Source: Erpobdella octoculata (lineage: Eukaryota > Annelida > Clitellata > Hirudinida > Erpobdellidae). Taken from it: a stretch of 64,000 bases of DNA. The stretch covers positions 41,409,134 through 41,473,133 of the forward strand of contig OZ022238.1 of the NCBI GenBank assembly GCA_963978895.1, in the 5' to 3' direction. Of this stretch, positions 1 to 64,000 are shown in pieces (the stretch's first letter is position 1; each line of letters begins with the position of its first letter). The translations under genes were made by a program, and so were the position numbers. A model generated the notes under the pieces. It was not told the origin of the DNA. It saw only the letters and a list, made by a program, of their open reading frames with translations, and ran no database searches.

Positions 1-540
1 TTAATTATTTGTTGATTCTTGATAAACGCTTCCTAATAATAAAAAATTAAGTTGGTGAAAACAATATTTACAAAAATTTTATTCGTCGATCATCTGGTGA
101 ATTTCAATCTAATTTGTTAGAATCTGAAAAAGAATATATTTTATATGCTTTATCTGTTTTTTGTATGTTTAACGGTTTGTATTTTCAAATCGAATTTTAG
201 ATCACATGCTTTTATCCAATTGAGCTAGAAATGTGTTATCGGAGACAATGCAATATTTTACTAAATTCGAGTCACAAAAATGTTTAAAAAAAGATAATTA
301 AGAAAACATTTTTAATATGGGTGCAAAAATCATATACATAAAAATTAAATATAATGCACTTTAAAAAATGTATAACTGTAAAATTGGCTCAATTGATATG
401 ATTTCGTAATTTTCTGGAGAACTGTATCTGTATTTTTTCATATTTCTCTTTTACAAAAGGTTTAGTCCTTAAAAAACGATTGCAAAAATCGAAGACTAAA
501 ATGTTGTAAATAATAGAATACTAATAGAAAATGATTGTCA
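1..540. other. AT-rich non-coding DNA
   Basis: No open reading frame with recognisable content, no RNA gene and no clear repeat boundary was seen here. Composition is strongly AT-rich with short homopolymer runs. Confidence 0.5.
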
Positions 541-704
541 AAACACCCTTTCATTTTAATGCACGAAAAAGAATGAAAGAAATTGTAAACAAAAAAGCGT
601 GGGACGCAATTATTGCAATCGTGTAGAGTGCAAAAAAGCACCCCACGCTTTTATGTTTACAATTTATTTCATCCTTTTTAGTGCATTTAAATAAAACCGT
701 GTTT
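541..704. repeat. Palindromic MITE-like element
   Basis: Two arms of about 70 bp are imperfect reverse complements. Each arm reads, from the outside in, a TTTTAATGCAC-like segment, a GAATGAAAGAAATTG-like segment and AAAGCGTGGG, with only a few mismatches. A short loop around 626-634 separates them. Such a structure would fold into one long hairpin, typical of a small non-autonomous DNA transposon. I did not find a convincing target-site duplication, so the class is open. Confidence 0.6.
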
Positions 705-1532
705 AAAAAAAATAAAACTATTATTTAAAGATAAGTTTTTAAGAGCGATTGATGCAAAACAATAAATCAAGTTATTTAAACACAGAATATAAAAAAATAT
801 GTAAATAGTGCTGTTTTTTTAATAAAGCGAAGAGCCGCAATAAAGGTGACATGAATTTTGTGCAGGATCCCGGAGAAACTGACAAATAAAATCATTATAC
901 TTAACAGTTTAATTTATTGTTACTTTTTGTTAAATTTTGTGATACTCAACATATAAAAAACGTAAAGGTAATAAAAATAATAAATCTCACAGCTACGTTA
1001 TTACTTCATAACAAAAGATTATAAACAAGCATGCAAGCCCAAGAAATGAAATTCTGTCACAGAAACCTACAAGAAATGAAGCTGATTGGTTCAATCTTTA
1101 TAAAGGGTACCTGTGTGTCAATTGAATTTTAGCCCACTCTGCAACACAATAATTTTTACAATTTAAGGTTTTGATTCTGGTAGCCAGTGAAACTATTTGT
1201 TCTAGAATTTTATAATAAGGTGTTGATTAACGTAATCTATAGTAGTTTACAATTTTTGGAACAATAATTTATGTAGATATGGCTGACTGCATCGTCAAAA
1301 ACTAATAAAAAATTATAACTAAAAAAGTTGTTGATTACTATATTTGGTTATGTTATATATAAAACAAGAAATCAAAAGCATTGAACTGAGTTTTTGTAGG
1401 CAGCCTGCTACAAAAAGTCAAGAAGCCCAGGTTAAACTTGAAATATAGACTTGGAAAAAATGTATTTACTTTTTTATTTAATTTTTTAAGAAACCAATTT
1501 AAGTTGTAAAAAGTTTCCATAAATCTGTTTTT
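705..1532. other. AT-rich non-coding DNA
   Basis: No gene seen. A short perfect hairpin lies at about 1391-1416 (arms TTTTTGTAG and CTACAAAAA), but no downstream context gives it a role. Confidence 0.4.
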
Positions 1533-1559
1533 TTGCGGTTTTGTTTTTTTAGAGGTGTT

Positions 1560-1790
1560 TTTTTATTTCAGTTTTCTCTTTATTTTCTTTCTTTCTCTTT
1601 TTTTCTCTCTTTCTCTTTTTTCTCTTTCTCTTTCTTTTTCTCTTTCTCTTTCTTTTTCTCTTTCTCTTTCTCTTTCTTTTTCTCTTTCTCTTTCTCTTTC
1701 TCTTTCTCCTTTTCCTTTTCCTTTTCCTTTTCCTTTTCATTCTCTTTCTCTTTTTTTGTTCTTTCTCTCTCTTTTTTTTATAGCAGAGTA
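1560..1790. repeat. Polypyrimidine tract, (TTTCTC)n-like
   Basis: A nearly pure C/T tract on the + strand built from TTTCTC and TTTTCC units, changing register several times. Its six-frame translations give only Ser/Phe/Leu or Lys/Arg low complexity and are not genes. Long mirror-like polypurine/polypyrimidine tracts can adopt triplex (H-DNA) structure. Confidence 0.9.
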
Positions 1791-1799
1791 AGATATATT

Positions 1800-2670
1800 A
1801 TAAAATATCACTTCTTTTTAAAAATGTTTTGGTTGTTATTAGTCACAGAGAAAATCGTAACCAAAAATTTTTTATGGCCACTGGTCACTTTAATGTAGCT
1901 GTCACCACAACCTGAGCAGATTATAAAGATTCATTCGCACATTGTTTAAAACAGCGGATAAATATTTTAAACGCATACTAAAACATAAAAACCTTGAAAT
2001 ATTTACAGATTAAAGTCGCCAACTATATTGCGATTAATTGACAAGTGTTTTAAACTGTAGAAATTCATAAACAAAATCAATTGGAAAAGTCCCAACATTT
2101 TTCTATATTAACTGCCAGAATTGAGTTTTAAATGTCAACAGAATCTGCCAAGCTCTCATTTAAAAAAAAAAACTTAAGCTTGACCCAAAAACATGATCAA
2201 CTGTCATGCCTGCTCGAGGCCAGGTTTTCACACGACGAAACCCCCTGAAACATCTTTCACATGAGCATGCTGTTATGGGAAGGCATATCAAGAATTTGCT
2301 TCAGACAAATGAATAAAGGGTAGACGCACTTCACTTGTCTTTGTCGCTATCTGCCTTTCCAATGGCAGCAATTTGGAATCCTCCGTCGAATTTTATTTTG
2401 TCAGAAAGACTTTATAAAACTTGGCTCAAAAGCTTAATATTAACATCAACCTGATGACAAAATAGAGTGATGAAACAGAAGGTATGGAAGATTTCGCATC
2501 AGAACAATTGTCTGACAGCCTTGCAGACCGACTACAATTAGCATCAAAAAAGAGCATACTACATCAAATACATTCCAAACAAGAAAATAGCTTCAACTCA
2601 AACAAATCCAATGAAATTAATTATTCAGCGGGAGATGGAGATTTTCAAAACCATGGGTCAAAGAGGAAAA
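1800..2670. other. Non-coding DNA without recognised features
   Basis: AT-rich sequence. A short open frame at 2484-2717 has no recognisable domain, and a different frame of the same stretch carries the hAT relic listed next, so I do not call it a gene. Confidence 0.4.
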
Positions 2671-2802
2671 GTGCTGGATTTCTTACGCCAAGCAATAATG
2701 TGCGTGCCACGAACTAGTGGAGAAGCAGAAAGAGCGTTTTCTGTCTGAGGTCTATTTCTCACAAGGATTAGATCACGGCTTGGATACGAAACTCCTTTTT
2801 AA
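2671..2802 (+). pseudogene. hAT transposase C-terminal relic
   Basis: The frame that reads through 2683-2802 encodes a stretch resembling the C-terminal dimerisation region of hAT transposases: a Cys-Val-Pro segment, then TSGEAERAFSV, then GLFLTRIRSRLG. The usual family pattern is a Thr-Ser before an Ala/Glu-Arg-x-Phe-Ser core, followed by a Leu-Thr-x-x-Arg-x-x-Leu helix. An in-frame TGA at 2746-2748 interrupts the core and no upstream catalytic region is visible, so this is a dead fragment. Confidence 0.65.
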
Positions 2803-2819
2803 ACTTTTGTATTTAAAAA

Positions 2820-3816
2820 TTACTTCAATAAAATAAAAGATAAAAACATTTTTTCGTAATATTTGCTATAAGATCCCGAGATTGAGAATTTTCAATTCTG
2901 TAATACAGGGATTGGAAAAATCCCCGGATTCCCAATCCTTAGTTGTTTGCTATCCACAACATATTATTACGCAACTAAACTATCCAACAATCAAAACAAT
3001 TCAATTAAAATACATTCAAACCAAAAGAAAAAACAGATTACACCTCGATCACGAAGCGAAAAAAACGAAACTCATCCCAGATGACAAGTTTGAGACGAAA
3101 ATGAGAGATAATCGCGTGAATCCAAAATAGCTACGGCGTCTGCTTTGAAACTAATCTATTGGAAAGTGGGCATTGATTATTCAGCACTACCTTTTACCAG
3201 AGGCAAAATATCATTCAGCAAAATATTGAGGGGGCGAGGATTTTTCAAAATGAACCCAGAGATTGCCAGAGAATCTTCACAAAATTACCATCCGAATAAA
3301 CACTTGTATGATGTATTTTCATGTGAAACATCATATTAGTAAAAAAAAAGTCTAAAAAATTAACTTCTATTTAATATCAAATGCACAAAGAAAACGTAAT
3401 TATGAATCTTACAAGGGGTATCGACGTTTTTTATTTTAACAAAATTGTCCACTAAATCATCAAGATAAAATAGACTAAAGGTACTAAAAGATTGAAAAAT
3501 AATAGCAGAAATTTAACTAACTGGAAATTATTTAACAAGTATGATAAATACTGTTTTATCAACTAATCTAAATACTCAATCGTGTGTGAGCTAATAAAAA
3601 TAATTAAAATGAATTAGAAAAATCTTTGTAAGAAAACTCAAGCAACCGGGTAGGATAAGAATATGCTGCTAATTGTTCGTCAAGCAAAGAAAAAACCGAG
3701 GTTAAGGCCAAGACTTTGTAGAAAAGACGTCTTAATAAACTTTTTTCAACTAAGAAACTGAAGCATGAAAAATGTCAATAACTAAATTAATAAACTGTTT
3801 AAAATTTAAACTGTTA
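2820..3816. other. Non-coding DNA without recognised features
   Basis: Short open frames at 2882-3130 and 3145-3339 have no recognisable domain and could be decayed transposon sequence continuing from the hAT relic upstream. Nothing else is supported. Confidence 0.35.
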
Positions 3817-3984
3817 TTATTTTAAATGTTTATTGCATTTAGTAAACACAAGTTCAGATAACAATGTTTGTCCTAAACGAGCTCGATTTGGTCTCATGAA
3901 TAGACCTCCATGACTAAATATACGCTCCACTGGCGCTGAAGTTGCTTGTACACATAATATCTTTTCAAATAACGAGCCCAATAC
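3817..3984 (-). pseudogene. hAT transposase C-terminal relic, minus strand
   Basis: Read on the minus strand, 3984 to 3817 is open up to a TAA at 3817-3819. It encodes VQATSAPVERIFSHGG followed by LFMRPNRARLG, the typical hAT dimerisation-domain core (TSAPVER-x-FS) and the conserved Arg/Leu helix. No transposase catalytic domain is visible upstream in a single frame, so it is a truncated copy. It is a different subfamily from the relics at 2671-2802 and 4653-4850. Confidence 0.7.
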
Positions 3985-4640
3985 TTTCAATATATCATTA
4001 TTTTTTATTTTTAGCCAGCATTTTCTACTATATAGAGCGTTTTTTTACTTATTTTCAATTCATAATTAATAGAAGGAACAATATTTTAGACCAAAAATGT
4101 TTTAAATGATTGAAATCATCATTAAATGTGTCTATGTAGCACCTTTTTTTCAACTAACAGATGGTCTACATCTTGTTTGTTTTTCATCATCACACCAAAT
4201 TGAGCTTGTGCCAATATTTTTCTTCGTTCATTATACGCGTTTTAATGGTTGAATTAAATGTTGCATTGAAATTAAGTCAGAATCATTTAAACAGAAGAAT
4301 CAGACTCGTTGTCATTGTTAAAGTCTCGGACTTGATCTTGGACCAAGACTTTTGAGTCCAAGTCCAAGATCAAGTCCAAGACCTTAACACACAACATCGA
4401 GATTAAGACCAAGACTTTGAAAAACGATCTCGAGTGCACTCGAGTTCAAGACCAAAGTCTTGAGGACAACAAGTCTGGTTATGATTTGTAATAATTTAAG
4501 ACGGGTCTGCATAAAAGCATGCCTCCATTTCCGACAGAATGAGCTTCTGCCAAAATTTCCGACAAAAATAAAATGTTACCGGGGCACTTGCCCCGAGTGC
4601 CCCTTTGTAGTTACGGCCCGGAGATAAATAGGTTGCTGAA
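3985..4640. other. Spacer with palindromic AAGTCC repeats and a possible hAT terminus
   Basis: Around 4316-4480 the sequence repeats AAGTCCAAGAC-like units in both orientations and could fold on itself. At about 4585-4622 a G/C-rich segment ending TAGTTACGGCCCGG resembles a hAT terminal repeat. No partner end was found. Confidence 0.35.
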
Positions 4641-4652
4641 ACTTTTCACCGC

Positions 4653-4850
4653 TTGTCCCTTTCTTCCGCGACAACCGAGAGATCCTTCTCAACTATGCGA
4701 AGACTCAAATCTTATCTACGCACCACAATGGGTCAGACGAGGCTGAATGGGCTGGCCCAGATGACCATCAATCGCGACCTTAATGTTAATGAAGAAACCT
4801 TCATCAATATCTTTTTGCAAAAAAAACGTCGGCTGAATTTCATATTGTAA
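4653..4850 (+). pseudogene. hAT transposase C-terminal relic (ZMYM/TTF-type)
   Basis: An open frame of 65 residues begins LSSATTERSFSTMRRLKSYL and continues with a TMGQTRLNGLA segment. This matches the C-terminal dimerisation region of the hAT transposases related to ZMYM1-type zinc-finger proteins. The frame ends at a natural-looking stop just after a basic tail. Upstream sequence has no matching transposase body, so this is a 5'-truncated relic. Confidence 0.7.
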
Positions 4851-5027
4851 TTTACTGTTCCAAATTAAATATTTCATGGTTTGTTATTTTTTTTTTTTTT
4901 TTTTTTTTATTTGAAACTCAGCACGGGCAAGCCCTTCGCCAAAAAATGAAATACATTAAACAAAGACATTACAAACAAAAACAGTCCAAATTCTACCTAT
5001 TCTAAGTTCTGAGCAAAACTGAAAACA

Positions 5028-7849
5028 TCAGCAGTTAAAAACCAAATCGCCATAATAATTATCTATCAAAGATTTAAACATAGAAATGTTTGTCGCTTCC
5101 ACAACTTCTCCCGGCAGACTGTTCCAGTCAGCTACGACTCTATTACTGAAAAAGAACTTTCTGCAGTCTTTATGTGATAACGTAGTGGTCAACTTGAAGT
5201 CGTGTCCCCTCGTTCTTACTTCTCTACAGAGTTGCACAGCAGGGCAATGCTCTTCCCGCAATCGACCAGACATCATATCATAGAGTAAGATTAGGTCTGC
5301 CCGTCTCCTTCTATACACCAACGAATGCAGTTTCAGTTTCTTTAGTCTTTCTACGTAGCTCAGACCTTTACATGACAGGACCAGTTTTGTTGCCCTTCTT
5401 TGGACTTTCTCTATTGCTTTTATTAAGCCCTGTCTATATGGATTCCAGACCGGGGTCGCATATTCCAACTGAGATCTAACCAGAGATTTATAAAGGCACA
5501 CAAATGCACTCTCAGATAAATATTTGAAATTCCTTGCAATTACACCCAGCAAGCTGTTGGCCTTATTTACTCTTTTTTCAATGTGCTCCTTGAATTGCAG
5601 TCCTGCATCAATCACAACGCCAAGATCTGAGACACTATTTGTTATAGGTATTTCATGACTCACTCCTGCTATATCCAACAGTTTGTAGGCTACCTCTTGT
5701 TTTTTTCTCCCCACTCTCAATAGACAACATTTATTCAAGTTAACACTCATTCTCCATCTACAAAACCATTCCATTGCTTTGTTAATGTTTGCTTGCAGTT
5801 TGGAAACATCGTCAGTGCCTTCAATAGCCCGGTAAAACTTTGCGTCGTCAGCGAATAGAAAAAAGTCTTCACATGCCATCTGTATATCATTAATATAGAC
5901 AATAAACAGTAAAGGCCCCAAAACACTTCCTTGAGGAACCCCGCTGGAAACCGGCAGTAGCATTGAAGTATCATCGTTTATTTTGACTTTAAAGGTTCTT
6001 CCTTTTAGATAGTTTTCGATCCAACTAAGCAGTTTTTTATGAACCCCATATTGCTCCAATTTATATAGAAGCCTGCTGTGTGATATTTTATCGAAAGCCT
6101 TTTCCAGATCTGTGTATAAGACATCAACAACCTTATTTAAATCAATAGCCTCTGTCAGTTTATCCAGAAACTTCAAGAGCTGCAAAGTCGTAGATCTTGC
6201 AGGGAGAAAACCATACTGACAACGAGTAAATAAATTTTTCTGCAAAAAGTAACTCATGATGTGGTCTTTAACAATCGACTCCAGGATTTTGCAACAGACA
6301 GAAGTCAAGGTAATTGGTCTATAATTCTCTACTTTACTTTTGCTACCCTTTTTATATATGGGGACCACGTCACCTGTTTTCCAATCGTTGACCACTTTTC
6401 CAGATTCTATGGACTTTTCGAACATGTAGCTTAGATATTCGAAAATTGATTCTCTGGTTTCCCACAAAACTCTCGGATGAATCCCATCCGGTCCGGCAGA
6501 TTTGCTTTTGTTTAATTCTTTCAGCTTTTTGTACACAACACAGGCATCTATTTTCAGTTCCTGCATGCCACCCACAGGTACACCTGGACAACAAAACCCT
6601 TCTCCACAAAAATCCCCATCTGCAACATATACTGAAGAAAAATATTTGGCAAAAGCATTTGCTTTATCAATGTTTTCGTGCAAATCTCCACTATCGGTGT
6701 CCAAAACTCCAACTTTATCTCGAGTTCTAGTTTTTTTCCTCACATAGTTCCAGAAGCATTTTGGGTTATCACTGTAACTTTCTGCAATTCTGTCTTGAGA
6801 CTCAATGTTCAACTGTTTTGTGTCATTCTTTACTTTATCTCTAATTTTTCTAAACAACAAAAGTTTTTCAATTTCTCCATATTTATATATCCGCTTCCAT
6901 AGGTGATGTTTCAGTCGAATAAGCTTCAACAGCTCAGATGACATACGAAAATTTCGTTTCTTCCCAGCACCTTTCGTCGGAACAAACATCGCAGTCAGAT
7001 CATTCAATGTGTTGCGAAAAAACGTCCACTCTGATTCCAAAGAAAAGTTACCCTTCTCCCTTGCAGACATAACACCGGCCAGAGATTCGTTCAATCCTTG
7101 AAAATCACCAAGATCGTAACATAACCTGCGCCTTACCCCACAAGTTAACATTTCTAAATCAACACTGAACCCGATAACTGAATGATCACTGCCACCCAAA
7201 GGTGAAAAATATTCTATATTTGCTATGTTCTCTTTAGAAGTTAAAATCAAATCCAAGATATGAGGTGTTTGTCCTTCTCTTGTTCTCGTAGGTTCTGATA
7301 TATGTTGAATCCAAAATCTATCATCAATAAACTTTAGAAATCTGTTTTCAATTTTTTCTTTTGATCCCAAGCACATTCTTAACTCCCAATTGATATTAGG
7401 AAAATTGAAATCTCCCAAAACTAGATGATCACCTTTTAGTGCAGCAAACTCTTTCAATAAACAAACAAACTTATTATCATTATCATCAGAGCTGTTTGGG
7501 CTTCTATAAACCGACAGAATGTTAAAAGCTTTACTTTCAATAATCAATTTTGCACACAACTTCTTTTCGAAAGGGGAAGTCATGCACACCTCCACAACTG
7601 CAAGATTATCTCTGAAGAACATCATTATACCTCTGTGACCCACTTTGAAAAAACCTGAAGTTAGCACCTGATAATCATCCAAACCAAATTCAGACAACTG
7701 TTAATTTCTGTTATAATTATTATATCTGGACTAGGACAAACAGACTCCAAGAACACCTGCAGCTCCATAAACTTATTACAAAGACAATCTGCATTGGTGT
7801 AGCAAACATAAATGCTGCCTCTTCTAACTTTATGGCTTGAACTGCTCAT
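5028..7849 (-). CDS. LINE ORF2: apurinic-type endonuclease and reverse transcriptase (one frameshift)
   Basis: The protein starts at 7849 with the endonuclease N-terminus (YTNADCLCNKF, then IIIITEIN). A one-base shift near 7690-7703 moves the reading into the long frame that ends at 5028. In that frame, endonuclease motifs LVLGDFNFPNINWE and GGSDHS are intact. The reverse transcriptase follows with YKKGSKSKVENYRPI, TDLEKAFDKI (motif A Asp), SSGVPQGSVLGPLLF and FADDAKFY (motif C Asp-Asp), so the catalytic acids are present. A C-terminal region ending DCRKFFFSNRVVADWNSLP is characteristic of this clade. The total of about 940 residues is normal for CR1/Jockey-like ORF2. It nicks target DNA and copies the element RNA there. 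The frameshift makes this copy probably inactive, unless it is a sequencing error. Confidence 0.9.
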
Positions 7850-7904
7850 TTTTATAAATTTTTCTTCCTGAAAGTTAAAACACTAAAACTTCCAGGTTTC
7901 CCTC

Positions 7905-8782
7905 TTATTCTGAATACCCAATTTTTACATCATCTCTAAGGCCAACTTCATTCTTTTTATTCTCCAATAACTTTTTACACTCTTCTCTGTCCTCTTTTGC
8001 AAGATCCTGATTTAGAATTATCATTTTGAAATCTTCACTTTTCCTCAGTCTAAAACTATTTTCTAGCACAACATTCTGTGTGCTTTGGTTCACAAACTTG
8101 ACTAATAATGGTCTGTTTTTTCTGGCAGATTCCATTTTCCTTCCCAATCTGAAAACTTCCAAAATGTCATTATCCATCTCTTTGTCTGTAACTTCTCTTA
8201 ATAATTTTAGAACTGTTTCCCTGTCCTTGACTTTTGAACCATCATCATCTTCAGGCATATTGTAAACCACAATATTATTTTGTCTTTTCAATCTTTCATT
8301 GTTTACATCAATTTTACTCAACACAGTCCTCTGTACCGCCTCAACATCTGTTTTCAGAACCTCCACGTTTTCTTTAATCAGGCTTGACCACTCTTTTTTC
8401 ATCAACTGATTTTCTTTGAACAAACTAGACCACTCCTTGGTTGCCCGTTGATTTTCCTTGAGTCCTTCAATTGAGTCCTTGCTGAGATTATCTAATTTTT
8501 TTCCTAACCCCTGGAGGAACCTTTCTGGTCCTCTAAAGCTTCAGCTAATTTGTTGTTATTGGTCAGAATTTCTTTAACTGCTCGAAGATCATCTGCTATA
8601 CCCATTAACTGGTATTCTTTCGGCTCATCTACTTTTTTTGCATCTATCAAACTCTTCATGCACTCCTCGTTTGTCTTTAAACAACCTTCACATAAATGAA
8701 GCCCCAGCAATTCAGCAAGTGCCGTCCGTTCCTGTCCAACCTCTTTTCTACCTTTTGCCCCAGGCATTTTTACCGAAACCAA
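7905..8782 (-). CDS. LINE ORF1: coiled-coil and RRM-like nucleic-acid-binding protein (one frameshift)
   Basis: The start is the ATG at 8782, or an in-frame ATG five codons later. The first part, to about 8507, reads through a Cys-x-x-Cys segment and an acidic helical region. A single-base shift in a G-rich run near 8505-8512 then joins it to the frame ending at 7905. After the shift there are heptad-like repeats (KENQ and KEWSS units) and an RRM-like core beginning NNIVVYNMPEDD. ORF1 proteins of this type coat the element RNA and act as chaperones. It lies directly upstream of ORF2 on the same strand. Confidence 0.75.
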
Positions 8783-9049
8783 CTTTTACGTTTGTTTACG
8801 AGCCGTGCGAACAAGACTTTTCAAAAATACTTTTTATAATCTATTATTTTATTAAGAAACAAAATTTTATGGACAAATAGAACAAACTACGAAACTATAA
8901 AGAATTATTCGACGTAGCGACAAGCGACGTAGTTATCAACAAATCCCTTTTTTATTACTAATTATTGCTGAAGTTTTCGTTAAACCTTGACTTTTGTGGG
9001 TCGTTAATTTCTCAGTAAAACTCCTTAACTAATCAGTTTATCCCCGCCG

Positions 9050-9083
9050 GGCCCTCCTCCGAAAAATGTCTGGCTACGCCCCT
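9050..9083. repeat. Possible hAT-type transposon end
   Basis: A G/C-rich segment ends with TCTGGCTACGCCCCTG. Read from the other strand this is CAGGGGCGTAGCCAGA, the usual look of a hAT terminal inverted repeat. No matching opposite end was found; the LINE may have inserted into this element. Confidence 0.4.
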
Positions 9084-9168
9084 GTAGCTTCTGTTCGTGC
9101 AGAGCACTAAGACCTGCAAAAAGTGCCAAAAAGTGTTTAAGCGTACGAGCCAGGAGTGGGGTGGGGTG

Positions 9169-10480
9169 CAGGGACGTAAATTGGGGAGGATTTGCCCCCC
9201 CTGATTTTCAAAATTTGAATTTTTTTTTACCTAGAGTTTACTATATATTTATTTAATTTTGACTTTACTTAACCTAGTGATGATGCAATGCGTATTGGAA
9301 TCCTTCTGTTTAGAGTTTACTATATAATATGTTAATTTTAACTTTACTTAACCTCGTGATGATTCAATGCGTATTTGAATTCTTTTTGCGTGTGTAGACA
9401 ATTTTATATCTTAGCTCGATGCTAGATTTACCAATAACTGCAGAGTAATAATTTGTGTATCAGTGTTGGTCCAAAGATTAGCTGTTTTCTGTGCCAAAAT
9501 ACAATCAGCGAACTCGTGGAATTTTACCCTATTAGTGGTATTGATACAATGTTGATTCCCTCACAGCTGTCTTCATCAAAGTTATTATTTATTACACAAA
9601 AATAAAACAAAATTATACCCACCCCATTTTGGACATCTTTTTTACAAACTTTTATTTAGGTTACAATCTCTGTTTGTTTGTTTGTGTGTGTGTGTGTGTC
9701 TTTCTCTGTACGCAAATCTTGCAAGTGAAATTTAACCAGTATTTTGACTAGCTAGGAAGTTGAAACTTTCAGCATAGCTTTATATTTGATGAAAATACAT
9801 GATTCAATTTTAAAAAAAAATTTGAACATCTTTTGCATTTCTAAATTGAATGTATTTGAAATCAAAGTTTGTGTTGAAAAACTCGTTTTTCCTTTACTGG
9901 TTTTACTGCAATATGATTAAATCATTCATCCCCCTTATACCCAATGGCGCGTGGCAAATCCAGAATTTTCTGGTGGGGGATTCACTTCAGAAATTTTTTT
10001 ATATTCTCTTCTAAAAACCTGATAACCGGTAAGGGGTAGTCGTCAGTCTTTTTCAAAAAATTTTTCAAAGACTTCCAATTTCTCCTCCCAAAAAAGCTGC
10101 GGTCGTTTTCCAAAAACAAGGTATTATACCCAAAAAATTTCAATTGATACTCTGATGGGGGATGCATTTCCTCATCCCTTTCTGCTTGTACCTACGTATT
10201 TATATAAATGTAAAAGGTAACGTGTGTCTGAGAGCATTCGTTTATCACATCCAAGCCTCAGGAGCAATTTTAACAACATTTGGCATGCAGGTAACTTCAT
10301 TGATGAGAAAATTTTGAAAAATTACAAAAAAATCTGTTATTTCTTTGACGTTTCATTGCCAAAACGAGACAAAACTAAGCACAAAAAACCCGGATAACAC
10401 CGGGTAACCCTGTCAGTAAGCTATGTAATGGCGGGAAAATTTTGCCCCCCCCCCTGGAAAATGCTGAATTTACGTCCCTG
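9169..10480. mobile_element. Non-autonomous hAT-like transposon with 8-bp target duplication
   Basis: The left end reads CAGGGACGTAAATT and the right end is its exact reverse complement. The 8-bp sequence GTGGGGTG flanks the element on both sides (9161-9168 and 10481-10488). Eight-base target duplications with CAGGG-starting termini are diagnostic of the hAT superfamily. Next to both ends lie G/C runs of the GGGGGGGCAAA type. The interior is AT-rich with no transposase. It includes an 80-bp tandem duplication (9233-9312 and 9313-9385) and a minus-strand copy of a dispersed repeat (9701-9812). It needs a transposase supplied in trans. Confidence 0.85.
9701..9812 (-). repeat. Dispersed repeat family, copy 1 (minus)
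   Basis: Its reverse complement matches 23625-23745 and, less closely, 26676-26800. The shared elements are a stretch like AAAGCTATGCTGAAAGTTTC, then a CTAG-TAGTCAAAA-like segment, then CTTGCAAGATTTG. It is followed by a GT microsatellite at 9672-9700. The class is unknown; a retroposon tail is possible. Confidence 0.55.
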
Positions 10481-10488
10481 GTGGGGTG

Positions 10489-11106
10489 CCGTAGCCCTTC
10501 GAGATTGGTCAGATTCGAGCAAATATGTCTAGAAATTTTGTCAAAACGGGTTGAAAGTTTTAGCAAAACGATATGAAACTTCGAGCAAAACAGATTATTT
10601 TATCTTCCCCCTGATTACGACTGTGGAATCGGTTGTTTGATTTATTTCCCGCTTGTGTTAGGTGCGTGTCTGAATGTTTACTGTTTCTTGTAACCCAAAA
10701 ACGTTTTCAAGTGATTAAAATAAATTGTTTGTAATCATATTATTTCCCGAATTTTGTAATTGTATTTATTTTAAAATAGTTCAAAAATATAGGCAAGTGT
10801 TTTAGCAATTCTTGTTAGTTTTGCTTTTCGTTTGTCTGGTGCTTTGTTTATGTGCATTTGGCGCAGAATTTTGTGGTTATCATCTTTGAATTTTATGGTT
10901 GGTACTAAACTACTTAGAAATTTATGGTCGGTGCGTAGAAATACAGTACTAGAGTCTCTGTGATCTTGTCGTCTTAAGTTTTGATTTGTTCGAAACTTTA
11001 CTCCTACTCAGTCTTACCTTACTGACTGTTTTATTTGATTTAATTAATTTAATTTTTAGTATATGATGTCTATGTTTATTTCTCAATCCAGTCTGCAGTC
11101 GTAACA
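10489..11106 (+). promoter_or_regulatory. 5' flank and probable 5' UTR of the ASH1-like gene
   Basis: No coding sequence seen. The stretch runs from the hAT element's target duplication to the ATG at 11107. Its position makes it the likely promoter and leader, but I see no TATA box or initiator that can be assigned with confidence. Confidence 0.35.
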
Positions 11107-12460
11107 ATGGATTTGTCGTCTTCTACGAAGACGAAGAGTAAACGAGGACGACCCAAAGGATCTAAAAACAAAGTCAAATTAAATCTAGGTGACAAAAATG
11201 TATCAAGAACTACTACAGACTCCATTATCAATCAGTCTGATGATAAAAGTATGGATGTTGTCAGTCAAATGGAGTCATTCAGAAATTCGATTTTAGAAAA
11301 ACTCAAGCATGAATTATTTGGAGGTGAAAACAATGCCACTCTTCCTACTCCCCCAATGAATCTTTCTAACCTCTATTCATCACTGACAAATATGAGTCAA
11401 ACATTTGAAACACAATCATCTGTCGATAACAAAAATGTTCAAAACAAGCAAATACTTCGACAGTCAAAGGGGGACTCTAAGAGTAAGGTAGAGAAAAGTA
11501 TTTCCACTGACTCAAGTATGAAAGCTAACATCATTAATCCACACAAGAAAAAGGTCGGTCGTCCAAGACTTACTGAAAAACTGAAAATTAACTCATCATC
11601 GAAGATTGAGTTTGTTAAAGACCAAAATAATGATGAATTTTCTGTTCAAAAGTTTTCTTATTCCAACATTTCAAACTCTTCTCATGTAAGTGAATTTCCA
11701 ATAACTAAAGTTTCCCCATCAGAGCTGGTATCATCATCATCAAAGGAGTTGTCATCAAAAGTATTAGCACCTGTATCTTCATTACATCAAAAGCTTTTAC
11801 ATGTTGTTTCTCCTGCTAAGAATTGTCTACAACAATCTGATTCTGTTAAGTCAAATACTCTTGAAGAAAACCTATTTCTTAAAGGTTCTAAGACTGTTAC
11901 AGAAAAAAAGGTTACTGATTCTCAAAATGAGAGATTAGCTATTCCATCGGGCGACATTATTATGGAGACAAAAAAGAATATTTTAAAACCAAAAAACTCC
12001 ATTTCTTCGGTATGTCTTGAATCTTCCCATCCGAAACTAGAAGCTGTTGAAAAATTGCTTCAAGGTATGTCGTTATCTCCAGGCAAAAAGCATTCATCGA
12101 AAAATAAGTTGGAGGACGTGGATGACAACTGTTTAATTCTCGCTCGTATTTTCAGCAAAAGTGTTGTCAAACCAACAAGAAAAAGAAGTATTTTAGTTTC
12201 TAAACCGTCTTTCTCGAGAAAACTTCTGACATCGTATTCTTCGTTTTGCAAGTGGAAAATGAATAAAAAAATGAAATGTCAAGTGAATCACCAAACTGTT
12301 CCTGCTCATAAAAATATTTTCGGTGCTTCTTCCTCTAGAGTAGCTTGCTCATCAGAAAATAAAGCAAGTGAAGATGTTCCTGGTTCATCTTTAAACAACG
12401 AAGGTTTCATAAACTTGGGCGGTGTTTCAAAAACTCCTGTGAATTTTCATAATGATGAAG
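11107..12460 (+). CDS. ASH1-like exon 1: AT-hook N-terminus
   Basis: Starts with MDLSSSTK. A first AT-hook ([11 protein letters not shown], residues about 13-23) and a second (KKVGRPRL, about 148-155) predict minor-groove binding to AT-rich DNA. The rest is Ser/Lys-rich and probably disordered. The exon ends at GATGAAG followed by GCAAGAG. Reading through instead gives a premature stop at 12531. The GC donor keeps the frame into exon 2 (12582), whose start reads [12 protein letters not shown]. Confidence 0.8.
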
Positions 12461-15400
12461 GCAAGAGAGTTTTTATGATTGTTTATTTTGTATTATTTAC
12501 CTTTTTGCCTAATTTAAATTTTGATTTATAAAGAAATTGTTTTCTTAGAAAATTACTATGAAGCTTTTTATTTTGATACAGCTGGTATCAAGTGTTCTTC
12601 CATTGGAATTCAATGTCAAGATATTGAGAATAATTCATTATTATCATCATCAAATAAGAAATCAAATATTTTGAGTGACTCAACCACTCAAACAGATGAA
12701 CCTACGCACAAACAGCTGTTTGATATTTCCATTCAAACAGATATATCAGAGCAGCAATCAAGTTCTCTTCTATGTTTCAAATGTAAAGAACCTTACCAAA
12801 CAACAGACAAATCTCCGAGTAGGAATCAACCGGCTACTCCTTGCAAGGCTTCACTGAACGTGTCCTCCATATTTGCCACCAGTCTTTTAAATAATTTGAA
12901 CGTCACGATGAGTAAATTCGCAGAGATGTTCAACGAACTGCCAACATTTCTAAATGCGACCAACGCAGAGGAATTAACTCTCAATCTTCAGAACAAATTA
13001 ATGGACACGACATTTTTTAACGAACTTCTCTCAACAACAATGACGGACCTCCATGAAAAACTGAAGCAAAATGGTCCAGGATTAGAACTGGAAAGCATAC
13101 TGGCCAATGAACTCAATGCATTAGGTACCTCACAATACTTTGACGCTAGTTTGCACGCATTGTCCACTGAGGCAGAGATGAATGGTGGAAAATTGACAAA
13201 TGGTTTGAAAACATCTCTTAGGGGTGATTCCAATGAAGTTATTGTTCTAGATGCTTCTATTTCAGCACCTGATAAGCATAAAGAAGATAATATTGATCGA
13301 GTTAATCACGAATCTCATAAAATAAATCATGAACAATCAAAGGAACCGACGGTTGACTTGTCTCCGACCTGTGACGATGTGATCATTGGAGGAAACCTAC
13401 CCGATCTGAAACAAGTGGAGACTGTCTTCAGTGACTCATCTCAAAAGGATGAAGTTTCAAGTAATTCGCAAACTTTTGAAAATGTTACTCTGCTTGATGA
13501 AGCTTTCATTGATGGTTAGAATTTTTCAGTTTAATTTTCAATTGTAAGATATTTTCTTTTTAAATTATTTACAATTTTCTTCACTTATAATTGCAGAATC
13601 TACATTAATGGATGATAACAGCCACGTACCTGCCGATAATATTTTCCTAGAAAGTTCCTCCCCGGCTACTGTTACGGCAGCTCAGCGGAACGTGTTCAGC
13701 GGTTCCGATTTCGGCGCATCTCCGTGTGAGAAGCGACCAAAAAGAAAACGAATTAATGATGAGGTCGAATTTTCTGATTTGAGGACGAAAAAAAGCAGAA
13801 GAGATGATTCAGAGAAGACGCAGTATGAATATTTTTAATATGATACTGTGAACAAGAAAATCTTGAATTTATTCTTTTTTTTCAATTAATTTTAAAAATG
13901 TTGAAATATTTCCTCCTAGCAGTCAAAATGAAGCAAATCTGATGGCTCGTCCAGTTTCTGAATTGATTCAAAATTTTAGAAAGTTGGTGCATGTTTTAAA
14001 GAAATCTTTTTTTTTGTTTATGGAGAATAAATGTGAATAATTACTAAACAAATAAAATTAATATTGCATTCATCATTATAATTTAATTTTTTATTGGAAA
14101 TATATATATACTAGCAGTGCCCGTAGCGGCTTCGCTCGCATGAAATTAGAGAGTTTGAACCGTGCATCCATAGTAGAGATCAATTTTTTAGGTCTCGGCT
14201 CGGCCCGTCGACAACTTAGCCCAGCCCGTTTTAAAAACCCGAACTCCTGGCCCGGCACAGCCCGTCTGAATTAGGCCCGGCCCATTTTTACAGGCCTAGA
14301 AGTTCTATATACTTGATGAAAAACTTCGGCCCGTCCCACCTTGACCTCAGGTTTGGCCCGGCCAAACTGAAGACCCTAAAATCACTAAAATATCTATATA
14401 CTTGGTGAAAAGCCTCGGCCCGTCCCACTTTGATTTAAGGTTTGGCCTGGCCCGTGTGAAGACTCTAAAATAACGGCTTGGCCCGGCCGATGATAAACTG
14501 GACATAGCTACTTTTAACCGACACAAAACTTCAAAATACTAATTTTTACATTTGTAGCACTTACAGTTTGTGAGTAGCAGTTATTTTGAAATCAAATAAC
14601 CCTTATTTCCACCCCACATTTGAGGTCCTGGAAACCAAATTTTCAAAAAATGCTAAAACACGTATTTCATTATTTTTGGAGTAGAAACTAAATACTAATT
14701 TTTACTTCTGTAGCATTAACAGTTTTTGAGTAGCAGCTACTTTAAAAACCAAATAACCCAAAAAATGATGAAACACGTATATCTTCTTTTTTTTTGAGTA
14801 GATACTAAGTATTAATTTTTACATCTGTGGCAATTACAGTTGTTGAGTAGCAGTTACTTTAAAAACCAAATAACCCTATTTTCCACCCCACATTTGAAGT
14901 CCTGGAAACCAAATTTTAAAAAAATTGTGAAACCCGTATATCATTATTTTTAGAGTAGAAACTAAATTCTAATTTTTACTTTTGTAACATTAACAGTTTT
15001 TGAGTAGAAGCTACTTTAAAAACCAAATAACCCAATTTTCCAACCCACATTTGAGGTCCGGGAAACCAAATTTGTAAAAAATGGTGAAAAACGTATATCT
15101 TTATTTTTAGAAAAGAAACTAAATAATAATTTTTACATCTGTGGTATTTACTGTTTTTGAGTAGCAGTTACTATAAAAGACAATTAGCCTTATTTTCCAC
15201 CCCACATTTGAAGTCCTGGAAACCAAATTTTCAAAAAATGCTAGAACACGTATTTCATTATTTTTGGAGTAGAAACTAAATACTAATTTTTATTCCTGTA
15301 GCATTAACAGTTTTTGAGTAGAAGCTACTTTAAAAACCAAATAACCCAATTTTCCAACCCACATTGGAGGTCCGGGAAACCGAATTTTCAAAAAATGGTG

Positions 15401-16938
15401 AAACACGTATCTTTTTATTTTTCAAATAGAATCTATATACCAAATTTCAAAATCTCCTCATTTTTGGTTTTCGAGATATACATTGTTTTAGAAAAAAGTT
15501 TGTTTTCCAGTTTTTTCCCCTCAGGAGCAAAATTTTCAAAATTCCTTTCTTAGCGGATGTTTACGCTATAAAAGTAATATAAGTTCCAAATTTTACGTTC
15601 CTAGGATGAGGCGTTTGAGCTCGGCATTGATTATCAGTCAGTCATCAGTCAGTCAGTCATCAGTCAGTCAGTCAGTCAGTCAGTCAGGACATGTTCTTTT
15701 ATATATATAGATATATATATATATATATATGTATATATACTAGCTGACCCAGCAAACATTGTTTTGCCTAATAAATTATTTCGGTTTTCTTATTAAAATT
15801 TAATGTACAAAATTATGACAATTTAAAAAAATCGATATCAATCCTTCCCCGCACGCTCTCCCGTTCCAGCATGCTCTTCCGTTCCCGCTTGGTCTCCTGC
15901 TCCCGCTTGCTCTCTGTTCCCGCTTGCTAAGGTAGAATAAAGGAAAATGCACACATATATATATATATATATATATATAAATGAATGTTTGTATGTATGT
16001 ATGTATGTATGTATATAGGTATGTTATTCATGCATTGCTACACCATTCATCCGATCGTAATGAAATTTTAACACAACCTTGAGAGTCAAGGGGAATCAAA
16101 TATAGAGAAAAAAAATTTGAAATCCGTCACAAAATGAGTGGAGCGAGTGAGCGAGCGGGAACTATATATATATGTATGTGCGTATGTATGTGTGTATGTA
16201 TGTATGTGTATGTGCATGTATGTGTGTCTGTGTGTTTGTTTATGTATGTACTAGCGGAGATACCCGGCGTTGCCCGGGTTTTTTAGAGGTTTTTCTAATG
16301 TTTGTCTCTTTCTCTCCCGTTTCCTTTCCCACCTGCTTTCCCACTCCTGTTCGCTTTCCCGTTTTCGGTCGTTTTCCCGCTGCCGGTCGCTTTCCCGCTC
16401 CCGGTCGTTTTCCCGGTCGCTGTCCCGTTCCCGCTCACGTTTGCTCTCCCATTCCCACTCACGCTTGCTCTTCCGTTCCCGCTCGCTGTCCGCTCCATGT
16501 CGCTTTCCCGTTTCTATAATAGACAAACTAACCCACAAACATTCATATATATATATAGTCTTAGCAAATCTATTTTACGTTTTATAGGCTAACAGAAGTT
16601 ATGAAAGAATGGAAAAGAGAAAATGAGCATGAACGGGAACGGGAGAGCAACCGGGAATGGGAGAGCAAGCATGACCGGGAACGGGAGAGTAAGCGGGAAC
16701 GGGAAAGCGACCGGGAACGTGAAAGCGACTGGAATCGGGAGAGCAAGCTTGGAAGGAAATGCGAGCAAGAGAGAAAATCGATAACAAAACTTCTGAGCGG
16801 GAAAGCGACCGGGAGCTGGAAAACGACCGAGAGCGGAAAAGCGACCGGGAACGCAACGAAAACGGGAAAGTGGAGAAGGAAACGGGAGCGAGAGACAAAC
16901 ATTAGAAAAACCTCTAAAAACCCCGGGTAACCCCGCTA

Positions 16939-16993
<55 letters not shown>

Positions 16994-19900
16994 TCTGTTT
17001 TTCTGTCTGATTTTGGCCTATATATTATATATAAACTCCTCCAAGCTATTTTCTCAGTATTAATATTACTATATGAGCTATATTAACTTCCAGAGTTAGT
17101 ACTTCCTGTGGCAAACAATCAAACATGCTTACTACTTTTTCTTCTACGACTCCAACTTTTTCAATCGGAGCACAACAAACAATTACTGATATGCCAGTGC
17201 ATGATAAGAACTCTTTGGTATTTTATCTTTATTTTAATTTTGCTATTTTCTATTAATATTTTTAAAAAAATATTGCATTTTCATTACAGCATAAAAAGAC
17301 GAAAATAAAGTCTCCCGTTTACAAGAAAATAAAAAGATGTGAGAATATTTTAATACTTTCTGCCGTTAATACGCTTTAAAAGTAGTTTGATCGAAGCAAC
17401 TTAACAACATCTGATATGATTGTTGAGTGTGAGAATTCATAGCGGTAACTAAATTGACATGTTTATATTTTATATAAACAGGTACCTATGTTGATATTTT
17501 ATATAAACAGGTACCTATGTTGATATTTTATATAAACAGGTACCTATGTTGATATTTTATATAAACAGGTACCTATGTTTATATTTTATATAAACAGGTA
17601 CCTATGTTTATATTTTATATAAACAGGTACCTATGTTGATATTTTATATAAACAGGTACCTATGTTGATGCAAAGCCTGTGTGTAGAGATTACGAACCGC
17701 ACACTTGCAGTTGTAAGGTTGTTCGCCCGAACGATGCCAGTGAAGTCTGCTGCGGGGAGTCCTGTTTGAACCGTCTGGTTTATACCGAATGTCGACCTTC
17801 AACCTGTCCGACCGGTGAGAAATGCTCGAACAGAAGAATTCAGAAGAGACGTTGGATCGAGGGTCTTGTAAAATTCCAAACTAAAGACAGGGGGTACGGT
17901 GTTAAAACCCTCCAGACACTCGCATCAGGTTTTTTTTTGTTTAATTGTCGATCATTTTTTATGAATAATAGTTTTGTTTATCACCATCATGGTTTTTGGC
18001 CTGTGAATGATGCACGTTGTGTGGCAGGATGTTGAATTTGAAAATCTTAAGGAAATTAAAACACCTTCTAATATTAAAATTATTTTCAGGTCAGTTCATC
18101 ATCGAATATTGCGGTGAAGTAGTGAGTGAGAACGAGTTCCGAAGAAGGATGAGTCAGGAGTATAAAAACGAGAGACATCATTATTGTTTGAACCTCGACG
18201 GTGGAATGGTTATTGACGGTTATAAAATGGGAAACGTTAGTCGATTTATCAACCACTCCTGTCAACCAAACTGCATCATGGAGAAATGGTGAAATCTCGT
18301 TTATTTAATTATTAGTGATTATTATTAATCCAATTTGAGTAAGTCTTATTAAACATACGACCAAGTTGTTGATTTGGTTCTGGAGCATATAAAGCTGTTA
18401 ATTGTTAATAGGAGATTCTGTTTTCTTGCAGGAACGTAAATGGTATTTATAGAATGGGACTTTTTGCAATAGGAAATATTCCAGTCGGCACTGAGTTGAC
18501 ATACGATTACAATTTCCATGCTTACAACATGCTTTCTCAGGTTTACACGGTTCTCGTAACTGTTTTAAGTTTGTCATAAGTATGAATCCTACTTGAAATA
18601 TTATTACCGTGCAGCAAATATGCAAGTGCGGATCTCCTAACTGCAGAGGAGTGATGGGTGGAAAGAATCAGAGAATAAATAAAGAAATTAAACCCAGCAG
18701 CAAACCTGTTGCGAAAAAGCGAATGCCGAAAAGAGTGAGGCCTGGTTACATGAAGGTGTGTGTTTGTTGAAATTCTTTTGTATTATTTCAAGTTGTTTTT
18801 TCAAACTTTTTTTTCTCTCTTCCCAGTGATGATGGATATTTTGTTAAATTTTTTTATATATTAAGTTTTTTGCCACTTTTGTATGAATCATTATTGGATA
18901 TCGTTCTTATCATTATAATTAATTTTGATAGAATCCTCCAACAGTTCGGAGTAATGATACGATTCCAACAGCTGTTCCAGCATCTCTTCCAGTTTCATCA
19001 CTTTATCCATCTCCTCCTACTCCACTTCCTAACAGATCATATTCGAACAAAGAAAAACTTTTCGTGCAAAAACGAAAGCTCTTCCTAATAAGAAACGTAA
19101 AAAAAGTAAAACGTCGAAATTTGAAAGAAGTTCAGCTTAAGAATTCTTTCGGAGGAAATCAAAAAAATTCAATACCCAATAAAAAGAATAATAAAAAGAA
19201 TGTACCAAGAAAATATGGGAAATTCCTTCAATCCTTGCCAGGCTTGTTATATCTTTTAAATAATAATTAATTTTTGACTTATATAGGTGTAGGGTAAAGT
19301 GCTTAATTTTCACATTGGATGACTGGATTCAAATCATGTAGCTAATATCGTGTAGCTCTTTTAAGCAAGGAACTTACTCACATTGCTCAATTTTTGTGTT
19401 TAAGGAAAATAATTTCACCAACCTTAACAAAGATTTATTTTTTTCTTTTACCTTTGCTATTTCAGGTTTTGAAAAATTATTCAACTTAAAATTGAAGCAA
19501 TCAAGGTTGGATTTCTATTTTTATCTTTTTAAGCAATTTATATAAAATAAAATAAAATGTTATATTATATTTTTAATTTTGCATCTTGACATATATTTCA
19601 TATTTATAAAATTGTGGTTATCTGTTTGTTAGCTCATCTACTGTCATATAATTAACACCACTTACTTTTTATTTAACTTTTACTTTTCTGTACAAGCAGA
19701 GATGCAGACAGAAGATCCAATGAAGTTGTCGATACAGAAGATTCTCTCAGGGCAGCTTTCACAACTATCATCAACACAGTCTCTGATGCTGACAGTAGGT
19801 TTTTTTGTACATTTTATTAATTTTATTTTTAATTATTATTATTTACTATTTATATAATTAATAATTATAATTTACTATTTATATTATTGTTAATAATTAT

Positions 19901-22391
19901 CGTTTACTATTTATATTATTGTTAATAATTATCGTTTACTATTTATATTATTGTTAATAATTATCGTTTACTATTTATATTATCTATTACTATTGTTATT
20001 CTATATTAAAAGCAAAAAATTTTTTATTGATACTTGACATCATAACATTTCAGCTATGACTCTATTCAATGGTCATCCACCTCTTCAGTTGCTGCACTTG
20101 CCAAAGTTTGAGTTTTATATTATCTTTTTTTTTTAAATTTTAAATTTTTGCAATTATTAAAGTTTGATTCTTTTTATTCGTATGCAGAGTACTTTCTTTC
20201 ACATCCGAAATTCAGCAGCCCTCGAATATTACGGCGATATTAAACAACGTTCAGCTCAATCACTACAAAACGTTTCAGGACTTTAATAACGACTTCAACA
20301 AGTTGTTTACAGTTGTTCAAAATCATGGCTTGTTCAATTCCGATGTCGAAGATGCTGTTTTGCACGCCAGGCGCATCTATAGAGAAGCTTCCAGAGATGC
20401 GCTGTCCTTGTTCGGAGACGTCATTATGAAATCCGTGCCGTCCGACGTCGTGGAATCGACGCGTAAAAAGTCGCAAGTGAATGTCATGAATTCGCCCGAG
20501 AAAACGAGTAATTATGAAATTATTTCCAACGAATCCATTTCAGGTAAATTACAAAACATCTATTTAATTCCATCAAACATAATTGTTTGTTTCTATAAAA
20601 AATTTTTGTTTGTTTTCAAGAAAGCAAAAAAATGTCAGAAGAAGATAGTACTGAGGTAGAAGTAATACGATGCGTGTGCAATATTTATAAAGATGAGGGA
20701 CTTATGATCCAGTGCGAAATGTGTGAAGTTAGTTATGTTGAATTCATTATAATAATATAAATTTAAATCCTGTTGAGATTATGTTAGTGTCATCATGCCC
20801 TTCAATATTACTTTTGGACCACCAAATTACTAATGGCTTTCTCACTTCTATAGTTAATATAAAATTAGAACTAATATTTTTACTTATTTTTTATCAGTGT
20901 AATTGTAAACTAAAATAATAATTATCATTTACATGATCTCATGTGGTTTATTTTGTTCTACACGCATAAGAAAATTGTGAAACTTGATTGTAGAAATGGC
21001 AGCACTGCATGTGCATGAATGTCCAGGGTGATGAAGATCATTACTTGTGTGAACTTTGTGATCCACGCTCAATCAGCAAGGTTATATTTCTATTTAAAAG
21101 GCTTTAACAATGTTAAAGGCATTGATAGTCTGCATATATGTTTTTTTCTATATATATTTTTTAGACTCAATAAATAATAATAATTATTATATGTGTGTGT
21201 TTATATATGTATGTGTTTAACCATGCATGTGTCATTTTCTAGACCACATAATTTCTTATAAGTATTTTTATAATACACAAATATTATGCCAGGCATAATA
21301 TTCAATAAATACATTCAAATATACTTACTTTTCTTGAAATATTGAATAAATATCTGATTGATCGAGCCCTTCATTTTTAAAAGTTTTGTTTACAGGAGGT
21401 GCTCCTAAATCCACAGCCTGAAGATGCGCTAGCCCACTGTAGATACTACATGACTCTGATGAGGGACACCCAGATGCAGGTCAGGGTCGGGGACTGTGTT
21501 TACGTCACGCGAGAGGGATCAAATGTCGACATTGAATCATTCAGGAGCGCTAACAATCTGAATGAAATAAAAGAACAACTTGATATTTTCAGAGTGGAAA
21601 GACTTTGGAAGAAATACAAGTTCGATATTTTACATCCACATAATTTACTTTGATAAGATTTATCTAATTTTGTTATTTTCGTTGTTTGTTTAAATATTTA
21701 CTTTCTTATGTTTGTAGTGGAGATGGTTGTGCATTTGGTCATTATTACATGAGACCTCACGAAACCTTCCACGAGCCGAATCGAAAATTTTATCCAAACG
21801 AGGTATTCCGCGCTCCACTGTACCACGTAGTTCCACTTGATGCAATTATGGGCAACTGTTGTGTTTTGGATCCTGTCACTTATTGCAAGGTTAATCCTAA
21901 ACTGTTTTTTTTAATATTCATGTGACAATAGTCAGAAATAAATTAAAATATAGGTGATAATAACCAAACTGATATATATGACAATAGCCAGGCTAAATAT
22001 TTATGTTACAATAACCAGATTATTCATAAACTGGAAAATGTCACTATATCCAGGAGCCTGTTGGGTAATTTTTTGTCCACTTACTTCACTAGGGTCATCC
22101 GATTGATGTAAAGGCTGACGATGTGTACATTTGCGAGTACAGAGTGGACAAGACAGCTCGGCTTTTCTACAAAATAACAAGAACTAAGCATGTTGTAAAT
22201 ACGCAGCCATATTGTTTCCATAGATACGTTGACAAACTGAAGCCCAAAAGAACACAAATGGTCAGTATTAAAGTTTTTATAGTTATTTCAGTTGAAATTG
22301 ACTTTTTCATTAGAATTATTATGAAGTTTTTTAAACTTTTCCATTACAGATGCACCAGACAGATGATTTAATGTCAAATTCTCCCGGATAA
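11107..22391 (+). CDS. ASH1-like histone H3K36 methyltransferase, 20-exon model
   Basis: Exons joined by eye, all phase-consistent: 11107-12460, 12582-13514, 13597-13822, 13920-13986, 17290-17338, 17656-17928, 18090-18288, 18432-18540, 18615-18755, 18932-19241, 19466-19505, 19700-19794, 20054-20105, 20188-20543, 20621-20727, 20994-21080, 21396-21619, 21718-21889, 22093-22260, 22350-22391. They total 5004 nt (1667 residues), shorter than vertebrate ASH1L, mainly in the N-terminal part. Domain order is AT-hooks, AWS, SET, post-SET, bromodomain-like, PHD, BAH, which is unique to the ASH1/ASH1L family. The family methylates H3 Lys36 in the nucleus and counters Polycomb silencing. Exons 4, 10 and 11 are the least certain. 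The introns starting at 12461 and 19242 would use GC donors. Confidence 0.9.
12582..13986 (+). CDS. ASH1-like exons 2-4: Ser-rich linker
   Basis: Exon 2 (12582-13514) carries three Thr/Ser-x-Gln-Thr-Asp type motifs (IGIQC, TTQTD, SIQTD) and a helical stretch. Exon 3 (13597-13822) ends in a basic nuclear-localisation-like cluster, KRPKRKR. Exon 4 (13920 or 13923 to 13986) follows a TAGCAG double acceptor, and both choices keep the frame. Its donor TTG/GTGCAT is weak and this exon is moderately supported, but it is the only choice I found that joins in phase to 17290-17338. Confidence 0.65.
14111..15710 (+). mobile_element. Retroposon-like element in ASH1 intron 4
   Basis: Begins CTAGCAGTGCCCGTAGCGG and ends with an (AGTC)n tract at 15640-15687 followed by TTTTATATATATAGAT. 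Heads of CTAGC plus a GC-rich segment and TATATATAGAT tails recur in this window and look like RTE-type non-LTR derivatives. It contains a GGCCCGGCCC-rich section (14195-14490) and then tandem repeats. No coding capacity seen. Confidence 0.5.
14540..15430. repeat. About 155-bp tandem repeat, six units
   Basis: Units start near 14540, 14694, 14810, 14970, 15126 and 15281 at CTAATTTTTAC-like words. They share GAGTAGCAG, AACCAAATAACCC, CACCCCACATTTGA and GGAAACCAAATTTT in the same order. The second unit is about 40 bp short. Alternate units look more alike (TAGCATTAACAG versus TGGCAATTACAG types), suggesting an older two-unit duplication. Confidence 0.8.
15740..15955 (+). repeat. CTAGC-head retroposon fragment with CCCGTTCCCGC minisatellite
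   Basis: Starts CTAGCTGACCCAGCAAACAT, a head widespread in invertebrate genomes. It then carries several 18-bp-like CCCGTTCCCGCTTGCTCT units (15845-15930). It is followed by a TA/TATG microsatellite (15956-16012). Confidence 0.5.
16012..16250. repeat. TATG/TGTG microsatellite and retroposon debris
   Basis: Short copies of an AACACAACCTTGAGAG-like repeat lie between TA and TATG tracts (16160-16250). Not coding. Confidence 0.5.
16251..16545 (+). repeat. CTAGCGG-head element with CCCGTTCCCG minisatellite, left arm
   Basis: Begins CTAGCGGAGATACCCGGCGT, then a TTTTTAGAGGTTTTTC stretch and TAATGTTTGTCTCTTTC, then many CCCGTTCCCG/CGGTCGCTTTCCCG units with 12- to 18-bp periodicity. It is mirrored by 16596-16939. 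Translations give Arg/Glu/Ser or Ser/Arg repeats and are not genes. Confidence 0.75.
16596..16939 (-). repeat. Inverted partner of the 16251 element, right arm
   Basis: Its reverse complement starts CTAGCGGGGTTACCCGGGGT and follows the left arm through TTTTTAGAGGTTTTTC and TAATGTTTGTCTCTCGC into the same minisatellite. It therefore forms a large imperfect inverted repeat with 16251-16545 around a 50-bp centre. A (TA)n tract follows at 16939-16990. Confidence 0.75.
17290..17338 (+). CDS. ASH1-like exon 5: pre-AWS linker
   Basis: Acceptor TTTTCATTACAG, donor GAT/GTGAGA. Encodes [16 protein letters not shown]. The last residues resemble the Tyr-Lys-x-Ile-Lys segment just before the AWS domain of ASH1L. 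The exon joins in phase to the GT-ACC-TAT-GTT start of exon 6 (TYVDAKP). Confidence 0.75.
17460..17668. repeat. 29-bp tandem repeat containing the exon 6 acceptor, seven copies
   Basis: The unit, of the form TGATATTTTATATAAACAGGTACCTATGT, occurs seven times without gaps. Two units have TTT in place of TGA. Each contains ATATAAACAG followed by GTACCTATGTT, the intron/exon boundary of exon 6. Only the last copy runs into the AWS coding sequence (GATGCAAAGCC), so the first six are duplicated splice junctions. See the finding. Confidence 0.9.
17656..18755 (+). CDS. ASH1-like exons 6-9: AWS, SET and post-SET domains
   Basis: AWS: CSCKV, then [22 protein letters not shown] and SNRRIQ supply the zinc-binding cysteines (17690-17850). 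[40 protein letters not shown], then [11 protein letters not shown] (the NHSC cofactor/knot motif) and ELTYDYNFH (catalytic Tyr region). Post-[17 protein letters not shown] with three zinc cysteines. No key residue is missing, so the enzyme should be active. Exon borders are fixed by homology: G/GTTTTT, TG/GTGAAA, CAG/GTTTAC and AAG/GTGTGT. Confidence 0.95.
18932..20543 (+). CDS. ASH1-like exons 10-14: linker and bromodomain-like region
   Basis: Exon 10 begins NPPTVRSND and contains [18 protein letters not shown], a block conserved in ASH1L after post-SET. It ends, in my model, at CCAG/GCTTGT (GC donor) at 19241. Exon 11 is only 40 nt. Exons 12-14 encode a divergent bromodomain: [52 protein letters not shown] and [14 protein letters not shown]. 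The helix order fits the family, but the acetyl-lysine pocket is poorly conserved, as in other ASH1 proteins, so ligand binding is doubtful. Confidence 0.75.
19848..19990. repeat. 32-bp AT-rich tandem repeat in ASH1 intron 12
   Basis: About four units of TTTACTATTTATATTATTGT followed by TAATAATTATCG. It lies between the exons at 19700-19794 and 20054-20105. Confidence 0.8.
20621..21080 (+). CDS. ASH1-like exons 15-16: PHD finger
   Basis: Residues [20 protein letters not shown] (exon 15) and [13 protein letters not shown] plus YLCELCDPR (exon 16) supply a complete Cys4-His-Cys3 zinc-binding set. ASH1-family PHD fingers sit between the bromodomain and BAH and help nucleosome contact. The intron splits the finger at CE/KW with a GTTAGT donor. 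Confidence 0.95.
21396..22260 (+). CDS. ASH1-like exons 17-19: BAH domain
   Basis: Starts after PHD with [19 protein letters not shown], then VRVGDCVYV and [13 protein letters not shown]. Next come the conserved [29 protein letters not shown] and [11 protein letters not shown], and finally [17 protein letters not shown]. This is the canonical BAH fold sequence of ASH1, a chromatin-interaction module. A short last exon (22350-22391) adds [13 protein letters not shown] and the stop. Confidence 0.95.
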
Positions 22392-22537
22392 AAAAAAACG
22401 CTATTGATCAAAAATTGTGATATTTTTCTGATAGTTTCAAATTTCATACCACTTGACTTTGCACGTGATTTGGAATTTTGTAAATATTAATTTAATATTT
22501 TTTTGAATTTTTCAAACTAAAAACTTTAATTCACTGA

Positions 22538-22543
22538 AATAAA
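22538..22543 (+). terminator. Poly(A) signal of the ASH1-like gene
   Basis: AATAAA 147 bp downstream of the TAA at 22389-22391, the first such hexamer after the stop. Confidence 0.6.
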
Positions 22544-23925
22544 TTAAAGTTGTTTTAATATATTTAAGAGATAGTCAACTGGAAATCCGGAGATAGTCCG
22601 CTGAAATTCCGGATATAGTCTGCTGCAGTGCAGTGGCTATGGTGTAGGTGTCCCCTCCAAAACAATAGTGGGGTCTTTGTGACTATTGCATGGATGGCAA
22701 ACTACATTTTTTCTCCAGAAATAGTCAATGCCCTGGGGAAGGAGAGTCTTACCTTTTCCAAAAAAAAATTCTGAAAAAATAGACTCTAAGATTATGCAAC
22801 GGCTAATGAGGGAGTGTTGGTGCTCTTTTATTTGAGGCGGTACAATACCGCATATATGCACACAAGCCGACACATTTGCAAAATAATTATAGCCAACACA
22901 ACAGGAGGTCGACTTATCTCAAAGTCGGTGCTATTGGCAGTGCGCGCACTGGTAATACAATCAATAGACTATTAACAGTAAGCGACCTGGCACTGTCAGT
23001 GGTCTATTTATGATTATAGATAATGCGCTCACTGTGACAGTGAGTCACTGTCAATAAGAAATGGCTATTGACGCTGAGTCTTCTAGCACGGTCAATAACC
23101 TTTCTATACTACAGATAGTTCGCGCACTTTTATCATTTGATGATTTCATTGTTAGTGCAAAGCCGTGTTGCCGGAAAAAGTCGGTGCTATTGGTAGTAGT
23201 ATGATTGCACAAGAGGCCAGGGGGCACAGGCCGGACAGTTTGCGTGGAGAGAAAGTAGAAAGAGGAGATCCTGATCCTAACGAATGAAGAAGCTTAGAAG
23301 CTGTATACTTATAGAAAGAAAAGAAGAAAGAGAGGGGAATAGTAATAGAGACAAATTGGGCCCTCAACAATTGCATAAGAAGTGTAAATTTGAAGCTTCA
23401 GAAGCTTGAGCGGGTTTTTTTAGGTAGGCGAGACTTTATGACGGTGAAGAGGGAACTCTGTGATGTTTTAGTGGGCCCTTATAAAGATGTGACTACCACC
23501 CGGTCATCAGCTTTTTTTGGGAGCAAAAATGAACAAGTAAAGGAAAAAACGAGTTTTGCAACACAAACTTTTGTTTCAAATACACTCGATTTATAAATAC
23601 GAAAGATATTCAAATTAAGTTTTTTTTTTTAATTGAATCATGTATTGTCATCCAATATAAAGCTATGCTGAAAGTTTCAGCTTTCCTAGATAGTCAAAAA
23701 GCTGGTTAAAGATGACTTGCAAGATTTGTGTACAGAAAAGACACGCCCACGGAGATTTAAACTTGAACAAAAGTTTGTAAAAAGTTCTGACACCTCCGAC
23801 AGTGTACGTTTGGTGTCAAAATTCACACAGAGCGTCCGCAATCGAAAGCAAAGTGGCGTGACGACTGTCCGGCAAAAGCAAGCCAGCCGATTATTTTGTT
23901 TTTCTATCTGTTCGTTGAAAAGTTA
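22544..23925. other. Intergenic region with direct and inverted short repeats
   Basis: A 20-bp direct repeat (AAGTCGGTGCTATTGGCAGT-like) flanks 22920-23197. Between the copies are several CACTGTCA/TGACAGTG inverted words and ATTGAC/GTCAAT pairs. Imperfect GGAGATAGTC/GGATATAGTC units occur at 22568-22620. No gene recognised. A dispersed repeat lies at 23625-23745. Confidence 0.45.
23625..23745 (+). repeat. Dispersed repeat family, copy 2
   Basis: Same family as 9701-9812 (reverse complement) and 26676-26800. It has a poly(T) run at its left side and ends near GATTTGTGTACAGAAAAGAC. Confidence 0.55.
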
Positions 23926-24089
23926 TGGGGAAATGCGCGAACGCATATCCCCGCTATCAAAAATAACGCACCCGAGTTACCCACATTTGTGGTAATCGCA
24001 GGAATCAACCCGCCCTCTGTGCAATGGACGGGCCTCCACCTGAGGGAACCGTCTGCGTGATCACGATCTCCCCTGTGCCAGGTTAGTAT
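23926..24089 (-). ncRNA. U1 spliceosomal RNA gene variant (U1-D, position-6 A)
   Basis: On the minus strand, 164 nt from 24089 read ATACTAACCTGG, the 5'-splice-site recognition end with A instead of T at position 6. Stem-loop I has the loop word GATCACGCAG (70K-binding type). Stem-loop II has ATTGCAC (U1A-binding loop). Then come GCGATTACCACAAATG (stem III), an Sm site (ATTTTTG), and stem IV GGGGATATGCGTTCGCGCAT closing with TTTCCCC. Length and order match canonical U1. It lies just outside the triplicated unit, so it is single-copy in this window. A TATA-like ATTAAAA lies at -30. It could be a functional variant or an early pseudogene; all protein-binding loops look intact. Confidence 0.85.
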
Positions 24090-24112
24090 GAAAAGCGTCG
24101 CGCACGTCGCCA

Positions 24113-24119
24113 TTTTAAT
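24113..24119 (-). promoter_or_regulatory. TATA-like element at -30 of U1-D
   Basis: On the minus strand this reads ATTAAAA, 24-30 nt before the first U1 nucleotide. All four U1 genes have an A/T word at this place. Confidence 0.4.
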
Positions 24120-24177
24120 CTCCGCACGCCCCTATCCCGGTGGTGTTTTCGAACCGGATTGCAGCTGGCACTCTAGA

Positions 24178-24178
<1 letters not shown>

Positions 24179-24214
<36 letters not shown>

Positions 24215-24229
24215 ATATTCTATATATAT
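24179..24229. repeat. (TA)n palindrome next to the duplication breakpoint
   Basis: About 15 TA units run into a perfect palindrome centred on GAATATATTC with TATATATA on both sides. It ends 11 bp before the breakpoint at 24240/24241. It is cruciform-prone. Confidence 0.8.
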
Positions 24230-24230
24230 G

Positions 24231-24384
24231 CTCTAGACAGACTCGATCGAGGGCCCGTCGCAGGCCATTGAAGATCTGTCGTCCGTAAATGCAGCAAAGC
24301 GACATCTGTCCAGAAATCTCGCAAACTTCGACTCCTATCGTTTTCGCCCTGACGCGCGTCGGTTCCATATGACTCGGATCGGGA
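24231..24384 (+). repeat. Orphan U1 5' flank (truncated U1 gene)
   Basis: Closely similar to 25386-25565, the flank directly upstream of U1-A. Both share CTCTAGACAG, GCCCGTCGCAGGCC, GAAGATCTGTCGTCCGTAAA, CTCGCAAACT and GGTTCCATATGACTCGG. The U1 body that should follow is missing and a different repeat takes its place. The first 10 bp lie outside the triplicated unit; copies 2 and 3 carry 37317-37460 and 50385-50528. Confidence 0.8.
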
Positions 24385-24760
24385 ATGAAAATGAAGGTAT
24401 TTTTATCAGTATTACTTTTTATTAGGCAATAATTACAGAAATATCTAAAACTACAAAGCTATTTTCTAACTAATATTTTTAAACCTATTTATTTTATCAT
24501 GCAAACCAATATTTGTCCGGTATCGAAAGTAGAAAACTCTGTTCTTTACATGCTCCGCTGTCAGTCGGCTCCTATTGTTAGGAACCGCCAAATTTACGGC
24601 AAAAGCCACTCTCTCTGAAGGTACAGAGGAAGCCGTAGATTCTAGATTCTGCCGAATTACGAAATAAAAAGGATTAGTTGAAAACAAAATTTCTTAGAGT
24701 GAAAAACGATAAAAAAATTTCTGAAAACCCGAGCAACGCCGGGTAACCCCGTTATATATA
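24385..24760 (-). repeat. GTTACCCGG-head retroposon fragment
   Basis: On the minus strand it begins AACGGGGTTACCCGGCGTTG, then CTCGGGTTTTCAG, the same head style as the 16251 and 33480 elements. An open frame of 73 residues on the minus strand (24687-24466) has no recognised domain. Copies at 37461-37836 and 50529-50904. Confidence 0.5.
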
Positions 24761-24774
24761 TATTTTATTTTTAC

Positions 24775-25142
24775 TTTTTGAACTTCAATTATCCTGCACT
24801 AATGCCATGTCCAGACCAACGGACAAGAGGTCATTCCTGGAAACTTGTTACAGGCATAAATCACAGGGATTGTCGAAAACATTTATTTTCCAATAGAGTG
24901 GTAAGATATTGGAACAATCTTCCAGAAGACGTGGTGAAGCTCCCAATTTAGCTACTTTCAAGGCTCTGATGGATGATTTTTTCGATCAAAGGAAAAAGGC
25001 GTTTTAGTGGATTTTGTATTTATTTATTTTTGTTTTCTTTTTTTTGCCATACGTATCTTTCATTTTAATTTTGAAATTGTCGTTTTCAGTTGCTGGCGAG
25101 TTGCCCGTGCTAAGAATTTAATTTAAAAAAATAAAAAAAATA
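24775..25142 (+). pseudogene. 5'-truncated LINE fragment (ORF2 C-terminus and 3' UTR)
   Basis: Encodes RGHSWKLVTGINHRDCRKH, LFSNRVVRYWNNLPEDVV and then, after a one-base shift near 24948, TFKALMDDFFDQRKKAF and a stop. This parallels the C-terminus of the LINE at 4887-8900 (RGHDFKL, DCRKFFFSNRVVADWNSLP). The 3' UTR shares the AGTTGCCCGTGCT word with that LINE and ends in an A-rich tail. It is a relative, not a direct copy. Confidence 0.8.
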
Positions 25143-25549
25143 ATCTATTATATAATCTATTTTATTGGACAGACCAAATTTCTCGGACATAAACTCGGAT
25201 CGACAAACAAGAAAGTGACTTAATAAGAACGTTGTAATGTAAAAAACTAAATATTTATTCTAAATTTTCGTCTCGAAAAATTAAGTTCTGCTTTCTTCGA
25301 ACGAACTAAAAACGCGTGGATTATTTCTTTGAAGAAATTTTGAAAGTTTTCTGTCTTTACTTAAATCTTTTCCAATCGTGCTGAAACTCTAGACAGACCT
25401 GACCGAGAGCCCGTCGCAGGCCAGAGAAGATCTGTCGTCCGTAAATGCAGCAAAGCGACATCTGTCCAGAAATCTCGCAAACTCCGACCCCTATCGTTCG
25501 ACCTGGTCGGTTCCGAACCGAAACACCATCGCCAGACGCGCGCCGGTTC
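25143..25549 (+). other. Spacer and 5' flank of U1-A
   Basis: 25143-25385 shows nothing recognisable. 25386-25549 is the flank shared with 24231-24384. Minus-strand open frames here are by-products of the GC-rich flank. Confidence 0.45.
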
Positions 25550-25556
25550 CATATGA
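25550..25556 (+). promoter_or_regulatory. CATATGA element at -30 of U1-A
   Basis: Occupies -30 to -24 relative to the U1-A start. Equivalent words at the same distance are CATATCA before U1-C and CATAAAG before U1-B. It resembles the position of insect snRNA PSEB or a TATA-like box. Confidence 0.5.
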
Positions 25557-25579
25557 CTCGGGTCGGGACGGCCGTTATC

Positions 25580-25743
25580 AAACTTACCTGGCGCAGGAGA
25601 CACCGTGATCACCGAGACGGTTCTCCCGGTTGGAGGCTAGCTCATTGCACCGATGAGCATGCTGAACTCTGCGATTGCCCCAAATGCGGGCAACTCGGGC
25701 GCGTCATTTTTGCCTTAAGGGAGCTGCGTTCGCGCCTTTCCCT
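25580..25743 (+). ncRNA. U1 spliceosomal RNA gene U1-A, unit 1
   Basis: 164 nt starting AAACTTACCTGG (position 2 is A instead of T; the splice-site pairing core ACTTACCTG is intact). Landmarks: stem-loop I loop GATCACCGAG, stem-loop II ATTGCACCG, stem III CTGCGATTGCCCCAAATG, Sm site ATTTTTG, stem IV GGGAGCTGCGTTCGCGCCTT closing with TCCC. The length equals canonical U1. A 3'-box-like sequence follows at 25752-25770. U1 RNA recognises 5' splice sites in the nucleus. Confidence 0.92.
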
Positions 25744-25751
25744 TTTTATAA

Positions 25752-25770
25752 ATTTAAAGAAAAAACCAGA
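25752..25770 (+). terminator. 3'-box-like element of U1-A
   Basis: ATTTAAAGAAAAAACCAGA, 9 nt after the U1 end, fits the snRNA 3'-box pattern (GTTT, short spacer, AAAR, then AGA) used by Integrator for 3'-end formation. Confidence 0.55.
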
Positions 25771-25959
25771 TGTATTTACATTTACCTCATTTTTAAGTGA
25801 CAGAAGAAGTATTGGCGAATAGTCGTCTCTTTAACTTCTCGTGAAATGCGTCGATCGGTCGGGTCTCAATAACTACGAAAATTCGTAAATAAAGAACTGC
25901 TTGCTTGGGCGACTAAGACTAGAACGAACTAGTACCGTCGCATGTTTTTTTCATTGCGT

Positions 25960-26123
25960 TAAGGAGATGCGCGAACGCAACTCCACGCCGTCAGAAATTA
26001 CGCACCCGAGTTACCCGCATTTGGAGTAATCGCAAGACTCAACTCGCCCACGGTGCAATGGACGAGCCTCCTCCCGGGGCAACCGCCTTCTTGATTACGG
26101 TTATCCCTGTGCCAAGTAAGTAT
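25960..26123 (-). ncRNA. U1 spliceosomal RNA gene U1-B, unit 1 (position-9 T)
   Basis: Minus strand, 164 nt from 26123. The 5' end ATACTTACTTGG has T in place of C at position 9, so it would pair with A at -1 of a 5' splice site. Loop I is AATCAAGAAGG (first G lost), loop II ATTGCACCG, stem III TTGCGATTACTCCAAATG, Sm site AATTTCTG (less canonical), stem IV GGAGTTGCGTTCGCGCATCT. The weaker Sm site and loop I change make it the most likely pseudogene of the four. Confidence 0.85.
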
Positions 26124-26146
26124 GCAAGACCGCAGCTACTCTCTCT

Positions 26147-26153
26147 CTTTATG
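26147..26153 (-). promoter_or_regulatory. CATAAAG element at -30 of U1-B
   Basis: Minus-strand word 24-30 nt upstream of U1-B. Confidence 0.45.
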
Positions 26154-26675
26154 CCACGCGTGGCTACTTCCTGTCGGTGTTTCGGAAAACTGACGAACAC
26201 GCAGACCTGCGGCGTGTCGCTGCCGGGCAACGCGTTCGTCAAAACAACAACGTCTGACCACGGTCGTTTTACCTGCCCGAGCTGCGGGAAAAGGCTACGC
26301 CCTAACCTGGTCAGCGACACCTAGCCGTGCTCGCAGAAATGTTCAAGACGAGCCAGCCGGTCCGCAAGTGTTGACTCCTATAATCGGAAGACGTCCATTA
26401 AACAAGTAAAGATAAAAAATAAATTTTAAAAAAATGCTTTTATTTGCCTCTTTATCTGAGTCAACGAACTAAAATTTTTTAAATTAAAACAACCGTTGCG
26501 CTCAATCTTGTTAATTTTTTTGGACCTTTGGCGATTTATAAATAAACATCCGTACTGTTTAATTACTTTGGACCTCTGGCGACTTATACATAAACAACTT
26601 ATCACAGTCGCTAGATAGCAGGATTTAATTTTTTTATTAATTTTAATTGATTTAAAGCCTAATTCATGTCGGAAA
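26154..26675. other. Spacer between U1-B and the next repeat
   Basis: GC-rich U1-B 5' flank to about 26420, then AT-rich sequence with two CTTTGGACC/CTGGCGA-type short direct repeats (26525-26600). Opposing open frames at 26039-26324 are U1-B and its flank read as protein, not genes. Confidence 0.4.
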
Positions 26676-26800
26676 CATTCAATTAATGTATTGGCATCCA
26701 GAATAAAGCTTTCCTGAAAGTTTTAGAGCTCTAGGTGGTCGAAAAGTAGCTGAATTTTTGTTTCTAAGATTTGATCACCACAGACAAACAAATAGACAAA
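26676..26800 (+). repeat. Dispersed repeat family, copy 3
   Basis: Related to 23625-23745: ATGTATTGGCATCCAGAATA, AAAGCTTTCCTGAAAGTTTT, AAGATTTGATCACCACAGAC. Recurs at 39752-39876 and 52820-52944. Confidence 0.55.
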
Positions 26801-26870
26801 CAAACAGAGAGACGAGTGAAGTTAAATAAAAAAGCATTTAAAAACACCCGCGAGTTGTCGACTCAACGTT

Positions 26871-26877
26871 CATATCA
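26871..26877 (+). promoter_or_regulatory. CATATCA element at -29 of U1-C
   Basis: At -29 to -23 of U1-C. Confidence 0.45.
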
Positions 26878-26899
26878 GTGGACGTCTACGTCGTTGTTC

Positions 26900-27063
26900 A
26901 AACTTACCTGGCGTAGGAGATACCGTGATCAAGAAAGCGGTTCTCCCAGTTGGAGGCCCGTCCATTGCACCAAGGACGTCGCTGACTTCTGCGATTACCA
27001 CTAATGCGGTAACTCGGGCGCGTTATTTTTGTGTGCGGGGATCTGCGTACGCGCATTTCCCTT
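26900..27063 (+). ncRNA. U1 spliceosomal RNA gene U1-C, unit 1
   Basis: 164 nt starting AAACTTACCTGG like U1-A. Loop I GATCAAGAAAG, loop II ATTGCACCA, stem III CTGCGATTACCACTAATG, Sm site ATTTTTG, stem IV GGGGATCTGCGTACGCGCAT with TTTCCC. Its body is closer to U1-D than to U1-A, but its 5' end is like U1-A. Confidence 0.9.
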
Positions 27064-27503
27064 CTTTTAATAATGGAAACACTAGCTAAAGCACTCTGAT
27101 CAGAGTCGGCTCAGAAAAAGCAATGATCCCTTCTAAGACTTTTTTCTTAGGCAAATAAATTATTCCAAGCCGGAGTTGTAATCTTTTTTTAACTTCTCGC
27201 CGTTTAAACGTTCTGCTCAGTCGACCGAACTATTACAGATATCCGTCCAAGCTGATAAAGTTTCTTCAACCAAACCGATGCAAAGTTTCATTGAAAACTC
27301 AGTGCGCCCCTGCACTCCGTTGAAAGAAAAATTTAATAAAACGAGCAAAATCTTACCATTAGTTTCGGAAGCAATAGGACGCATGGAGTTAGGCAAGGTC
27401 GAACGCCCATCGTCGCAAACACTTTCGAAAAAACCCTTTATTCGCCAGGTGGCTTTTTCAAAAACCGGTTTCTATTTTTTCGAATTAGAACTTTGACTAG
27501 CTA
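27064..27503. other. Spacer downstream of U1-C
   Basis: Contains an open frame of 72 codons (27278-27496) with no recognisable domain and no splice context. I do not call it a gene. Confidence 0.4.
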
Positions 27504-27712
27504 ACTGTAAAGTCTAAACTCCGCCTCGCTAATTGCAAGCCAGTCCCAAGCCTGGAGAAAGGAGGAGGGAAAAGTTAAAAGGATCAAATTCTGATCCACG
27601 ACAGGAAGTACTTAAGTGCTTCCTACATACAGCCATTAGAGTCTTAAAACACCTGGTGTAAAGGACTATAAACTATCATAAAAAAAAAAAAAAAAAAAAA
27701 ACTGTAAAGTCT
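27504..27712 (+). mobile_element. SINE-like insertion with 12-bp target duplication, unit 1
   Basis: A 185-bp insert (27516-27700) ends in about 22 A residues and is flanked by ACTGTAAAGTCT on both sides (27504-27515, 27701-27712). The body has a GC-rich 5' part (AAACTCCGCCTCGC) and a GAGGAGGG/AAGGATCAAATTCTGATCC middle. Exact duplications and a poly(A) tail mean LINE-driven retroposition. Present in all three units, so it predates the triplication. Confidence 0.85.
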
Positions 27713-28003
27713 GTGTCTTTCTTAGTCGTCACAGATTGAAAAGCGAATGTGTAAAATTTGCGTCTCAAGTTTCTGCTTTTTTATTTTTTTATTATTAATT
27801 TTTTTTAAACTCTCTTGACATATCTGTATATGTGTAAATAAACAAAAGTTCTTATATATAAATATCTGGAATTTTTTATTTTAACATTTCTGTTTTTTTG
27901 TTTTTTCTTTTTTTCTTGCATTTCGACATTTGTTATATGCTTCAGTACATTTGGGGGGGTCATCGTGAGCTCCTCTTATTCCTGAATCCTGGCTACGCTA
28001 CTG
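27713..28003. other. AT-rich spacer with possible hAT terminus
   Basis: 27957-28003 ends GAATCCTGGCTACGCTACTG, whose reverse complement (CAGTAGCGTAGCCAGG) resembles the hAT end at 9050-9083. No partner end was found. The tetranucleotide array starts directly at this end. Confidence 0.4.
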
Positions 28004-28416
28004 ACATACATACATACATACATACATACATACATACATACATACATACATACATACATACATACATACATACATACATACATACATACATACATACATA
28101 CATACATACATACATACATACATACATACATACATACATACATACATACATACATACATACATACATACATACATACATACATACATACATACATACATA
28201 CATACATACATACATACATACATACATACATACATACATACATACATACATACATACATACATACATACATACATACATACATACATACATACATACATA
28301 CATACATACATACATACATACATACATACATACATACATACATACATACATACATACATACATACATACATACATACGTACGTACGTACGTACGTACGTA
28401 TGTATGTATGTATGTA
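28004..28416. repeat. (CATA)93(CGTA)6(TGTA)4 array, unit 1
   Basis: 413 bp of uninterrupted tetranucleotides in three blocks. Open frames across it (His-Thr-Tyr-Ile or Met-Tyr-Val-Cys repeats) are artefacts. Unit counts are read from the printed sequence. Confidence 0.97.
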
Positions 28417-29252
28417 TTTTAGCCGCATACGATCTACCTAGTGTGATCTAGACTGGAGTATAATGAAGAAAAAGTTTCCGCTGGAATTTTTTTAAAGAAA
28501 TCTAGTTAACACGCAAACTCCATAAATAAGTTTGCCATTTAATTATTTTATGTTGAATAATATAATTATGCTGAATAATAGAATAATATAATAATGGAGC
28601 TAGGATTGATATTGACTTTAAGCTGTTTGTTTATCAAGATCGTATATTCAAATATGTTTCCATTCCCGCGAAACATAAATAAATACAACCTAAGTCCTAA
28701 GCATATTAAACATGTTGGGACAGGTTCCCCTTTTTAATTCACGAACGATGTAAGATAAGGAAACAAATTTCTCGTTTATTTTAGTTTTTAGTCTGCGTAA
28801 CTGTGTAACTTAACTAACTTGACTAGTAGTTTTAAATAGTTAAGTTAAAAAATATAGGCGTTTGGCGTTTAGTAATTAATGTAATTAGTAATTAGTTAGC
28901 TAATTTAGAAGTTTTTTTTAGTAATAGGTATATTCTGCCGTTTGTTTTTTCGACTGAATTTAAAAGCTGCATTTCTAGTTTGGAGAAGTAATTTGTACTG
29001 TTTGTTTTAGCTAGAGCTAGCTTGTTAGTAGTTTCCATATCATATGGGTCTGCTCACTCAAATATATCTAATAGCTAATCATCTACTCTTAATAAATAAT
29101 AATATAATTGAATAAACATTCTAGATAAATATATATACACAAATAATAAAAGGTTTTAGATTTTTGAAACTGTTTACTTTTTATACTAATAGTTTTTCTC
29201 TGGATTAATAGAAAAGAGTTTTAATGTTATATTACATGTTTATTAATTACAG
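28417..29252 (+). promoter_or_regulatory. 5' flank and leader region of the CEP350-like gene, unit 1
   Basis: AT-rich and non-coding. A 3' splice site at 29252 shows that at least one upstream non-coding exon exists, so the promoter must lie in or before this stretch. I cannot place the transcription start. Confidence 0.35.
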
Positions 29253-32200
29253 ATTACAAGCCTTGAAAACATCTAATAATTCATAATGTCTAAACAGCAA
29301 AAGGTTATTTTAATGATTTTACTGCTACTTTGTTACTTCACATGGTTTCTTGAATGTGTCTGTCTAACATTTAATTATTCCAGTTTGAAATACAACAAAA
29401 AGAATTTCTTGATCAATTCTTTCCTGACGTCATCAGAACCAATCAGCCTATTTCACTGCTCGCCAATAAGTTTTCAAGTTACATAATTGGCGATGATCGT
29501 TCTCTTGAAGATAATGTTAGTACTGTTTAAGTTGTTGTTAATAATAATTTATAAAAAAATAATTGGCTTTGCATATTATTATTTTTTCAGTGCACAGTAA
29601 ATAAAAGTTCAGAAAAGCCATCATCTCAAGAGAGTTATAAAAGGTCTATCAAGCTTAAGCCAGGTGTGTTTGATGCTCAGGATTTCCTTGTCTTATTTTT
29701 CATAGAAAGCTTTAAGTACTTTGTACGACAAAGAACTCATCGAGACTTATATTTTAAGTACAATCTCGTCTGCAACACATCATCAAGCAATCTTGTTGAC
29801 AAAAAGGAATGCTGGTTAATGGTTTTTGCTCTGAAACTAGTGTGAAAGTGTTATGATAAGGCACTGAAGTCATGAATATTTTAAAACTATACCAGCTACT
29901 TATAGTAATTTTATAACCATTTGGAGTACTAAACAACTGAGTTCTCATTGTATTTACAGCTGTGATTTTACATCAATGTTTGATATAGTGTAATTAATTT
30001 ATATTGTATTATAAGCTGATACTGATAATATTAATAATAGTAATGATAATACTAATTATATATATCTTTCTCCTTTCACTTTTTTGCTGTTTATGGGATT
30101 AAGTAATTAAACGAAAATAATGATTTTTTTAACTACCAATAACTGGTTAATTTATTAAAATACTTTAAATTATATTTATATTTATTTCAGGTTTTGTTTT
30201 AAACCCAGTTCCGCATAATATTAGCAATGATTCTGGAGAGGTTAAAGACAAAATAAAGAAAGGTTTTGTTCCAAGTGAAGGTTCACATATTTAAATATTC
30301 TTTCATTTCTTAAGTATCTTTAATTATTTATTGGTTAATTCTTATTCGGTTTGGCAGAGACTCGCGTTAGAGTTGCTGGGCTTGTAGAAAAACAAAAGAA
30401 AAATTATTTTTCCGGTGCTCTCGATGAATCGATTCATGTAAATTCATCACATCATTTTCCTCGAGAGAGTAACAATTTTGCATCGTTAAATCCCGATTCG
30501 AGCAGAGCAGAAACAACCGGAGAATTCCCGGAAAAGAGAAATCATTTCGAACCGGACGATAATATTCCTAACGTTAAAGTAGAAAAATCTCGAAACGTCT
30601 TGAAACGAAAAATCGCACAATGTAAAGAACCTCCGTCTTACAAAGGTTTTTTTAAGATGAGATAAAAGTGTTTTTAATTCTAAAAATAATCCCAAACATC
30701 ATTTGTTTATTCATAAATAATAAATATTTTTAATAATCAATACAGGATTCAGTACTGTCTCACATGATTTGTCATTGAATAAAGGAAATGTTACTTCCAT
30801 TGATGGTGCAGTTTTCACTTTATTGAAACCTGAATTTGAGTTGCGATTTTGTCATTAAAATAAATTTTCTTTTAAGTTACTAGTTAATTAATTCAATCAT
30901 GATTATTGAATGTAGCATTTGTTAAAATATTTCCATTTTAGGACAAACAAGTTCACAGAAAAATATTGCAAAGACAAGCATTAAAAATCCTTCAGCTGAT
31001 AAAACCAGATTAAAAGAATCAAATGCTGCCGATGGTATCTGTTTATTGTATTGTCCATGTTTGATTAAAAATAGCTCAGGCTAGAAATTAAATTTTATAT
31101 AAATATATGACATGATGGCTGTCAGCAGCTTGGAATAATTTTTTTTTATATTTAAATTATTTTTCAGATAACATTCGTTGTTGGAAGCAGGGTCAAAAGT
31201 TAATCAACCAGCACTTGAAGAAACCAAAAATTTCTTCTCAAGAACATTCTGGTTCTCCATCCTCATCATCAAAGGCTTCTCACCTAGAACACAAAAAAGG
31301 TTCAACTCTTTCTAATTCTTCCAGTCCCAGATCAGGGACGGTTGAAGACCTGAAATTAGATCGTGAGGTTGAAAAAACGTTTAAAAGAATTGCATCCAAA
31401 GAAGCAGAAATTGTCACTGCAACCAGCTCTAGATTGGCGAAAGTTGAAGAATTGAAACAGACGAATGAGAGGAGAGAGAAATCTAAAAGTTTTAAACCAA
31501 AAGAAGCGGAAGCTTATATTAGAAATGATCCGATTTTAAGTAAAGAGATGCAAAGTTAGCTATGATTTTGTAAAGAACAAGGAGTTTTAGTTGTTGATTG
31601 TTTTTTAAATTATGATAATTATTTTATGTAGATGTATTTAAATGATTTATTGGATTATTAAATATAGGAAGAAAGAAATGATTGTGATTCTGCACATTCG
31701 TTACAGGTGCAGAATTCCCGCATTCAAGAATGGCAAAAGTACATCACAAGATCAAATTAAACCATGAAAAAATTCTTCCAGCTGGTTATTATTAGTTAAG
31801 TTATTTTGGACAAAGTTTTAGAAAATATTTTTTATTGGGTGTTTTGCAATTTCAGTTGAAGATAAATCCGAGAAGAAACGAAACTACGATTCCGAAGAAA
31901 TAAAAAAGTTCATGAATCTAAAGAAAGCCGAAAAACGAAAGCAGAAATTAGAATTCGTAGCCGATGAAAAAAAGAAGCTTAGCGAAAAACAGCAGATGTT
32001 GTCCAGACTGCAACAGCACCAGAAGGACATTTTTCAAGCAACTGGAAAGAAAATTGTGACTCATTCAAAAGACGGAAATCTCAGCGTTGAAGCACCTCCA
32101 TCCACGTCTTGGGAAGAAATATTTTCTGCTCTGAACTCTCAGAAAATTGTCCACGAGTCAACAAGAGAAGTAAACATTAATTATTCTGTAACAAAAATAT

Positions 32201-35200
32201 CTTGATTGAGTTTGTGTGATTTATTTGTATATATTGTTTGTCTTGAAGGTTCAGAAAGATGTTTCTGTAACTACTACCAGTCAATTCATAACATCTTCAA
32301 ATGTTCAATCTGTCTTGATGGTGAAAACCAATAAGTTAGATTTTTTTCAAATTCTTTTGATTATCTTTTTTGGTTTTTATTTAGATAGTTGTTTTTATAT
32401 TTTTCGTTGGTTACATTTTAGTAGTTTTTATTTGCATTAGTTTTTTTTCTGTTGTCAAATTCTAAAGAATCTCAACATCCCATGACATATCTCAAATGAA
32501 AGATATTGTTTCCTATCTCGATAAGAAAGACCACCAACTCTCCATGCATAAAGGTTGGTTTTGTTCTAATTTTATTCAAAACCCAGTTTGCTTTGGTCCT
32601 ATATTTTTTTCTTCAGGCAATTATGACAAAATTTTCACAATCTGTTGATTTCCTTTCAGTTGATTTATAAATTTGTAAGCTTGCGATATTTCCGACAAGA
32701 TATCCAGTTATCGTTTACTTTCTTTGAAGGTGTGTCTGTAACAGGTGAGAGCAAAGTCGCCGAGCGCCTTAAAGGTCTCCACAAATCAGCCAAGCTGCTC
32801 ACATCGAAATTGAACATGCACTTTTCTGTGTTACTTGAAGGTATATATTTAAATGTTTATTTATTTTATAAGATTTAATTTTATTGGTTTTATTAATTTT
32901 CATTGATTTTTTATCTTTAGTTTATTTTTTTCGTTATTGTAAATTTTGTTTTAATTTTCTTATCAAGGTAGTAGTTGTGCCCAAGCCAGTTTGAGAGAAC
33001 TTAGTCAATCTTCAGATTTGAGTAAATTCCTTCCCAAGTCACAAAATACATCAATTTCTGCAGTTCATTCAACCACAATCGCATCATCATCATTACCACA
33101 GGTTCAAATTTTTGCATAGTTGTATTGTAAAAGTTTGAAAAGAATTTTTAAAGTGGCCCCACAGTCGAACGAGCTTCGGTTTATTTGTAAAATTGTTAGT
33201 ACTTTTTTTTTTTAGCAAAGTTGAAGTTCATTTACATAAGTTTGATTCTTATTTTCATTGTGATTACATGTTTATAAACAGGCAATGGTTGTAAACACGA
33301 ATTCTAAAGATGTTTTCTCATCTTTCGAAGGTTTTACTTTTTCAAAACCACAAATTTCTGAGATTCCTAACAGGTTTGTGTTATCAATAATATTGCTTGT
33401 TTTAGTCTATCAATTTAAAGTTTTTTTATTTATTTCATGTTAATTTATATTATAAATAATACATCATAAATATTTATTTACTAGCAAGGCTACCCAGCCT
33501 TGCCTGGGTTTCTTTTAGGTTTTTTTCTCGTTTTTTGATGATACAACGTAAAATTGTTTAATGATTTTTTCGAAATTGCTCAATAAAGACTATCTCCATG
33601 CAAAATTCCGTTCAAGTTGCTCCAGCGTTTTAGATATGATAAGCGAACACACACATTGCCTTTTACTTACATATATAGATTAGTTATTTCTTAATAGTTA
33701 TCTAATGATTAATTTCCTTGCGACTGTTATTAATATGAGGCTGAATTCTATCTAATAGAATCTTTATATATTTATTTATTCATTCATATATTTACAGCCT
33801 CTCTGCTGCCCCAGTGTCTGTGGTTAGTTTTTTGTTTCTGCAATTATTTTCTTTTAAAAAGTTAAGGTGAATCAGTCAGTTGTGATATAGTTTTCAATCA
33901 TATATATAATTTTAATATATCATGAAAATAAATATTGTTTTGAAATATAATTTAAGATTCAATGATTTTTGTTTGTGGCTTGATAATTTAAAGGATGTTG
34001 TGATTTTATTTTATCAACTTAATCACAAGTAAGTCAATTTGAGAAATGTTGAACTACTAGATGAGATTTTGGCTAGATTTTTTTTTATCCTGTTGATTGA
34101 TAAGTTCAATTATGTGAGCAGTTTAAGTGCTGCAGCCATCTCATCTCAGCATCATCTTATTGAGATCATTAATACATTATTATTTAAGTTTTGTTATCTT
34201 TAATTTGATGCCAAAATATTTCTTCCGGGCTCAAAGTTATTTATTTCTATTTTTTTATTTACTTATTATTTTTCAGAGCTTTGCAAATTCCAACTGTAAG
34301 ACTGCCAGCCTCAAACCAGCAGAAACTCTTAAATATTTCAGGTTTATAGTTGTTTAATCGTCTCAATGTTTTAGCGATTTATTTTTTTGTTCTACTCTAC
34401 TTGTCCATTCATAGTTTAATTTCTATTTATTCTATTAAATGTTTATTTAAAATATTTTTGAAACACATTGGTATGAGAAATGTTAACTAGGGTGTCATCT
34501 CATGGTGGAAACTATCACAGAATGTTTTTTTGTTTTGAGACTTAAAACTACTACAGTGAGTGTTTCTTGAGAGAGGAATAGTGAGTGACACAATAAATTT
34601 TATTTTAATTTTCATGCATAATGCAATTGTGGTCTCAAAGGACTCCAGTTGGTTTGATTAAGATGTAAAACATGTTGGACACATGAGCGCTCTAATAAAG
34701 ATTAGTAAATAATTTTTAAGACAACTGTTTGTAATGTGTAGATTATTTTTTATTTTTTATTTTATTGTTAACTAGAATTCCCGAGAATTTGAAAGATCTA
34801 GATGATTCTTTGTCTCAAGGTATGCATTACTTATTTATAGTTAGTGATTGTATGACATCCTAATGTTGAACTTGTTTGGAATTGCTTATTTGATTTGTTT
34901 ATGCTCAATTTTATTTTGAAAAAAAAATAATGAAAAGTAGAATCAACATTTAACATATTTAAAAGTTGAGAAAGTAAAATAGAAACAAGTAATTTATTCT
35001 GCTTGATCAAAAATTGAATAAACGATTAATAACATTTCATGATTTGCTTGTTTTGTATCAGTTGATGTATTATTTAATTTGTTGCTTGTTGCACTAGCTG
35101 TACTGTCGTTTGTGTGAGATACGTATTTTGTTGTTTATTTACAACATTGTATTGTATTGTTAACATATGATATGTGTTTCGATGTTTATGTATATTATGT

Positions 35201-36988
35201 GATTTATTGTTAACATATGATATATGTTTCGATGTTTATGTGTAATACGTAATGTATTGTTAACATATGATATCTGTTTCTATGTTTGTGTACATTATGT
35301 GATTTATTGTTAACATATGATATGTGTTAACATATTGTTAACATATGATATGTGTTTCAATGTTTATATATATTATGTGATTTATTCTTAACATATTATA
35401 TGTGTTTTGATGCTTTTGTATAGTATGTAATGTACTGTTAACATATGATATGTGTTTCGTTATTTATTTATGACTCATGTTGTATTGTACTTTAAATGCA
35501 TGACATGTTTTCCAATAATACATTAACTACTTAAATCATTCAAATTGTAGCATAAACATTAATTACTTCATAACATATTCTTATTTCTTCATGACTCCCT
35601 CTGGTGCCTGTTTCCAACCCATGCGTGTAACCATCTAAATTTATTTTTTTTTAAAGACACCCTGGTCAGTACTACAACTTCAGACAGAGATCTGGATTCC
35701 TTTCCGAGAGACATGTTCCCATCGCAAGACCTTCGTAAAAAACTGAGCAAACAAGTTTCTGTTGGTAATTTAACGCGGATGGCATCTGCTCACGAGGAAT
35801 TCGCTGGTAATTTCAACCAATTCTATTCAATTAATAATTCAATTTATGAAATTTATGCTCCTCGAAGCAATTATAAGAAATCTTGTATGACTGACTGTGC
35901 AGTACTGATGGGCTTCAAGTTGAAGTTATAAGCATAAAAATGAATGAAAACTCAATATTAATAAAAAGAGTTGTTTGTTTATTATTTTAATGTTTTTTTT
36001 TATAATTTGGGAGTTATTGGTTAATTAAGGTTCAAAAGGTCACCTGTCATTTGGAGCTGACGATGCATTCAACGAATTCACTATGAAACTTTTTCAATCG
36101 GTTATGACAGAAGATGATGCAAGACTGAAATATCAGGTGATTTTCCCTTCAATTTAGTTGTTTATATTAAGTTCAAAGCTTCTCTTGAATTAAAACATTT
36201 TAAAGTTTTTTCTATAAAATTTAAAACTTCTCATAAACATTACGGTTTTTTCCCAATAACGTTACAGACATCGATGAGCCAGATACGACAGCAGGCAATG
36301 GATGGTCACTCGAGATCTGTGTCAAGAGAAAGAAAATCTAACTCAAAAACGTTTATCAAGAAAGGAGCAGATGAAATCTATCCAATTGCGATGAAGGAGT
36401 TTCGTTCTCCTCCTGTTGTGGTTTGTTTGTATATTGTCTCCTTGAATTCGCAGATTGATCTAAAACTGAAAAGCAGTCATTGTTGACAATTAGGTCTTGA
36501 ATTGTATGTTACTGACAACAAATTTGTCTCGGGGGAGGAAAAGGATATATAGTGATGGATAAATTTGTAACTTAATTCATACCCTGCAAATGACGGCAAC
36601 GTGACTAAACTTTCGTTATTCAGAAAAGTCACAGCAGAATGGACCGCAATGCGACCGACAGGATGACATTCCTCAACATGTCCGACTCCGACGCGTCAGC
36701 TGTTTCAGTCGATCAGGTTGGTGACAATTTTATTTGTATTTAATTTAAAAGATTTTAAACTCGTGTCAATTTGTTTGTATTTTAATTTAAAATTAAATCT
36801 GTGTTAATTATTTTGTTCCAGACCATTAGTGAATACTCAGATTCGATAACATCTGAAAATGATCTGAACCCAGAAGGTTGGTTTCACTTTTTATATGCAT
36901 GTAATTATTTCTGATATATATATATATATTATTTGTTTATTTGTCAACATATCTGCATAATGAAATGAAATGTCAACAGGGAGACTAC

Positions 36989-37048
<60 letters not shown>

Positions 37049-37501
37049 TATATTAGTAATTATAGTAATTAATTTTCTCCCTAGGTAGAAAAAGGTTGCC
37101 TCGGGAATTTAACTTGAAACTCGGAGAAAAGTAAATTGTCTTATTTTTATTAAATTTGTTTTTTTAATAATTTATTCTTCTTTGAACATTTGCAAAGATA
37201 CTTAACAAAAAAGGAACAAATGTTGAAACAAAGAAAGGAAAAACTTCTCGACCTTTTGAAAAGATTTAAACATTTAAACGAAGAAGAAGAAGAAGTTAAA
37301 CGATTGGAGTTGGAAGACTCGATCGAGGGCCCGTCGCAGGCCATTGAAGATCTGTCGTCCGTAAATGCAGCAAAGCGACATCTGTCCAGAAATCTCGCAA
37401 ACTTCGACTCCTATCGTTTTCGCCCTGACGCGCGTCGGTTCCATATGACTCGGATCGGGAATGAAAATGAAGGTATTTTTATCAGTATTACTTTTTATTA
37501 G
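29253..37501 (+). CDS. CEP350-like centrosomal protein, unit 1: 5' part fused to a novel tail
   Basis: Leader plus coding exons, all phase-consistent: 29253-29303 (ATG 29286), 29384-29515, 29591-29663, 30191-30280, 30358-30645, 30746-30805, 30942-31034, 31168-31554, 31707-31784, 31856-32169, 32249-32334, 32468-32553, 32730-32840, 32968-33101, 33282-33373, 33798-33822, 34277-34341, 34776-34819, 35657-35806, 36030-36136, 36268-36420, 36624-36716, 36822-36876, 37085-37130, 37198 onward. They encode 966 residues up to the junction at 37316, then about 60 foreign residues to a stop at 37501. Blocks that suggest CEP350: NYDSEEIKKFMNLKKAEKRK, FGADDAFNEFTMKLFQSVMT with DDARLKYQ, and KYLTKKEQMLKQRKEKLLDL. 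CEP350 anchors microtubules at the centriole; vertebrate CEP350 is about 3100 residues, so this copy lacks the C-terminus. Family assignment is from remembered similarity, not a search. Confidence 0.65.
33480..33680 (+). mobile_element. CTAGC-head SINE/RTE-like retroposon in CEP350 intron 15
   Basis: Starts CTAGCAAGGCTACCCAGCCT and ends ACTTACATATATAGAT. The internal segment has GATACAACGTAAAATTG and GTTGCTCCAGCGTTTTAGAT, typical of RTE-tailed invertebrate repeats. Copies at 46548-46748 and 59568-59768. Confidence 0.55.
35155..35465. repeat. About 58-bp AT-rich tandem repeat in CEP350 intron 18
   Basis: Six diverged units with TTGTTAACATATGATATGTG, TTTCGATGTTTATGT and ATTATGTGATTTA words. 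Copies at 48223-48533 and 61243-61553. Confidence 0.8.
36989..37046. repeat. (TA)n(TG)n microsatellite in CEP350 intron 23
   Basis: About 11 TA then 17 TG units. Same length in the copies at 50057-50114 and 63077-63134, unlike the tetranucleotide array. Confidence 0.85.
37198..37472 (+). other. Chimeric exon at unit 1/2 junction
   Basis: CEP350 exon 25 (37198-37316) is joined at 37316/37317 to the truncated U1 flank. The open frame continues as EDSIEGPSQAIEDLSS for 60 codons. A strong donor (GAAG/GTATTT) lies at 37472/37473, so a spliced chimeric exon is possible. The two joined ends share the bases AG. Confidence 0.85.
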
Positions 37502-37850
37502 GCAATAATTACAGAAATATCTAAAACTACAAAGCTATTTTCTAACTAATATTTTTAAACCTATTTATTTTATCATGCAAACCAATATTTGTCCGGTATC
37601 GAAAGTAGAAAACTCTGTTCTTTACATGCTCCGCTGTCAGTCGGCTCCTATTGTTAGGAACCGCCAAATTTACGGCAAAAGCCACTCTCTCTGAAGGTAC
37701 AGAGGAAGCCGTAGATTCTAGATTCTGCCGAATTACGAAATAAAAAGGATTAGTTGAAAACAAAATTTCTTAGAGTGAAAAACGATAAAAAAATTTCTGA
37801 AAACCCGAGCAACGCCGGGTAACCCCGTTATATATATATTTTATTTTTAC

Positions 37851-38218
37851 TTTTTGAACTTCAATTATCCTGCACTAATGCCATGTCCAGACCAACGGAC
37901 AAGAGGTCATTCCTGGAAACTTGTTACAGGCATAAATCACAGGGATTGTCGAAAACATTTATTTTCCAATAGAGTGGTAAGATATTGGAACAATCTTCCA
38001 GAAGACGTGGTGAAGCTCCCAATTTAGCTACTTTCAAGGCTCTGATGGATGATTTTTTCGATCAAAGGAAAAAGGCGTTTTAGTGGATTTTGTATTTATT
38101 TATTTTTGTTTTCTTTTTTTTGCCATACGTATCTTTCATTTTAATTTTGAAATTGTCGTTTTCAGTTGCTGGCGAGTTGCCCGTGCTAAGAATTTAATTT
38201 AAAAAAATAAAAAAAATA
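37851..38218 (+). pseudogene. LINE 3' fragment, unit 2
   Basis: Counterpart of 24775-25142, with the same frameshift. Confidence 0.8.
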
Positions 38219-38655
38219 ATCTATTATATAATCTATTTTATTGGACAGACCAAATTTCTCGGACATAAACTCGGATCGACAAACAAGAAAGTGACTTAAT
38301 AAGAACGTTGTAATGTAAAAAACTAAATATTTATTCTAAATTTTCGTCTCGAAAAATTAAGTTCTGCTTTCTTCGAACGAACTAAAAACGCGTGGATTAT
38401 TTCTTTGAAGAAATTTTGAAAGTTTTCTGTCTTTACTTAAATCTTTTCCAATCGTGCTGAAACTCTAGACAGACCTGACCGAGAGCCCGTCGCAGGCCAG
38501 AGAAGATCTGTCGTCCGTAAATGCAGCAAAGCGACATCTGTCCAGAAATCTCGCAAACTCCGACCCCTATCGTTCGACCTGGTCGGTTCCGAACCGAAAC
38601 ACCATCGCCAGACGCGCGCCGGTTCCATATGACTCGGGTCGGGACGGCCGTTATC

Positions 38656-38819
38656 AAACTTACCTGGCGCAGGAGACACCGTGATCACCGAGACGGTTCT
38701 CCCGGTTGGAGGCTAGCTCATTGCACCGATGAGCATGCTGAACTCTGCGATTGCCCCAAATGCGGGCAACTCGGGCGCGTCATTTTTGCCTTAAGGGAGC
38801 TGCGTTCGCGCCTTTCCCT
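38656..38819 (+). ncRNA. U1-A snRNA gene, unit 2
   Basis: Counterpart of 25580-25743, including the -30 CATATGA word and the 3'-box-like sequence. Confidence 0.9.
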
Positions 38820-39035
38820 TTTTATAAATTTAAAGAAAAAACCAGATGTATTTACATTTACCTCATTTTTAAGTGACAGAAGAAGTATTGGCGAATAGTC
38901 GTCTCTTTAACTTCTCGTGAAATGCGTCGATCGGTCGGGTCTCAATAACTACGAAAATTCGTAAATAAAGAACTGCTTGCTTGGGCGACTAAGACTAGAA
39001 CGAACTAGTACCGTCGCATGTTTTTTTCATTGCGT

Positions 39036-39199
39036 TAAGGAGATGCGCGAACGCAACTCCACGCCGTCAGAAATTACGCACCCGAGTTACCCGCATTTGG
39101 AGTAATCGCAAGACTCAACTCGCCCACGGTGCAATGGACGAGCCTCCTCCCGGGGCAACCGCCTTCTTGATTACGGTTATCCCTGTGCCAAGTAAGTAT
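39036..39199 (-). ncRNA. U1-B snRNA gene, unit 2
   Basis: Counterpart of 25960-26123, with the same position-9 T. Confidence 0.83.
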
Positions 39200-39975
39200 G
39201 CAAGACCGCAGCTACTCTCTCTCTTTATGCCACGCGTGGCTACTTCCTGTCGGTGTTTCGGAAAACTGACGAACACGCAGACCTGCGGCGTGTCGCTGCC
39301 GGGCAACGCGTTCGTCAAAACAACAACGTCTGACCACGGTCGTTTTACCTGCCCGAGCTGCGGGAAAAGGCTACGCCCTAACCTGGTCAGCGACACCTAG
39401 CCGTGCTCGCAGAAATGTTCAAGACGAGCCAGCCGGTCCGCAAGTGTTGACTCCTATAATCGGAAGACGTCCATTAAACAAGTAAAGATAAAAAATAAAT
39501 TTTAAAAAAATGCTTTTATTTGCCTCTTTATCTGAGTCAACGAACTAAAATTTTTTAAATTAAAACAACCGTTGCGCTCAATCTTGTTAATTTTTTTGGA
39601 CCTTTGGCGATTTATAAATAAACATCCGTACTGTTTAATTACTTTGGACCTCTGGCGACTTATACATAAACAACTTATCACAGTCGCTAGATAGCAGGAT
39701 TTAATTTTTTTATTAATTTTAATTGATTTAAAGCCTAATTCATGTCGGAAACATTCAATTAATGTATTGGCATCCAGAATAAAGCTTTCCTGAAAGTTTT
39801 AGAGCTCTAGGTGGTCGAAAAGTAGCTGAATTTTTGTTTCTAAGATTTGATCACCACAGACAAACAAATAGACAAACAAACAGAGAGACGAGTGAAGTTA
39901 AATAAAAAAGCATTTAAAAACACCCGCGAGTTGTCGACTCAACGTTCATATCAGTGGACGTCTACGTCGTTGTTC

Positions 39976-40139
39976 AAACTTACCTGGCGTAGGAGATACC
40001 GTGATCAAGAAAGCGGTTCTCCCAGTTGGAGGCCCGTCCATTGCACCAAGGACGTCGCTGACTTCTGCGATTACCACTAATGCGGTAACTCGGGCGCGTT
40101 ATTTTTGTGTGCGGGGATCTGCGTACGCGCATTTCCCTT
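39976..40139 (+). ncRNA. U1-C snRNA gene, unit 2
   Basis: Counterpart of 26900-27063. Confidence 0.88.
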
Positions 40140-40579
40140 CTTTTAATAATGGAAACACTAGCTAAAGCACTCTGATCAGAGTCGGCTCAGAAAAAGCAAT
40201 GATCCCTTCTAAGACTTTTTTCTTAGGCAAATAAATTATTCCAAGCCGGAGTTGTAATCTTTTTTTAACTTCTCGCCGTTTAAACGTTCTGCTCAGTCGA
40301 CCGAACTATTACAGATATCCGTCCAAGCTGATAAAGTTTCTTCAACCAAACCGATGCAAAGTTTCATTGAAAACTCAGTGCGCCCCTGCACTCCGTTGAA
40401 AGAAAAATTTAATAAAACGAGCAAAATCTTACCATTAGTTTCGGAAGCAATAGGACGCATGGAGTTAGGCAAGGTCGAACGCCCATCGTCGCAAACACTT
40501 TCGAAAAAACCCTTTATTCGCCAGGTGGCTTTTTCAAAAACCGGTTTCTATTTTTTCGAATTAGAACTTTGACTAGCTA

Positions 40580-40788
40580 ACTGTAAAGTCTAAACTCCGC
40601 CTCGCTAATTGCAAGCCAGTCCCAAGCCTGGAGAAAGGAGGAGGGAAAAGTTAAAAGGATCAAATTCTGATCCACGACAGGAAGTACTTAAGTGCTTCCT
40701 ACATACAGCCATTAGAGTCTTAAAACACCTGGTGTAAAGGACTATAAACTATCATAAAAAAAAAAAAAAAAAAAAAACTGTAAAGTCT
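40580..40788 (+). mobile_element. SINE-like insertion, unit 2
   Basis: Counterpart of 27504-27712, with the same ACTGTAAAGTCT flanks. Confidence 0.85.
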
Positions 40789-41079
40789 GTGTCTTTCTTA
40801 GTCGTCACAGATTGAAAAGCGAATGTGTAAAATTTGCGTCTCAAGTTTCTGCTTTTTTATTTTTTTATTATTAATTTTTTTTAAACTCTCTTGACATATC
40901 TGTATATGTGTAAATAAACAAAAGTTCTTATATATAAATATCTGGAATTTTTTATTTTAACATTTCTGTTTTTTTGTTTTTTCTTTTTTTCTTGCATTTC
41001 GACATTTGTTATATGCTTCAGTACATTTGGGGGGGTCATCGTGAGCTCCTCTTATTCCTGAATCCTGGCTACGCTACTG

Positions 41080-41484
41080 ACATACATACATACATACATA
41101 CATACATACATACATACATACATACATACATACATACATACATACATACATACATACATACATACATACATACATACATACATACATACATACATACATA
41201 CATACATACATACATACATACATACATACATACATACATACATACATACATACATACATACATACATACATACATACATACATACATACATACATACATA
41301 CATACATACATACATACATACATACATACATACATACATACATACATACATACATACATACATACATACATACATACATACATACATACATACATACATA
41401 CATACATACATACATACATACATACATACGTACGTACGTACGTACGTACGTACGTACGTACGTACGTATGTATGTATGTATGTA
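41080..41484. repeat. (CATA)87(CGTA)10(TGTA)4 array, unit 2
   Basis: 405 bp. Fewer CATA and more CGTA units than copy 1. Confidence 0.97.
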
Positions 41485-42320
41485 TTTTAGCCGCATACGA
41501 TCTACCTAGTGTGATCTAGACTGGAGTATAATGAAGAAAAAGTTTCCGCTGGAATTTTTTTAAAGAAATCTAGTTAACACGCAAACTCCATAAATAAGTT
41601 TGCCATTTAATTATTTTATGTTGAATAATATAATTATGCTGAATAATAGAATAATATAATAATGGAGCTAGGATTGATATTGACTTTAAGCTGTTTGTTT
41701 ATCAAGATCGTATATTCAAATATGTTTCCATTCCCGCGAAACATAAATAAATACAACCTAAGTCCTAAGCATATTAAACATGTTGGGACAGGTTCCCCTT
41801 TTTAATTCACGAACGATGTAAGATAAGGAAACAAATTTCTCGTTTATTTTAGTTTTTAGTCTGCGTAACTGTGTAACTTAACTAACTTGACTAGTAGTTT
41901 TAAATAGTTAAGTTAAAAAATATAGGCGTTTGGCGTTTAGTAATTAATGTAATTAGTAATTAGTTAGCTAATTTAGAAGTTTTTTTTAGTAATAGGTATA
42001 TTCTGCCGTTTGTTTTTTCGACTGAATTTAAAAGCTGCATTTCTAGTTTGGAGAAGTAATTTGTACTGTTTGTTTTAGCTAGAGCTAGCTTGTTAGTAGT
42101 TTCCATATCATATGGGTCTGCTCACTCAAATATATCTAATAGCTAATCATCTACTCTTAATAAATAATAATATAATTGAATAAACATTCTAGATAAATAT
42201 ATATACACAAATAATAAAAGGTTTTAGATTTTTGAAACTGTTTACTTTTTATACTAATAGTTTTTCTCTGGATTAATAGAAAAGAGTTTTAATGTTATAT
42301 TACATGTTTATTAATTACAG

Positions 42321-45300
42321 ATTACAAGCCTTGAAAACATCTAATAATTCATAATGTCTAAACAGCAAAAGGTTATTTTAATGATTTTACTGCTACTTTG
42401 TTACTTCACATGGTTTCTTGAATGTGTCTGTCTAACATTTAATTATTCCAGTTTGAAATACAACAAAAAGAATTTCTTGATCAATTCTTTCCTGACGTCA
42501 TCAGAACCAATCAGCCTATTTCACTGCTCGCCAATAAGTTTTCAAGTTACATAATTGGCGATGATCGTTCTCTTGAAGATAATGTTAGTACTGTTTAAGT
42601 TGTTGTTAATAATAATTTATAAAAAAATAATTGGCTTTGCATATTATTATTTTTTCAGTGCACAGTAAATAAAAGTTCAGAAAAGCCATCATCTCAAGAG
42701 AGTTATAAAAGGTCTATCAAGCTTAAGCCAGGTGTGTTTGATGCTCAGGATTTCCTTGTCTTATTTTTCATAGAAAGCTTTAAGTACTTTGTACGACAAA
42801 GAACTCATCGAGACTTATATTTTAAGTACAATCTCGTCTGCAACACATCATCAAGCAATCTTGTTGACAAAAAGGAATGCTGGTTAATGGTTTTTGCTCT
42901 GAAACTAGTGTGAAAGTGTTATGATAAGGCACTGAAGTCATGAATATTTTAAAACTATACCAGCTACTTATAGTAATTTTATAACCATTTGGAGTACTAA
43001 ACAACTGAGTTCTCATTGTATTTACAGCTGTGATTTTACATCAATGTTTGATATAGTGTAATTAATTTATATTGTATTATAAGCTGATACTGATAATATT
43101 AATAATAGTAATGATAATACTAATTATATATATCTTTCTCCTTTCACTTTTTTGCTGTTTATGGGATTAAGTAATTAAACGAAAATAATGATTTTTTTAA
43201 CTACCAATAACTGGTTAATTTATTAAAATACTTTAAATTATATTTATATTTATTTCAGGTTTTGTTTTAAACCCAGTTCCGCATAATATTAGCAATGATT
43301 CTGGAGAGGTTAAAGACAAAATAAAGAAAGGTTTTGTTCCAAGTGAAGGTTCACATATTTAAATATTCTTTCATTTCTTAAGTATCTTTAATTATTTATT
43401 GGTTAATTCTTATTCGGTTTGGCAGAGACTCGCGTTAGAGTTGCTGGGCTTGTAGAAAAACAAAAGAAAAATTATTTTTCCGGTGCTCTCGATGAATCGA
43501 TTCATGTAAATTCATCACATCATTTTCCTCGAGAGAGTAACAATTTTGCATCGTTAAATCCCGATTCGAGCAGAGCAGAAACAACCGGAGAATTCCCGGA
43601 AAAGAGAAATCATTTCGAACCGGACGATAATATTCCTAACGTTAAAGTAGAAAAATCTCGAAACGTCTTGAAACGAAAAATCGCACAATGTAAAGAACCT
43701 CCGTCTTACAAAGGTTTTTTTAAGATGAGATAAAAGTGTTTTTAATTCTAAAAATAATCCCAAACATCATTTGTTTATTCATAAATAATAAATATTTTTA
43801 ATAATCAATACAGGATTCAGTACTGTCTCACATGATTTGTCATTGAATAAAGGAAATGTTACTTCCATTGATGGTGCAGTTTTCACTTTATTGAAACCTG
43901 AATTTGAGTTGCGATTTTGTCATTAAAATAAATTTTCTTTTAAGTTACTAGTTAATTAATTCAATCATGATTATTGAATGTAGCATTTGTTAAAATATTT
44001 CCATTTTAGGACAAACAAGTTCACAGAAAAATATTGCAAAGACAAGCATTAAAAATCCTTCAGCTGATAAAACCAGATTAAAAGAATCAAATGCTGCCGA
44101 TGGTATCTGTTTATTGTATTGTCCATGTTTGATTAAAAATAGCTCAGGCTAGAAATTAAATTTTATATAAATATATGACATGATGGCTGTCAGCAGCTTG
44201 GAATAATTTTTTTTTATATTTAAATTATTTTTCAGATAACATTCGTTGTTGGAAGCAGGGTCAAAAGTTAATCAACCAGCACTTGAAGAAACCAAAAATT
44301 TCTTCTCAAGAACATTCTGGTTCTCCATCCTCATCATCAAAGGCTTCTCACCTAGAACACAAAAAAGGTTCAACTCTTTCTAATTCTTCCAGTCCCAGAT
44401 CAGGGACGGTTGAAGACCTGAAATTAGATCGTGAGGTTGAAAAAACGTTTAAAAGAATTGCATCCAAAGAAGCAGAAATTGTCACTGCAACCAGCTCTAG
44501 ATTGGCGAAAGTTGAAGAATTGAAACAGACGAATGAGAGGAGAGAGAAATCTAAAAGTTTTAAACCAAAAGAAGCGGAAGCTTATATTAGAAATGATCCG
44601 ATTTTAAGTAAAGAGATGCAAAGTTAGCTATGATTTTGTAAAGAACAAGGAGTTTTAGTTGTTGATTGTTTTTTAAATTATGATAATTATTTTATGTAGA
44701 TGTATTTAAATGATTTATTGGATTATTAAATATAGGAAGAAAGAAATGATTGTGATTCTGCACATTCGTTACAGGTGCAGAATTCCCGCATTCAAGAATG
44801 GCAAAAGTACATCACAAGATCAAATTAAACCATGAAAAAATTCTTCCAGCTGGTTATTATTAGTTAAGTTATTTTGGACAAAGTTTTAGAAAATATTTTT
44901 TATTGGGTGTTTTGCAATTTCAGTTGAAGATAAATCCGAGAAGAAACGAAACTACGATTCCGAAGAAATAAAAAAGTTCATGAATCTAAAGAAAGCCGAA
45001 AAACGAAAGCAGAAATTAGAATTCGTAGCCGATGAAAAAAAGAAGCTTAGCGAAAAACAGCAGATGTTGTCCAGACTGCAACAGCACCAGAAGGACATTT
45101 TTCAAGCAACTGGAAAGAAAATTGTGACTCATTCAAAAGACGGAAATCTCAGCGTTGAAGCACCTCCATCCACGTCTTGGGAAGAAATATTTTCTGCTCT
45201 GAACTCTCAGAAAATTGTCCACGAGTCAACAAGAGAAGTAAACATTAATTATTCTGTAACAAAAATATCTTGATTGAGTTTGTGTGATTTATTTGTATAT

Positions 45301-48300
45301 ATTGTTTGTCTTGAAGGTTCAGAAAGATGTTTCTGTAACTACTACCAGTCAATTCATAACATCTTCAAATGTTCAATCTGTCTTGATGGTGAAAACCAAT
45401 AAGTTAGATTTTTTTCAAATTCTTTTGATTATCTTTTTTGGTTTTTATTTAGATAGTTGTTTTTATATTTTTCGTTGGTTACATTTTAGTAGTTTTTATT
45501 TGCATTAGTTTTTTTTCTGTTGTCAAATTCTAAAGAATCTCAACATCCCATGACATATCTCAAATGAAAGATATTGTTTCCTATCTCGATAAGAAAGACC
45601 ACCAACTCTCCATGCATAAAGGTTGGTTTTGTTCTAATTTTATTCAAAACCCAGTTTGCTTTGGTCCTATATTTTTTTCTTCAGGCAATTATGACAAAAT
45701 TTTCACAATCTGTTGATTTCCTTTCAGTTGATTTATAAATTTGTAAGCTTGCGATATTTCCGACAAGATATCCAGTTATCGTTTACTTTCTTTGAAGGTG
45801 TGTCTGTAACAGGTGAGAGCAAAGTCGCCGAGCGCCTTAAAGGTCTCCACAAATCAGCCAAGCTGCTCACATCGAAATTGAACATGCACTTTTCTGTGTT
45901 ACTTGAAGGTATATATTTAAATGTTTATTTATTTTATAAGATTTAATTTTATTGGTTTTATTAATTTTCATTGATTTTTTATCTTTAGTTTATTTTTTTC
46001 GTTATTGTAAATTTTGTTTTAATTTTCTTATCAAGGTAGTAGTTGTGCCCAAGCCAGTTTGAGAGAACTTAGTCAATCTTCAGATTTGAGTAAATTCCTT
46101 CCCAAGTCACAAAATACATCAATTTCTGCAGTTCATTCAACCACAATCGCATCATCATCATTACCACAGGTTCAAATTTTTGCATAGTTGTATTGTAAAA
46201 GTTTGAAAAGAATTTTTAAAGTGGCCCCACAGTCGAACGAGCTTCGGTTTATTTGTAAAATTGTTAGTACTTTTTTTTTTTAGCAAAGTTGAAGTTCATT
46301 TACATAAGTTTGATTCTTATTTTCATTGTGATTACATGTTTATAAACAGGCAATGGTTGTAAACACGAATTCTAAAGATGTTTTCTCATCTTTCGAAGGT
46401 TTTACTTTTTCAAAACCACAAATTTCTGAGATTCCTAACAGGTTTGTGTTATCAATAATATTGCTTGTTTTAGTCTATCAATTTAAAGTTTTTTTATTTA
46501 TTTCATGTTAATTTATATTATAAATAATACATCATAAATATTTATTTACTAGCAAGGCTACCCAGCCTTGCCTGGGTTTCTTTTAGGTTTTTTTCTCGTT
46601 TTTTGATGATACAACGTAAAATTGTTTAATGATTTTTTCGAAATTGCTCAATAAAGACTATCTCCATGCAAAATTCCGTTCAAGTTGCTCCAGCGTTTTA
46701 GATATGATAAGCGAACACACACATTGCCTTTTACTTACATATATAGATTAGTTATTTCTTAATAGTTATCTAATGATTAATTTCCTTGCGACTGTTATTA
46801 ATATGAGGCTGAATTCTATCTAATAGAATCTTTATATATTTATTTATTCATTCATATATTTACAGCCTCTCTGCTGCCCCAGTGTCTGTGGTTAGTTTTT
46901 TGTTTCTGCAATTATTTTCTTTTAAAAAGTTAAGGTGAATCAGTCAGTTGTGATATAGTTTTCAATCATATATATAATTTTAATATATCATGAAAATAAA
47001 TATTGTTTTGAAATATAATTTAAGATTCAATGATTTTTGTTTGTGGCTTGATAATTTAAAGGATGTTGTGATTTTATTTTATCAACTTAATCACAAGTAA
47101 GTCAATTTGAGAAATGTTGAACTACTAGATGAGATTTTGGCTAGATTTTTTTTTATCCTGTTGATTGATAAGTTCAATTATGTGAGCAGTTTAAGTGCTG
47201 CAGCCATCTCATCTCAGCATCATCTTATTGAGATCATTAATACATTATTATTTAAGTTTTGTTATCTTTAATTTGATGCCAAAATATTTCTTCCGGGCTC
47301 AAAGTTATTTATTTCTATTTTTTTATTTACTTATTATTTTTCAGAGCTTTGCAAATTCCAACTGTAAGACTGCCAGCCTCAAACCAGCAGAAACTCTTAA
47401 ATATTTCAGGTTTATAGTTGTTTAATCGTCTCAATGTTTTAGCGATTTATTTTTTTGTTCTACTCTACTTGTCCATTCATAGTTTAATTTCTATTTATTC
47501 TATTAAATGTTTATTTAAAATATTTTTGAAACACATTGGTATGAGAAATGTTAACTAGGGTGTCATCTCATGGTGGAAACTATCACAGAATGTTTTTTTG
47601 TTTTGAGACTTAAAACTACTACAGTGAGTGTTTCTTGAGAGAGGAATAGTGAGTGACACAATAAATTTTATTTTAATTTTCATGCATAATGCAATTGTGG
47701 TCTCAAAGGACTCCAGTTGGTTTGATTAAGATGTAAAACATGTTGGACACATGAGCGCTCTAATAAAGATTAGTAAATAATTTTTAAGACAACTGTTTGT
47801 AATGTGTAGATTATTTTTTATTTTTTATTTTATTGTTAACTAGAATTCCCGAGAATTTGAAAGATCTAGATGATTCTTTGTCTCAAGGTATGCATTACTT
47901 ATTTATAGTTAGTGATTGTATGACATCCTAATGTTGAACTTGTTTGGAATTGCTTATTTGATTTGTTTATGCTCAATTTTATTTTGAAAAAAAAATAATG
48001 AAAAGTAGAATCAACATTTAACATATTTAAAAGTTGAGAAAGTAAAATAGAAACAAGTAATTTATTCTGCTTGATCAAAAATTGAATAAACGATTAATAA
48101 CATTTCATGATTTGCTTGTTTTGTATCAGTTGATGTATTATTTAATTTGTTGCTTGTTGCACTAGCTGTACTGTCGTTTGTGTGAGATACGTATTTTGTT
48201 GTTTATTTACAACATTGTATTGTATTGTTAACATATGATATGTGTTTCGATGTTTATGTATATTATGTGATTTATTGTTAACATATGATATATGTTTCGA

Positions 48301-50056
48301 TGTTTATGTGTAATACGTAATGTATTGTTAACATATGATATCTGTTTCTATGTTTGTGTACATTATGTGATTTATTGTTAACATATGATATGTGTTAACA
48401 TATTGTTAACATATGATATGTGTTTCAATGTTTATATATATTATGTGATTTATTCTTAACATATTATATGTGTTTTGATGCTTTTGTATAGTATGTAATG
48501 TACTGTTAACATATGATATGTGTTTCGTTATTTATTTATGACTCATGTTGTATTGTACTTTAAATGCATGACATGTTTTCCAATAATACATTAACTACTT
48601 AAATCATTCAAATTGTAGCATAAACATTAATTACTTCATAACATATTCTTATTTCTTCATGACTCCCTCTGGTGCCTGTTTCCAACCCATGCGTGTAACC
48701 ATCTAAATTTATTTTTTTTTAAAGACACCCTGGTCAGTACTACAACTTCAGACAGAGATCTGGATTCCTTTCCGAGAGACATGTTCCCATCGCAAGACCT
48801 TCGTAAAAAACTGAGCAAACAAGTTTCTGTTGGTAATTTAACGCGGATGGCATCTGCTCACGAGGAATTCGCTGGTAATTTCAACCAATTCTATTCAATT
48901 AATAATTCAATTTATGAAATTTATGCTCCTCGAAGCAATTATAAGAAATCTTGTATGACTGACTGTGCAGTACTGATGGGCTTCAAGTTGAAGTTATAAG
49001 CATAAAAATGAATGAAAACTCAATATTAATAAAAAGAGTTGTTTGTTTATTATTTTAATGTTTTTTTTTATAATTTGGGAGTTATTGGTTAATTAAGGTT
49101 CAAAAGGTCACCTGTCATTTGGAGCTGACGATGCATTCAACGAATTCACTATGAAACTTTTTCAATCGGTTATGACAGAAGATGATGCAAGACTGAAATA
49201 TCAGGTGATTTTCCCTTCAATTTAGTTGTTTATATTAAGTTCAAAGCTTCTCTTGAATTAAAACATTTTAAAGTTTTTTCTATAAAATTTAAAACTTCTC
49301 ATAAACATTACGGTTTTTTCCCAATAACGTTACAGACATCGATGAGCCAGATACGACAGCAGGCAATGGATGGTCACTCGAGATCTGTGTCAAGAGAAAG
49401 AAAATCTAACTCAAAAACGTTTATCAAGAAAGGAGCAGATGAAATCTATCCAATTGCGATGAAGGAGTTTCGTTCTCCTCCTGTTGTGGTTTGTTTGTAT
49501 ATTGTCTCCTTGAATTCGCAGATTGATCTAAAACTGAAAAGCAGTCATTGTTGACAATTAGGTCTTGAATTGTATGTTACTGACAACAAATTTGTCTCGG
49601 GGGAGGAAAAGGATATATAGTGATGGATAAATTTGTAACTTAATTCATACCCTGCAAATGACGGCAACGTGACTAAACTTTCGTTATTCAGAAAAGTCAC
49701 AGCAGAATGGACCGCAATGCGACCGACAGGATGACATTCCTCAACATGTCCGACTCCGACGCGTCAGCTGTTTCAGTCGATCAGGTTGGTGACAATTTTA
49801 TTTGTATTTAATTTAAAAGATTTTAAACTCGTGTCAATTTGTTTGTATTTTAATTTAAAATTAAATCTGTGTTAATTATTTTGTTCCAGACCATTAGTGA
49901 ATACTCAGATTCGATAACATCTGAAAATGATCTGAACCCAGAAGGTTGGTTTCACTTTTTATATGCATGTAATTATTTCTGATATATATATATATATTAT
50001 TTGTTTATTTGTCAACATATCTGCATAATGAAATGAAATGTCAACAGGGAGACTAC

Positions 50057-50116
<60 letters not shown>

Positions 50117-50569
50117 TATATTAGTAATTATAGTAATTAATTTTCTCCCTAGGTAGAAAAAGGTTGCCTCGGGAATTTAACTTGAAACTCGGAGAAAAGT
50201 AAATTGTCTTATTTTTATTAAATTTGTTTTTTTAATAATTTATTCTTCTTTGAACATTTGCAAAGATACTTAACAAAAAAGGAACAAATGTTGAAACAAA
50301 GAAAGGAAAAACTTCTCGACCTTTTGAAAAGATTTAAACATTTAAACGAAGAAGAAGAAGAAGTTAAACGATTGGAGTTGGAAGACTCGATCGAGGGCCC
50401 GTCGCAGGCCATTGAAGATCTGTCGTCCGTAAATGCAGCAAAGCGACATCTGTCCAGAAATCTCGCAAACTTCGACTCCTATCGTTTTCGCCCTGACGCG
50501 CGTCGGTTCCATATGACTCGGATCGGGAATGAAAATGAAGGTATTTTTATCAGTATTACTTTTTATTAG
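42321..50569 (+). CDS. CEP350-like, unit 2: 5' part fused to a novel tail
   Basis: All 25 exons of copy 1 recur at +13,068 (ATG 42354). The reading crosses the second junction at 50384/50385 into the same foreign tail and stops at 50569. It could make the same truncated 966-residue N-terminal protein plus tail, or be spliced at the 50540 donor. Confidence 0.65.
50266..50540 (+). other. Chimeric exon at unit 2/3 junction
   Basis: Junction sequence GTTGGAAG/ACTCGATCG is identical to the first junction. Confidence 0.85.
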
Positions 50570-50918
50570 GCAATAATTACAGAAATATCTAAAACTACAA
50601 AGCTATTTTCTAACTAATATTTTTAAACCTATTTATTTTATCATGCAAACCAATATTTGTCCGGTATCGAAAGTAGAAAACTCTGTTCTTTACATGCTCC
50701 GCTGTCAGTCGGCTCCTATTGTTAGGAACCGCCAAATTTACGGCAAAAGCCACTCTCTCTGAAGGTACAGAGGAAGCCGTAGATTCTAGATTCTGCCGAA
50801 TTACGAAATAAAAAGGATTAGTTGAAAACAAAATTTCTTAGAGTGAAAAACGATAAAAAAATTTCTGAAAACCCGAGCAACGCCGGGTAACCCCGTTATA
50901 TATATATTTTATTTTTAC

Positions 50919-51286
50919 TTTTTGAACTTCAATTATCCTGCACTAATGCCATGTCCAGACCAACGGACAAGAGGTCATTCCTGGAAACTTGTTACAGGCA
51001 TAAATCACAGGGATTGTCGAAAACATTTATTTTCCAATAGAGTGGTAAGATATTGGAACAATCTTCCAGAAGACGTGGTGAAGCTCCCAATTTAGCTACT
51101 TTCAAGGCTCTGATGGATGATTTTTTCGATCAAAGGAAAAAGGCGTTTTAGTGGATTTTGTATTTATTTATTTTTGTTTTCTTTTTTTTGCCATACGTAT
51201 CTTTCATTTTAATTTTGAAATTGTCGTTTTCAGTTGCTGGCGAGTTGCCCGTGCTAAGAATTTAATTTAAAAAAATAAAAAAAATA
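50919..51286 (+). pseudogene. LINE 3' fragment, unit 3
   Basis: Counterpart of 24775-25142. Confidence 0.8.
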
Positions 51287-51723
51287 ATCTATTATATAAT
51301 CTATTTTATTGGACAGACCAAATTTCTCGGACATAAACTCGGATCGACAAACAAGAAAGTGACTTAATAAGAACGTTGTAATGTAAAAAACTAAATATTT
51401 ATTCTAAATTTTCGTCTCGAAAAATTAAGTTCTGCTTTCTTCGAACGAACTAAAAACGCGTGGATTATTTCTTTGAAGAAATTTTGAAAGTTTTCTGTCT
51501 TTACTTAAATCTTTTCCAATCGTGCTGAAACTCTAGACAGACCTGACCGAGAGCCCGTCGCAGGCCAGAGAAGATCTGTCGTCCGTAAATGCAGCAAAGC
51601 GACATCTGTCCAGAAATCTCGCAAACTCCGACCCCTATCGTTCGACCTGGTCGGTTCCGAACCGAAACACCATCGCCAGACGCGCGCCGGTTCCATATGA
51701 CTCGGGTCGGGACGGCCGTTATC

Positions 51724-51887
51724 AAACTTACCTGGCGCAGGAGACACCGTGATCACCGAGACGGTTCTCCCGGTTGGAGGCTAGCTCATTGCACCGATGA
51801 GCATGCTGAACTCTGCGATTGCCCCAAATGCGGGCAACTCGGGCGCGTCATTTTTGCCTTAAGGGAGCTGCGTTCGCGCCTTTCCCT
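51724..51887 (+). ncRNA. U1-A snRNA gene, unit 3
   Basis: Counterpart of 25580-25743. Confidence 0.9.
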
Positions 51888-52103
51888 TTTTATAAATTTA
51901 AAGAAAAAACCAGATGTATTTACATTTACCTCATTTTTAAGTGACAGAAGAAGTATTGGCGAATAGTCGTCTCTTTAACTTCTCGTGAAATGCGTCGATC
52001 GGTCGGGTCTCAATAACTACGAAAATTCGTAAATAAAGAACTGCTTGCTTGGGCGACTAAGACTAGAACGAACTAGTACCGTCGCATGTTTTTTTCATTG
52101 CGT

Positions 52104-52267
52104 TAAGGAGATGCGCGAACGCAACTCCACGCCGTCAGAAATTACGCACCCGAGTTACCCGCATTTGGAGTAATCGCAAGACTCAACTCGCCCACGGTGC
52201 AATGGACGAGCCTCCTCCCGGGGCAACCGCCTTCTTGATTACGGTTATCCCTGTGCCAAGTAAGTAT
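52104..52267 (-). ncRNA. U1-B snRNA gene, unit 3
   Basis: Counterpart of 25960-26123. Confidence 0.83.
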
Positions 52268-53043
52268 GCAAGACCGCAGCTACTCTCTCTCTTTATGCCA
52301 CGCGTGGCTACTTCCTGTCGGTGTTTCGGAAAACTGACGAACACGCAGACCTGCGGCGTGTCGCTGCCGGGCAACGCGTTCGTCAAAACAACAACGTCTG
52401 ACCACGGTCGTTTTACCTGCCCGAGCTGCGGGAAAAGGCTACGCCCTAACCTGGTCAGCGACACCTAGCCGTGCTCGCAGAAATGTTCAAGACGAGCCAG
52501 CCGGTCCGCAAGTGTTGACTCCTATAATCGGAAGACGTCCATTAAACAAGTAAAGATAAAAAATAAATTTTAAAAAAATGCTTTTATTTGCCTCTTTATC
52601 TGAGTCAACGAACTAAAATTTTTTAAATTAAAACAACCGTTGCGCTCAATCTTGTTAATTTTTTTGGACCTTTGGCGATTTATAAATAAACATCCGTACT
52701 GTTTAATTACTTTGGACCTCTGGCGACTTATACATAAACAACTTATCACAGTCGCTAGATAGCAGGATTTAATTTTTTTATTAATTTTAATTGATTTAAA
52801 GCCTAATTCATGTCGGAAACATTCAATTAATGTATTGGCATCCAGAATAAAGCTTTCCTGAAAGTTTTAGAGCTCTAGGTGGTCGAAAAGTAGCTGAATT
52901 TTTGTTTCTAAGATTTGATCACCACAGACAAACAAATAGACAAACAAACAGAGAGACGAGTGAAGTTAAATAAAAAAGCATTTAAAAACACCCGCGAGTT
53001 GTCGACTCAACGTTCATATCAGTGGACGTCTACGTCGTTGTTC

Positions 53044-53207
53044 AAACTTACCTGGCGTAGGAGATACCGTGATCAAGAAAGCGGTTCTCCCAGTTGGAGG
53101 CCCGTCCATTGCACCAAGGACGTCGCTGACTTCTGCGATTACCACTAATGCGGTAACTCGGGCGCGTTATTTTTGTGTGCGGGGATCTGCGTACGCGCAT
53201 TTCCCTT
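53044..53207 (+). ncRNA. U1-C snRNA gene, unit 3
   Basis: Counterpart of 26900-27063. Confidence 0.88.
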
Positions 53208-53647
53208 CTTTTAATAATGGAAACACTAGCTAAAGCACTCTGATCAGAGTCGGCTCAGAAAAAGCAATGATCCCTTCTAAGACTTTTTTCTTAGGCAAAT
53301 AAATTATTCCAAGCCGGAGTTGTAATCTTTTTTTAACTTCTCGCCGTTTAAACGTTCTGCTCAGTCGACCGAACTATTACAGATATCCGTCCAAGCTGAT
53401 AAAGTTTCTTCAACCAAACCGATGCAAAGTTTCATTGAAAACTCAGTGCGCCCCTGCACTCCGTTGAAAGAAAAATTTAATAAAACGAGCAAAATCTTAC
53501 CATTAGTTTCGGAAGCAATAGGACGCATGGAGTTAGGCAAGGTCGAACGCCCATCGTCGCAAACACTTTCGAAAAAACCCTTTATTCGCCAGGTGGCTTT
53601 TTCAAAAACCGGTTTCTATTTTTTCGAATTAGAACTTTGACTAGCTA

Positions 53648-53856
53648 ACTGTAAAGTCTAAACTCCGCCTCGCTAATTGCAAGCCAGTCCCAAGCCTGGA
53701 GAAAGGAGGAGGGAAAAGTTAAAAGGATCAAATTCTGATCCACGACAGGAAGTACTTAAGTGCTTCCTACATACAGCCATTAGAGTCTTAAAACACCTGG
53801 TGTAAAGGACTATAAACTATCATAAAAAAAAAAAAAAAAAAAAAACTGTAAAGTCT
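53648..53856 (+). mobile_element. SINE-like insertion, unit 3
   Basis: Counterpart of 27504-27712. Confidence 0.85.
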
Positions 53857-54147
53857 GTGTCTTTCTTAGTCGTCACAGATTGAAAAGCGAATGTGTAAAA
53901 TTTGCGTCTCAAGTTTCTGCTTTTTTATTTTTTTATTATTAATTTTTTTTAAACTCTCTTGACATATCTGTATATGTGTAAATAAACAAAAGTTCTTATA
54001 TATAAATATCTGGAATTTTTTATTTTAACATTTCTGTTTTTTTGTTTTTTCTTTTTTTCTTGCATTTCGACATTTGTTATATGCTTCAGTACATTTGGGG
54101 GGGTCATCGTGAGCTCCTCTTATTCCTGAATCCTGGCTACGCTACTG

Positions 54148-54504
54148 ACATACATACATACATACATACATACATACATACATACATACATACATACATA
54201 CATACATACATACATACATACATACATACATACATACATACATACATACATACATACATACATACATACATACATACATACATACATACATACATACATA
54301 CATACATACATACATACATACATACATACATACATACATACATACATACATACATACATACATACATACATACATACATACATACATACATACATACATA
54401 CATACATACATACATACATACATACATACATACATACATACGTACGTACGTACGTACGTACGTACGTACGTACGTACGTACGTACGTACGTATGTATGTA
54501 TGTA
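54148..54504. repeat. (CATA)73(CGTA)13(TGTA)3 array, unit 3
   Basis: 357 bp. Shortest CATA block and longest CGTA block of the three. Confidence 0.97.
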
Positions 54505-55340
54505 TTTTAGCCGCATACGATCTACCTAGTGTGATCTAGACTGGAGTATAATGAAGAAAAAGTTTCCGCTGGAATTTTTTTAAAGAAATCTAGTTAACAC
54601 GCAAACTCCATAAATAAGTTTGCCATTTAATTATTTTATGTTGAATAATATAATTATGCTGAATAATAGAATAATATAATAATGGAGCTAGGATTGATAT
54701 TGACTTTAAGCTGTTTGTTTATCAAGATCGTATATTCAAATATGTTTCCATTCCCGCGAAACATAAATAAATACAACCTAAGTCCTAAGCATATTAAACA
54801 TGTTGGGACAGGTTCCCCTTTTTAATTCACGAACGATGTAAGATAAGGAAACAAATTTCTCGTTTATTTTAGTTTTTAGTCTGCGTAACTGTGTAACTTA
54901 ACTAACTTGACTAGTAGTTTTAAATAGTTAAGTTAAAAAATATAGGCGTTTGGCGTTTAGTAATTAATGTAATTAGTAATTAGTTAGCTAATTTAGAAGT
55001 TTTTTTTAGTAATAGGTATATTCTGCCGTTTGTTTTTTCGACTGAATTTAAAAGCTGCATTTCTAGTTTGGAGAAGTAATTTGTACTGTTTGTTTTAGCT
55101 AGAGCTAGCTTGTTAGTAGTTTCCATATCATATGGGTCTGCTCACTCAAATATATCTAATAGCTAATCATCTACTCTTAATAAATAATAATATAATTGAA
55201 TAAACATTCTAGATAAATATATATACACAAATAATAAAAGGTTTTAGATTTTTGAAACTGTTTACTTTTTATACTAATAGTTTTTCTCTGGATTAATAGA
55301 AAAGAGTTTTAATGTTATATTACATGTTTATTAATTACAG

Positions 55341-58300
55341 ATTACAAGCCTTGAAAACATCTAATAATTCATAATGTCTAAACAGCAAAAGGTTATTTTA
55401 ATGATTTTACTGCTACTTTGTTACTTCACATGGTTTCTTGAATGTGTCTGTCTAACATTTAATTATTCCAGTTTGAAATACAACAAAAAGAATTTCTTGA
55501 TCAATTCTTTCCTGACGTCATCAGAACCAATCAGCCTATTTCACTGCTCGCCAATAAGTTTTCAAGTTACATAATTGGCGATGATCGTTCTCTTGAAGAT
55601 AATGTTAGTACTGTTTAAGTTGTTGTTAATAATAATTTATAAAAAAATAATTGGCTTTGCATATTATTATTTTTTCAGTGCACAGTAAATAAAAGTTCAG
55701 AAAAGCCATCATCTCAAGAGAGTTATAAAAGGTCTATCAAGCTTAAGCCAGGTGTGTTTGATGCTCAGGATTTCCTTGTCTTATTTTTCATAGAAAGCTT
55801 TAAGTACTTTGTACGACAAAGAACTCATCGAGACTTATATTTTAAGTACAATCTCGTCTGCAACACATCATCAAGCAATCTTGTTGACAAAAAGGAATGC
55901 TGGTTAATGGTTTTTGCTCTGAAACTAGTGTGAAAGTGTTATGATAAGGCACTGAAGTCATGAATATTTTAAAACTATACCAGCTACTTATAGTAATTTT
56001 ATAACCATTTGGAGTACTAAACAACTGAGTTCTCATTGTATTTACAGCTGTGATTTTACATCAATGTTTGATATAGTGTAATTAATTTATATTGTATTAT
56101 AAGCTGATACTGATAATATTAATAATAGTAATGATAATACTAATTATATATATCTTTCTCCTTTCACTTTTTTGCTGTTTATGGGATTAAGTAATTAAAC
56201 GAAAATAATGATTTTTTTAACTACCAATAACTGGTTAATTTATTAAAATACTTTAAATTATATTTATATTTATTTCAGGTTTTGTTTTAAACCCAGTTCC
56301 GCATAATATTAGCAATGATTCTGGAGAGGTTAAAGACAAAATAAAGAAAGGTTTTGTTCCAAGTGAAGGTTCACATATTTAAATATTCTTTCATTTCTTA
56401 AGTATCTTTAATTATTTATTGGTTAATTCTTATTCGGTTTGGCAGAGACTCGCGTTAGAGTTGCTGGGCTTGTAGAAAAACAAAAGAAAAATTATTTTTC
56501 CGGTGCTCTCGATGAATCGATTCATGTAAATTCATCACATCATTTTCCTCGAGAGAGTAACAATTTTGCATCGTTAAATCCCGATTCGAGCAGAGCAGAA
56601 ACAACCGGAGAATTCCCGGAAAAGAGAAATCATTTCGAACCGGACGATAATATTCCTAACGTTAAAGTAGAAAAATCTCGAAACGTCTTGAAACGAAAAA
56701 TCGCACAATGTAAAGAACCTCCGTCTTACAAAGGTTTTTTTAAGATGAGATAAAAGTGTTTTTAATTCTAAAAATAATCCCAAACATCATTTGTTTATTC
56801 ATAAATAATAAATATTTTTAATAATCAATACAGGATTCAGTACTGTCTCACATGATTTGTCATTGAATAAAGGAAATGTTACTTCCATTGATGGTGCAGT
56901 TTTCACTTTATTGAAACCTGAATTTGAGTTGCGATTTTGTCATTAAAATAAATTTTCTTTTAAGTTACTAGTTAATTAATTCAATCATGATTATTGAATG
57001 TAGCATTTGTTAAAATATTTCCATTTTAGGACAAACAAGTTCACAGAAAAATATTGCAAAGACAAGCATTAAAAATCCTTCAGCTGATAAAACCAGATTA
57101 AAAGAATCAAATGCTGCCGATGGTATCTGTTTATTGTATTGTCCATGTTTGATTAAAAATAGCTCAGGCTAGAAATTAAATTTTATATAAATATATGACA
57201 TGATGGCTGTCAGCAGCTTGGAATAATTTTTTTTTATATTTAAATTATTTTTCAGATAACATTCGTTGTTGGAAGCAGGGTCAAAAGTTAATCAACCAGC
57301 ACTTGAAGAAACCAAAAATTTCTTCTCAAGAACATTCTGGTTCTCCATCCTCATCATCAAAGGCTTCTCACCTAGAACACAAAAAAGGTTCAACTCTTTC
57401 TAATTCTTCCAGTCCCAGATCAGGGACGGTTGAAGACCTGAAATTAGATCGTGAGGTTGAAAAAACGTTTAAAAGAATTGCATCCAAAGAAGCAGAAATT
57501 GTCACTGCAACCAGCTCTAGATTGGCGAAAGTTGAAGAATTGAAACAGACGAATGAGAGGAGAGAGAAATCTAAAAGTTTTAAACCAAAAGAAGCGGAAG
57601 CTTATATTAGAAATGATCCGATTTTAAGTAAAGAGATGCAAAGTTAGCTATGATTTTGTAAAGAACAAGGAGTTTTAGTTGTTGATTGTTTTTTAAATTA
57701 TGATAATTATTTTATGTAGATGTATTTAAATGATTTATTGGATTATTAAATATAGGAAGAAAGAAATGATTGTGATTCTGCACATTCGTTACAGGTGCAG
57801 AATTCCCGCATTCAAGAATGGCAAAAGTACATCACAAGATCAAATTAAACCATGAAAAAATTCTTCCAGCTGGTTATTATTAGTTAAGTTATTTTGGACA
57901 AAGTTTTAGAAAATATTTTTTATTGGGTGTTTTGCAATTTCAGTTGAAGATAAATCCGAGAAGAAACGAAACTACGATTCCGAAGAAATAAAAAAGTTCA
58001 TGAATCTAAAGAAAGCCGAAAAACGAAAGCAGAAATTAGAATTCGTAGCCGATGAAAAAAAGAAGCTTAGCGAAAAACAGCAGATGTTGTCCAGACTGCA
58101 ACAGCACCAGAAGGACATTTTTCAAGCAACTGGAAAGAAAATTGTGACTCATTCAAAAGACGGAAATCTCAGCGTTGAAGCACCTCCATCCACGTCTTGG
58201 GAAGAAATATTTTCTGCTCTGAACTCTCAGAAAATTGTCCACGAGTCAACAAGAGAAGTAAACATTAATTATTCTGTAACAAAAATATCTTGATTGAGTT

Positions 58301-61300
58301 TGTGTGATTTATTTGTATATATTGTTTGTCTTGAAGGTTCAGAAAGATGTTTCTGTAACTACTACCAGTCAATTCATAACATCTTCAAATGTTCAATCTG
58401 TCTTGATGGTGAAAACCAATAAGTTAGATTTTTTTCAAATTCTTTTGATTATCTTTTTTGGTTTTTATTTAGATAGTTGTTTTTATATTTTTCGTTGGTT
58501 ACATTTTAGTAGTTTTTATTTGCATTAGTTTTTTTTCTGTTGTCAAATTCTAAAGAATCTCAACATCCCATGACATATCTCAAATGAAAGATATTGTTTC
58601 CTATCTCGATAAGAAAGACCACCAACTCTCCATGCATAAAGGTTGGTTTTGTTCTAATTTTATTCAAAACCCAGTTTGCTTTGGTCCTATATTTTTTTCT
58701 TCAGGCAATTATGACAAAATTTTCACAATCTGTTGATTTCCTTTCAGTTGATTTATAAATTTGTAAGCTTGCGATATTTCCGACAAGATATCCAGTTATC
58801 GTTTACTTTCTTTGAAGGTGTGTCTGTAACAGGTGAGAGCAAAGTCGCCGAGCGCCTTAAAGGTCTCCACAAATCAGCCAAGCTGCTCACATCGAAATTG
58901 AACATGCACTTTTCTGTGTTACTTGAAGGTATATATTTAAATGTTTATTTATTTTATAAGATTTAATTTTATTGGTTTTATTAATTTTCATTGATTTTTT
59001 ATCTTTAGTTTATTTTTTTCGTTATTGTAAATTTTGTTTTAATTTTCTTATCAAGGTAGTAGTTGTGCCCAAGCCAGTTTGAGAGAACTTAGTCAATCTT
59101 CAGATTTGAGTAAATTCCTTCCCAAGTCACAAAATACATCAATTTCTGCAGTTCATTCAACCACAATCGCATCATCATCATTACCACAGGTTCAAATTTT
59201 TGCATAGTTGTATTGTAAAAGTTTGAAAAGAATTTTTAAAGTGGCCCCACAGTCGAACGAGCTTCGGTTTATTTGTAAAATTGTTAGTACTTTTTTTTTT
59301 TAGCAAAGTTGAAGTTCATTTACATAAGTTTGATTCTTATTTTCATTGTGATTACATGTTTATAAACAGGCAATGGTTGTAAACACGAATTCTAAAGATG
59401 TTTTCTCATCTTTCGAAGGTTTTACTTTTTCAAAACCACAAATTTCTGAGATTCCTAACAGGTTTGTGTTATCAATAATATTGCTTGTTTTAGTCTATCA
59501 ATTTAAAGTTTTTTTATTTATTTCATGTTAATTTATATTATAAATAATACATCATAAATATTTATTTACTAGCAAGGCTACCCAGCCTTGCCTGGGTTTC
59601 TTTTAGGTTTTTTTCTCGTTTTTTGATGATACAACGTAAAATTGTTTAATGATTTTTTCGAAATTGCTCAATAAAGACTATCTCCATGCAAAATTCCGTT
59701 CAAGTTGCTCCAGCGTTTTAGATATGATAAGCGAACACACACATTGCCTTTTACTTACATATATAGATTAGTTATTTCTTAATAGTTATCTAATGATTAA
59801 TTTCCTTGCGACTGTTATTAATATGAGGCTGAATTCTATCTAATAGAATCTTTATATATTTATTTATTCATTCATATATTTACAGCCTCTCTGCTGCCCC
59901 AGTGTCTGTGGTTAGTTTTTTGTTTCTGCAATTATTTTCTTTTAAAAAGTTAAGGTGAATCAGTCAGTTGTGATATAGTTTTCAATCATATATATAATTT
60001 TAATATATCATGAAAATAAATATTGTTTTGAAATATAATTTAAGATTCAATGATTTTTGTTTGTGGCTTGATAATTTAAAGGATGTTGTGATTTTATTTT
60101 ATCAACTTAATCACAAGTAAGTCAATTTGAGAAATGTTGAACTACTAGATGAGATTTTGGCTAGATTTTTTTTTATCCTGTTGATTGATAAGTTCAATTA
60201 TGTGAGCAGTTTAAGTGCTGCAGCCATCTCATCTCAGCATCATCTTATTGAGATCATTAATACATTATTATTTAAGTTTTGTTATCTTTAATTTGATGCC
60301 AAAATATTTCTTCCGGGCTCAAAGTTATTTATTTCTATTTTTTTATTTACTTATTATTTTTCAGAGCTTTGCAAATTCCAACTGTAAGACTGCCAGCCTC
60401 AAACCAGCAGAAACTCTTAAATATTTCAGGTTTATAGTTGTTTAATCGTCTCAATGTTTTAGCGATTTATTTTTTTGTTCTACTCTACTTGTCCATTCAT
60501 AGTTTAATTTCTATTTATTCTATTAAATGTTTATTTAAAATATTTTTGAAACACATTGGTATGAGAAATGTTAACTAGGGTGTCATCTCATGGTGGAAAC
60601 TATCACAGAATGTTTTTTTGTTTTGAGACTTAAAACTACTACAGTGAGTGTTTCTTGAGAGAGGAATAGTGAGTGACACAATAAATTTTATTTTAATTTT
60701 CATGCATAATGCAATTGTGGTCTCAAAGGACTCCAGTTGGTTTGATTAAGATGTAAAACATGTTGGACACATGAGCGCTCTAATAAAGATTAGTAAATAA
60801 TTTTTAAGACAACTGTTTGTAATGTGTAGATTATTTTTTATTTTTTATTTTATTGTTAACTAGAATTCCCGAGAATTTGAAAGATCTAGATGATTCTTTG
60901 TCTCAAGGTATGCATTACTTATTTATAGTTAGTGATTGTATGACATCCTAATGTTGAACTTGTTTGGAATTGCTTATTTGATTTGTTTATGCTCAATTTT
61001 ATTTTGAAAAAAAAATAATGAAAAGTAGAATCAACATTTAACATATTTAAAAGTTGAGAAAGTAAAATAGAAACAAGTAATTTATTCTGCTTGATCAAAA
61101 ATTGAATAAACGATTAATAACATTTCATGATTTGCTTGTTTTGTATCAGTTGATGTATTATTTAATTTGTTGCTTGTTGCACTAGCTGTACTGTCGTTTG
61201 TGTGAGATACGTATTTTGTTGTTTATTTACAACATTGTATTGTATTGTTAACATATGATATGTGTTTCGATGTTTATGTATATTATGTGATTTATTGTTA

Positions 61301-63076
61301 ACATATGATATATGTTTCGATGTTTATGTGTAATACGTAATGTATTGTTAACATATGATATCTGTTTCTATGTTTGTGTACATTATGTGATTTATTGTTA
61401 ACATATGATATGTGTTAACATATTGTTAACATATGATATGTGTTTCAATGTTTATATATATTATGTGATTTATTCTTAACATATTATATGTGTTTTGATG
61501 CTTTTGTATAGTATGTAATGTACTGTTAACATATGATATGTGTTTCGTTATTTATTTATGACTCATGTTGTATTGTACTTTAAATGCATGACATGTTTTC
61601 CAATAATACATTAACTACTTAAATCATTCAAATTGTAGCATAAACATTAATTACTTCATAACATATTCTTATTTCTTCATGACTCCCTCTGGTGCCTGTT
61701 TCCAACCCATGCGTGTAACCATCTAAATTTATTTTTTTTTAAAGACACCCTGGTCAGTACTACAACTTCAGACAGAGATCTGGATTCCTTTCCGAGAGAC
61801 ATGTTCCCATCGCAAGACCTTCGTAAAAAACTGAGCAAACAAGTTTCTGTTGGTAATTTAACGCGGATGGCATCTGCTCACGAGGAATTCGCTGGTAATT
61901 TCAACCAATTCTATTCAATTAATAATTCAATTTATGAAATTTATGCTCCTCGAAGCAATTATAAGAAATCTTGTATGACTGACTGTGCAGTACTGATGGG
62001 CTTCAAGTTGAAGTTATAAGCATAAAAATGAATGAAAACTCAATATTAATAAAAAGAGTTGTTTGTTTATTATTTTAATGTTTTTTTTTATAATTTGGGA
62101 GTTATTGGTTAATTAAGGTTCAAAAGGTCACCTGTCATTTGGAGCTGACGATGCATTCAACGAATTCACTATGAAACTTTTTCAATCGGTTATGACAGAA
62201 GATGATGCAAGACTGAAATATCAGGTGATTTTCCCTTCAATTTAGTTGTTTATATTAAGTTCAAAGCTTCTCTTGAATTAAAACATTTTAAAGTTTTTTC
62301 TATAAAATTTAAAACTTCTCATAAACATTACGGTTTTTTCCCAATAACGTTACAGACATCGATGAGCCAGATACGACAGCAGGCAATGGATGGTCACTCG
62401 AGATCTGTGTCAAGAGAAAGAAAATCTAACTCAAAAACGTTTATCAAGAAAGGAGCAGATGAAATCTATCCAATTGCGATGAAGGAGTTTCGTTCTCCTC
62501 CTGTTGTGGTTTGTTTGTATATTGTCTCCTTGAATTCGCAGATTGATCTAAAACTGAAAAGCAGTCATTGTTGACAATTAGGTCTTGAATTGTATGTTAC
62601 TGACAACAAATTTGTCTCGGGGGAGGAAAAGGATATATAGTGATGGATAAATTTGTAACTTAATTCATACCCTGCAAATGACGGCAACGTGACTAAACTT
62701 TCGTTATTCAGAAAAGTCACAGCAGAATGGACCGCAATGCGACCGACAGGATGACATTCCTCAACATGTCCGACTCCGACGCGTCAGCTGTTTCAGTCGA
62801 TCAGGTTGGTGACAATTTTATTTGTATTTAATTTAAAAGATTTTAAACTCGTGTCAATTTGTTTGTATTTTAATTTAAAATTAAATCTGTGTTAATTATT
62901 TTGTTCCAGACCATTAGTGAATACTCAGATTCGATAACATCTGAAAATGATCTGAACCCAGAAGGTTGGTTTCACTTTTTATATGCATGTAATTATTTCT
63001 GATATATATATATATATTATTTGTTTATTTGTCAACATATCTGCATAATGAAATGAAATGTCAACAGGGAGACTAC

Positions 63077-63136
<60 letters not shown>

Positions 63137-63431
63137 TATATTAGTAATTATAGTAATTAATTTTCTCCCTAGGTAGAAAAAGGTTGCCTCGGGAATTTAA
63201 CTTGAAACTCGGAGAAAAGTAAATTGTCTTATTTTTATTAAATTTGTTTTTTTAATAATTTATTCTTCTTTGAACATTTGCAAAGATACTTAACAAAAAA
63301 GGAACAAATGTTGAAACAAAGAAAGGAAAAACTTCTCGACCTTTTGAAAAGATTTAAACATTTAAACGAAGAAGAAGAAGAAGTTAAACGATTGGAGTTG
63401 GAAGCCAAAAAGAAATTGAGAGCAGTTTCAG
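55341..63431 (+). CDS. CEP350-like centrosomal protein, unit 3: the copy with its native continuation (partial)
   Basis: Exons of copy 1 at +26,088 (ATG 55374). The last visible exon is 63286-63431, which continues past the duplicated part as EAKKKLRAVS and ends at TCAG/GTTTGT. This is therefore the only copy with the rest of the gene downstream, beyond the window. The visible part is about 975 residues: Ser/Lys-rich with basic and acidic coiled-coil segments. Phase is kept at all introns. If the family call is right, the missing downstream part should include a CAP-Gly domain near the C-terminus. Confidence 0.65.
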
Positions 63432-64000
63432 GTTTGTCAATAAATTGTTGTCTTATGTTATTTAGAGGCTGCAGTTTCTGCTGCTTGTTTGTTTCTTAAC
63501 CCATTTTAGACCAACTTACGTTTCACGAACACACTTATTCCTGGCGTTGCATAAAATTAAGCTGTAATTCTTTTCTGCTAAAAGTTTTATTTTATGTTAA
63601 GAACGCTTCAATACACTGTATAAAATTTTTTAAATAATTTTTTTATTCGTATTAAGTAGTTTAATCTGGGTTAGAATATGAGCATTTTTAAGATTTTCGA
63701 CCGATATTACTTTAAAAATTTATTATGCTAATTTCATGAGAGTTATCATAACAAAAGTTTTAAATATTGAAAGAGGATGTACTCAAAAGTAAACAGCAAC
63801 GTTAATTAAATTTAATTGTGTTTACACTAACCCACAATCTGAACATGTATGAGTCATGCTCGTTTTACGATCGTTGGTCGTATAGAGTACTTTATGCGAA
63901 CAAGTCGAAACTAGTTTATTCAGCTTATAATTGTGCAGTGGTTGAATTGGTGATAGTGTTTTTTGCAAATTTCATTCTTTGAATGAAATGTTTGTAAAGT
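63432..64000. other. CEP350-like intron or flank, nothing recognised
   Basis: AT-rich sequence without a convincing next exon. The gene presumably continues beyond the window. Confidence 0.4.

What the first reader, a model, noticed from the sequence alone, without database searches (positions are those of the whole stretch)
11107..63431. 5' splice sites with T at +3, and a U1 variant whose sequence would pair with them
Seen: of 44 donors in my phase-consistent models (19 in the ASH1-like gene, 25 in the CEP350-like gene), 26 have T at +3 (10 and 16). Examples are GTTAGT at 20728, 29516 and 33823, and GTTGGT after the exons ending 32553, 36716 and 36876. Several are fixed by conserved ASH1 domain borders (17929, 18541, 20728, 21890), so they are not free choices. 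Known: in animals +3 is almost always a purine, and U1 position 6 pairs with +3. Seen: U1-D (23926-24089, minus) starts ATACTAACC, with A at position 6, so it would pair fully with GTTAGT. Inference: this lineage may have shifted its 5'-splice-site code together with a U1 variant.
Basis: partly seen in the sequence, partly recalled or inferred. Interest (0 to 1): 0.86.

Follow-up and report, generated by a model that had tools for sequence, protein, structure and literature searches.

The report
Leech with two U1 splice readers
A leech genome has U at the third base of a third to a half of the introns sampled, where animals are usually described as having A or G, and it also carries some thirty copies of a U1 splicing RNA gene whose changed letter would pair with that U, a natural candidate for testing whether splice sites and U1 evolve together.

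Summary
T is at +3 in 23 of 38 GT donors modelled in the window (ASH1, CEP350) and in 50 of 108 from 16 dynein heavy-chain genes; in the best-supported dynein donors 16 of 44. Pooled: T73 A41 G28 C4 of 146. T is near the intron background (.42); C is depleted (.03 against .11). So +3 has lost its purine preference but still avoids C; it was not recoded to T.

U1-D is not an oddity. Genome-wide, 30 pattern matches have A at U1 position 6, against 110 with T and 1 with C or G (equal to its control). I confirmed 28 A6 U1 genes, 25 of them in a tandem array on contig C7 whose unit carries four U1 genes, one A6.

The U1 pool could thus pair with A, G and U at +3, not C, as donors do. Against a simple A6 reading: T+3 donors do not prefer A at +4 (.27; background .20; A/G donors .62), and GTTAGT is 5 of 146. 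Expression is untested. COX1 points to a leech of genus Erpobdella.

The parts
23926..24089 (-). U1-D: U1 snRNA gene with A at position 6 (5' AUACUAACC); looks like a dispersed copy of the A6 gene of the C7 array
   Evidence: Rfam RF00003 131.1 bits; 8 differences from the array A6 gene, 42 of 46 model pairs standard; ACACC at -57
25580..25744 (+). U1 with T6, 5' AAACUUACC (resembles one array gene); copies at 38656 and 51724
25960..26123 (-). U1 with T6 and U9, 5' AUACUUACUU (resembles one array gene); copies at 39036 and 52104
26900..27063 (+). U1 with T6, 5' AAACUUACC, third T6 type; copies at 39976 and 53044
24239..63404 (.). 13.07-kb tandem repeat, three copies (from about 24239, 37315, 50383), carrying three U1 genes and the 5' part of the CEP350-like gene
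   Evidence: self-BLAST 99.7-99.97% identity
11107..22389 (+). ASH1-like gene; modelled donors: 8 T, 2 A, 3 G, 1 C at +3 of 14 GT, plus one GC donor at 12460
55374..63431 (+). CEP350-like gene, last copy: 24 donors, 15 T at +3
   Evidence: 949 codons without stop
20728..20733 (+). donor GTTAGT after the PHD exon, fixed by homology
   Evidence: 11 of 11 homologues
18541..18546 (+). donor GTTTAC in the SET/post-SET region, fixed by homology
   Evidence: 11 of 11 homologues
21081..21086 (+). donor GTTATA, fixed by homology
   Evidence: 11 of 11 homologues
21620..21625 (+). donor GTTCGA, fixed by homology
   Evidence: 10 of 11 homologues
21890..21895 (+). donor GTTAAT, fixed by homology
   Evidence: 6 of 11 homologues

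Best explanation
This leech (genus Erpobdella) makes a mixed U1 pool. Most U1 genes carry U at position 6 and pair with A (or G by wobble) at intron position +3; about a fifth of the gene copies carry A at position 6 and would pair with U at +3. With both present, A, G and U at +3 can be bound and C cannot. Selection on +3 was therefore relaxed from 'purine' to 'not C', and the AT-rich composition carried T up to a third to a half of donors. Shown here: the donors, their +3 composition in 18 genes, the U1 genes, their numbers, structure and shared upstream element. Inferred: that A6 U1 is transcribed, enters U1 snRNPs, and recognises the T+3 donors.
For: +3 of 146 GT donors: T73 A41 G28 C4; intron-interior bases after GT (n=1416) T .416 A .251 G .219 C .114; C depleted p=2e-4. 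U1 position 6 by exact pattern: T 110 (control 0), A 30 (control 1), C/G 1 (control 1); 27 of the 30 A matches are confirmed U1 by reading or by Infernal and one more A6 gene lies outside the pattern; 3 matches (C7 17.70 and 17.76 Mb, C8) were not read. In the 24 array loci held, A6 genes are 24 of 95 U1 genes, in four nearly identical sequences; those scanned score 125.9-131.2 bits. ACACC at -56 to -58 in 15 of 15 U1 genes examined, 4 of them A6. Window U1-D and the C4 A6 gene keep base pairs better than random substitution would. Adding A6 to canonical U1 improves separation of donors from intronic GT decoys (AUC .850 to .865, difference .015, 95% .001 to .030), while adding made-up G6 or C6 does not (.848.825). 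T+3 donors carry -1G 81% and +5G 53%, so most are real donors.
Against: T+3 donors do not clearly favour +4A (20 of 73; background .20, p=.14), whereas A/G+3 donors do (43 of 69); in the 16 T donors found with at least 10 references +4A is 0. An A6 U1 with U5 should favour +4A. Among GTT sites A6 pairing separates donors from decoys no better than T6, G6 or C6 (.891.895.899.894), A6 alone does worse than T6 alone over all sites (.835 against .850), and a made-up G6 would pair with T donors as well as A6 does (-3.90 and -3.88 kcal/mol). T at +3 is near background and its share falls with stricter support (39 of 90, 25 of 62, 20 of 53, 16 of 44, 12 of 35). A6 is about a fifth of matches. No double compensatory change between array A6 and window U1-D. 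Array A6 has loop I GAUCACGCAG, one letter off the usual GAUCANGAAG (recalled). No expression data; no second species.
Confidence: 0.48

Rival explanations
1. Plain relaxation: canonical T6 U1 recognises all donors, U at +3 is a tolerated mismatch compensated by AG at the exon end and G at +5 (the AG//GUNNN class), and AT-rich composition did the rest. A6 U1 is an unrelated variant.
For: T at +3 near background. +4A is favoured only when +3 is A/G, as expected if a +3 mismatch breaks the helix; a +3T:+4A negative coupling is also reported in plants (PMC10599564, passages). T+3 donors have more -1G than A+3 donors (59 of 73 against 24 of 41, p=.015). Within GTT sites no U1 version separates donors better than another.
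Against: C stays at 3% where 11% is expected, so +3 is still read. T+3 donors are not stronger at the other positions overall (mean matches of 6: T 3.81, A 3.58, G 4.12 over 128 donors). Does not explain a high-copy conserved A6 class.
Confidence: 0.33
2. U6-led choice: U6 ACAGA and U5 decide, and donors such as GTTTGT (12 of 146, the commonest hexamer) are favoured because they match U6.
For: GTTTGT complements ACAGA with one wobble (pairing scheme recalled); U6 genes are canonical in the 4 loci read of 48 scored.
Against: C at +3 would pair best with U6 G44 but is the depleted base; +4T in GTT donors (.44) is at background (.49). A METTL16-family gene (PF05971) is present.
Confidence: 0.09
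3. A6 U1 is expressed but does something else (a small set of introns, or protection of transcripts from early polyadenylation), so its match to common donors is coincidence.
For: Human variant U1s are reported to act on selected targets (PMC5159530, PMC13172311, passages).
Against: Copy number here is about a fifth of all U1 matches and the changed letter is the one matching the donor change.
Confidence: 0.1

Closest known systems
Human variant U1 snRNAs (vU1.3/.4, vU1.8)
   Same: U1 paralogues with changes in the 5' end or in protein-binding loops
   Different: vU1.3/.4 carry a C-to-T change proposed to allow AT donors; no genome-wide donor shift is tied to them in the passages that I saw (PMC13172311, PMC5159530)
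Diplonemid S. specki alternative U1 with a C-run 5' end
   Same: Two U1 classes with different 5' ends in one genome
   Different: Its canonical donors pair comparably with both; here the second class differs by one letter that matches a third to a half of donors (PMC12621601, passages)
Fritillaria borealis non-canonical splicing
   Same: An animal with genome-wide altered splice sites
   Different: There the two U1 versions have identical 5' ends and m6A on U1 is proposed instead (PMC13326754, section 30 and passages)
+4A to +4U switch in Saccharomycotina
   Same: Evolutionary change of one intronic donor position
   Different: U1 ACUUACC was invariant where U1 was found and the switch is associated with METTL16/SNRNP27K loss (PMC10581693, passages; abstract start and PMC11732430 section 8); a METTL16-family gene is present here, SNRNP27K not tested
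[quoted passage not shown]
   Same: Donors here split into AG|GTT and GTRA kinds
   Different: T takes a third to a half of +3 (PMC11732430, its sections 4, 8 and 12)

Membership tests
U1 spliceosomal snRNA (RF00003) | Full-length match to the U1 covariance model above gathering score | tested here: met
   window U1-D 131.1 bits, array A6 125.9-131.2, L064 118.3, C4 A6 144.6; cut-off 69.5
U1 spliceosomal snRNA (RF00003) | Stem-loop II loop AUUGCAC (U1A site) and Sm site | tested here: met
   array A6, window D and C4 A6 read AUUGCAC and AUUUUUG; the L064 copy reads AUCGCAC; motifs recalled
U1 spliceosomal snRNA (RF00003) | Loop I GAUCANGAAG (U1-70K site) | tested here: inconclusive
   C4 A6 GAUCACGAAG; array and window A6 GAUCACGCAG, one letter off; consensus recalled
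U1 spliceosomal snRNA (RF00003) | 5' end ACUUACC | tested here: not met
   A6 genes read ACUAACC; this is the finding, so 'U1 variant' rather than canonical U1
U1 spliceosomal snRNA (RF00003) | Upstream element shared with the other U1 genes of the genome | tested here: met
   ACACC at -56 to -58 in 15 of 15 genes, 4 of them A6; promoter activity itself not tested
Functional U1 snRNP | Expression, cap, binding of 70K/U1C/Sm, base pairing to donors | not testable with these tools
   no RNA data available
AG//GUNNN donor class | Strong -2A -1G with free +3 to +5 | tested here: inconclusive
   T+3 donors: -2A .73, -1G .81, +4 at background, but +5G .53 is not free

The most novel reading that the evidence does not exclude
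A dual-reader 5' splice site in an animal: two abundant U1 populations differing at position 6 divide the introns of one genome, U6-U1 taking A/G at +3 and A6-U1 taking U at +3, a natural case in which a U1 5'-end change and a genome-wide donor change fit each other.
Probability: 0.42. Interest if true: 0.92.

Novelty: new variant of a known kind. Interest (0 to 1): 0.78.

Why it matters
U1's ACUUACC end is treated as near universal, and two studies whose passages I saw report it unchanged even where donors had changed (PMC10581693, PMC13326754). A genome with a high-copy, nearly identical set of A6 U1 genes and many donors carrying the matching U would make the question whether U1 and splice sites co-evolve directly testable in an animal. 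It also bears on gene annotation in leeches: predictors trained on GTRAG would be expected to miss many donors (inference).

Tried and rejected
Degenerate or pseudogene U1-D: rejected as the main reading because its counterpart is a 25-copy array gene and pairing is kept, though the window copy may itself be a fading dispersed copy. Mis-called junctions: T+3 donors have -1G and +5G as strong as or stronger than A+3 donors, but the T share does fall with stricter support, to 16 of 44 and 12 of 35, so some error may inflate it. Counting triplicated copies: checked. Changed U6: ACAGAGA in 4 of 4 loci read, 48 scored. Lost METTL16: a PF05971 gene is present. T6/U9 U1 pairing with -1A at +3A donors (-1A .32 against .15): suggestive only. 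CEP350 C-terminus and a gene that looked Tudor-like to me as further anchors: the long conserved-looking part of CEP350 is one open frame, and three pieces gave no Pfam match. An HSP70-like gene in L036 was not used. Rows dropped: dynein junctions with fewer than 2 supporting references or flank score below 12; of 20 later junctions one, in L062, was dropped because one of its supports was itself; two junctions from the poorly aligned L068 were kept. Not used: L049, L050 and L052 (same genes as L060, L042, L045); the dynein matches at C3 10.67 Mb, C6 5.4 Mb, C6 30.7 Mb and C8 12.7 Mb were not fetched; the intronless dynein has no donors. A first ASH1 script failed at one anchor; of its output only the PHD-BAH peptide was used on. 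Print check: ten paper searches; no title or abstract in their listings reports an A6 U1 class. Notebook entry 2 miscounts the ASH1 donors (9 of 15 T); the count in this report (8 of 14 GT) is that of the calls.
Full report
What it is. The window is part of contig C1 of a 386-Mb assembly of 94 contigs. Contig C94 encodes a COX1, read with TGA as tryptophan, that is 505 of 512 residues identical to the record of Erpobdella octoculata, so the animal is most likely a leech of genus Erpobdella (Hirudinea); other species of the genus were not compared. The ASH1 search alone had shown molluscs, an annelid and a nemertean among its top named hits.

The observation. I rebuilt the ASH1-like gene and the CEP350-like gene. 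Of 38 GT donors modelled, 23 have T at +3, 8 A, 6 G, 1 C. Seven ASH1 junctions were recovered with at least 6 of 11 homologous proteins by a spliced aligner that I wrote, which has no preference beyond GT/GC-AG; 5 have T and 2 G. The joined PHD-BAH exons align to ASH1L, PDB 8vlh. The 13.07-kb stretch with the first 23 of the 24 CEP350 donors and three U1 genes is present three times; I counted one copy.

Sample outside the window. A search with Pfam AAA_6 gave the dynein heavy chains. Spliced alignment of 16 genes against an intronless dynein of the same genome and against each other gave 95 introns, then 114 after four more stretches and removal of one junction partly supported by itself: 108 GT and 6 GC donors. 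At +3 of the GT donors: T 50, A 33, G 22, C 3. T is present in each of the 16 genes. Pooled with the window: T 73, A 41, G 28, C 4 of 146. Inside the dynein introns the base after GT (1416 cases) is T .416, A .251, G .219, C .114. So T is not strongly enriched (p=.044 pooled.33 for dyneins alone); the clear signal is the avoidance of C (p=2e-4). In other words, the purine preference of the usual animal consensus is gone, but +3 is still read.

Is it an alignment artefact? Wrong junctions would also look like background. T+3 donors have -2A .73, -1G .81 and +5G .53, as good as or better than A+3 donors (.63.59.41), so most are donors. But the T share of the first 90 dynein GT donors falls with stricter support: 39 of 90, 25 of 62, 20 of 53, 16 of 44 and 12 of 35 for at least 2, 5, 8, 10 and 12 references. 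A third to a half is therefore the fair statement, and in the strict sets A is slightly commoner than T.

The U1 genes. The window holds ten U1 matches: U1-D with A6, and three T6 types in three copies each. An exact 16-base pattern over the whole genome finds position 6 = T in 110 places (reversed-pattern control 0), A in 30 (control 1), C or G in 1 (control 1). The pattern misses genes with other changes. Of the 30 A places, 24 lie in a tandem array at C7:16.587-16.657 Mb. I read 23 of these, the remaining one was scored 125.9 bits by Infernal, and one further A6 gene of the array lies outside the pattern: 25 A6 genes. With the window copy, L064 and L005 that makes 28 confirmed; the matches at C7 17.70 and 17.76 Mb and C8 were not read. 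In the 24 array loci that I hold there are 95 U1 genes: 24 AUACUUACUU (T6, U9), 47 AAACUUACC of two kinds (T6) and 24 AUACUAACC (A6), the last in four nearly identical sequences; the most regular unit is 2.76 kb with one gene of each kind. Rfam scores the array A6 gene at 125.9 to 131.2 bits in the loci scanned. The window's four types look like a dispersed copy of this unit. A separate cluster on C4 has its own A6 gene with the usual loop I (L005). All 15 U1 genes examined, four of them A6, have ACACC 56 to 58 bases upstream (an 11-base slot would hold it by chance in about 0.6% of cases). Window U1-D differs from array A6 at 8 sites; 42 of 46 model pairs are standard (41 in array A6); fewer than 1% of random substitutions do as well, but none of the changes is a double compensatory one.

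How it most likely works. U1 letter 6 faces intron letter +3 (established). A U1 pool with U6 and A6 can pair with A, G (wobble) and U, and with nothing at C. This is the composition found in the donors. Scoring donors against intronic GT decoys, T6 alone gives AUC .850, A6 alone .835, T6 with A6 .865 (difference from T6 .015, 95% .001 to .030), T6 with a hypothetical G6 .848, with C6 .825. With the best of T6, A6, T6/U9 and A2 ends, T+3 and A+3 donors reach the same mean pairing energy (-4.57 and -4.54 kcal/mol, fixed register); with T6 alone -1.73 and -2.30.

What speaks against it. If A6 U1 read GTT donors as T6 U1 reads GTA donors, A at +4 should be favoured. It is not clearly so: A is .27 after GTT (background .20, p=.14), but .61 and .64 after GTA and GTG (background .31 and .36), and 0 of 16 in T donors with at least 10 references. 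Within GTT sites, A6, T6, G6 and C6 pairing separate donors from decoys equally (.891 to .899), and a made-up G6 would bind T donors as well as A6. A +3T:+4A negative coupling is reported in plants (PMC10599564, passages). So tolerance of the +3 mismatch by ordinary U1, helped by AT-rich composition, remains a serious rival. A lost pseudouridine at U1 position 5 in A6 U1 could reconcile the two; that is speculation. U6 is canonical in the four loci read and a METTL16-family gene is present; SNRNP27K was not tested. U6 as reader of +3 is unlikely because C, its best partner there, is the avoided base.

Compared with what is known. In Saccharomycotina the U1 ACUUACC end was invariant in the species where U1 was found while +4 switched (PMC10581693, passages). 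In Fritillaria borealis both U1 versions have identical 5' ends, and its authors note that divergent U1 was not the route taken (PMC13326754, section 30 and passages). Human variant U1s exist with other 5'-end changes (PMC13172311, PMC5159530, passages), and a diplonemid has an alternative U1 (PMC12621601, passages). In ten library searches no listed title or abstract reported an A6 U1 class; none of the searches was about leeches.

Verdict. Observation confirmed and extended beyond the window. Expression of A6 U1 and a comparison with other leeches are the missing pieces.

Noticed in passing
window 24239-63404: 13.07-kb segment with three U1 genes and the 5' part of a CEP350-like gene, three tandem copies at 99.7-99.97% identity; very recent amplification or an assembly artefact.
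   Followed up: partly
C7:16.587-16.657 Mb (L007-L030): U1 5' ends also vary at position 9 (U9, would pair with A at -1) and position 2 (A2). Donors with A at +3 carry -1A more often (13 of 41) than those with T (11 of 73).
   Followed up: partly
dynein loci L053, L058, L059, L062: GC donors are 6 of 114 dynein introns, three of them with T at +3; high beside 0.87% in human (PMC11732430).
   Followed up: no
L041, C5:16795094-16796071: A dynein heavy-chain gene with a 3139-codon uninterrupted frame, perhaps a retrocopy, among intron-rich paralogues.
   Followed up: no
C7:7.307-7.544 Mb: Large array of U6 genes with spacing often about 4.2 kb; those listed have the same score (capped list).
   Followed up: no
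window 24082-24088 minus (5' end of U1-D): The A6 U1 end contains UACUAAC, the yeast branch-site consensus (recalled), so A6 U1 could in principle pair with the branch-recognition stretch of U2.
   Followed up: no
window 5028-7700 minus: Open reading frame of 890 codons that looks like a non-LTR retrotransposon (judged by eye).
   Followed up: no
L064, C1:41530693: A second dispersed A6 U1 on the same contig about 97 kb from U1-D, next to another U1 match (91.2 bits).
   Followed up: no
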